This document shows, one piece after another, positions 1 through 32,263 of a stretch of 32,263 nucleotides of DNA. The DNA is taken from positions 1 to 32,263 of the IMG/VR virus record IMGVR_UViG_3300021197_000183. The stretch is one strand, 5' to 3'. The DNA is from a virus. Below the pieces are notes generated by a model that saw only the letters and a program-made list of their open reading frames with translations, was not told the origin of the DNA and did not search any database. How positions within the stretch are numbered: position 1 is the stretch's first letter; every line of letters begins with the position of its first letter. The position numbers were made by a program, and so were the translations under genes.

Positions 1-8
1 GTGTAATA

Positions 9-1178
9 ATGTCCCATTCCATTTTACCGCCGTCGTCGGCTGGTATTTGGGGTAAGCCGGACGGTTGTACGGGTTGGGTCTTAATGGCCCAAACTTACCC
101 GGAGACCGAAGAATCCGTCGAAGCCCGAGAAGGTACCGCGTCGCACGAAATAGGCGCCGAGATTATTACGGACGCCCAGACTAACACCCGCCAGCGCCAT
201 ACGGCTAAGGATTGGGTCGGGATTACCGCTTCTAACGGGGTGCTACTTACCGAAGAAATGTTCGACGCTGCCAAAATGTACGCCGACGACGTTATTAAGG
301 TAATGCGTAGTACGGGCGTATTCGGCGGACCTAATATTCGTATCGAACAGCGCGTCGAGATTCCCAGGGTACACGAAATTAACTGGGGTACGCCGGACTG
401 CTCTATCTATCACCAGGCGAGCAATACGTTATACCTTTGGGATTATAAGTTCGGTTTCGAGGTTGTAGAAGCGTTCGAAAACTGGCAAGCGATAGACTAC
501 GTAGCGGGCCTACTGGACGAACTCGAAATTAACGGCCACGTAGACCAATTTACTAAGGTCGTTATCCGTATCGCCCAGCCGCGAGCGTTTCATCGCGACG
601 GACCTATCCGCGAATGGGTTGTCCTGGCGAGTGAGTTACGGGCGCATATCAATATTTTACACGGTAACGCGCATAAGGCCCTAGGCCCCGACGCCGAGTT
701 TAATACCGGTAGCCACTGTAAGCACTGCCCGGGGCGTCATGCTTGCCCGGCGGCGCTTAAAGCCGGTACCAGGCTATACGAAGTCGCTACGAAACCCGTA
801 CCCGTGGAATTATCAGCGGAAGCCCTGGGCGTTCAATTAGCGATAGTTAAGCGAGCCCGTAAACAGTTGGAATACTTAGAGTCTGGATTCGAAGAACAGG
901 CTAAGGGCCTAATCCGTTCTGGCTCCCTGGTATCTGGTTGGGCTACCGAAGAAGGCCTCGGCCGTGAAACCTGGGGTAAACCCATAGAAGAAGTTATCGC
1001 CCTGGGGGATATGCTTAACTTCGAACTTAGAAAACCCGTCGACGCCATTACGCCAAACCAGGCTAGAAAATTAGGTATTGACGACGCCGTCATTACGGCA
1101 TATAGTACAACTCCTCGAACCGGTATTAAAATAGTCCCGGATAATGGTAACAAAGCTAAACAGGTATTTAAAAAATGA
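9..1178 (+). CDS. DUF2800-type PD-(D/E)XK nuclease (RecB/Cas4-like)
   Basis: A 389-residue protein that looks like the phage DUF2800 family of RecB/Cas4-like nucleases, which probably process DNA ends during phage recombination or replication. Visible motifs follow the fold order: His46 in an EGTASHE segment (motif I), Asp130 in GTPD (motif II), Asp145-x-Lys147 in WDYKFG (motif III) and Gln160-x3-Tyr164 (QxxxY). Cys20 near the N terminus and Cys237, Cys240 and Cys246 near residue 240 have the spacing of the four-cysteine iron-sulfur site of Cas4/AddB-like enzymes. The next gene starts inside its stop codon (ATGA), so the two are probably translationally coupled. Only eight bases precede the start, so its ribosome binding site cannot be judged. 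The fold call is strong; the exact substrate is inference. Confidence 0.85.
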   Translation: MSHSILPPSSAGIWGKPDGCTGWVLMAQTYPETEESVEAREGTASHEIGAEIITDAQTNTRQRHTAKDWVGITASNGVLLTEEMFDAAKMYADDVIKVMRSTGVFGGPNIRIEQRVEIPRVHEINWGTPDCSIYHQASNTLYLWDYKFGFEVVEAFENWQAIDYVAGLLDELEINGHVDQFTKVVIRIAQPRAFHRDGPIREWVVLASELRAHINILHGNAHKALGPDAEFNTGSHCKHCPGRHACPAALKAGTRLYEVATKPVPVELSAEALGVQLAIVKRARKQLEYLESGFEEQAKGLIRSGSLVSGWATEEGLGRETWGKPIEEVIALGDMLNFELRKPVDAITPNQARKLGIDDAVITAYSTTPRTGIKIVPDNGNKAKQVFKK

Positions 1179-2164
1179 GCAATCAAAATTTAACGCAAAT
1201 CTTAACCCCGGTCGGTCGTCTAGTACAAGGTGACTGTTTCGAACCTCAAACTACAGACGCGGAAGGTAAACCGCTTCTAATTAAGAATGGCCCGAACGCC
1301 GGCCAGCCTCGCGTAGAGTATTTTATGGCTATCGCGGTACCAAAAACCGACGCCGGCTATAACGAAGTATGGGCCACTATCCATGGCGTAGCCCGCGCGG
1401 CCTTCCCGTCACTATTCGACGCGGCGGGTAACTGTATTAACCCTAAGTTCGCTTTTAAGGTAACTGACGGCGATAGCCGGGTCCCGAACACTAAAGGTAC
1501 GAAACCTTGCGACCGTGAAGGCTTCCCGGGTAACTGGATTATGAACTTTAGCGGCGGATTCGCTCCTAAGTGCTACACGGCTGGCGGTGCGGAACTTATT
1601 ACAGACCCTAATATGCTTAAGCGTGGTTATTTTATCCGTATCTATGGCAGTGTTAAGGGTAACGGTTCAATGCAGCAACCAGGTATTTTCCTTAATCATT
1701 CTATGGTTGAACTGGTAGGCTACGGCGAAGAAATACATAGCGGCCCAGACGGCGGTAGCGTATTCGGTGGCGCCCCTGCGACGAATTTACCAGCGGGCGC
1801 AAGTGCTACGCCTTTGGCTAGTTCTGCCCCTATCGCCCAGGCTGCCCCGGCTCCTGCAGCGGCGCCAATGCCAGGCGCGGCGGCTCCTGCTCCGACTGCG
1901 GCCGCACCAGCGCCCCAGGCTGCAGCACCAGCACCGGCGGCGGCTCCTGCTCCGAGTAACGTACAACCGGCGCCAGACTTCCTTAACGGTCCGGGCGCGG
2001 CGGCTGCCCCGGCCCCGGCCCCTGCTGCAGCACCAGCACCGGCGGCGGCTCCTGCGCCAGTAGAAGTTAAGTACCTGGACGCTAACGGTACCGCATTTAC
2101 AGAAGCGCAACTCCTGGCCGCTGGGTATCAACCAGCACAAATCCAGGCACTAGCGCGCGCTTAA
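1175..2164 (+). CDS. DUF2815-type single-stranded DNA-binding protein
   Basis: A 329-residue protein matching the phage DUF2815 ssDNA-binding family, which usually sits next to a DUF2800 nuclease and a family A polymerase, as here. Residues 1-195 form the folded domain, with conserved-looking stretches such as PRVEYFMAIAVPK (about 45-57) and GYFIRIYGSVK (about 151-161). Residues about 200-295 are a low-complexity Ala/Pro linker. The last 34 residues become ordinary again (VEVKYLDANG onward), giving the domain-linker-tip layout familiar from bacterial SSB, where the tip recruits partner proteins. The role of the tip here is inference. The start overlaps the nuclease stop by four bases. A strong terminator follows 15 bases after the stop, so these first two genes can be made in excess over the polymerase. 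Confidence 0.82.
   Translation: MSNQNLTQILTPVGRLVQGDCFEPQTTDAEGKPLLIKNGPNAGQPRVEYFMAIAVPKTDAGYNEVWATIHGVARAAFPSLFDAAGNCINPKFAFKVTDGDSRVPNTKGTKPCDREGFPGNWIMNFSGGFAPKCYTAGGAELITDPNMLKRGYFIRIYGSVKGNGSMQQPGIFLNHSMVELVGYGEEIHSGPDGGSVFGGAPATNLPAGASATPLASSAPIAQAAPAPAAAPMPGAAAPAPTAAAPAPQAAAPAPAAAPAPSNVQPAPDFLNGPGAAAAPAPAPAAAPAPAAAPAPVEVKYLDANGTAFTEAQLLAAGYQPAQIQALARA
1787..2060 (+). repeat. Ala/Pro-coding low-complexity repeat tract
   Basis: GC-rich tract encoding the Ala/Pro linker of the ssDNA-binding protein. It contains an exact 32-base direct repeat at 1919-1950 and 2024-2055, plus shorter partial copies. Such tracts expand and contract by slippage, so linker length probably varies between relatives. 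Confidence 0.8.
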
Positions 2165-2179
2165 TTGCTCCCTGCCATT

Positions 2180-2209
2180 GGCTCGCCCTTCGGGGCGGGT
2201 CCTTTTTTG
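2180..2209 (+). terminator. Intrinsic terminator after ssDNA-binding gene
   Basis: A GC-rich stem (core CGCCC/GGGCG at 2184-2188 and 2193-2197, extendable with wobble pairs to 2180-2201) is capped by a TTCG loop closed by C-G, the very stable UUCG tetraloop. It is followed by six T at 2203-2208. This is a textbook Rho-independent terminator lying between two same-strand genes. The Shine-Dalgarno GAGGT of the next gene begins at its edge, so downstream expression needs read-through or antitermination. Confidence 0.85.
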
Positions 2210-2219
2210 AGGTAATAAT

Positions 2220-2474
2220 ATGTATTTCTATAAAAAAGGCGGTAAGCAAGTCTTAGACCTTCGCGGCGACCTGGTCCTTACGCATAACGACGCGCTAGTT
2301 AAAGGCCGCGTTAAGAGTGCGGCGCCTGCCAGTGTTAAGAATGCTAAACGTATCGAAGATATCGCTAATATGGGCTTCGTACGCAAGGTTAAGGCCACAT
2401 TCGCCGCTATCCGGTTTATCTGGGGCGAGAACCAGGCGTTAACTAAAGAAACAATCGATAACGAGGGGCTATAG
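2220..2474 (+). CDS. Hypothetical protein, 84 aa
   Basis: I do not recognise this small basic protein. It starts MYFYKKGGKQVLDLRG and has a lysine/arginine-rich middle with an aromatic stretch near the C terminus (AAIRFIWGE, about 61-69). No membrane segment or cysteine pair is visible. The start is supported by GAGGT seven bases upstream, directly after the terminator. It is the first gene after that terminator, so it should be made at the lower, read-through level together with the polymerase. The next gene begins two bases after its stop, with a Shine-Dalgarno GAGGGG inside its last codons. It is clearly part of the replication operon; function unknown. Confidence 0.65.
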   Translation: MYFYKKGGKQVLDLRGDLVLTHNDALVKGRVKSAAPASVKNAKRIEDIANMGFVRKVKATFAAIRFIWGENQALTKETIDNEGL

Positions 2475-2476
2475 CT

Positions 2477-2683
2477 ATGGAAACGCCTACTTTAAAAATA
2501 GACCCTAAAGTCGAGTTAGAAAGCTGCACTATTCTACAGTCAAACGAAAAAATATGGCTTGAGGTTTCTAACGACGGCGAGGTAAACATATTCGACGAGG
2601 AAGAAATGCGCCGTAGAGCGGCGGAAGGGTGCGCGTATGCGAAAGCGTTTTCGGCGTTCTACGACTATGCGAGGGGTTTATAA
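2477..2683 (+). CDS. Hypothetical protein, 68 aa
   Basis: A small acidic protein of unknown function. The middle is rich in Asp and Glu (about residues 30-47, including DGEVNIFDEEEMRRR), and the C terminus looks helical and aromatic (AFSAFYDYARG). It has a good Shine-Dalgarno (GAGGGG, eight bases before ATG). Its stop is directly adjacent to the polymerase start, and the polymerase Shine-Dalgarno lies inside its final codons, so it is probably co-translated with the polymerase. It could be a polymerase accessory factor, but nothing in the sequence shows this. Confidence 0.6.
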   Translation: METPTLKIDPKVELESCTILQSNEKIWLEVSNDGEVNIFDEEEMRRRAAEGCAYAKAFSAFYDYARGL

Positions 2684-5005
2684 ATGCAAGTAATCTACCA
2701 CCCCGAAAGCCATAGCTATTTCCCTGGTAAGTTTTCCGAGCCAGACGCCGCCCAGGGGTGCGTAGTTGTCGACCCGTCGAGCATTCCAGCTTACACCCGT
2801 TTACCTTCGGGCTGCGGGTTTTCTACTGTACTCCCGGATATGGACTTCGAGACTTATAGCGAAGCCGGCTACTACTTCGACGAAACCGCTAAGAAGTGGA
2901 AGTCGATAACGAAGTCGCCTCCGCATGGTATCGGGGCCGTAGGCGCTGCAGCATACGCCGAACACCCTTCGACCGAAGTATTAAGCCTGGCGTACAACCT
3001 TAAAGACGGTTTAGGCGCTAGATTGTGGCTTCCAGGAATGCCGCCGCCTACCGAACTATTCGACCATATCGCCGCCGGTGGTTTACTCGAAGCCTGGAAT
3101 AGTGCCTTTGAGTGGCATATCTGGGAAAACGTCTGTAAGCGTATGGGCTGGCCCCCGTTGCCATATTGGCAATTACGCGACGCCATGGCTAAGTCTCGCG
3201 CTTTCTCGTTACCTGGCGCCCTGGGTAAAGCCGCTAAGGTCCTGGAAGTTACCGACCAGAAAATCGACGACGGTAAACGCCTCCTTAACAAATTTAGTAA
3301 ACCACGTAACCCGACGAAGAAGGACGACCGCCGACGTATTCGACCGGAGGAAGACCACGAAGACGGGGCTAAGTTGTACGACTATAACCTCGGCGATATT
3401 AAATCGGAGTCGGCCGTCTCTGCAGTAATACCAGACCTAAGTAGCGACGAGTTAGAATTATGGCTCTTAGACCAATGTATTAACCTTCGCGGCGTACATA
3501 TCGACGGCGACGCCCTTAGTAATTGCCTGGCGATAGTAGAACAGGCTAACGAAATGTATACGGCCGAGTTAGTGGCGCTTACCGACGGAACCGTTAAAGG
3601 TGCCGGCGAAATAGCGAAGATAACCGGCTGGTTAGGTGCTAACGGCGTCCACATGGCAAGCCTTGACGCCGACCACGTATCGGAAGCCTTAAAGCGCGAC
3701 AATTTACCGCCGACGGCTAAACGTGTCCTACAGATACGCGCGTCCCTGGGCGCTGCTAGTGTTAAAAAATTGTTCGCTATCGACCGCCGACGTTCTAACG
3801 ACGGTAGACTCCGGGACCTTTTCGCTTTCTGCGGCGCTGACCGTACAGGCCGTTTCGCTGGTCGCGGACCCCAGCCCCAAAACTTACCGAATAGTGGCCC
3901 GGCGGTTAGACGTTGCGACCCGGTTAGCGGCTGCGGTAAACATTACGGCCCCCACCTGGATAACTGCCCCTGGTGCCAGACCCCGGAATCATTTAGCGAG
4001 CCGGCCGAATGGTGTATCGAGGCCGTAGAAGACGCGCTCCTGGTGATTGCCTCGCGTAAACTCCAATGGGTCGAACATTACTTCGGCGACGCCGTAGCGG
4101 CTGTTTCTGGCTGCCTCCGTGGATTATTTAGCGCGGCGCCCGGTTGCGACTTCCTATGTTCGGATTACTCCGCTATCGAAGCCGTGGTCTTAGCAATGCT
4201 AGCCGGCGAACAATGGCGTATCGACGTATTCCGGACCCATGGCAAAATATACGAAATGTCCGCCGCTAAAATTACCGGTATCCCGTTCGAAGAATTCCTT
4301 AGCCATAAGGAAAAAACAGGCGACCACCACCCTATGCGGAAGAGAGTAGGTAAGGTAGCCGAACTAGCGTCGGGGTACCAGGGCGGCGTAGGTGCCTGGA
4401 AAGCCTTTGGCGCTGATAAACACATGGATAGCGACGACGAGATTAAACAGGCGGTACAGGCCTGGCGTAAAGAATCGCCTAACGTCGTTAAGTTCTGGTA
4501 TGGGTTGGAAGACGCGGCCGTCGCTGCAGTACAAAACCCGGGCCACTGCTACACGTATAACGGCATTACGTACGGCGTTAAAGACGACGTCCTCTACTGC
4601 CAATTACTTAGCGGTCGTAAGTTATCCTACCACCAGCCGAGATTACACCCGGACGTAACGCCATGGGGTAAACAGGTCCTTAAACTTACGTATATGGGCT
4701 GGAACTCCGACTATAAAAAAGGTCCTACCGGCTGGATGCGATTAGATACGTACGGCGGGAAACTTTGCGAGAACACCGTCCAGGCGACGGCGCGCGATAT
4801 CCTTACGTATGCCCTTAAGAACGTCGAACGCGCGGGCTATGCTGTTGCCTTGCACGTACACGACGAAATAGTTAGCGAAGTCCTGGAAGGTACCGGGTCG
4901 GTAGAAGAATTCGAGCGCATTATGGCAACTATGCCGCCGTGGGCCGAAGGCTGGCCGATACGTGCCGCTGGTGGCTGGCGCGGTAAACGATATAGGAAGG
5001 ATTAA
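2684..5005 (+). CDS. Family A DNA polymerase with 3'-5' exonuclease
   Basis: A 773-residue replicative polymerase of the phage PolA type. The exonuclease motifs are intact: Asp54-x-Glu56 (DFET), Asn139 with FE at 142-143, and Tyr234-x3-Asp238. The polymerase motifs are also intact: GRFAGRGPQPQNLPN at 389-403, motif A DYSAIE at 494-499, motif B around Lys557 and Tyr565, and motif C HDE at 726-728. In motif B the residue aligned with E. coli Phe762 is Leu561, the leucine class discussed for viral PolA. Between the QNLPN element and motif A is an insertion with Cys411, Cys417, Cys428 and Cys431, which looks like a zinc ribbon. No 5' nuclease domain is present. The start is supported by GAGGGG about eight bases upstream. 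The gene sits between small unknowns in the replication operon. Confidence 0.93.
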   Translation: MQVIYHPESHSYFPGKFSEPDAAQGCVVVDPSSIPAYTRLPSGCGFSTVLPDMDFETYSEAGYYFDETAKKWKSITKSPPHGIGAVGAAAYAEHPSTEVLSLAYNLKDGLGARLWLPGMPPPTELFDHIAAGGLLEAWNSAFEWHIWENVCKRMGWPPLPYWQLRDAMAKSRAFSLPGALGKAAKVLEVTDQKIDDGKRLLNKFSKPRNPTKKDDRRRIRPEEDHEDGAKLYDYNLGDIKSESAVSAVIPDLSSDELELWLLDQCINLRGVHIDGDALSNCLAIVEQANEMYTAELVALTDGTVKGAGEIAKITGWLGANGVHMASLDADHVSEALKRDNLPPTAKRVLQIRASLGAASVKKLFAIDRRRSNDGRLRDLFAFCGADRTGRFAGRGPQPQNLPNSGPAVRRCDPVSGCGKHYGPHLDNCPWCQTPESFSEPAEWCIEAVEDALLVIASRKLQWVEHYFGDAVAAVSGCLRGLFSAAPGCDFLCSDYSAIEAVVLAMLAGEQWRIDVFRTHGKIYEMSAAKITGIPFEEFLSHKEKTGDHHPMRKRVGKVAELASGYQGGVGAWKAFGADKHMDSDDEIKQAVQAWRKESPNVVKFWYGLEDAAVAAVQNPGHCYTYNGITYGVKDDVLYCQLLSGRKLSYHQPRLHPDVTPWGKQVLKLTYMGWNSDYKKGPTGWMRLDTYGGKLCENTVQATARDILTYALKNVERAGYAVALHVHDEIVSEVLEGTGSVEEFERIMATMPPWAEGWPIRAAGGWRGKRYRKD

Positions 5006-5010
5006 CTACA

Positions 5011-5268
5011 ATGAGAACTTTAGACGAAATTACTACGGCGGTACGACGTGCCGAGCCCGTTACGACCGAGGAATTAACCCTCGCTATTTGTGCGTACGAC
5101 GTGCTTCTCTCGAAGTTGAAAGTAGAGAATAACCCAGTACAACTACAAGAATATTTCGTCGCCGGGGATAATCCCCCGCTGGCGTATATAGGCCCAGCAA
5201 ACGACCCCCGGAACGCGGAGTCGGTACACTGGCATAAAACCATGATAGGAGTAGAACCGAATGATTAA
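5011..5268 (+). CDS. Hypothetical protein, 85 aa
   Basis: A small protein I cannot assign. The N-terminal half looks helical (MRTLDEITTAVRRAEPVTTE, then ELTLAICAYDVLLSKL); the C-terminal half is less ordered, with a VHWHK segment near residue 75. It begins five bases after the polymerase stop with a strong Shine-Dalgarno (AGGAAGG, eleven bases before ATG). Its last codons overlap the start of the MazG-like gene by eight bases. The position between polymerase and nucleotide-pool genes suggests a replication-linked role, but that is context only. Confidence 0.65.
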   Translation: MRTLDEITTAVRRAEPVTTEELTLAICAYDVLLSKLKVENNPVQLQEYFVAGDNPPLAYIGPANDPRNAESVHWHKTMIGVEPND

Positions 5269-5806
5269 TTACGACCAACAAGCCGAAGAAATTTACCAGC
5301 AAAATAAGGCGGTAGGATGGTGGGACGACCCTAACCGGTGCGTCTACCAAACGCTACAACTTGTTTCTACTGAGATAGCCGAGGCTACCGAAGGCGAGCG
5401 TAAAAACCTAATGGACGACCACCTCCCTAGCCGTAAAATGGGAGAAGTTGAACTCGCCGACGCGCTTATCCGGGTACTAGACGTAGGCGGCCGTTATAAC
5501 TGGAAAATGGTAGATATTGTAGACCTACCTAGCCAGTTTACCGACCCGGACCTATCTATCGGCGGTAAGCATTTATTTATTAACGCCTGCCTTATAGGTC
5601 TTGTTCATAATCTACCGCACGACCTAGAAGCACCGGACCGCGCCACCATGTACCACTATTCTAGCTTGGTGCTGGCAATCGTTACGACGTCCGAAACCCA
5701 CGGGTATGATATCGAGGGCGCTATGGTTGAAAAACTGCAGTACAACAAAAACCGAGCCGACCACAAGCGCGCTAATCGTGCTAAAGAAGGCGGCAAAACT
5801 TTTTAA
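5261..5806 (+). CDS. MazG-like NTP pyrophosphohydrolase
   Basis: A 181-residue protein with the all-alpha NTP pyrophosphohydrolase (MazG/dUTPase-type) signature: Glu38-x2-Glu41 in the first helix and Glu64-x2-Asp67 (EVELADAL) in the second, the acidic residues that bind metal in this superfamily. These enzymes hydrolyse nucleoside triphosphates to monophosphate and pyrophosphate, cleaning dNTP pools or lowering alarmone-linked nucleotides. The roughly 90-residue C-terminal part beyond the core is longer than in minimal MazG domains and ends in a basic tail. A GGAG nine bases before ATG supports the start. It directly precedes the ribonucleotide reductase, consistent with a nucleotide-metabolism pair. 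Substrate is unknown. Confidence 0.75.
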   Translation: MINYDQQAEEIYQQNKAVGWWDDPNRCVYQTLQLVSTEIAEATEGERKNLMDDHLPSRKMGEVELADALIRVLDVGGRYNWKMVDIVDLPSQFTDPDLSIGGKHLFINACLIGLVHNLPHDLEAPDRATMYHYSSLVLAIVTTSETHGYDIEGAMVEKLQYNKNRADHKRANRAKEGGKTF

Positions 5807-5832
5807 TTTTACAATGTAAGCGAGCTAAAACT

Positions 5833-7725
5833 ATGGATTTATACCAGCAATATATACACATTTCCCGTTATTCAAGATGGCGCGACGACCTCGGCCGCCG
5901 TGAAACCTGGGAAGAAACCGTCCAGCGCTACGTCGACTACTTCGACCAGAAGACCGACGGAACTATTACCGATATTCTTAACGGGAAAGTTAAACAGCAT
6001 ATAGCGGAACTTAAGGTTATGCCCTCTATGCGCGCATTAATGACGGCTGGCCCGGCGTTAGAGCGGGAAAATTTAGCCGGCTTTAATTGTTCATACCTGG
6101 CGGTAAATACTAAGCGTTCATTCGCCGAAGCGCTCTATATCTTAATGTGTGGTACCGGCGTCGGGTTCTCATGTGAACGCCAGGAGATAGCGCACTTACC
6201 CGCGATACCGGACGAACTCGGTAAAACCGATAGCGTTATTATGGTGGCGGATAGTAAGAAGGGCTGGTCTAAGGCCTACCATTCGCTGCTTAGTAACCTT
6301 TGGAACGGCGATATACCTAACGTCGACTACAGTAAGGTTCGCCCGGCTGGCGCCCGTTTAAAGGTGTTCGGCGGCCGCGCTTCCGGACCCGACCCACTAA
6401 AGCGCCTATTTATGTTTACTATCGAAATGTTCGATAAAGCCCGGGGGCGAAAACTTAACAGCCTAGAGGTACACGACCTAATGTGTATGATAGGCGAAAT
6501 AGTTGTCGTAGGAGGCGTACGTCGTAGCGCACTTATCAGCCTTAGCAATTTATCAGACCAAAGAATGCGAGACGCCAAGGGCGGCCAATGGTGGACCGAT
6601 AACCCCCAGCGTGGGCTAGCTAACAATAGCGTAGCGTATACCGAGAAGCCTTCGTCCGAGATATTTATGGAAGAATGGCTCGCCCTGGTAAAATCTAAGT
6701 CCGGGGAGCGCGGCATATTTAACCGCCAGGCCGCCGGAAAACAGGCCGCTAAATGGGGTAGACGCGACGAAGACCGTTCGTATGGTTGTAACCCTTGTTC
6801 GGAAATTATTCTCCGCGATAAGCAACTCTGTAACTTATCCGAAGTTATTATCCGGGAAGACGACGACCTCGATACACTTATGGGTAAGGTAGAAGTCGCT
6901 ACTATCCTGGGGACGCTGCAGGCGACGTTAACTAACTTCGGTTTTGTATCGGAAGCCTGGGCGCGAAATACCGCCGAGGAAGCGTTACTCGGGGTTAGCC
7001 TTACCGGTATAATGGATAATAAACTAATGTCGGGTGCCGAAGGTACCGAGAAGTTAACCAAGGCGTTAAACCAGCTTAGAGACCACGCAAGGGTTATTAA
7101 TGACGAGTGGGCCGAACGCCTGGGGATAAATGCTTCTACGTCGATTACGTGCGTTAAGCCGTCGGGTACGGTTAGCCAGCTATGTAATACTGCCAGCGGA
7201 ATACACGCCCGTCACAATCAAAACTATATACGTACGGTTAGAGTCGATAAGAAAGACCCGCTTTACGAGTTTATGAAAGCGCGCGGTTTCGTTACCGAAG
7301 ACGACGTTATGCGCCCAGATAGTACCGCCGTGGTAAGCTTCGCAATTAAGGCGCCGGAAAGTTCGGTTACACGGGACCAGGTTAACGCCATGGAAGCGCT
7401 AGAACTGTGGTTATTGTATCAGCGCGAATGGTGCGAACATAAACCGTCTGTAACTGTTACGGTCCGCGACGAGGAATGGTTAACCGTTGGTGCCTGGGTA
7501 TATGAGCATTTCGACGAGGTTTCGGGTATTAGTTTCTTACCCCATACCGACCATACCTACCAGCAAGCACCATACCAGGATATGACGCCGGCGGAGTTTG
7601 ACGAATGGCAGGAAAAACACCCTACGCCGTCGATAGACTGGAAGGAACTTTCGGATTTTGAAAAAACCGATAACACTACCGGGATGCAGACGCTAGCCTG
7701 TACCGGTAATAGCTGCGAGATTTAA
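5833..7725 (+). CDS. nrdJ: Class II (B12-dependent) ribonucleoside-triphosphate reductase
   Basis: A 630-residue monomeric-type class II ribonucleotide reductase, making dNTPs with adenosylcobalamin as radical source. Compared with the Lactobacillus leichmannii enzyme, the key residues are all visible: Cys86 (C119 equivalent, in NCSYLAV), Asn320-Pro-Cys322-Ser-Glu324 (N406, C408, E410) and Cys333 (C419, in QLCNLSE). The C-terminal redox pair is Cys623 and Cys628, five apart as in C731/C736. It is shorter than the about 740-residue Lactobacillus protein. No nrdB-like or activase gene follows, as expected for class II. The Shine-Dalgarno is weak (GAG nine bases upstream). The enzyme requires cobalamin from the host or environment, a real constraint on host range. 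Confidence 0.93.
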   Translation: MDLYQQYIHISRYSRWRDDLGRRETWEETVQRYVDYFDQKTDGTITDILNGKVKQHIAELKVMPSMRALMTAGPALERENLAGFNCSYLAVNTKRSFAEALYILMCGTGVGFSCERQEIAHLPAIPDELGKTDSVIMVADSKKGWSKAYHSLLSNLWNGDIPNVDYSKVRPAGARLKVFGGRASGPDPLKRLFMFTIEMFDKARGRKLNSLEVHDLMCMIGEIVVVGGVRRSALISLSNLSDQRMRDAKGGQWWTDNPQRGLANNSVAYTEKPSSEIFMEEWLALVKSKSGERGIFNRQAAGKQAAKWGRRDEDRSYGCNPCSEIILRDKQLCNLSEVIIREDDDLDTLMGKVEVATILGTLQATLTNFGFVSEAWARNTAEEALLGVSLTGIMDNKLMSGAEGTEKLTKALNQLRDHARVINDEWAERLGINASTSITCVKPSGTVSQLCNTASGIHARHNQNYIRTVRVDKKDPLYEFMKARGFVTEDDVMRPDSTAVVSFAIKAPESSVTRDQVNAMEALELWLLYQREWCEHKPSVTVTVRDEEWLTVGAWVYEHFDEVSGISFLPHTDHTYQQAPYQDMTPAEFDEWQEKHPTPSIDWKELSDFEKTDNTTGMQTLACTGNSCEI

Positions 7726-7727
7726 CC

Positions 7728-7901
7728 ATGGCTAAAGTAGATTTAGATAGGCTTAAAACAGCGGTAGAGCTTAACGACGATAAACATTATTTAGGTGATG
7801 TACGCGAAGGTATGCTCGAAGCATTGGAAGAACTGGCCGAAGCCAGGGAGCAATTAGACGAAATTAAGGACGTTTTAGGGGTAACTACGCCGGCGCCTTA
7901 A
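7728..7901 (+). CDS. Hypothetical 57-aa helical protein
   Basis: A short gene two bases after the reductase stop. The 57-residue product begins MAKVDLDRLKTAVEL, is strongly acidic and predicted helical throughout (runs such as LEALEELAEAREQLDEIKD), and ends TTPAP. It could form a small coiled coil. Codon use resembles its neighbours, and the position at the end of the operon fits a real gene. It is the last rightward gene; its TAA stop at 7899-7901 overlaps the stop of the convergent late operon. Function unknown. Confidence 0.6.
   Translation: MAKVDLDRLKTAVELNDDKHYLGDVREGMLEALEELAEAREQLDEIKDVLGVTTPAP
7898..7901. other. Shared convergent stop codons (TTAA)
   Basis: The palindrome TTAA holds both the TAA of the rightward 57-codon gene (7899-7901) and the TAA of the leftward membrane gene (7900-7898 on the minus strand). 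The early and late transcription blocks therefore meet with no intergenic space. No hairpin plus T-run typical of a bidirectional terminator is visible, so transcripts may run into each other and form antisense overlap. Confidence 0.85.
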
Positions 7902-8218
7902 GCCTCGGCGTCTTCGGAACGAGTAGCCGGGAGACCGGCTTCTTTTCTACGGAGTGCTGCTTCTATACGCTCCGCTTCTTTTTCCTTCAATACTAATATT
8001 TCTAGCTGGGTTTTCTCGTACTCGATACGACCTTTACGCCAGTGCGTATATATCAGCACCGAACTAAGCACAATACCGACAAGCGTAGCCAGCTTACCGA
8101 TATCGTTAGGTATTAAATCAAGGAATGTCCCCAGGCCCGTTCCGGTCGTTACGGTCGATACCGCCGACGCTATCTTCGGGTTTTGCGCTAGCTCTGTTAG
8201 CCCTTCTTTCGCGCTCAT
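7898..8218 (-). CDS. Putative holin or spanin-like membrane protein, 106 aa
   Basis: A small membrane protein at the very end of the late operon. Residues about 18-36 are moderately hydrophobic; residues about 41-58 (GKLATLVGIVLSSVLIYTHW) form a clear membrane helix. A long charged helix rich in Glu, Lys and Arg follows (about 60-92). The layout resembles small class II phage holins with a charged tail, but a membrane helix followed by a coiled coil is also seen in inner-membrane spanins. The ATG overlaps the stop of the upstream frame (ATGA), with GGTGG about seven bases upstream. Membrane nature is clear; the exact lysis role is inference from position next to muramidase and other membrane genes. 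Confidence 0.65.
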   Translation of the reverse strand: MSAKEGLTELAQNPKIASAVSTVTTGTGLGTFLDLIPNDIGKLATLVGIVLSSVLIYTHWRKGRIEYEKTQLEILVLKEKEAERIEAALRRKEAGLPATRSEDAEA

Positions 8219-8312
8219 ATCTTGCCACCGTGTTTATAACTATGGTTAAACCATGAATGACGATTGAAGCGAAAGCAAGTAGCCCAGCTATCCAGTGTAT
8301 AACCTCCCACAT
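8118..8312 (-). CDS. Possible overlapping small membrane protein, 64 aa
   Basis: A reading frame lying across the end of the 159-residue membrane gene and the start of the 106-residue one, in a third frame. It encodes MWEVIHWIAGLLAFASIV with a convincing membrane helix at about residues 4-27, followed by a basic stretch (RYERERRANRAS). The ATG at 8312 has AGGA about ten bases upstream; a TTG just before it is a less likely start. The last 25 or so residues overlap the 106-residue gene and look less protein-like, so the functional part may be the first 40 residues. It could be a real embedded lysis gene, comparable in layout to Rz/Rz1 overlaps, or a chance frame. Confidence 0.45.
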   Translation of the reverse strand: MWEVIHWIAGLLAFASIVIHGLTIVINTVARYERERRANRASAKPEDSVGGIDRNDRNGPGDIP

Positions 8313-8694
8313 CAAGCCCGTTCCTATTTATTAGTGTTATTAGCGTCCATACGTAAATCAAGGCGAAGGCCGCGTCGTAAGCTAAAGGAGGGTAGTAGAA
8401 GAACCACAATACCCAGCCCGCCAGGTTAACAAGTATCGAAACGATACAAATTTTATGCAGGCTTAGGACCATCTTAGGGACCGGGTTTATTCCGCTGGTA
8501 ATAATTATAATTGCCAGGTCGAGAAGTGCCGCGCTGCCGTAATATTGTAAGCCGTCGTAAGAGGATAATAGTAATTCATGTAATAGCGTAATGCTTATAA
8601 AGGTAACGGCCGCAAAGAATCGCGGCGCGTTCGGTTGAAGAAACGCGACGATAAGAACCGCATAAATTAATAGCGTTATCGCCTCGTAAATCAT
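8215..8694 (-). CDS. Multi-pass membrane protein, 159 aa
   Basis: A hydrophobic protein with about four or five membrane segments (roughly residues 3-19, 25-43, 53-68, 82-100 and 107-122), unknown in detail. The C-terminal 35 residues (from about 128) are polar and lie over another membrane-protein frame. Its start overlaps the stop of the small basic gene (ATGA), and its stop overlaps the ATG of the 106-residue gene (ATGA), so the three are probably translated in series. Location between holin-like genes suggests a lysis or superinfection-related membrane function; this is context only. Confidence 0.6.
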   Translation of the reverse strand: MIYEAITLLIYAVLIVAFLQPNAPRFFAAVTFISITLLHELLLSSYDGLQYYGSAALLDLAIIIITSGINPVPKMVLSLHKICIVSILVNLAGWVLWFFYYPPLAYDAAFALIYVWTLITLINRNGLDVGGYTLDSWATCFRFNRHSWFNHSYKHGGKI

Positions 8695-8807
8695 TTAACT
8701 GGTACTGCCGCTTGCTGTTTAACTGGCTTTTCGGTGCGTTGCTTACCGCGACCGCCTACAGTCTGTACGGTTTCCTGCTTCTTCGTTTTCTTTTCTTGCT
8801 CGGCCAT
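8691..8807 (-). CDS. Small basic hydrophilic protein, 38 aa
   Basis: A very short lysine/glutamine-rich product (MAEQEKKTKKQETVQ, ending AAVPVK) with no hydrophobic segment. I chose the ATG at 8807 because GGAG lies eight bases upstream; the frame is open further (to 8885) but that would overlap the holin gene by about 75 bases. The stop overlaps the next ATG (ATGA). It has no recognisable family. It may be a genuine micro-gene of the lysis cassette or mainly serve to couple translation. Confidence 0.5.
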   Translation of the reverse strand: MAEQEKKTKKQETVQTVGGRGKQRTEKPVKQQAAVPVK

Positions 8808-8811
8808 GTGA

Positions 8812-9387
8812 TTATCTCCGCTTAATAATGCTTGACAATATACCAGCAATTCCGGCCGGAGTCGACGAACCGTTCGCCGCGTCAAGTTTATTTTTATGTT
8901 CTTGTTTCAAAACGCCAAAGTACGCCCATAGTAAAGTTACCAGCGGACCGATAACAGCTAACACAAACTGCCAGCCACCCATAACGGTTTTAACGAGGCT
9001 ATCGTCGCTAACCAGGACGCCATACGCCCACACGGATATAGTAACGATAACGACGAAGGCGACCACATGGAACGAGCCCTTAGCGATATAGGGGCGCGTA
9101 CTGTGCGGGTTCTTGGCGTCGCTTTCTAGCATTGTCCGGACCGTAGAATTACTTTCTTTAATCTGGGTAATACTAACGTCGAATTCTTTTTCCATTACGG
9201 ACGCTTGCTGTTCTGGCGGTAACTTGGCGATAGCGTTATTAACGTCGTCGCCCGTTGCGCCTGCAGGGAGTTTTTTATCGTCCGGTAGCAATTCATTAAC
9301 AGCCCCAACAATTAGCGAACCGGTACCAGGTAAAGCGACTTGTAACGCCGCGCTACCTACTGTTTTTACAATATCCCATAGTTTCAT
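8812..9387 (-). CDS. Holin of the three-TM GTA-release type
   Basis: A 191-residue protein resembling the family of holins with three transmembrane helices described for gene-transfer-agent release. Family-like features are the conserved-looking NPHSTRPYI motif (93-101), immediately before two strong membrane helices at about 106-126 and 139-160, and a preceding amphipathic region (11-34). The C-terminal 30 residues are basic and polar. Holins open the inner membrane so that the muramidase reaches peptidoglycan. The gene follows the muramidase with a four-base overlap, and TAGGGTG lies about nine bases before the ATG. The GTA-holin assignment is from family resemblance. Confidence 0.75.
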   Translation of the reverse strand: MKLWDIVKTVGSAALQVALPGTGSLIVGAVNELLPDDKKLPAGATGDDVNNAIAKLPPEQQASVMEKEFDVSITQIKESNSTVRTMLESDAKNPHSTRPYIAKGSFHVVAFVVIVTISVWAYGVLVSDDSLVKTVMGGWQFVLAVIGPLVTLLWAYFGVLKQEHKNKLDAANGSSTPAGIAGILSSIIKRR

Positions 9388-9917
9388 AGTGTCACCCTAT
9401 TTTTAAACCAGCCGTAGACGAAGCGTTCGTCCTTCTCGCGGCGTTCTGCCAACGTAATATAGTAGGCACCCTGTAAGCAGTTTAACGCCCTAGTAAGTAC
9501 CAGTTCGTTACGCTCGGCCAGATAACCACGAAGGGCGGAAACAGTAGCCGGGCCGATTGCGCCGTCGACTACCAGGTCCGGGTATAACTTCGCCTGGTTG
9601 TTAAGAGAATTTAACGCCCGCTGCAGGAATTTACCAGCGCGGCCGGCACCCATATTTACCGACGTGTCGACTACTTCTTCCGCTACGTGTTCGGATAGTT
9701 TAACCAGGTCGTCGCCTTTTACAGCGTCCCAGTATTTAGCCGAATAGATATCGAAAGCGACACTACGCGGTAAGTCCCGCATAGCGCCGTTATAGCCGTT
9801 AGCCCGGGCCACTGCGACGGTAATACCGAAGTTAGTTTCCCCGCCACTATCGCTAGGGTCGTTAACGTAACCGCCTTCGACCCTGATAATTTCGTTAATA
9901 ATATCTTCGCGTTTCAT
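9384..9917 (-). CDS. GH108 N-acetylmuramidase (endolysin)
   Basis: A 177-residue endolysin of glycoside hydrolase family 108 with a C-terminal peptidoglycan-binding region. The catalytic Glu14 lies in the EGGYVNDPSD motif, followed by the family-typical GGETNFGIT. The second half (about 95-177) contains DGAIGPATVSAL, typical of the peptidoglycan-binding domain. It cleaves the glycan backbone of peptidoglycan at lysis. No signal peptide or signal-anchor helix is visible, so export depends on a holin. I set the start at 9917 because GGGAGGG lies nine bases upstream; an in-frame ATG at 9950 would add eleven residues but overlaps the tail-fibre gene. Confidence 0.9.
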   Translation of the reverse strand: MKREDIINEIIRVEGGYVNDPSDSGGETNFGITVAVARANGYNGAMRDLPRSVAFDIYSAKYWDAVKGDDLVKLSEHVAEEVVDTSVNMGAGRAGKFLQRALNSLNNQAKLYPDLVVDGAIGPATVSALRGYLAERNELVLTRALNCLQGAYYITLAERREKDERFVYGWFKNRVTL

Positions 9918-9931
9918 TTTATGAACCCTCC

Positions 9932-11344
9932 CTATCTGCCTGCTGTGCAATAATTCAGCATTACAGACATAGAATACCCGCCGCCAAGACCGCCGGTGTA
10001 ATCAGTTTGTAATTCCAAATCATTACCATTAATAACGATAATAGCTACAGCTTGAACGGGTAATGTATTAATAACGTCTATTGGCGTTAGGGTGGCTCCA
10101 TCATAATGCCAAGTTGTTTTCCTAAATGAACCCGGCGCACCACTTGAAGTAAAAGCTACTGTCATTTCAATGATTACAGATTGAAACGTCCCGGACACCT
10201 TGCTATATATGGTCTTGGTATCCGGTAAGGTGTTTACCTGACCGTCTCCAAACTGAATACCGAAATTATTACAGTCTGTTCTTTCTGGTATCTCTGTTAG
10301 GTTAGTGTGTTTAATACCTCCTAAACGATAACCAGACTTATCAACTACAGCAATCTGATTACCACTAGTTTTATCTTTTACCTCGGCATCGTTTATATTC
10401 GTTATATGCTGGAATTCAAATACTCCCGTAGTACGCCTTTTAGCACTGAACCCTTGCTCAAATAAAGGAGCCATAGTAGGGAATTTCATTTCAGGAACAG
10501 TACCATTCTGAATAGTCAAGGCCACATCGAACGAAGGCGAACCGCTGTCACTGGTGGCGTAAGATATAGACCAAAGGTCGGGGGTGGTACCAGAGTCCGA
10601 GCTTTCGGTAAAATTGAACGCGTAACGGTTGCCGAATGGGTCCGGGTTTACACCTGAACGCCTCCATAAAGAATCACAAGTCCCTCCAAGGGTCCCAGGC
10701 GACATTAAAAAACTGTGGCTATCGCGGCGGATATCCCACGGTAAATATGACTGGTGCGACTGCCCCGTGAAAGAGCCGTCCGATATACGGAAAATTGTCT
10801 CACCCGAACGCGCACCATCAATATTAACAATCGTATCGTTTACTGCGCCTATTTTTAACTGGCCCGCTATACATTTAGAAGCATCGAAGGGGGCGCCCGC
10901 TATGGTTAAAGTCACATTGTCGCCAGTCATAAAAGGGTCGTCCCATACATCGGGGGACGCGTCTAATATGTAGTTACCTTCGGGGATGAAGTACCTACCG
11001 TTAGACGCTGCTCTCGCTGCCGTAAAGGCTGCCGTATCATTGGCGACCCCGTCGCCTTTAGCGCCGAACTGTTTAACGCTTTTTAACGTGCCGAAAACAT
11101 TCTGTATGGCTTCTAAATATTGAGACGTAACGACGGTATCGGGCGTGCCATTAGGAACAATATTGGCTAAATTCAATAGCGCTTGTTGGAATCCGAACAT
11201 ATCGTTAAGTTCCGCCGCTATTCTAGGCGTACCCGTCAAGTCCCCCGGTGCCGCGTCATTTCTCGCGGAACCGTAGGTATAGTTAGCGTCGGGCGCTGCG
11301 GTTTGCCCGTTATACCCGGGCAGGGTTGATGGGTTGTTAGCCAT
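9932..11344 (-). CDS. Tail fibre/spike with pectate-lyase-type repeat start
   Basis: A 470-residue receptor-binding candidate. Residues 1-85 are a typical virion-attachment head (MANNPSTLPGYNGQ, then a helical stretch around 42-85). Residues 89-104 (SVKQFGAKGDGVANDT) match the entry motif of pectate-lyase-3-type beta-helix spikes. The rest is beta-rich and Gly/Ser/Thr-rich with no enzyme motif I can name. Base composition changes within the gene: 10321-10380 has 19 G+C of 60, whereas 18601-18660 in the tape measure has 37 of 60. This suggests a swapped host-range module on a conserved N terminus. GGAG about ten bases upstream supports the start. No fibre chaperone follows; the muramidase does. 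Confidence 0.8.
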   Translation of the reverse strand: MANNPSTLPGYNGQTAAPDANYTYGSARNDAAPGDLTGTPRIAAELNDMFGFQQALLNLANIVPNGTPDTVVTSQYLEAIQNVFGTLKSVKQFGAKGDGVANDTAAFTAARAASNGRYFIPEGNYILDASPDVWDDPFMTGDNVTLTIAGAPFDASKCIAGQLKIGAVNDTIVNIDGARSGETIFRISDGSFTGQSHQSYLPWDIRRDSHSFLMSPGTLGGTCDSLWRRSGVNPDPFGNRYAFNFTESSDSGTTPDLWSISYATSDSGSPSFDVALTIQNGTVPEMKFPTMAPLFEQGFSAKRRTTGVFEFQHITNINDAEVKDKTSGNQIAVVDKSGYRLGGIKHTNLTEIPERTDCNNFGIQFGDGQVNTLPDTKTIYSKVSGTFQSVIIEMTVAFTSSGAPGSFRKTTWHYDGATLTPIDVINTLPVQAVAIIVINGNDLELQTDYTGGLGGGYSMSVMLNYCTAGR

Positions 11345-11345
11345 T

Positions 11346-12161
11346 TTAGTTGTACTCCACTATGATGCCTAGCCATTGCTGGGCCGGACAAATTTTTAAA
11401 CAAAGCGCTTCGAATTCGTTTTTCCGTTGCGTATTAATCTGGGCTGCAGTGCCGAAGGTCTCGCCGCCTATGTATAGGAAATAAGGCCATTTAGCAGGGT
11501 CCAGGGGTATAAAGTATCTCCTCTCTACATCGTGGTATATTTGGAACGACCCACAAGTAGCTATAGGGTTACCGCAGGTAGCTATAGGGTTACCGGCGGT
11601 TACTTGGTACTTCGGTACTGTCTGCTGCAGCTTATTAACCAGGGGGTACCCGACCGGTTTAAGCGAAGACCCACAAGTCGCCATAGGATTACCACAGGTA
11701 GCTATAGGGTTACCGGCGGTTATAGTTAGACCTGATTCCGTGTTATCGTTCCTAAGAACTGTAAAAGGGTTACGAGGCGTTACGCATTGTTTAACACCTG
11801 GCGCCGGCTCTGTACCTGGTAACCACCATTCATGGACGTAGACGTCGAACCCATTAGCCCGTAACGTGTCCTGGATATATTTAGGGTCCTGGCCGCCTAA
11901 CGCTTTCCATGTGGCGTCTAGCCTATCCCGGCGTTCCTGCTCTGTAAGTCCTGTATCGCCTAGCCCGAATTGCTTATCCCAGCTATCTAGCTCCCTGGTA
12001 GTCTGCGGGAATATATCCAACCAGATACCGTCGAAGAATGTTTTAACGTCCGAACCTACGCCCGATAAACCTTCGAAAAATTGACGGAGTTTTTTATCTA
12101 CCGTAATACGCCAGGCGCGGGCGTTGGGTAAAAGGTGCTTAAATATGCGTAAGAACATCAT
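11346..12161 (-). CDS. Mu gp48-like (DUF2313/YmfQ) baseplate protein
   Basis: A 271-residue baseplate wedge protein of the Mu gp48/YmfQ family, comparable in position to P2 gpI: it follows the J-type baseplate gene and precedes the fibre. The start region (MMFLRIFKHLLPNARAWRI) and the FPQTTRELDSWDKQFGL segment (52-68) are family-like. In the C-terminal half it carries four copies of GNPIATCG or near-identical GNPMATCG, arranged as two pairs separated by about 25 residues, each pair followed by a serine. Those cysteine-bearing repeats are unusual. The ATG overlaps the previous stop (ATGA). Confidence 0.85.
   Translation of the reverse strand: MMFLRIFKHLLPNARAWRITVDKKLRQFFEGLSGVGSDVKTFFDGIWLDIFPQTTRELDSWDKQFGLGDTGLTEQERRDRLDATWKALGGQDPKYIQDTLRANGFDVYVHEWWLPGTEPAPGVKQCVTPRNPFTVLRNDNTESGLTITAGNPIATCGNPMATCGSSLKPVGYPLVNKLQQTVPKYQVTAGNPIATCGNPIATCGSFQIYHDVERRYFIPLDPAKWPYFLYIGGETFGTAAQINTQRKNEFEALCLKICPAQQWLGIIVEYN
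11548..11722 (-). repeat. Two 55-bp imperfect repeats in the gp48-like gene
   Basis: Copies at 11548-11602 and 11668-11722 differ at four of 55 positions, and each contains an internal tandem of the motif GCTATAGGGTTACCG (as read on the plus strand). They encode the paired GNPxATCG units. The differences are mostly at third codon positions, so the protein repeat seems to be maintained. Confidence 0.85.
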
Positions 12162-13354
12162 ACAAAAGTTACCGAACTGGCTTTCGATTTCTCGCCGATA
12201 CCTAGCGAATAGGTTACTACGGATAACGTATTCTGGGTAACCGTTGCGTCTGTAAATATTCCGCCGGAGGCGCTAACGATATCGTCGACGACGCCCCCTA
12301 CTGCGCTGCTAGTTATCCTATCTTTCCTAGGCGGCACCGTTAAGCCCACAATGTAGGGCGCTCGGTCCGTGAAATATTCCTCTACAGCGGTAGTTATGTC
12401 GGCCTGTACTTGCGCCAGGTTACTAACATTTAACCCCGAGACCACTACGTCGAAACCTGTTCGAGTTATAGGGAACGTATTAGCCAGGGCGTTAGCTGGT
12501 CGCCTGGTGGCCCTCCCGTCCTGGTCCAATTCAATAGAGTCTAAAACGGTCTGCAGTTGTGCCGGTGTAGGTATGCCGTCCGGGTCTCCGGAACTTTCCG
12601 GCGTGGCCTCGACGTATACGTCCACCTGGCCGGGGCAATCGCTAGTATACGGGTATACGTTAATAATCCCTGCTGGTTCTTCGCCCCATTGTTCATAATC
12701 GGCATACGCGCCGCCCTGGGGCCTTTTCTGGAATCTGTCTATAATGCGCTGTCGGTATGCTTCGGTACTCTCCGCGTTCGCACCGGTAACGGCCTGTAAA
12801 ACCACAGTGGCGTTACGCGCTACGTTTGCCAGTGGGTTAGCGAAGGAAAGAACCGCGCCGGGGTCTAAGTTACCAATAGTACCCGCACCACCTCCGCCGG
12901 CTTGGTCGGAAGCTGCTAGTACGTTTACTAACTTAGTCGGAGCGTCAAGGAGAACCGCGCCCAGGGTAATATAAGTAACCCCGTTATCGGTACTTACTAA
13001 CTGAGTATTAGAGGGTAGTACGCCCGATTGTATTTCGACTACTACTTCGATTTGAAGCTCCGCGCTTGTCGCGGGTGCTGGGTCGCCGACGCCGATTAAT
13101 CGCCCCCACTGGGTTAGAGGCGTAAATAATACGCCGTTAACCGTCGTTTCTTTGGAGCTAGCCGTCTGTACGAACATTTGCAAGAACATAAACCCGCCGT
13201 ACTTATACAGTAGGACGAATACGCCGGCCAATGCCTTAGCTAAAACCCGTAGAAATGATTTAGGTAATAGCGGGATAGTTTGGTTAAGCGACGCTTCTAG
13301 CTGCGCGATTATATTGTCGCTTATATCTTTGGTTGTAGGTGTCTGTAAGCTCAT
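12158..13354 (-). CDS. Baseplate J-like protein (Mu gp47)
   Basis: A 398-residue baseplate wedge protein of the Baseplate_J family, equivalent to Mu gp47 and P2 gpJ. Recognisable features are the N-terminal helical region (about 15-45), a beta-rich middle with VLPSNTQLVSTDNGVTY (about 117-133), and AESTEAYRQRIIDRFQKRPQG (about 197-217), typical of the family. I place the start at 13354 (MSLQTPTTK) because GGAAGG lies seven bases upstream and this ATG overlaps the preceding stop (ATGA). Part of the run gp43-gp44-gp45-gp46-gp47-gp48 in Mu order. Confidence 0.9.
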   Translation of the reverse strand: MSLQTPTTKDISDNIIAQLEASLNQTIPLLPKSFLRVLAKALAGVFVLLYKYGGFMFLQMFVQTASSKETTVNGVLFTPLTQWGRLIGVGDPAPATSAELQIEVVVEIQSGVLPSNTQLVSTDNGVTYITLGAVLLDAPTKLVNVLAASDQAGGGGAGTIGNLDPGAVLSFANPLANVARNATVVLQAVTGANAESTEAYRQRIIDRFQKRPQGGAYADYEQWGEEPAGIINVYPYTSDCPGQVDVYVEATPESSGDPDGIPTPAQLQTVLDSIELDQDGRATRRPANALANTFPITRTGFDVVVSGLNVSNLAQVQADITTAVEEYFTDRAPYIVGLTVPPRKDRITSSAVGGVVDDIVSASGGIFTDATVTQNTLSVVTYSLGIGEKSKASSVTFV

Positions 13355-13797
13355 GCGCCCGCCTTCCAATTTTCTACGAACTCGAAGCTAGATTCTTCGC
13401 CTATCGCCTCGATATCGATTGTAAGTTTAATTTTATTAAGCCCTGGAATACTAGCGGCCACTTTAACGGACGACGCTACTTTATTCGTAATAAACCAGGC
13501 TAAATCCCTGTTAGCCGCGTCTTCTATGCGGCGTAAATTTCCGGTCGTAGCTGGTAGCGCCTGTAATAAGTTCTGGGTCTCGCTGTGGTACTCCTTGGCG
13601 GGGTCCCCCTCGTCGAGATTAGCCCACCAGTTAGCGCTATTATCTTGGCTGCCGTCGTCGTCTTCATTACCCCCAAACAACGACAAATAAGCGGACGTTT
13701 CAAGCCCGCCGCCCATGGTTACGATACCGCCTTCGACCGTAATATTACCTTCGTCGTCTGTCTGAAATAGGCTAACGTCGCCCTGCTGTTCTGCCAT
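13351..13797 (-). CDS. Mu gp46-like baseplate protein
   Basis: A 148-residue protein of the GP46 family (Mu gp46, functionally comparable to P2 gpW and T4 gp25, wedge lysozyme-fold-related proteins). Typical features are the acidic N-terminal part, the YLSLFGGNEDDDG and NWWANLDEG segments (about 37-63), and LTIDIEAIGEES near the C terminus. It begins within the stop of the spike gene (TAATG) and ends within the start of the J-like gene (ATGA), so translation of the baseplate set is tightly coupled. Confidence 0.85.
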   Translation of the reverse strand: MAEQQGDVSLFQTDDEGNITVEGGIVTMGGGLETSAYLSLFGGNEDDDGSQDNSANWWANLDEGDPAKEYHSETQNLLQALPATTGNLRRIEDAANRDLAWFITNKVASSVKVAASIPGLNKIKLTIDIEAIGEESSFEFVENWKAGA

Positions 13798-14417
13798 TAG
13801 TTATTAGGCCCCGTATCTGCTTCGGTATTACCGCCGCTATCGTTCGCCTGGCTATGGTCATGGCCTGCAATCTCTTTGCCAGCGAGCGTTAAACTATTCG
13901 GTATTGTCACGTTTCCGTTAGTATCTATAGTAACACCATTTACGAGAAAGTCACCTCCGGCCTGTAGCTCGAACGAGCCGTTACCGTTAGCGCCTTTAAT
14001 AGACCCGTCGGCCTTAGCGTCGAATGTGGACTCCGGCGTCGTGGTTATAGTGCCACCGTCTGGGCGTAAAGTTACCGACCCATTTTCGTTTAAGATAGTC
14101 GCCTCGCCTGTATTCTTAAGCCATATTTCGACAATAACGACGCCGTCTTCGTCCCGGGCGTAGATTCGTTTATCGCCTGGCTGGGCTTTAGGTTCGTTAA
14201 GCGGGTCCAGGTATCCGATAGCAGATTCCCGGCCCGAACCGCTGTCGGTATTTAAAGCCACGTAGTCGCCTGGTAGCGGGTGCGAATCGTCCCCGGCTGC
14301 TGCGAAATGCTCGGCGGTTACGTTGGGGCCTCCGCCCGGGTCGACTTTTACGTCGTTAACCTTGGCTTCGTTCCTAGTCAATCTTACGAAAGATAGTAAT
14401 TTCGCTATGCGTCCCAT
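13797..14417 (-). CDS. Baseplate spike protein, Mu gp45 / P2 gpV-like
   Basis: A 206-residue central spike. Residues about 1-100 form the OB-fold-type base (FAAAGDDSHPLPGDYVAL is family-like). Residues about 105-180 are a repetitive beta-helix stem rich in Gly, Asn and Thr. Near the C terminus there is His186-x-His188 (AGHDHSQ), the position where P2 gpV and related spikes bind an iron ion at the membrane-piercing tip; iron binding here is inference. A short disordered tail follows. The start overlaps the hub gene by 13 bases. Confidence 0.88.
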   Translation of the reverse strand: MGRIAKLLSFVRLTRNEAKVNDVKVDPGGGPNVTAEHFAAAGDDSHPLPGDYVALNTDSGSGRESAIGYLDPLNEPKAQPGDKRIYARDEDGVVIVEIWLKNTGEATILNENGSVTLRPDGGTITTTPESTFDAKADGSIKGANGNGSFELQAGGDFLVNGVTIDTNGNVTIPNSLTLAGKEIAGHDHSQANDSGGNTEADTGPNN

Positions 14418-15637
14418 GGTAACGTCCCCGGAATTTTTCCACTAAACGAACCTGGTATTACTAGGTTTAGCGTAGCGGTCTCGGTTGCTCTATCCCGGCT
14501 AAATTCAATCGACCGGATTATAAATTCGTATTCGTCGTATATCATGGCGTCGGGCGCTAATAGTTTTACCAACGTATTAGGCTCCCATAATTTGCCGTTC
14601 GGGTCCCGCCAGGTGGCGACGCGAACCGAGTAGGAAGCCATACTCCCGAACATACGCCCCGCTTTAGCCTCTACGGCCGCTTTAACGTCGGCGTCTAGTG
14701 TATCGGGTGCATTGAAAGTTAAAGGCCTGGTAACACCTAATAAGCGCGGATTCTTAACGGTAAACTGCGACCCGGCCAGGCCTACGACTACCGGTTCGAT
14801 TCCGGTTATATGGCTGTAGTATTCCTGGGGGCTAAAGAATGGCGTAACCGATAGCACCGGCGCGGACCCTTGCTGTAGTCTCGCCACAGGTTGCCCGCTT
14901 TCTGCAGACTGCAGAAATACCAATTTACCGCGCGACGAACTCGATATTATTAAATTACGCTGTTTTGCAAGTTCGGTTAAAAACGCTAAAACTTTTTTAC
15001 CTGGCTCGCTGGCTACTCGTTCAAATACTGCGCCCTGGTCTGCCTGGAAGTCTACGCTAATCCCGAAAGGCGCCGCGAGTGCTGTAGCTATTTCGCGTAA
15101 ACCTTGGTTATCGTATTCGAGCGGGAAGGAGCTAGCCGGCGACGTGCAATCGTTAAGAACTCCTGGCAAAGAATACCCGCTTACGGATATTACTTTCTGG
15201 GCGTTTTCTACTACTGGATTTACGGCGACCATGGTACCGGTAAACAGCGGAGTACCGCCGACCGTAATAACCACAGTTTTAAACGAGAACGGGCGGAAGG
15301 TCTCCCGGAAGCCTGGCGCTTCGGAGTCGAACGGCGCGCCGAATTCTACCGTATCCATAGTATCAATAGAGCGGGTAATCCGTACCTTATCCCAAAACCG
15401 AAAGCGTTTACCGTCGACTAGGATAGCGACCTCGTCTTCTGTATCGGCCGCTGCTTGCTGCTGTACGTTCCGGGGCGCGTCTGGTAGGACTGGAACTATT
15501 AACGTCGTACCGGCTGTTAGCGGTTGCGCTACGCCGGGGTTAGCCCTGGCGATAAGGTCGGCTTCTTTCTCGGTACCGTATTTTTTCCGCGAGATACTTT
15601 CGAAAGTATCGCCGGTAATAACGCTATACGTACTCAT
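14405..15637 (-). CDS. LysM-baseplate hub fusion (Mu gp44 / P2 gpD-like)
   Basis: A 410-residue protein in two parts. Residues 1-52 are a LysM domain (SVITGDTFESISRKKYGT through TLIVPVLP). After a linker, residues about 68-410 are a Mu gp44 / P2 gpD-type hub, starting with ILVDGKRFRFWDKVRITRS. In P2-like phages the LysM protein (gpX) and the hub (gpD) are separate genes; here they are joined. The hub holds the spike at the end of the tail tube, and LysM may help orient it or contact tube or peptidoglycan. AGGG lies eight bases before the ATG. The HNH gene upstream ends in this start codon (ATGA). Confidence 0.88.
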   Translation of the reverse strand: MSTYSVITGDTFESISRKKYGTEKEADLIARANPGVAQPLTAGTTLIVPVLPDAPRNVQQQAAADTEDEVAILVDGKRFRFWDKVRITRSIDTMDTVEFGAPFDSEAPGFRETFRPFSFKTVVITVGGTPLFTGTMVAVNPVVENAQKVISVSGYSLPGVLNDCTSPASSFPLEYDNQGLREIATALAAPFGISVDFQADQGAVFERVASEPGKKVLAFLTELAKQRNLIISSSSRGKLVFLQSAESGQPVARLQQGSAPVLSVTPFFSPQEYYSHITGIEPVVVGLAGSQFTVKNPRLLGVTRPLTFNAPDTLDADVKAAVEAKAGRMFGSMASYSVRVATWRDPNGKLWEPNTLVKLLAPDAMIYDEYEFIIRSIEFSRDRATETATLNLVIPGSFSGKIPGTLPWDA

Positions 15638-16155
15638 GCTATAAGCCCTATTAATTTATTATGTTTACTTAGATTATCGAAAGCGGGTATAACTCGCAAA
15701 TTCCAGGGTACGTGCAAACCTCCGACCGTTTCACCCTGTAACGGGATAATGTGGTCGACGTGGTACTTAACCCGGGTTTCTTCGCTTAGTCTCGTAGCTT
15801 CTTCGAACAGGTCGTCTATTTTTCGTAAATCTTCATTAGTCAACCATGCGGGCGTAGCGTTTAGTTTCGCGGCCCTGCGCTTCGCCTCTATGGCGTTAGC
15901 TTTATGCTTATTTTTGCCGCGCCATTTAAGACACTTGTTTTTTACGCTTTCGGGGTTCTTGCGTTGGTGCGCTACAGCCCTGGCCGTATTTTTTTCCTTA
16001 CTAGCGTCCCGGTGCATCTTTAGGCATTCGTAACACATGCCTCCGCGCGAATAACGCTTCGATAGATGCCCGTTAGCGCAAGGTTTACCGGTGGAATAAA
16101 AAAGGTCTCCAACGGCTACCGCCTCTTTTTTCGAGGACTTAAACGTAATACACAA
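15634..16155 (-). CDS. HNH homing-type endonuclease
   Basis: A 173-residue free-standing HNH endonuclease lodged among tail genes. The N-terminal part has a zinc-binding look (GKPCANGH at about 23-30, then CYECLKMH at 41-48). The HNH core is near the C terminus: YHVDHIIPLQG followed by VPWNLRVIPAFDNLSKHNK, with the His-Asn-His pattern intact. Such enzymes cut intron- or gene-less alleles and spread themselves; a DNA-packaging nuclease role is unlikely because it is far from the terminase. The only plausible start is TTG at 16155, with GGGG eight bases upstream. It overlaps the upstream gene by 17 bases and the downstream gene by four. Confidence 0.88.
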   Translation of the reverse strand: MCITFKSSKKEAVAVGDLFYSTGKPCANGHLSKRYSRGGMCYECLKMHRDASKEKNTARAVAHQRKNPESVKNKCLKWRGKNKHKANAIEAKRRAAKLNATPAWLTNEDLRKIDDLFEEATRLSEETRVKYHVDHIIPLQGETVGGLHVPWNLRVIPAFDNLSKHNKLIGLIA

Positions 16156-17386
16156 TTTCGCGCCCCTTTGGTAATTCTAAAATCTCCGACCCGCTTAGAT
16201 TATTCGAGTTTATTAAAAAATCCAGTTGGTCGTCTACGCTTCCGTAGAGTTCGGCCGCTAGGTCTATGATAGTCCGGTTACGGTCCAGGATAATACTACG
16301 TTCCTGTTTTAGCGAGAAAGATATCTCGACCAGGAAGCCGGCTGTAAGTGCTACCGCCTCCTGCAGTTGTTGATATGCCCCGCCGGTGTCTACTTCGCCT
16401 AACGATTGGAAATTGTCGTCGCGCCAGGCTACTACGTCGGCCAGTTGGGTAAGTACCGCGTCGGCCGCTTCTAAGGCTTCGGTCTTAGTGGTAAATTGAT
16501 TGTTTACCACGGAAACCACGGAGCCGGTAACGTACGTAGAAGCGTAAAGGTCGTTAGTGTGGAATTTATTAGAGCTACTAGCGTCCAGGCTCGGCGTAGC
16601 GACCGCGTCGTCCCCGGAGGTAATAGAATCTGCCAGGTCCCTATATGCGTCTAGTCTAGCCGTTATATTTGCTAGGGACCTGGCGGGGGATTGTATTAAC
16701 GCGGCAGTTTGAAAAGCCAGTGTAAGTGGTTGCGCGATTAGGACGTCGATACCTTGGTTAATAGAATCTAGTATCGCGTTAAATTGCTGGGCCACCTCTC
16801 CCCTGGAAGGGATAAGTAAACTTTCCATAACGGACGCGGCGGAATCTAATAGCGCCTGGTAGTCGTTCTTAAACGTAGCGGCGTCGACCGCGCTATCCAG
16901 GCTAGTAACTTCCTCGAATTCGCTAGCCAGTGCCGCGTTATAATCATCGACTGCAGATAATACCGCGCTGCCTGGGTCTGTCTGGGCGGCTGGGTAAATT
17001 AGTCCTATGGTCTCCCATAAAGTAATCTCTAATACCGCCTGGTTAGCGCCCGTTTTCAAATCGTCGCGGCGTGTAATAGTGCCGAACGGTACGACGTCCA
17101 CAGTTCCGTATATAGGGTGTTCTAGCTTACCGGTACCGCGTTCCAATAAAGCGGCCTCGAATGCGTCCGCCTCCTGGTCGTAATCGTCGCCCCAGAAGAA
17201 AACCCTAAGCGGGTATTTTCTACCCGTGTGGCCTAGGTCCTGGACGAAAGTACCGTCGGCGTCTGGAAACTCGAAACCGGTAGTTTTCTTATCTATTTTT
17301 TTGCTTACGTTTTCGTACCCGAAGGTAAGACGTTCGCCAGAAGGCGACGTATAGGCCGCTTCGCGTATTCTGTCATTCCATGCCAT
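16139..17386 (-). CDS. DNA circulation protein, Mu gp43-like
   Basis: A 415-residue tail protein with the DNA_circ_N family N terminus: MAWNDRIREAAYTSPSGE and FEFPDADGTFVQDLGHTGR, then YPLRVFFWGDDYDQEADAF (residues 1-80). The remaining 300 residues are predicted mostly helical. Mu gp43 sits between tape measure and hub, as here, and is thought to belong to the baseplate-hub assembly; the family name comes from a phage P22-related observation. The start overlaps the tape-measure stop (TAATG), with GGGGG about nine bases upstream. Confidence 0.87.
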   Translation of the reverse strand: MAWNDRIREAAYTSPSGERLTFGYENVSKKIDKKTTGFEFPDADGTFVQDLGHTGRKYPLRVFFWGDDYDQEADAFEAALLERGTGKLEHPIYGTVDVVPFGTITRRDDLKTGANQAVLEITLWETIGLIYPAAQTDPGSAVLSAVDDYNAALASEFEEVTSLDSAVDAATFKNDYQALLDSAASVMESLLIPSRGEVAQQFNAILDSINQGIDVLIAQPLTLAFQTAALIQSPARSLANITARLDAYRDLADSITSGDDAVATPSLDASSSNKFHTNDLYASTYVTGSVVSVVNNQFTTKTEALEAADAVLTQLADVVAWRDDNFQSLGEVDTGGAYQQLQEAVALTAGFLVEISFSLKQERSIILDRNRTIIDLAAELYGSVDDQLDFLINSNNLSGSEILELPKGREIVYYV

Positions 17387-19317
17387 TAGAAGGCCCCCGA
17401 AGGTTGTAACGATAAACCAGGACCCATACTTCCGCTAGTCACTTCGGCGCGTCCTGATTCGTCGCGGATTGTTACTTCTGCGGTGCTGGTGGTCCGCTGT
17501 TCTTCAATACTCCGGGCTACTCGCTCCTGCGGGCTTACTACCTGGGGACCGGTACTTCCGCCGCCCTGGGCTTGTACGTCGTCGCCGAATCCGAAGAAGT
17601 CCGCCACGCCCCCGCCTATGTTAGAAATTGTATCCACAATGGCGGACGCGGCGCCTTTGACCCGGTCGACTACGCCCATTATCTTATCGATAGCGGAATC
17701 GAATATATTTACTACCCCGGTCCATAGGTCTTTAAAGAATGCCTTAATAGGTTCCCAGTGTTTAAATATTAGAGCGGCGGCGGCAATTAGCCAGCCTATC
17801 GGACCCATAAGGAAACCGATACCCGCGACGATAATATCCATAGCCTTACCGGATTCTAAAAACGCCTGGGTAAGTTCATCCCACCAAATTATAACGGCCA
17901 CTATAGCTGCTATCAACGCCATAATACCCAGTATGATAAGTACGATAGGGTTAGCTGCCATAACCAGGTTAACGACGGTTAGGATAAGCGCCAGGGTCTT
18001 AAGTATCGTAGCCAGGGCAAAGAATACCGCCAGGCCGATACCTATTCGTTTCATCCATTTAACGATACTACTAAAATTGTTTATCAAGTTAGCCAGGAAG
18101 CCGCCGACGTTGGTAGCGATTAATTTTTCGTTAACCCTTACCCATTCGGTAGTCTTTTCTATGGCGTCGGCTAGTGGTCCGCTACTCATGCTAAATATTG
18201 ATATTTTAACGCCCTCTACCGCTGATTTAAGCGAGTTTAACCGCCCTTGCAACGTATCACGCATTACGGACGCCATTTTCGAGGAAGCCCCGCTCGCGCC
18301 TTCTAATTCTTTCCGATACTCGCGTAACCTATCGGACCCGGAGGCCAGCAACACGTTAACGCCCGCGATAGGGATTTTACCGAAGATACCTTCCAATACT
18401 CCGGAGCGGTCGGCGGTACCGAGCCCGTCCAGGGAACCGTTAAGGTCGTGTAGGATATCCACGATATCGCGCATATCGCCGTTAGCGTCCTTAGTGGAAA
18501 CGCCCAGGCGCTTAAGTATTTTTGCCGCACCGGTGCCAGGCGCCGATAACGATAGGAACATATTTTTAAGAGTGGTACCGGCCTTACTGCCTTTGATACC
18601 AGAGTTAGCCAACTCGCCGGCCAATGCTGCGAACGTCTCTATAGACGCGCCGGCCGTGGTCGCTACTGGTGCGCCGTCTTTGATTGTTTCGAATAGTGCT
18701 TCTACGGTAGTGTTCGCGCTGGTGGTAGTCTTGGCGATAACGTCATTAACTCGGGCCAGGTTAATACCTAGCTTACTGGCGTCCTTAGTCATTAAACCGA
18801 AGGCGCCCAAAGAATCCGAAGCGACGTCGGTAGCTGTTGCTAAATCAACCTGGGCGGCGGTAGCTAAATCCACGACACCGGGCAAAGCGGCGACGGACGA
18901 CTCGGCATTAAACCCGGCCATAGCCAGGAAGTTAAGGGCGCTAGCTGCTTGGCTAGCTGTAAATTCTGTAGTAGAGCCGGTCTTCTTAGCGGCGGCTTCT
19001 AATTGCTCGAACGCATCTGTACCCCTGCGGATTTCTCCGGGGAATTTAGCGGCGGCATTAACTAGGGTTTGTTCAAATTCCGCGCCGGTCCCTATGACGT
19101 TAGCCATAGCGGCGGAGGATAGGGCGAGGGCGGCCGTAACCGCCAGGGCGCCACGTTTAACGCCCGAGGCAAATTTCCCTACACTACGGTTTAGTTTGTC
19201 GAAGCCTCGACCCATAGAGCGGGTTAATTTACCTACTCGGTTTTGCATCCGGGTAACTGGTGCCGTTACGCGGTCTACTGCCTTAAATACGGCTTCTACG
19301 CTAAAACGGCCTGCCAT
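17386..19317 (-). CDS. Tail tape measure protein
   Basis: A 643-residue tape measure protein of the PhageMin_Tail type. It has a basic N terminus (VTRMQNRVGKLTRSMGRGF, about 21-39) and a conserved-looking core (FEQTLVNAAAKF through DLATAAQVDLATATDVASDSLGAFG, about 81-174). Four to five hydrophobic segments cluster at about 425-480 and 494-518, which may insert in the host membrane during ejection. With the usual 0.15 nm per residue, the tail would be about 95-100 nm, a short contractile tail (inference). GGGG seven bases upstream supports the start. A very long antisense open frame lies opposite but has no gene-like features. Confidence 0.93.
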   Translation of the reverse strand: MAGRFSVEAVFKAVDRVTAPVTRMQNRVGKLTRSMGRGFDKLNRSVGKFASGVKRGALAVTAALALSSAAMANVIGTGAEFEQTLVNAAAKFPGEIRRGTDAFEQLEAAAKKTGSTTEFTASQAASALNFLAMAGFNAESSVAALPGVVDLATAAQVDLATATDVASDSLGAFGLMTKDASKLGINLARVNDVIAKTTTSANTTVEALFETIKDGAPVATTAGASIETFAALAGELANSGIKGSKAGTTLKNMFLSLSAPGTGAAKILKRLGVSTKDANGDMRDIVDILHDLNGSLDGLGTADRSGVLEGIFGKIPIAGVNVLLASGSDRLREYRKELEGASGASSKMASVMRDTLQGRLNSLKSAVEGVKISIFSMSSGPLADAIEKTTEWVRVNEKLIATNVGGFLANLINNFSSIVKWMKRIGIGLAVFFALATILKTLALILTVVNLVMAANPIVLIILGIMALIAAIVAVIIWWDELTQAFLESGKAMDIIVAGIGFLMGPIGWLIAAAALIFKHWEPIKAFFKDLWTGVVNIFDSAIDKIMGVVDRVKGAASAIVDTISNIGGGVADFFGFGDDVQAQGGGSTGPQVVSPQERVARSIEEQRTTSTAEVTIRDESGRAEVTSGSMGPGLSLQPSGAF

Positions 19318-19325
19318 AATTACCC

Positions 19326-19553
19326 CTATTTAGGTTTAGTATGCTCTTTTAGCTCCGCGCGTAACCCTTCATAAAAGAAGCGTATTTCGTGCGCCCGTAG
19401 CGTTCTGGCATCCGGTAGGCCTGGGTAATCGCGGCTAATCTGTAGTAACATTTCAGTATATACAGGCTGGAACGTGTGGCTATGCTTCCCGTCTTTATCT
19501 TTCGGGAGCCTTTCGTCCGCGCCGCGACGAACTACCAGGGTCCGGACTAACCC
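19326..19553 (-). CDS. Frameshift extension of tail assembly chaperone (75 aa)
   Basis: A coding stretch with no start of its own between the tail chaperone gene and the tape measure gene. Reading minus one from the slippery site adds 75 residues, from GLVRTLVVRRGADE to a TAG at 19328-19326, ending 8 bases before the tape-measure ATG. The C-terminal part (LPDARTLRAHEIRFFYEGL) resembles the second domain of tail chaperone fusions. With the upstream frame it gives a 209-residue fusion, in the role of lambda gpGT: holding the tape measure while the tube assembles. Confidence 0.8.
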   Translation of the reverse strand, partial: GLVRTLVVRRGADERLPKDKDGKHSHTFQPVYTEMLLQISRDYPGLPDARTLRAHEIRFFYEGLRAELKEHTKPK

Positions 19554-19954
19554 AAAAAAAGCGTCGTTATTGCCATGCAGACCTTAAGGTCCGCCATTTT
19601 CATTTTACTAAATACGTTAGCATGGGTTTTTGTAATGTCACCCATAGCCGCGTATAGCTTGCCGATATCTTCCGTTTTCTTCTTACGGTCCATTGCCATA
19701 AGAGAAGCGCCCGTCGGTTCGTGGAACGTAATAGCGTCCGCGTCGTTCGTGCGTTGCGGGGTAAATACCGGTTCGCCGCTGTCTTTAATAACTAAGGCGC
19801 CCGATTGAATCGCCGCGATTACGCGGTCCTTCTGCTGGGTAAACCCTTTACGGTCGTCTTCGTCCATATCGGCCGGGTCGACGTCCAGGTCCATAGATTC
19901 TACGAAGCGGTTAAACTCCTGTTCTGCTACTTCTTTCGCTATTTTATCAGTCAT
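19547..19954 (-). CDS. Tail assembly chaperone, unshifted form
   Basis: A 135-residue acidic, helical protein (MTDKIAKEVAEQEFNRF onward) located between tail tube and tape measure, the position of lambda gpG and Mu gp41-type assembly chaperones. Its middle contains FHEPTGASLMAMDRKK (about 75-90), resembling family members that carry a conserved P-x-G region. The end of the frame contains the slippery heptamer. AGGG lies nine bases before the ATG within an AAATAGGGCTTA element also found before the preceding 28-codon frame. The protein is expected in excess over the frameshift product. Confidence 0.8.
   Translation of the reverse strand: MTDKIAKEVAEQEFNRFVESMDLDVDPADMDEDDRKGFTQQKDRVIAAIQSGALVIKDSGEPVFTPQRTNDADAITFHEPTGASLMAMDRKKKTEDIGKLYAAMGDITKTHANVFSKMKMADLKVCMAITTLFLG
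19553..19559 (-). other. -1 ribosomal frameshift site T TTT TTG
   Basis: On the minus strand the last codons of the chaperone are CTT TTT TTG GGT TAG. The heptamer T TTT TTG is in the correct frame for a -1 slip, after which GGG TTA GTC continues in an open frame to 19326. Position upstream of the tape measure is the classic place for programmed frameshifting in tailed phages. Confidence 0.82.
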
Positions 19955-20037
19955 AATTTAAGCCCTATTTGCTTATAAGTTGGTGTCGCGCCCCAGGCTT
20001 TCGCACTAGGTAAAGGGATAGGGCGCCCGCGCAACAT
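19951..20037 (-). CDS. Possible 28-aa micro-gene coupled to the tail chaperone
   Basis: Between the tube and chaperone genes there is an ATG frame of 28 codons: MLRGRPIPLPSAKAWG, then 12 more residues ending in LKL. It has AGGG four bases before its start and its TGA overlaps the chaperone ATG (ATGA). The 13 bases preceding both starts are identical (TTAAGCCCTATTT on the plus strand at 19958-19970 and 20037-20049). It may encode a real short protein, or be a leader that delivers ribosomes to the chaperone gene. Confidence 0.45.
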   Translation of the reverse strand: MLRGRPIPLPSAKAWGATPTYKQIGLKL

Positions 20038-20056
20038 TAAGCCCTATTTACGCCGG

Positions 20057-20440
20057 CTACTGCTTAGTTAGTACGCCAGGACCCATTAGAGAAACCGCCG
20101 CCGTAGCGTTCTGGCTGCTCGTTTGAGTCTCGCCGACTATCTGGGCTGTACCCTGGTAATCGTTACCCGAAGCGTACGAAATAACCACGGGGAAGAAGTC
20201 GTTACGGTTAGTAAGTTCTTGTAAGAACTCCTGGTCCGCGCGGTCGTCGTCAATCTCCAAGGTTAAACCGTCCAGCGACAAGGGTACGCGAGTTTTAATT
20301 AAACGCGCGGTACCGTCCCCGTTTGCCTGGACTTCGTTTTCGAATCCGCCTAGCTTACGCTGGGCTTCGGCGTCGGCCGCTACTGCGAAGTTGCGACCGT
20401 CTAAAGTAATGCTTTCAATGCTTCCGCCTACGGCTGCCAT
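20057..20440 (-). CDS. Tail tube protein
   Basis: A 127-residue protein directly after the sheath gene, the position of the tail tube in contractile phages. The sequence is beta-rich with features shared by Mu-like tube proteins: ITLDGRNFAVAADAEAQRK (about 11-29), GGFENEVQANGDGTARLIK (31-49), and DYQGTAQIVGETQTSSQNA (about 94-112). Copies form the hexameric ring stack through which DNA passes. AGGAG about ten bases before ATG supports the start. Assignment rests on context plus family resemblance. Confidence 0.82.
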   Translation of the reverse strand: MAAVGGSIESITLDGRNFAVAADAEAQRKLGGFENEVQANGDGTARLIKTRVPLSLDGLTLEIDDDRADQEFLQELTNRNDFFPVVISYASGNDYQGTAQIVGETQTSSQNATAAVSLMGPGVLTKQ

Positions 20441-20458
20441 TGTCCTATCTCCTTAACT

Positions 20459-21967
20459 TTATGCTACGACCGAAGCCGTACCAAAGAAAAACCCGAAATT
20501 CAAATCTACGGAAATTATATTCGTATTTCCGCTTAGTTGAACAGTTGTAGAAACGTCCAGACGTTTAGGGTTCTGGTCGTTAATTTCCGCCAGGGTATTA
20601 GCCTTCGCGGTTTCTGGGTCGCTGATAATGGCGTTAAGGCCTAAGCTATCCAGCATAGAAGCGACGGCGGCTACTGCTGCCTTCGGTTTCTTCGCCGAAC
20701 GGTTAACCGTTGGCTGGTTGTCTGGAATCAATGGCGCGCCGTCCCATTCTGGGGTAGCGAAAATTAAATCCAGGTTAAAAATGATATTCTGTAGTTTAAC
20801 AATGTCTACTACATAACGATACGCCGGGATAGGGTCGCCCGTTGGATGGTAGAAAGTAACTACGTCGGATACATTAACTACGCCGTCTTTAACTTCGACG
20901 GACGAACTACCTTTCTTAATAGCGCTATCGCGGTCCGGGTAGGTCCACTGGTCGCCGTCTGCACCTGGCGTTAAGCCTGTAGCGTCCTGGCTGCCGTAAT
21001 CCTGCGGCGGGTTGTTGTTCGCTACCGAAGCAATACGGGCTAGCTGTCTAGCGGCCACAATAAACGGTAAATCGTTAGAGCCTGGGGCTACTAACTGGCC
21101 GTTCGTACGGTCCGTTTTACGTGCGTCCGATACTGCAGTCGCGGCGGTTACCGTGGTCGCGGTATTACCGGTTAGCACTACCAGCGGTTTACGAACTAAC
21201 GCACCCCAGCGGCCTTCGCCGAAGGTAGAATACTTATCCAGCGTAGTAGTGTCCGCTACGTCCATGCAGTTAAGGACCATAGTTTCCCATACGTTACCCA
21301 CTTGGTTAAGTGCGTCGTCTACGTCTGGGTTTACCAGGCCGCCTACTGGCTGGGTAATAGCGAAAGATACGCCGGCGGTAGTTGGGCCTACGATTTCGAT
21401 AACGATATCGTTAGCGCTCGTACCTTTCCATTTCGAAGCGATACCTACTTCCGTAGAAGTTCCTGGCGTGGCGTCCGTGGCTATTACAGGCATTTCTAAA
21501 ACAGCGTTAATCGCTGCAGTAGCCGCCGTAATAATATCCGCTACACTGTCGCCCACACTAATAACGAATTCTTCCGAATCGATGTTATTAACGCGCACTC
21601 GATACGCCGCCGCTTCCGTCGCTGCGCCGCTCGGGGTGATATCTCCCGAAGAAGCTACGCCGCTGCCGTCGTCTTCCAGTGGGTAAACAGTAACCGGGAT
21701 AGTCCCGACGCCGTCACCATTTACCGGTAATAGCTGTAATACTGCTAAATGGATAGGGGACCCGAAGCCGTAAAGCGTCGCCGCTTCCGTCGCGCTAGTT
21801 ACCTGGCGCTTAGTCGTGTCGAAGGTTGAGGCGCTAGAGCCCTGGCCGACAACTGCTAGGCGTTGGGGTAGGAATAGAATACCTCCGCCGCGTAGGTCCT
21901 TGAAAATTGTTTTTATGCCGACTACTCGCGCCACTGCGGAAGCGTCGACCGCGCTTGATATTGCCAT
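20459..21967 (-). CDS. Contractile tail sheath protein (Mu gpL-like)
   Basis: A 502-residue sheath protein similar to Mu gpL. Typical features are the N-terminal segment with FLPQRLAVVGQGS (about 32-44), a middle domain with many Thr/Val beta strands, and a C-terminal region with KRLDVSTTVQLSGNTNIISV (about 467-486), which builds the sheath core. Its presence shows the virion is a myovirus. GAGGAG about eight bases before the ATG gives strong initiation, as expected for an abundant protein. Confidence 0.92.
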   Translation of the reverse strand: MAISSAVDASAVARVVGIKTIFKDLRGGGILFLPQRLAVVGQGSSASTFDTTKRQVTSATEAATLYGFGSPIHLAVLQLLPVNGDGVGTIPVTVYPLEDDGSGVASSGDITPSGAATEAAAYRVRVNNIDSEEFVISVGDSVADIITAATAAINAVLEMPVIATDATPGTSTEVGIASKWKGTSANDIVIEIVGPTTAGVSFAITQPVGGLVNPDVDDALNQVGNVWETMVLNCMDVADTTTLDKYSTFGEGRWGALVRKPLVVLTGNTATTVTAATAVSDARKTDRTNGQLVAPGSNDLPFIVAARQLARIASVANNNPPQDYGSQDATGLTPGADGDQWTYPDRDSAIKKGSSSVEVKDGVVNVSDVVTFYHPTGDPIPAYRYVVDIVKLQNIIFNLDLIFATPEWDGAPLIPDNQPTVNRSAKKPKAAVAAVASMLDSLGLNAIISDPETAKANTLAEINDQNPKRLDVSTTVQLSGNTNIISVDLNFGFFFGTASVVA

Positions 21968-21981
21968 GGGTATATCTCCTC

Positions 21982-22656
21982 TTATGGCGCTGTATAATCG
22001 TAATCAGCTTCGAGGACGATTTCGCCGTCTTCTGCTCTAATCACGTCTACCGATAAAAGTTCTAGCGTTTCGGCTTCCACCTGGGGCGAGAACTCGTTAA
22101 ATACTACACGAAGGGCTAATCTAGCGCCTACTATTTGTTGCATCTGGCGGCCGTCTAATTGCGGCTGGAAAACTGTAATAGACTGTGGCCAGCGTTGCCA
22201 TACTAGGCCCTGCAGACCTAAATACGTGTATTCTGCAGCCATTAAGATATTACGTATTAATCGTAACGCCTTCTGGACTTCGAACGAGGCTTCTTTATCC
22301 CCGGGAATATGCCCGGTACCGCCGTCGTCTTTACTAAGGCCGTAGCCGTAGCAATCAATATTATAAACAGTTTCGGACGCTTGGCGTTCCGATATATTAC
22401 TTTTACCTGGTGCGAAGTTAGAATTATCGTACCAAATATTTACGATAGGGCTTCGGTCTGTCTGCTCGTTAAGTAGCTGTTCCCAGGGGTTCGACCGTTC
22501 CGTAAAAATTCTTAATTTCCAGTCGTCCGGATTCGGCTTTCCTGCCGTGGTAGCTAATGCTATCTGGCTGGCTACTTCCGTCGTTAGTATCGCGGCTATC
22601 TGGTCGCGGATAACTTCGAAATTATCTTGTTTATCTATTAACGTGGAAATAGTCAT
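21982..22656 (-). CDS. Putative tail terminator / neck protein
   Basis: A 224-residue protein between the head-completion genes and the sheath. It resembles proteins in the same position in Mu-like phages (Mu gp37 region), which terminate the tail or join it to the head. Features: a helical N terminus (STLIDKQDNFEVIRDQIAAI), the IFTERSNPWEQLLNEQ segment (about 50-65), and beta-rich later parts. The start overlaps the previous stop (TAATG). The role is from synteny; no catalytic motif is visible. Confidence 0.65.
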   Translation of the reverse strand: MTISTLIDKQDNFEVIRDQIAAILTTEVASQIALATTAGKPNPDDWKLRIFTERSNPWEQLLNEQTDRSPIVNIWYDNSNFAPGKSNISERQASETVYNIDCYGYGLSKDDGGTGHIPGDKEASFEVQKALRLIRNILMAAEYTYLGLQGLVWQRWPQSITVFQPQLDGRQMQQIVGARLALRVVFNEFSPQVEAETLELLSVDVIRAEDGEIVLEADYDYTAP

Positions 22657-23036
22657 TATTCGTATAATTCCAGTAATAAAGTAACTAGGCCGAGCGCTCT
22701 ATCTGGGTTAGATTGCGCTACTTTAAACTTAAAGGCGTTACCGTTAATATCGTTAAATTCTATAACCCAGGGTTTAATACCAGCGTCGGCAATACCACGG
22801 GGTAGGGTTAGCCCTGCGGCTAAGATAGAAGATATGCGTAGCGCTACGGACGCTAAACGGCCGCTTACGGCTTGCCCGGTGTCTGGGTCGATAATCTGCG
22901 CGATATCGTCCGAGAAACCCATAAGAGGTCGAACGGTCCCCGAAGGGTCCGTTACAGTAATCGGCCAGCCGAAACCCGTAGCCCCATCTTCTAAGATAAG
23001 GCCGAGGTCGGATTCCGCTAACTGGCGAATACTCAT
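22656..23036 (-). CDS. Putative head-tail adaptor / head completion protein
   Basis: A 126-residue protein starting MSIRQLAESDLGLILEDGA, with GFGWPITVTDPSG (about 21-33) and FKFKVAQSNPDRALGLV near the C terminus. I recognise this as a recurrent small protein of phage head-tail junctions, found between capsid and sheath genes. It probably seals the portal vertex or docks the tail; the exact function is inferred from position. AAGG about eight bases before the ATG; it starts three bases after the preceding stop. Confidence 0.65.
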   Translation of the reverse strand: MSIRQLAESDLGLILEDGATGFGWPITVTDPSGTVRPLMGFSDDIAQIIDPDTGQAVSGRLASVALRISSILAAGLTLPRGIADAGIKPWVIEFNDINGNAFKFKVAQSNPDRALGLVTLLLELYE

Positions 23037-23039
23037 TTA

Positions 23040-23420
23040 TTAAGCCTTGCCTACGTGGCCGGACTTAACGAAAGCGTCTAGCGCTTCTTTACCGCCGGCT
23101 AAATCGCTGGCTTTGATTTCGTCGCCGTCTGCCAATAGCCCGCGCTTACTTGTTAAGCACTTACCAGGCATTACGAAGAAAGGCGGTTTTTCGTCGGCTT
23201 TAGCTTTCGCTTCTTCCGCTGCTTTGGCCTTAGCTTCTGCGGCGGCTTTCGCTGCAGCGTCCGGCGTAAGGTCTTTGTCCGCTTCTTTCTTCTCGGCTTT
23301 TAGCTCGCTAAGAATATTTGCCAGTTCACCGTTATTTTTACCTTCGGTTTCTGGGGCGTCTTTTTCAAGCTCCGCCGAGATATCAGCGATAGCTTTAACT
23401 AAATCTTTATTACTTGGCAT
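23040..23420 (-). CDS. Mu-like accessory head protein with HeH/LEM-like start
   Basis: A 126-residue protein directly after the major capsid gene. Residues about 5-45 look like an HeH/LEM helix-extended-helix motif (KNNGELANILSELK). Residues about 55-78 are an Ala/Lys/Glu helix-forming linker. The C-terminal 50 residues (FFVMPGKCLTSKRGLL, then DGDEIKASDLAGG) are a small beta domain seen in Mu-like phage head genes. A structural or assembly role at the head is likely. GAGG about nine bases before the ATG. A hairpin lies between the capsid stop and this gene. Confidence 0.6.
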   Translation of the reverse strand: MPSNKDLVKAIADISAELEKDAPETEGKNNGELANILSELKAEKKEADKDLTPDAAAKAAAEAKAKAAEEAKAKADEKPPFFVMPGKCLTSKRGLLADGDEIKASDLAGGKEALDAFVKSGHVGKA

Positions 23421-23441
23421 AGTGTTAGCCTCGAATAATTA

Positions 23442-23465
23442 AGCGCCCAGGTAATCCCAGGCGCT
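23442..23465. other. Stable hairpin after major capsid gene
   Basis: Perfect 6-bp arms AGCGCC (23442-23447) and GGCGCT (23460-23465) enclose a 12-base loop that can pair a little further. On the minus strand it lies just after the capsid stop and is followed by TAATTATT, not a true T-run. It could slow transcription or protect the 3' end of capsid mRNA. It is not a standard terminator. Confidence 0.45.
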
Positions 23466-23475
23466 AGGGTTAAAA

Positions 23476-24573
23476 TTAAAGCTGAGTATCTAAACAGCCG
23501 AACGTATCGATAGCCGTAGGAATCATTAACGGTCTAGCGCCAACACCCCCGAATAGCTGCTCGCCGTCATTAGATAACCAGGCGTTCGTAAACAAGTCCA
23601 TACCGCCGTCTGCATTACTAACGCGGCCTGGTAGTTCTGGTAGCAAGCCGGTAGCTTGCCCGCCAACTAGCGCGCCGATATTAGGGATAGCGCCGAATGT
23701 GGCGTCCATGCGACCAGAAGAAGCACGTACGACAATCTTACCAGGGTCTAGGAACTGAGTTTTAACGCCTGTTTGTGGGTCTTTATAGCGACCGCCATAA
23801 GTCCACACGTCGTAGCGATAATTACCGATTTCTACGATACCCCGGAAGGTGCCGCCGTTACCGCGCATATCCATAGGGGCGATAGTACCCAGGTCGATAC
23901 GTCGAATATCGAATCGCGCTTGTATTGCCGAATCACTAATAAAGTTTTCGAAAGCATCGATACCCATAAGTAGCTGGTCTGGGTCCGCTAGGCCGTCATT
24001 ACGTACAACTTCCGCCAGGGCGCTAATATCCGCGATTTTCTGGGCGCCTGTAGCCGTAGCCCAGGAAGTGCCAGCCGTCGGGAAGTGCGTAGCTTTAGGC
24101 TTGTAATCAAGCGTATACAGTGCGTTACCGTTGCTATCCGTAAGCGTAACCGTACCGGTTTGTAAAACTTGCGACGCTTGTACTTCGATAGCGCGGCGGA
24201 TTTTACGTTCAATTTTAGTCATACCGTTAAACATACGTAGAATAATGTTCGCTCTAAAGTCCGGAGACTGGAACGGGTCTTGTCCTGGCATACGTTTAAT
24301 AAGGTCGTACGAATTAATAGGTAGTGCTTCCTTATGGATAGGAGGCTTAAAACCTTTATTCGTATACAGGTCTTCGGAGTTCATACGGTATCCCGTACTT
24401 AAATCCTGGATAACGATAGAGATATCTTCGTCGCTACGTACGATATCGATTTCCACTTCTTCCGAAGTATGGAAATTTTCCGGCGGGCTTTGGAATAATC
24501 CCGAAAGGAATAACGTAGGCTGCGCCATTTGCATATATGCCTTAAGCATACGTTTAGTAGTTGAACCGCTCAT
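23476..24573 (-). CDS. Major capsid protein (lambda E-like)
   Basis: A 365-residue major capsid protein of the lambda gpE family. The sequence begins MSGSTTKRMLKAYMQMAQPT and has the family pattern of a charged N-terminal region (SEEVEIDIVRSDEDI, about 37-51), the GYRMNSEDLYTNKGFKPP loop (about 61-78), and QDPFQSPDFRANIILRMF (about 95-112). HK97-type fold is expected from the family. It lies between the decoration protein and head completion genes, as in lambda-like head modules. AGGAG eight bases upstream gives strong initiation. Confidence 0.93.
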   Translation of the reverse strand: MSGSTTKRMLKAYMQMAQPTLFLSGLFQSPPENFHTSEEVEIDIVRSDEDISIVIQDLSTGYRMNSEDLYTNKGFKPPIHKEALPINSYDLIKRMPGQDPFQSPDFRANIILRMFNGMTKIERKIRRAIEVQASQVLQTGTVTLTDSNGNALYTLDYKPKATHFPTAGTSWATATGAQKIADISALAEVVRNDGLADPDQLLMGIDAFENFISDSAIQARFDIRRIDLGTIAPMDMRGNGGTFRGIVEIGNYRYDVWTYGGRYKDPQTGVKTQFLDPGKIVVRASSGRMDATFGAIPNIGALVGGQATGLLPELPGRVSNADGGMDLFTNAWLSNDGEQLFGGVGARPLMIPTAIDTFGCLDTQL

Positions 24574-24584
24574 GCTATGCGCTC

Positions 24585-24986
24585 CTATTGGTTATCAAGA
24601 ATATTTAATTCTTGAACGTCGATTGATACAAGGGAATAGTCGCGCAATTGGTCAAGGACCGCCGCGTCTACGTTGCTACCGTCGCCGTCGGCGTCGATAA
24701 TTAAGCGTTCGGCACGTACTGAGCCCGAAACCATATCGCGGATACTTTCGTCGCCAGCGCCAGCCGCTTCTACGTCGTAAGTTAGGACCGCTTTAGGGAT
24801 ACCGTTTTCGTTAGTTACGCCGCCTTTAACAAAAGGGACCAACTTAAGCGAAACAGAATCGCGCGCCAGGATAGTACCTTCGACTACTGTACCCGCACCC
24901 GCAAAGGTAAGGAGGTCGTCGCGGAACTCGCCGTCTTTAAGGATTACGCTACCTAAATCCACATTAGTAACTGTTAAATTAGCCAT
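24585..24986 (-). CDS. Head decoration protein (lambda D-like)
   Basis: A 133-residue protein of the head-decoration (HDPD) family. It has a beta-rich N-terminal part (LGSVILKDGEFRDD, 12-25; AGTVVEGTILARDS, 31-44) and the central NGIPKAVLTYDVEA (61-74) typical of gpD-like trimers that cap capsid threefold sites and stabilise the head after DNA packaging. It sits between the protease/scaffold gene and the capsid gene, as lambda D does. GGGGAG about nine bases upstream. Confidence 0.9.
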   Translation of the reverse strand: MANLTVTNVDLGSVILKDGEFRDDLLTFAGAGTVVEGTILARDSVSLKLVPFVKGGVTNENGIPKAVLTYDVEAAGAGDESIRDMVSGSVRAERLIIDADGDGSNVDAAVLDQLRDYSLVSIDVQELNILDNQ

Positions 24987-24992
24987 GGTAGC

Positions 24993-25337
24993 TTACTCCC
25001 CTAAACCGAGTTTAGCTTCGATAAGGCTAGCAACGTCGCCGCCCTGGTCTCCGCTATCGTCTTGTGTGTTGGCGTTGTCGCCGGCGTTAGCGCCTGCGTC
25101 GTCTTCTTGGCGGCTTGCTACGTCGCTGCGGTTCATGCCTGCAGTCATATAGGTAGCTTGTAAAGTAGCCGTCATTTCTGAGCCTTCTTTAATCGCCGAC
25201 GCTGCCGTCTTCATATCGCCCGAGCTTTCACCCATCATTAAATGAGCTGTTACGCGGTCGCGTTCTTGTGTAGCACCCTGTTGCACCGCCGCCGCGAAAG
25301 TTTCGGGGTGCTGGGCCTGTAATTGTTTAAGGTCCAT
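24993..25337 (-). CDS. Nested scaffold protein (Nu3-like), 114 aa
   Basis: An in-frame internal start inside the protease gene: ATG at 25337 preceded by GGAGG with an eight-base spacer, better than the outer start of the gene. The product begins MDLKQLQAQHPETFAAAV, is helical and charged, and shares the C terminus of the protease. This is the same arrangement as lambda Nu3 within C: abundant scaffold from the internal start, few protease copies from the outer start. Confidence 0.78.
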   Translation of the reverse strand: MDLKQLQAQHPETFAAAVQQGATQERDRVTAHLMMGESSGDMKTAASAIKEGSEMTATLQATYMTAGMNRSDVASRQEDDAGANAGDNANTQDDSGDQGGDVASLIEAKLGLGE

Positions 25338-26156
25338 GTTATTGGCCTCCGGTTGGTTCCCGCTGTTGGCGGTGGTTGTTTTGGTACTCTTAACTGCTTT
25401 AAGCGACGGAGCCGCTACCGCGTCAATCATACCGCGCTTTAATGCTTCATTCGCCAGGACTGTACCACCCTGGCCGAAGTCTGCGTTAACCTTGTCTGCC
25501 GTGGTGCCTCGCCCTTCGGCGATAGCGTCGACAAAAATTTCGTGCATTGCGTCGAGTTCTTCCCGGACCATGGCGATACCTTCCACCGTGGATACATCCG
25601 GGCGCTTCTTCGGCGCTTCTGTGCTTGCGATACTAACTTCGCTATCGTCTACCATAAAAGTAGCTACGACGCCGACACTTCCGATACGGGCCGCGATATT
25701 AGACGCCGTTACTTCGTCCGCCTGGCTCGCAATCGCAAACGCTGCCGAGGCTCCGACGTTAGAAATAATAGCTTTAGTAGGTTTTTTAGCTGCTTGAATA
25801 GCTGCCAGGGTATCGAATAGACCGTCGAAATGGCCGCCCGGGCTGTCGATAGCGAAAGTAATATTACTAACGGTATCGTCCTGTTCTGCTGCAGCAATAG
25901 CCGAAATTATTTCGGGGTAGGTGGTGTTACCGCCGCCGAATAACATAGCCATAAAACTAGGGCTTTTTGTAATAACGCCCTTAACGGATATTTCCGCGCT
26001 ATTACCGGCTACGGTTAGTAGTCGATTGTCGTTCGCGGATACGCTACTCGTACCGAAACGCGCTTCGAATTGTGCTTGCTGTTCTGCCGAAGGCATAAAA
26101 CCGGCTTTCTGAGCCTGTTGTATTGCCTGGCGGACGCTAGCTTCTAATAGCCACAT
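24993..26156 (-). CDS. S49-type head maturation protease with scaffold tail
   Basis: A 387-residue protein with an S49 (SppA/ClpP-fold) protease at about 45-255 and a scaffold-like C-terminal region, the arrangement of lambda gpC. Visible elements: the substrate-binding loop DSPGG at 104-108, the nucleophile Ser137 in NVGASAAF, RIGSVGV at 157-163, and lysines 183-184 as candidates for the general base. Residues about 274-387 are charged, rich in Gln, Glu and Asp, and end IEAKLGLGE. A separate translation start for that region is present. Expected roles: digesting scaffold and portal-complex proteins during prohead maturation. GGAG about ten bases before ATG. Confidence 0.9.
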   Translation of the reverse strand: MWLLEASVRQAIQQAQKAGFMPSAEQQAQFEARFGTSSVSANDNRLLTVAGNSAEISVKGVITKSPSFMAMLFGGGNTTYPEIISAIAAAEQDDTVSNITFAIDSPGGHFDGLFDTLAAIQAAKKPTKAIISNVGASAAFAIASQADEVTASNIAARIGSVGVVATFMVDDSEVSIASTEAPKKRPDVSTVEGIAMVREELDAMHEIFVDAIAEGRGTTADKVNADFGQGGTVLANEALKRGMIDAVAAPSLKAVKSTKTTTANSGNQPEANNMDLKQLQAQHPETFAAAVQQGATQERDRVTAHLMMGESSGDMKTAASAIKEGSEMTATLQATYMTAGMNRSDVASRQEDDAGANAGDNANTQDDSGDQGGDVASLIEAKLGLGE

Positions 26157-26211
26157 AATTAAAATTCTCCTGTTATACGCATATTAACCCGTATTGCCGG
26201 CTTCGTCAAAA

Positions 26212-27351
26212 TTACTGATTTATTGCATAAAAAGTTATTTGGGCCGAAGGTGCGTCGGGGACGTTAAGCGCTTGTAGCGCTGCGCTAGGTACTCCGACTC
26301 TCAGGTCCCCGCTGTCGTTACCGGTGCTACTCCGGGCGAATCTATTTCGTAGTTTAGTCCCTGCGGGTACTTGTATGTTTGATAAGTCAAAAAATACTAC
26401 TGTATCACTGGAACTATTTAAGGGTATGTCTACCGCCGAACCTAGCACGTTCCACGTAACGCCGTCGTCTGTGCTTATTTCCGCCCAGAAGAATAAATCG
26501 CTGACACCAGAAGCGCCGGTCCTTCCCGCTCGGAATCTTTGTTTTATTGACCAGAAAAGAGGGTCAATAACTGTTATAACCCCGTCCGCCCCGACTGTAG
26601 CGCCGCCGTTGGCGGTTGTCCCGCCCCCGCCGAATGTTACGGTTTGAGGTGTGTCTAACGCTCCGACTTGAAGGTCCTGGCTTAAAAAAGTGCCTTGCGG
26701 TGTATACCCTATCGTTTCCGACGCCGCGCCTGCACCGCGAGCGCTCCCGCCGCCACCAGCATTACCCGGATTAAATGGCGCGCTAGCTGCGGGTACTTTT
26801 ATGGTACCGGCCTTCTTTTTCTTACCGTCAAGGAAGACGAAAAGTTCGTTATTATTTAGCTGTACGTCCGTAACGCTTACGCCGTTTTTACCTGGTGCGC
26901 CAGTTTTACCCCGTTGTGGGTTCGGCATTTTCTTAGCGACTTCTTCGGCTGTTGGGCTTACTCCGTCTTTAGGCGTAGGGATTAACTTAGCGGCTTCCGC
27001 TGCGATAACTTTAGGGTCTGGGCTTACGCCGTCCTTCGGCTTCTCGATTTTAGAGAGTACAACGTCGGCGACGTCTCGAACGGAAGGCGGTACCGCGTCG
27101 CGGCCTGGCTTCGGTTCTGGTATTAGTTTAGCCGCTGCTTCTGCTACGGCTTTCGGGTCTGGGCTCACGCCGTCTTTAGGAGCGGGTATTTTTTCCAGGA
27201 CCGCGTTAACGATTTCGTCCGGGTCTGGGCTTACGCCGTCCTTACCATGCTGGACTACCGGGCGTACTTTCTCTAAGCGTTGTACGTCGCCTTTAAGTGC
27301 GGTTAAATCTTGGCGTAGTAGACTAAACGCTCGGGCTAATTTAGCTAGCAT
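26212..27351 (-). CDS. Repeat-stalk fibre-like protein in head cluster
   Basis: A 379-residue structural protein that I cannot assign to a named family. Residues 1-35 look like a coiled-coil start (LLRQDLTALKGDVQRLEKV). Residues 37-160 contain repeats of about 22-25 residues headed by KDGVSPDP (at 37, 59, 106 and 128, with degenerate units near 84 and 155), each followed by a short helix ending in IP. A collagen-like stretch (RGKTGAPGKNG, 147-157) and a Gly/Ala-rich linker follow. Residues about 225-379 look like a beta-sandwich tip. The architecture (anchor, stalk, tip) is that of a fibre, but the gene lies between portal and protease. It overlaps the portal stop by 11 bases; GGGG seven bases before ATG. 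Confidence 0.6.
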   Translation of the reverse strand: MLAKLARAFSLLRQDLTALKGDVQRLEKVRPVVQHGKDGVSPDPDEIVNAVLEKIPAPKDGVSPDPKAVAEAAAKLIPEPKPGRDAVPPSVRDVADVVLSKIEKPKDGVSPDPKVIAAEAAKLIPTPKDGVSPTAEEVAKKMPNPQRGKTGAPGKNGVSVTDVQLNNNELFVFLDGKKKKAGTIKVPAASAPFNPGNAGGGGSARGAGAASETIGYTPQGTFLSQDLQVGALDTPQTVTFGGGGTTANGGATVGADGVITVIDPLFWSIKQRFRAGRTGASGVSDLFFWAEISTDDGVTWNVLGSAVDIPLNSSSDTVVFFDLSNIQVPAGTKLRNRFARSSTGNDSGDLRVGVPSAALQALNVPDAPSAQITFYAINQ

Positions 27352-29029
27352 TAACGACCCCTTTATCTTCTAAATAATCGTCGAGCATAGCTTCGATTTC
27401 TTCCATGTTATCCAGGGTTTCGATAGCGTCCGTAGCCACAAGTTCGCCGAATTCTTGTTTAAACTCGGCTATAGGTCTGGCGGCCTCGACTTTAAGCTCG
27501 TTTTCGCGCTTAAGACGTTTAATATTTTTAGTAAATTTCGTACCCGTGGTAATACGTGCCTCCCTGGCATTAGTAGACCAGCCTTCTTCGACTAGGATTT
27601 TAGAGCCTTTAGCCTGTTTTAGCATATCGGTAGAAGGTTTAATCGACCCGTACCAGTCTGTAGCCGTCCAGGCGCCGAAAATATCGTATTCGTTAGGGTT
27701 GCGCCACGACTGTAGGAGCCCGGGCGCTATAATTTTTTGTAATAAAGTTTCGCTAAGTAGCCATTCGATATAAATAGGGGTACAGAAAGTTTCGCCAAAA
27801 TCTCCCCAGGTACGGTTAATAGCGATTTTAAATTCGTTAATAGCCGCCTGGCTGGCGCTGTAGTTATTCGAAAATGATAGGCGTAATACTTCGGGCGGTA
27901 TTTCTAGGGTCCACGCTACGGCCTGGATAATGGCTTCTTCGAACGTGCCGAAGTTTACGTCGGTACCTTGCCCGCCCATAAGGACCGGTTTTTCCCCTGT
28001 CTGTAGTTCTTCCATAACTAGCCCTGGTATCTGGCTAGCCATATTAAATTTACGTGTACCGCCGTCGCTGTCGGTCGTAACGGCCTGGTCTCTACGTACG
28101 GCGCCGCCGGTTACCGGTAGCGTCCCCATTTTATCCTCGCCCTTCTCGATAAACATAGCCATTATTGAGTTAATAACGGCCTTACGTTGTACCGAATCGC
28201 GGTAGCGGTCGATTTCTTTTAACGACTGCATAACGATAGCTAGCAAAGGCTGGCCGCGTAAATCGTCGAGGCGTTTATCGGTACCATATACTAACCAGGA
28301 TATTTTACGGCCTGATTTTTCACCGACTGCCGGGATACGTTTACTACCGCCGTCGTCTTGCTTAATCCAGTGAGCGACCACACGGCCGACGCTGTCAAGC
28401 TCGACGCCGTGGCGTATCTTGTGGCCTTTACGTAGGTTACCAGCTTCGCCTAGCGGGGTGCGTACCTTGCTCCCGCTAATTAGCTGTACCATGGGTAATT
28501 TAGTTTGCTGGGACTGCCTTACAACGACTAGGACGTCGCCACTAATTAAGGCTTCCATACGTGCGGCGCGCTGAATAGCCCCGAACGTCGATTTTTTCTT
28601 CCAGTCGCATAGCTCCGGGCCTTTAGCCCAGATACCGAAACGGGTTTCTACGGTCTCGGTCCACTCGTTAAGGCTTTCTTCCGGGACGCCGATAATAGCT
28701 TCGTCCGGGCAGGCCTCCGGGTTTAAACCGGTGTTAATTTCGTTAGTTACTAGGCGGCGGATAATACCGCGAGCGTATAAATTTTCGTTAAATAATTGCG
28801 TAGACCTGGCGCGAAGCGTCCAGTAATCGACGTCTTGAATTTGAGTAGCACCAAAACCGCCGAAAAATTTACCGCCGTCGAAAATAGAGTTTTCCCACGG
28901 GGACGGGGAAGTCTGGCCGGCGTATGCGGAAGGCTGCTGTAGGTTATCAAGGGAAACAGGCAAAGCGCCCGAAACGTGTTCGAACGACCCGTCGTTCTTA
29001 AGTCGAAAACGTGGCTTATCTTCTACCAT
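27341..29029 (-). CDS. Portal protein (lambda B-like)
   Basis: A 562-residue portal of the lambda gpB family (Phage_portal_2). Typical elements: AYAGQTSPSPWENSIFDGG (36-54), the YARGIIRRLVTNEINTGLNP region (about 86-105), and ISWLVYGTDKRLDDLRGQPLL in the middle. It forms the dodecameric ring through which DNA enters and leaves. It is flanked by a small connector gene and the fibre-like gene. GAGG about six bases before the ATG; it overlaps the connector gene by seven bases. Confidence 0.93.
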   Translation of the reverse strand: MVEDKPRFRLKNDGSFEHVSGALPVSLDNLQQPSAYAGQTSPSPWENSIFDGGKFFGGFGATQIQDVDYWTLRARSTQLFNENLYARGIIRRLVTNEINTGLNPEACPDEAIIGVPEESLNEWTETVETRFGIWAKGPELCDWKKKSTFGAIQRAARMEALISGDVLVVVRQSQQTKLPMVQLISGSKVRTPLGEAGNLRKGHKIRHGVELDSVGRVVAHWIKQDDGGSKRIPAVGEKSGRKISWLVYGTDKRLDDLRGQPLLAIVMQSLKEIDRYRDSVQRKAVINSIMAMFIEKGEDKMGTLPVTGGAVRRDQAVTTDSDGGTRKFNMASQIPGLVMEELQTGEKPVLMGGQGTDVNFGTFEEAIIQAVAWTLEIPPEVLRLSFSNNYSASQAAINEFKIAINRTWGDFGETFCTPIYIEWLLSETLLQKIIAPGLLQSWRNPNEYDIFGAWTATDWYGSIKPSTDMLKQAKGSKILVEEGWSTNAREARITTGTKFTKNIKRLKRENELKVEAARPIAEFKQEFGELVATDAIETLDNMEEIEAMLDDYLEDKGVVNAS

Positions 29030-29274
29030 GCTGGCCTCGCTGTTACGGTACCGCTACCGTTAAGCCGGGCTTCCAAAGTGGCGCACCGGTTATATAGCGA
29101 ATCGATAGTCTTCTGTATCGCGTCTAAATCTAGTTTAGTAACTGTCTGGCGGCTTTGTCCAGTATCAAGCGTATATGACTGTACGCCGCCCGCTAATGCG
29201 AGCGCGGCGTCTTCATACGCTACGATTTGTAGCTTAGTCGCATCTATTCGGCCTTGGATAAAAGTACGGTCCAT
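29023..29274 (-). CDS. Small head-tail connector (gpW-like position; DUF6148-like)
   Basis: An 83-residue helical protein between large terminase and portal, the place of gpW in lambda. It begins MDRTFIQGRIDATKLQIVAY, has a second helix at LDLDAIQKTIDSLYNRCATLEARL, and ends in a basic-aromatic tail. Family resemblance is to small phage proteins grouped as DUF6148. A head-completion or connector role is inferred from position. The start is odd: AGGG lies in front of an ATG-TAA start-stop pair that overlaps the real ATG. Confidence 0.65.
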   Translation of the reverse strand: MDRTFIQGRIDATKLQIVAYEDAALALAGGVQSYTLDTGQSRQTVTKLDLDAIQKTIDSLYNRCATLEARLNGSGTVTARPAW

Positions 29275-29303
29275 TACATGACTACGCCCTGAAAGTTACA
29301 GTT

Positions 29304-29335
29304 AAAAAGGTATTTCTATAGACCTACAGTATACC
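29304..29335 (-). terminator. Weak hairpin plus T-run after large terminase
   Basis: On the minus strand, just after the terminase stop, GGTAT (29335-29331) pairs with ATACC (29313-29309). An inner CTGTA/TATAG stem (with one wobble) adds stability, and TTTTT (29308-29304) follows. It is AT-rich and would be weak, an attenuator at most. It would set terminase below the head genes, if functional. Confidence 0.35.
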
Positions 29336-29338
29336 CAT

Positions 29339-31324
29339 TTAATCGCTATAGTAAAGTTTCTCGTTTTCTAGGTAGTCCCAAAACGTCGGCCAGTCTACGG
29401 TATCTAACTCGAAATGCTGTATACATATAGCCCAGGCTAGTATCTCTACCGCCGCGTGACCATAACAGAGTAAATCCCACAATTCATTACGCGCGTTACC
29501 TGGGCGGTACCAGAAGTAAGAGACGTTACCCTTTTCGTCTTTACGTTCGCGCCTGGTCTCGACGGTAAGTTCCTTAAGCTGTTTATCCGAAATATCTATC
29601 GGGGCGTTAAAGTGGTATTTCTTTTGCTCGCCGGCGCCTTCTTCCCATTCTCGGCGAAGTACGGGCGCTAGACGGTCCTTATAGTGGTCTACCAAGATAC
29701 GATACCCGACCGTACCGGCCTGGGTGGTGAACTCCGCGAATTCCTTGATAGTCTGGTTTTTTGCTGGGCGGTCTCGGCCCAGGATAGGGTAAACACCCGA
29801 AGCATAGTCGGAACAGAAAGTCGTAACCGTATCGTTAGCGTAGCCGGCGTCGACCAGGGTAATAGCGACGCGGTACTTTTTGCCGTCGTCGGCCGTATAC
29901 TCTTTTTCTTCGATAAGTTCGCGTAGGCGACCCCATACCGGGCTAGTTAATTCGCTACAGTCGTCTTCGTTGCCTTCCACTTCAAAACGCCAGTAGTCGA
30001 TAACGTAAGGCTTAGAATCTCGGCACCAGCCCATAACACTAACGGCTAAATTCTGTTTATGGACGTCGACCTTACACGTAAGGAACAGAATAGCCGAGCC
30101 GGAAAACTTCTTCGCGTATTCGTTAGGAATCGTACCCAGGCGGTAAGCTGCTCTACGGTGCGCCGATACGCTTGTAAACCGAATTTTAGAGCCCATAATC
30201 TCGAATGGTTCGGCCAAGATATTATTATAAAATACCTGGTACTTACCTATATCGCGGACCTTTTTTTCTATAGGGTCAAAGCCACGGAGATAGGCGCTAA
30301 CGCATTTATACCAGGGCTGCATACCGATAGGCGAGTATAGCGCCGGCAAGTGGTACGAGCGGATACCAGGCTCTACAGGTCTGGCCGTAGGCGTCCATAT
30401 CGCGCCGTGGTCTTCGGAGAATAACCGCTCTTTGTCGTGTTCATAGTGGGCGGTTCCGCAATTTCTACAGCAATACCGGACAGATTCCAGGACCAGGACA
30501 CCGTTATCTAGTTCCCACTGGAAACCCCCTATAACGCCGGTTTTTTTATCAACCGACGACCAGCGTAGTTCCTGGGGAAAGCCGCACGATTTACAAAGTA
30601 CGTTATATTTTCGCTGGTCTCCGCGTAAATACGCCTGCTCTATTTTCGAAGCGCCTTTTACCAATGGCGTAGACCCTCGGAAAATTTTACGACGCTCCCA
30701 GTAGCCCGAACAGCGGTCGTCGCTTAGTGCGTCCGGGTCGCCGTCCTTACCTACCGTGTCGGGCCAGGCGTCTATCTCGTCTTTCAACATCACACAAATA
30801 GAATACGAGCGCATTTTATCGGCATTCTTCGCGCCGAACGGTACCAGGTAGCCGCCGCCTTCAAATTGTAAATGATTAGCAGTTTTACCGGTTTTACGGC
30901 TGTTACCTTCGTCGCTTGAGCGGATAATATGCCCTAGGTCGGAGTGGTTAAGCATGGGTAAAAAGTTGTTTTCGATACGTGCGGCCGCGAGTTCTTTATC
31001 GGCGGTTAGATACATTATCGGGAGCGTTTTAACGTGGCCCATAAAATACAGGGCGCCGGATTCCAGTACCGTAGAGTAGGTAATCTGTACGCCTTTCTTA
31101 AGGTTTACTTCCCGGACCGGGCTATCAATATCGAAACAGTCGACTATCTCACGCATAAACGGGTTAACGTCGTAGCGGATAAATCCAGGGATAGACGTAA
31201 CGGATTCTGGTAGGTACCGGTTTTCTTCGTTGTACTGGCTGGGCGTAACGTGGATTACTTCGTCCGTTAGCCCGTCGACCTCGTCGACCACCCAGTCGGC
31301 GCCGATATTATCAATTTTACGCAT
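29339..31324 (-). CDS. Terminase large subunit (GpA family)
   Basis: A 661-residue packaging motor and nuclease of the lambda GpA type. The ATPase part carries a Walker A-like region KKGVQITYST (about 77-84) and Walker B VMLKDEIDAW (178-187). A zinc-binding pair of CxxC motifs (Cys244/247 and Cys286/289) lies in the linker region. The C-terminal nuclease part contains KVDVHKQNL and ITLVDAGYAND with conserved acidic residues. It drives DNA into the prohead and makes the end cut. GAGGG about eight bases before the ATG lies inside the small-subunit gene, and the two genes overlap by eight bases. Confidence 0.92.
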   Translation of the reverse strand: MRKIDNIGADWVVDEVDGLTDEVIHVTPSQYNEENRYLPESVTSIPGFIRYDVNPFMREIVDCFDIDSPVREVNLKKGVQITYSTVLESGALYFMGHVKTLPIMYLTADKELAAARIENNFLPMLNHSDLGHIIRSSDEGNSRKTGKTANHLQFEGGGYLVPFGAKNADKMRSYSICVMLKDEIDAWPDTVGKDGDPDALSDDRCSGYWERRKIFRGSTPLVKGASKIEQAYLRGDQRKYNVLCKSCGFPQELRWSSVDKKTGVIGGFQWELDNGVLVLESVRYCCRNCGTAHYEHDKERLFSEDHGAIWTPTARPVEPGIRSYHLPALYSPIGMQPWYKCVSAYLRGFDPIEKKVRDIGKYQVFYNNILAEPFEIMGSKIRFTSVSAHRRAAYRLGTIPNEYAKKFSGSAILFLTCKVDVHKQNLAVSVMGWCRDSKPYVIDYWRFEVEGNEDDCSELTSPVWGRLRELIEEKEYTADDGKKYRVAITLVDAGYANDTVTTFCSDYASGVYPILGRDRPAKNQTIKEFAEFTTQAGTVGYRILVDHYKDRLAPVLRREWEEGAGEQKKYHFNAPIDISDKQLKELTVETRRERKDEKGNVSYFWYRPGNARNELWDLLCYGHAAVEILAWAICIQHFELDTVDWPTFWDYLENEKLYYSD

Positions 31325-32201
31325 TTTTTAACGCCCTCGCTACTTTGGCCTTAACGGGTCGTATAAAACTGGTTAGCTGGTCGGCGACGAATTTTTCGAT
31401 ATCTTCGAGCGGTCTTTCGGCCGAGTGCATGGCAGTAGCGCGCCTAGCGATTGTCTTAGCGCCGTCCGTAAGTAATTTAATATGGCAGGCGTCTATAGGT
31501 TCGATAATCCCTGTACGGACTAGTTTACGGCTAACGAGTTCGCCTTCGGTGGTAGCGTTTTTAAGCCGCTTTTCGTTAATGGCTTCGATTTTTTGCGTAG
31601 CGCTTAGCCAGTCGACGAAGCGGGTATCTGTACCGAATTTTTCGATAAGTTCGAGGAGCGTCATATCTGCGAATGCCTGTATATCTTCTGGAATTTCGAA
31701 TATTTCGTCTTCCTGGTCTACCTGGCGTTTCTTCGCCGCTTTAACTGCAGCGGTACCGCGTACGTGTGGTTTCAACTTCTCGACGGCCGCTTCGATTTCC
31801 CCTTCCTGGATAACCACGGGGGCAGGATTCTTTAAGCCTCCGGGCTTCGTCGGGTCTCTGCCTTCCGGTATCAAGCCGTTAGCGCGCATCGTCGTAATTA
31901 TACTGTGGGCTCGGTTGTACCCTATTTTAAAATGCCGCTGCAGCCCCGAAACCGAATAACGGTCGGCGGTCCTACAGTGTTCGACGGCTTCTTCGTAGAT
32001 AGCGTCGAGCCCAGAAGCGGGCGGCGGGGTCTGGTCCCGGAGTTTTATTTCCAGGTACGAAACGGCGGAAGGGTGCGCGGCGTCTATACGCTTGCCCTCT
32101 ACGGCGTCTTTAAGAATGTTATTACAGGCCTTCGTCACTGCTGCAGCGCTTACGCCAGCCTGGCGGGCAAATTCGGCCCGGCTTACTAATTTTTTAACCA
32201 T
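31317..32201 (-). CDS. Putative terminase small subunit with FtsK-gamma-like domain
   Basis: A 294-residue DNA-binding protein directly before the large terminase. Residues 1-55 resemble the helix-turn-helix of lambda Nu1-type small terminases (SRAEFARQAGVSAAAVTKA). Residues 66-112 are strikingly like the gamma domain of the FtsK DNA translocase: IYEEAVEHC, then VSGLQRHFKIGYNRA and IITTMRANGLIPE. In FtsK this winged helix reads the KOPS octamer. Residues 165-294 are charged and helical, fitting oligomerisation and large-subunit contact. No Shine-Dalgarno lies at normal distance from the ATG (GAGGAGG is 19 bases upstream), and the frame is open, without a usual start codon, to the window edge. 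Role in recognising the packaging site is inference. Confidence 0.75.
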   Translation of the reverse strand: MVKKLVSRAEFARQAGVSAAAVTKACNNILKDAVEGKRIDAAHPSAVSYLEIKLRDQTPPPASGLDAIYEEAVEHCRTADRYSVSGLQRHFKIGYNRAHSIITTMRANGLIPEGRDPTKPGGLKNPAPVVIQEGEIEAAVEKLKPHVRGTAAVKAAKKRQVDQEDEIFEIPEDIQAFADMTLLELIEKFGTDTRFVDWLSATQKIEAINEKRLKNATTEGELVSRKLVRTGIIEPIDACHIKLLTDGAKTIARRATAMHSAERPLEDIEKFVADQLTSFIRPVKAKVARALKNA

Positions 32202-32207
32202 GGAAGG

Positions 32208-32236
32208 AGTATAGCGGAATCCCTCCTCGAAGTTAA
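32208..32236 (-). promoter_or_regulatory. Candidate late promoter
   Basis: On the minus strand TTAACT (32236-32231) and TATACT (32213-32208) are separated by 17 bases, four of six and five of six matches to the sigma-70 consensus. The TATACT ends six bases before the terminase ATG, so transcription would begin at or next to the start codon, giving a leaderless mRNA. It could equally be chance. Confidence 0.35.
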
Positions 32237-32263
32237 GAGCGGTTAAACAATCAGAATTTGTGC

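Follow-up and report, generated by a model that had tools for sequence, protein, structure and literature searches.

Loss of every GATC site in a phage lineage related to Shewanella phage SppYZU01: continuing selection, most likely by host restriction

Since other viruses are known to have purged the tetranucleotide GATC, the loss described here is a clear new case and not a new phenomenon. In Staphylococcus phage K, GATC is described as eliminated from the whole lytic genome, which was read as an escape from Sau3A (PMC6532042). For phiX174, a complete absence is reported where 20 sites would be expected in 5.4 kb, and the forces behind GATC avoidance were still called unclear in 2015 (PMC5014478). 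The window, i.e. the whole stretch of 32,263 bases analyzed here (IMGVR_UViG_3300021197_000183), resembles both phages in its lack of GATC. While phage K comprises 140 kb and has a known host enzyme, the enzyme acting on the window is a proposed one, and GATC-bearing close relatives exist. Compared to phiX174, which is small and whose host is known to have Dam and MutH, the window also purges other palindromes, and its relatives on presumably Dam-positive hosts keep GATC. The nearest annotated relative is the Shewanella baltica phage SppYZU01 (KY622015), an isolate that covers 43% of the window's first 25 kb at 76.7% identity. It shares the purging of CCGCGG, AACGTT and TCGCGA as well as a third-codon-base rule, whereas its loss of GATC is not total, with two sites left in 43,567 bases (at 38,048 and 43,533).

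The window represents part of a tailed phage genome. We treated 35 ORFs, amounting to 31,383 coding bases, as genes, and a Pfam scan at E 0.01 covered all 35. The plus strand carries a family A DNA polymerase (2684..5005; PF00476, E 3.9e-11; PHROG DNA polymerase, E 2.8e-95), which was used as the query for finding relatives, and a ribonucleotide reductase (5833..7725; PHROG ribonucleotide reductase, E 8.9e-186). On the minus strand, a baseplate J-like protein (12158..13369; PF04865, E 1.5e-27), the major capsid protein (23476..24573; PF03864, E 1.1e-23), the portal protein (27341..29029; PF05136, E 6e-54) and the terminase large subunit (29339..31324; PF05876, E 7e-44; PF20454, E 1.3e-37) were found, the last being the basis of the family tree. 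The lineage is probably contractile-tailed and lytic, and by sequence comparison it is related to SppYZU01; we infer Shewanella-like hosts. No tRNA genes, which could have served as a host clue, were present in the window. An identification of the host via related prophages failed, as a terminase scan of bacterial genomes yielded just two metagenome-bin contigs (Nitrospinota and Shimia), which are perhaps free phages binned with bacteria.

An exact search of both strands gave no GATC from position 1 to 32263, as a sequence-only reading of this DNA had claimed. The same reading had given an expectation of about 126 sites, which matches the base composition alone, while fairer null models lower it to 59-89 and leave the conclusion unchanged. 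A Markov model predicted 59 sites and dinucleotide shuffles 75.5 +/- 7.8 (n = 100), while shuffling synonymous codons within the 35 ORFs resulted in 88.8 +/- 7.9 with a minimum of 70 (n = 300), so that codon-constrained sequences did not approach zero. Random synonymous codons for the same ORFs gave 135 sites (range 109-165, 200 runs). Related tetramers are abundant: GATA and GATT, noted before as common, occur 209 and 97 times on the plus strand, on which 1,304 tetramers lie one base away from GATC. Likewise, the other tetranucleotide palindromes proved to be present without exception, all 15 of them occurring 48 to 273 times each. TG/CA is scarce in the window overall, and this lowers, without abolishing, the counts of CATC/GATG (37), CTGA/TCAG (41) and, on both strands together, TCA/TGA (285).

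The two sister contigs are also free of GATC, with no site in 41,985 bases of G001 and none in 42,591 bases of G002. Since these contigs agree and SppYZU01 is an isolate, an assembly or library artefact is unlikely. Other close relatives retain roughly 50% of the expected sites or more. In the terminase tree, the loss of GATC requires five changes, four of them forced by well-supported branches, and phages with terminases 86% identical range from zero GATC to at least half of the expected number. GATC loss has thus arisen repeatedly within the phage family. At aligned positions, the window has kept none of the relatives' GATCs (0/41 for G016, 0/46 for G017 and 0/25 for L050), while every other palindrome was partly kept in the same comparison, ranging for G016 from 10 of 61 for AGCT to 25 of 51 for TCGA. 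New sites are equally missing. Against a sister diverged by 8%, about 20 gains were expected and none was observed; the expected gains were 19.5 compared to G001, 19.9 compared to G002 and 35.1 compared to SppYZU01, with zero observed each time, whereas each comparison showed gains of every one of the 15 other palindromes. Since neither relatives' sites were kept nor new ones gained, GATC is purged continuously. These data strongly support a still active selection on the site instead of a mutation bias, in line with the long-term selection suggested earlier from the sequence.

GATC is not the only site affected. The window comprises no CCGCGG (17.6 expected), no AACGTT (10.7 expected) and a single TCGCGA (10.1 expected), and CCGCGG is missing from G001 (0 of 23.4) and nearly so from SppYZU01 (1 of 38.9). 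Another clade devoid of GATC shows avoidance of 4-5-base sites that vary between close relatives. This purging of further short sites, with a different set in each close relative, favors restriction as the cause, and we assign a probability of roughly 0.6 to the reading that the lineage lost every GATC by selection from host restriction at this site. Accepting the restriction part of the sequence-only reading in this way leaves the enzyme itself as a deduction. A host Type II enzyme of the MboI/DpnII/Sau3A type would cut unmodified GATC in the phage DNA, so that unmethylated and not methylated sites would be the target. If such an enzyme were common enough among the hosts, each new GATC would be costly, and the removal of the sites would itself serve as the phage's defence. 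The latter is suggested by the window and G001, in neither of which a methyltransferase able to shield GATC was seen: the Pfam matches of the window's 35 ORFs, which represent part of a genome, include no methyltransferase family, and PF02086, PF01555, PF00145 and PF05869 gave no match in G001 or SppYZU01. Among these three relatives, G002 alone carries a C5-cytosine methyltransferase gene, and this sole carrier has six CCGCGG (21.1 expected), a single case that may count for restriction.

Several observations count against restriction. For 6-base palindromes as a class, avoidance in the window (observed/expected 0.89) does not exceed that in the GATC-bearing G016 and G017 (0.86 each), and genomes free of GATC were not found to avoid palindromes more strongly overall. 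The GATC-poor relatives G008 and G012 (D12-type, PF02086) and G015 (N6/N4, PF01555) carry methyltransferases, although site removal should make a GATC shield needless. Finally, the GATC-bearing kin are themselves somewhat low, as can be seen for L055 with 27 of 50 expected sites.

The alternative that a host Dam methylase together with methyl-directed mismatch repair removes GATC, in that under-methylated DNA of a fast-replicating phage is nicked by MutH at these sites or otherwise burdened, has been put forward for enterobacteriophages and considered for phiX174. It would fit the Dam-like enzyme reported for Shewanella sp. M16 (PMC8541194) and the partial depletion in some other Shewanella phages (1.049.O with 0.22, 1.083.O with 0.36 and Thanatos-1 with 0.23 of expectation, the latter for the first 50 kb) and in Vibrio phages (VP16T with 0.37, 1.009.O with 0.43). 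The retention of GATC in all three carriers of PF05869 (Dam; 0.68-1.40 of expectation) points in the same direction. However, the temperate phage M16-3 from the Dam-positive strain M16 keeps 102 GATC (0.66) and S0112 of Shewanella indica reaches 1.14 (first 50 kb), both carrying neither PF05869 nor PF02086. In the same family, CKB-S1 (Vibrio; 1.28) and AeroV_348 (Aeromonas; 1.34) show no GATC avoidance, although a PF01555 methyltransferase may be present in them, and neither do PY6 (1.29) and SFCi1 (0.90), which are not clean tests because both carry an N6/N4 methyltransferase. Apart from M16, we take the hosts of the compared phages to be Dam-positive. Moreover, Dam/MutH would lead to GATC as the only purged site, whereas CCGCGG, AACGTT and TCGCGA are purged as well, along with other 5-base sites in the kin, and it does not account for avoided sites that differ between relatives. 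Altogether, counter-selection by Dam/MutH alone fits less well than restriction-site avoidance and is considered unlikely. The escape from Dam-linked control suggested earlier is weakened accordingly, since several same-family and other Shewanella phages on presumably Dam-positive hosts keep much of their GATC, though some of them encode their own methyltransferases and others show a partial depletion.

A DpnI-like Type IIM/IV enzyme cutting Dam-methylated GATC, which would force phages from Dam-positive hosts to lose the site, appears more doubtful still. For phages of hosts with Type IIM enzymes of this sort, GATC was reported as under-represented in 46 of 46 (PMC6286503), whereas no host gene of this kind was seen in this analysis, and the retention in the PF05869 carriers is the opposite of the prediction for shared hosts, although the hosts may differ. 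Carriage of an adenine methyltransferase was rejected as a simple predictor of GATC content. Among the four PF02086 carriers, just one retains GATC (0.89; the others 0.00, 0.05 and 0.23), and thus no clean methyltransferase rule emerges. A replacement by 2-aminoadenine was likewise rejected, as a PurZ-type gene (PF00709) is absent from 20 records. The loss of GATC in the family is accompanied by a strong third-codon-base rule, with T before A and C before G or C, with TG/CA down at 0.6 and TA up at 1.4. TA of at least 1.2 combined with CA of at most 0.8 was found in all 17 GATC-poor rows of the comparison versus 7 of 63 others. That these odd dinucleotides remove GATC as a side effect, i.e. 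without selection on the site, is nonetheless hardly credible: the dinucleotide and codon-preserving shuffles still yield 75 and 89 sites, the seven other rows with the signature retain GATC at up to 2.64 of expectation, and with only four independent pairs on supported branches the sign test is not significant. The shuffles and the seven rows lead us to reject the signature as a sole cause. A literature search on TpA excess in phages returned a single, unrelated paper. It is improbable, if somewhat less so, that GATC loss and the third-base rule both stem from one unrecognised DNA-level constraint, for example a base modification, a replication mode or a defence reading very short steps, which lineages of the family would enter and leave.

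The phage family represents a natural experiment, in which each member seems to purge a set of sites of its own. Taken as traces of the restriction enzymes that a lineage meets, these sets could indicate hosts and unknown enzymes, and matched relatives would allow the explanations of GATC loss by restriction and by Dam/MutH to be separated.

An exact search found no GATC in the window, while 126 sites would be expected from the base composition and 59 from a Markov model. Dinucleotide shuffles of the window yielded 75.5 ± 7.8 sites, codon-preserving shuffles (n=300) yielded 88.8 ± 7.9 with a minimum of 70, and random synonymous codons would give 135. The complete absence claimed by the sequence-only reading was thus confirmed, also against the Markov and codon-shuffled backgrounds. 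Since 1,304 tetramers of the plus strand lie one base away from GATC, the raw material for the site is available. In the called genes, aspartate is encoded by GAC 474 times and by GAT 210 times, and C never follows any of these GAT codons.

Selection against GATC is still active. At aligned window sites, none of the GATCs of GATC-bearing relatives was kept (0 of 41 for G016, 0 of 46 for G017 and 0 of 25 for L050), the most frequent replacement being one transition to GGTC or GACC. Compared to G016, other palindromes were kept, such as TCGA (25 of 51) and GTAC (17 of 43), with the lowest value for AGCT (10 of 61). Expected gains were calculated for the aligned one-step neighbours from the rate averaged over the 15 palindromes other than GATC. 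For the sister contig G001 (8.2% divergence; 1,082 aligned neighbours), 19.5 GATCs would be expected but none arose, and the same holds true for the second sister G002 (19.9 expected) and for SppYZU01, an isolated Shewanella baltica phage (35.1 expected), while the remaining 15 palindromes were gained in each comparison. The long-term selection proposed from the sequence is supported by both the lost sites and the missing gains.

G001 and G002 contain no GATC along their full length, and SppYZU01 contains two. In a set of 127 sequences made up of the compared loci plus the window, where several contigs appear as two separate pieces and L126 belongs to the window itself, 26 showed less than 0.10 of the GATC expected from base composition. 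A terminase tree with 80 rows (69 distinct) was built by a quick method, with SH-aLRT values as the sole branch support. The 17 rows with GATC below 0.15 require five changes on it, four of which are forced by well-supported branches; these changes may be gains or losses. Inside the 10-row terminase clade of the window, L050 and L055 (a locus of G016), with 86% identical terminases, contain 29 and 27 GATCs, respectively, of 50 expected, and the first 40 kb of G016 contain 74 compared to 90 from dinucleotides. Therefore, GATC in these kin is somewhat reduced to normal, but not zero.

Altogether, the window represents a genuine and extreme example of site avoidance that is actively maintained; the most likely selecting agent is a Type II system cutting at GATC (probability of about 60%). 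Restriction as the agent is supported by other palindromes purged in the same genomes: CCGCGG is absent from the window (17.6 expected) and G001 (23.4) and occurs once in SppYZU01 (38.9), while AACGTT (0 of 10.7) and TCGCGA (1 of 10.1) are also purged in the window, and further palindromes are purged in these genomes. Compared to the window and G001, G002 shows six CCGCGG (21.1 expected), and it alone of the three encodes a C5-cytosine methyltransferase (L133:7319-8626, minus strand). In this single case the enzyme, a putative CCGCGG shield, might have relaxed the pressure on CCGCGG. In a second GATC-free clade (L141-L143 of G008, L102, L043 and L085), relatives differ in the other avoided sites. 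G008 lacks GATC and shows GAATC/GATTC at 0 of 57, GCATC at 1 of 39 and GAAGG at 2 of 76. L102, also without GATC, shows GCATC at 1 of 21, GGATG at 1 of 22 and GAAGG at 1 of 34, yet GAATC at 18 of 25, and L085 has 57 GATCs, but GAATC at 1 of 23 and GAAGG at 1 of 25. Such a varying list of short sites is the expected trace of a varying set of restriction enzymes. As a class, however, 6-base palindromes are avoided no more in the window (0.89) than in the GATC-bearing G016 and G017 (0.86 each), which counts against restriction.

Dam-directed mismatch repair (Dam/MutH), to which Deschavanne and Radman reportedly attributed the GATC loss of enterobacteriophages in 1991 (as cited in PMC5014478 and PMC8541194), is an unlikely driver here, and a DpnI-like enzyme appears more doubtful still. 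Partly depleted phages of Vibrio (1.009.O 0.43, VP16T 0.37) and Shewanella (1.049.O 0.22, 1.083.O 0.36, Thanatos-1 0.23 in the first 50 kb) speak for Dam/MutH. A Dam-like enzyme is described for Shewanella sp. M16 (PMC8541194). Nonetheless, its temperate phage M16-3, without Dam (PF05869) or D12-type (PF02086) methyltransferases, has 102 GATCs (0.66 of the expected number). The Shewanella indica phage S0112, also without these families, shows 1.14 in the first 50 kb. GATC is not avoided either by two phages from the family of the window, CKB-S1 (Vibrio, 1.28) and AeroV_348 (Aeromonas, 1.34), where PF01555 (N6/N4) was left out of the searches. The same was found for PY6 (Pseudoalteromonas, 1.29) and SFCi1 (Shewanella fidelis, 0.90), but both carry an N6/N4 methyltransferase that may or may not act on GATC. 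Apart from M16, we take the hosts to be Dam-positive. Since phages on hosts of this mostly presumed status keep GATC, Dam alone seems insufficient for zero, although Dam-positive hosts may contribute to the loss.

Concerning METHYLTRANSFERASES in the kin, where many searched records are fragments, one search detected PF02086 in the GATC-poor G008 and G012 (2 of 31 records), and another in MuM16-1 and Thanatos-1 (2 of 29). PF05869 occurred in 1 of 34 (G027) and 2 of 15 (X14, 97.13), all three keeping GATC, PF01555 in 7 of 34, including the GATC-poor G015, and PF00145 (C5-cytosine) in 4 of 34. The D12-type genes of G008 and G012 (PHROG 56) lie on the minus strand at L127:1057-1758 and L128:958-1692; both genomes carry them although they are nearly free of GATC. 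The relation of methyltransferase carriage to GATC content is mixed and follows no rule.

A strong neighbour rule at third codon positions (T before A, C before G or C) was observed in the window (1-32263), L130-L132 and L001. Codon junctions of the window showed T|A of 2.1, C|A of 0.37, T|G of 0.43 and T|C of 0.41. At its fourfold sites, T amounts to 58% before A and 11% before G, and C to 12% and 40%, accompanied by TA odds of 1.42 and CA/TG of 0.60. The rule is much weaker in G016 and G017 (T|A of 1.16 and 1.22). TA odds of at least 1.2 with CA of at most 0.8 were found in 17 of 17 GATC-poor rows compared to 7 of 63 others; with four independent pairs, the association with GATC loss does not reach significance. 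Since dinucleotide shuffles still yield GATC, the rule is unnecessary to account for its absence. A limited literature search found no account of it.

Judged from its gene content, the window (32,263 bases) is a tailed phage and, since it is shorter than its sister contigs, probably a fragment. The plus strand carries a replication block (exonuclease-like, ssDNA-binding, family A DNA polymerase, pyrophosphatase-like, ribonucleotide reductase), the minus strand lysis, baseplate, tail, capsid, portal and terminase genes. SppYZU01 was the sole nucleotide match in phage records (76.7% identity over 43% of the first 25 kb); the IMG/VR contigs G001 (41,985 bases) and G002 (42,591 bases) are closer, with 99% identical terminases. 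The terminase relatives L150 and L151 lie on contigs binned as Nitrospinota and Shimia, and the L151 gene, as matched, contains one internal stop. An endonuclease VII-like gene (15634-16155, minus strand; PHROG 1035, E 2.6e-21) lies amid the tail genes and looks like an insertion, since the G001 counterparts of its neighbours adjoin directly (L131:4545-5780, 5764-7008). At the position following a short gene (5011-5268 of the window), G002 carries ThyX (Thy1; L133:17561-18274, plus strand) and the window instead pyrophosphatase-like and ribonucleotide reductase genes (5261-7725), so nucleotide-metabolism genes seem to be exchanged at this spot. A 616-aa ORF antisense to the tape-measure gene (17483-19333, plus strand) matched no Pfam family; it may be open because TCA, the antisense of TGA stops, is scarce on the coding strand.

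This kind of avoidance is already known. Phage K is described as having eliminated GATC from its whole 140-kb genome, read as escape from Sau3A (PMC6532042), phiX174 is reported to be GATC-free like the window (PMC5014478), GATC is given as low in 46 of 46 phages from hosts with genes for Type IIM enzymes (PMC6286503), and a review names site removal as a standard evasion route (PMC12707154). GATC avoidance is a lineage trait that changed several times, by gain or loss. New are this lineage and its close relatives differing in the trait.

Follow-up and report, generated by a model that had tools for sequence, protein, structure and literature searches.

An FtsK gamma domain in the small terminase of a cos-type phage and a candidate site for it in the cos leader

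The small terminase subunit (TerS) predicted from a viral metagenomic genome contains a winged helix of the FtsK gamma family, set between an N-terminal helix–turn–helix (HTH) and a C-terminal domain. The genome (IMG/VR virus record IMGVR_UViG_3300021197_000183) was analysed as one stretch of 32 263 nucleotides, here called the window, in which terS lies at 31317..32201 (− strand) and encodes 294 amino acids. The explanation that we consider best, and to which we give somewhat better than an even chance, is that TerS is a two-reader protein, whose HTH would recognise repeats and whose gamma domain would recognise a lineage-specific element of the cos leader.

A small terminase with an FtsK gamma winged helix

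The gamma domain spans residues 62–114 (31860..32018, − strand) and is matched in both sequence and fold. Pfam FtsK_gamma (PF09397) matches residues 65–111 with E=3e-14 and a score of 52.9 bits, above the curated cut-off of 30.6 bits, and the best PDB sequence match of the protein is 2j5p, the gamma domain of E. coli FtsK (E=3e-8). A single-chain AF2 model of TerS, built on an alignment of 47 sequences, has a mean pLDDT of 81 and approximately 88 across residues 71–110; with a pTM of 0.34, the arrangement of the domains is not predicted. FtsK gamma structures occupy the top rows of the fold search with this model, the closest being the KOPS-bound gamma of P. aeruginosa (2ve9_A; Z 8.8, 1.8 Å over 55 residues, 36% identity). 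As Pfam, the PDB and the modelled fold all return gamma, the domain that the initial annotation had seen in a putative small terminase is real, and chance is ruled out. Along its full length TerS matches PHROG 13700, named ‘FtsK/SpoIIIE-like protein’ (E=3.7e-106), and a Pfam search of the 294 residues found no match to an ATPase (the FtsK/SpoIIIE motor) or to Terminase_2. Matches to FtsK gamma also occur within genes annotated as RdgC (recombination-associated protein) in OM654378, MZ285879, Vibrio phages D53 and others, which suggests RdgC–gamma fusions in other phages.

The HTH (residues 1–57; 32031..32201, − strand) is of the AGVSAAAVTKAC type and has a Nu1/BldC/Xis-like fold in the model. 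Its earlier description as Nu1-like holds at the level of the fold and no further: the model matches gpNu1 (1j9i; Z 5.0, 3.3 Å over 59 residues) and BldC (6ama; Z 5.7), with BldC and Xis scoring slightly above gpNu1, phrog_57 (terminase small subunit) matches residues 3–41 at E=0.0013, and no dedicated small-terminase model in Pfam or NCBIfam matched the protein. The C-terminal domain (residues 168–292; 31326..31700, − strand) is helical and conserved, and would act in oligomerisation or in docking of the large terminase (TerL). It is common to relatives that have the HTH and lack gamma, including PY6, Vibrio phages and metagenomic loci, and the copy that shares this domain in Aeromonas phage AeroV_348 is annotated as a terminase small subunit.

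We take the product to be TerS because its gene stands directly before that of a gpA-type TerL and near cos, and because it shares its C-terminal domain with the AeroV_348 protein. The terL gene (29339..31324, − strand) shares 8 nt with the end of terS, its product matches GpA_ATPase and GpA_nuclease in Pfam, and genes for portal, capsid E and baseplate J follow downstream. On these sequence grounds the 294-residue protein is identified as the small terminase of a cos-type contractile-tailed phage; the proposal that a small terminase here combines two DNA-binding modules, of which one belongs to the FtsK gamma family, agrees with the HTH, the gamma domain and the adjoining gpA-type TerL. The nearest isolated relative of the window is Shewanella phage SppYZU01, whose laboratory host is Shewanella baltica. 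One further gamma-bearing relative (L117) came from a scan of bacterial genomes; its contig is binned as Nitrospinota. When the presence of gamma is mapped on the C-terminal-domain tree, approximately 10 changes are required, four of them forced by well-supported branches, so that gamma appears as an optional insert between the HTH and the C-terminus.

Two further reading frames of the window may be recorded. A 616-aa open frame (17483-19333, + strand) lies opposite a 643-aa ORF (17386-19317, − strand) and is probably a by-product of codon usage, and a 630-aa protein (5833-7725, + strand) matches class II ribonucleotide reductase weakly and in part.

The cos site and the leader of terS

The sequences of relatives from independent metagenomes open with GTTTTGATTCNNNCG CGCN..CCTCGCACAA, at approximately 88 bp upstream of terS, and a contig end lies within approximately 4 nt of the cos core in 18 of the 24 IMG/VR contigs that hold it. 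In each of five complete contigs, bases 1–15 and the final 15 bases are the same 15-mer, which differs from genome to genome although its two copies in any one genome agree. The simplest explanation would be a cos with 15-nt 5′ overhangs that were filled in when the libraries were made; formally, the ends could instead be a 15-bp terminal repeat. Because the window stops approximately 26 bp short of the cut, its own cos is placed from the relatives; GCACAA of the window (32258..32263, − strand) corresponds to the inner edge of their conserved left-end core. The packaging site, one of two purposes for which the reader had been supposed to serve, is supported as the likely target of TerS.

Just upstream of the cut, a conserved AAAAGGTACTG element accompanies a GC-rich variable dyad (L002 2243-2300, and the right ends of L018 and L026). 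Both are also found at the right end of PY6 (L003), a phage without gamma, and the position of the element corresponds to that of lambda cosQ. The contig ends of L009 and L011, which come from the same metagenome, consist of TerL pieces fused to the cos core and are an assembly artefact. The cos core itself was considered as the site of gamma and rejected, being kept in relatives that lack the domain.

In the relatives, two direct repeats approximately 10–12 bp apart come first after cos; the 17-bp segment, the −10-like hexamer and the terS start codon follow in that order. In the window, where all of these lie on the − strand, the first repeat is TTTAACC (32241..32247), a candidate R-like site for the HTH, and the second is CTTAACT (32231..32237), approximately 10 bp from the first and at the expected place of a −35 element. 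The 17-bp segment TCGAGGAGGGATTCCGC (32214..32230), the candidate gamma site, lies between this last repeat and TATACT (32208..32213), the −10-like hexamer 6 nt before the terS ATG. A −10-like hexamer stands 6–10 nt before the terS start codon in nearly all relatives, with or without gamma, and from such proximity a leaderless terS mRNA is predicted across the family.

The repeats covary with the HTH. All 14 HTHs with NPS[TS] are accompanied by TTTGC repeats, with or without gamma, and no TTTGC repeats were found with an AA-type HTH. The partial Mantel correlation between HTH and repeats is r=0.56 (p=0.0002) and stays at 0.47–0.49 after similar gammas are collapsed, while the repeats retain some correlation with gamma (r=0.31). 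It is thus well supported by covariation that the N-terminal HTH would read two short direct repeats beside the cut, these serving as the R sites do in lambda cosB. In relatives without gamma, as in L102, L104-L107 and L111, the leader often has three spaced repeats, not two and a 17-bp segment.

The target of the gamma domain

The recognition helix of gamma comprises residues 95–107 (31881..31919, − strand), in which N96, S100, T103 and R106 correspond to N1296, R1300, E1303 and E1306 of FtsK, the FtsK numbering having been checked against MG1655. Joint substitution of R1300, E1303 and E1306 renders E. coli FtsK KOPS-blind (PMC2680272). The initial annotation had assigned the KOPS-reading residues to QRHFKIGYNRA (residues 88–98); N96 is indeed kept, but the other three are replaced by S, T and R, and the assignment is not supported. 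A serine at the R1300 position also occurs in a Rhizobium FtsK, seen in the bacterial genome scan, so that this change alone is not disqualifying. Among 34 relatives, positions 96, 100, 103 and 106 have entropies of 2.4–3.0 bits and R97 and A98 are almost fixed; hypervariable base-reading positions beside fixed structural ones are unlike a non-specific binder.

The 17-bp segment varies with gamma and not with the HTH. With HTH and C-terminus held constant, the partial Mantel correlation of gamma with the segment is r=0.41 (p=0.0002), whereas that of the HTH, with the other domains held constant, is r=−0.06. The link between gamma and segment is r=0.31 when synonymous divergence is added as a control and weakens to r=0.19–0.22 (p=0.003–0.02) after similar gammas are collapsed. 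The recognition helix alone was discarded as a predictor of the segment, its association being non-significant once near-copies were collapsed, and L063 and L064 have the same segment with gammas that differ at positions 95–96.

The closest comparison is between the window and L011, whose leaders, as far as the −35, and HTH coding sequences are 97% identical, against 92% for the C-terminal coding sequence and 95% for TerL; in the segment, which in L011 is TCCGGAGCGTACCGCGC, they agree at 8 of 17 positions, and gamma with its flanks is 52–62% identical. Reader and element would thus have changed together, with the HTH coding sequence between them unchanged, although mosaic assembly is possible for this pair since the L011 contig end is chimeric. 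By comparison, L009 keeps the segment of the window entirely and a gamma 95% identical, at a synonymous distance like that of L011 (23% versus 21%). Exact searches of IMG/VR with the window and L011 segments returned only L009 and L011 themselves, and so no second such pair. These observations give moderate support to the view that gamma reads the adjacent 17-bp segment, with a specificity that would have diverged from KOPS and would depend on the lineage; the segment may in part be a fast-drifting promoter spacer.

It is conceivable, if rather unlikely, that gamma adds affinity that is mostly non-specific or weakly G-preferring, that the HTH alone sets specificity, and that the segment is a neutral spacer of the promoter. 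Relatives that lack gamma evidently persist and have kept this cos core and these repeats, the presence of the domain requires some 10 changes on the C-terminal tree, and its link to the segment is modest once collapsed, all of which would suit a dispensable contribution to binding. Against this stand the joint change of gamma and segment between the window and L011 at low synonymous divergence, where L009 has changed neither, the fact that the segment follows gamma and not the HTH despite the HTH coding sequence being nearer, and the contrast of hypervariable base-reading with fixed structural positions.

A second alternative, which we regard as improbable, is that gamma reads host-type KOPS, either orienting packaging along polarised sequences or selecting host DNA for transduction, as has been suggested for phages Sam46 and Sam112. 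The exact KOPS GGGNAGGG, missed by an earlier manual read, is present twice in the window (11318-11325 and 22800-22807, both + strand), fewer than the 4.5 expected by chance, and SppYZU01, a complete relative, has four, both strands counted, against 7.4 expected. With KOPS no commoner than chance in either genome, it was rejected as a genome-wide guide, and orientation along polarised sequences, the other purpose supposed for the reader, is not supported. The leaders tell in part otherwise: of the 32 clades with gamma, three have exact KOPS in the leader, always on the sense strand of terS, against 0.12 expected (p<0.001; one of the three, L139, was found after the idea was formed); none of 16 clades without gamma has it, and the segment of the window includes a near-match, GAGGAGGG (32221-32228, − strand). 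However, KOPS is absent from the other 29 leader clades, R1300, E1303 and E1306 are not kept in TerS, and the FtsK residue set is not retained even in the gammas whose leaders have exact KOPS. We read the leader matches as a probable trace of shared ancestry: the domain would descend from a reader of G-rich sequence and have diverged in specificity afterwards. With the KOPS residues replaced and KOPS not enriched, the evidence agrees best with the proviso of a target other than KOPS.

About as improbable is that gamma acts mainly as an autorepressor on a G-rich dyad around the terS −10, with no role in packaging. An inverted repeat flanking the −10 (RGGRG..CYCCY, e.g. TCAGGGAG with CTCCCTGA) occurs in gamma-bearing leaders such as those of L088, L064, L061 and L082. 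The segment lies inside the promoter, and in gamma-bearing leaders its pairing with the stretch after the −10 exceeds that of re-paired controls (mean arm 4.04 versus 3.41, p=0.001), an excess over controls that was not seen in leaders without gamma. Yet the arms are only 2–4 nt in most gamma-bearing leaders, and the same bases lie within approximately 60 bp of the cut; as they belong both to the promoter and to the surroundings of the cut, roles in packaging and in repression are inseparable by sequence. Contact of gamma with host XerD rather than DNA, through the QR-GN residues named for this in FtsK gamma (PMC5357621), has very little probability: Q88, R89, G94 and N96 are present in the window TerS, but these residues are not family-wide (N96 in 13 and R89 in 20 of 34 relatives), and we found nothing to call for a Xer step in a phage of the cos type.

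The two-reader explanation would work as follows. The HTH would bind the direct repeats next to the cut and gamma the 17-bp segment, and the two modules would give TerS a recognition site both longer and polar, by which TerL would be fixed at cos and packaging made specific in the presence of co-infecting relatives. TerS once bound might also shut off its own gene, a weaker proposal, since the repeat and the segment overlie the −35 and −10 of the terS promoter. More tentatively, and with less than even confidence, we extend this to the lineage of cos phages as a whole: packaging specificity would be bipartite and modular, with pairs of reader and site evolving separately, gamma and its site swappable, and the element also controlling the leaderless terS promoter. 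If true, an exchange of the gamma module and its site as one unit could give a relative a new packaging identity.

Comparison with known systems

The recognition of DNA by small terminases is still debated (PMC9611059). The family described here offers approximately 50 natural TerS proteins with a second, well-understood reader, relatives without that reader, a mapped cut site, a candidate element and a close co-differing pair, which opens to direct test how a terminase recognises sequence and how gamma has been reprogrammed away from KOPS. The literature searched did not describe gamma in any gpA/cos-type TerS, the arrangement with two readers, or the candidate site.

A fusion of FtsK_gamma to TerS has been described in Bacillus phages Sam46 and Sam112 (PMC8190038), where, as in the window TerS, gamma is on the N-terminal side, and where KOPS-like sites were also proposed. 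In those phages gamma is N-terminal to Terminase_2, packaging is SPP1-like headful (pac) in a Gram-positive host, and pac lies approximately 4.5 kb from terS; in the window TerS, by contrast, gamma stands between an HTH and a different C-terminal domain, with a gpA-type TerL and with cos directly upstream of terS. PHROG 13700 comprises the same full-length family, filed under moron/host takeover with a name taken from gamma only; its members without gamma match via the C-terminal domain. The genomic context points to a small terminase. The gamma domains of FtsK and SpoIIIE (PDB 2j5p, 2ve9) belong to the same sequence family and fold as that of TerS, which differs in lacking the motor domain, in the replacement of R1300, E1303 and E1306, and in being set inside another protein. 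Gamma is likewise a fast-varying part of a phage protein in the FtsK-like proteins of cluster J mycobacteriophages (PMC3706429), but these retain the motor and are not terminases.

In lambda, the recognition helix of TerS against the R sites sets specificity (PMC4669245), and the covariation of HTH and repeats described above agrees with this. The gpNu1/cosB system (PMC4669245) has an N-terminal winged HTH, which that of the window TerS resembles at the level of the fold, and shares with the window and its relatives a gpA-type TerL, cohesive ends and repeats on the side of the cut. Lambda has no gamma, 12-nt ends, and three R sites with IHF, whereas phages of the window type have 15 nt common to their ends, two close repeats (period 10–11) and the extra reader. 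The fusion of gamma to a TerS is thus already published, while its architecture here, its cos context and its candidate site appear to be new.
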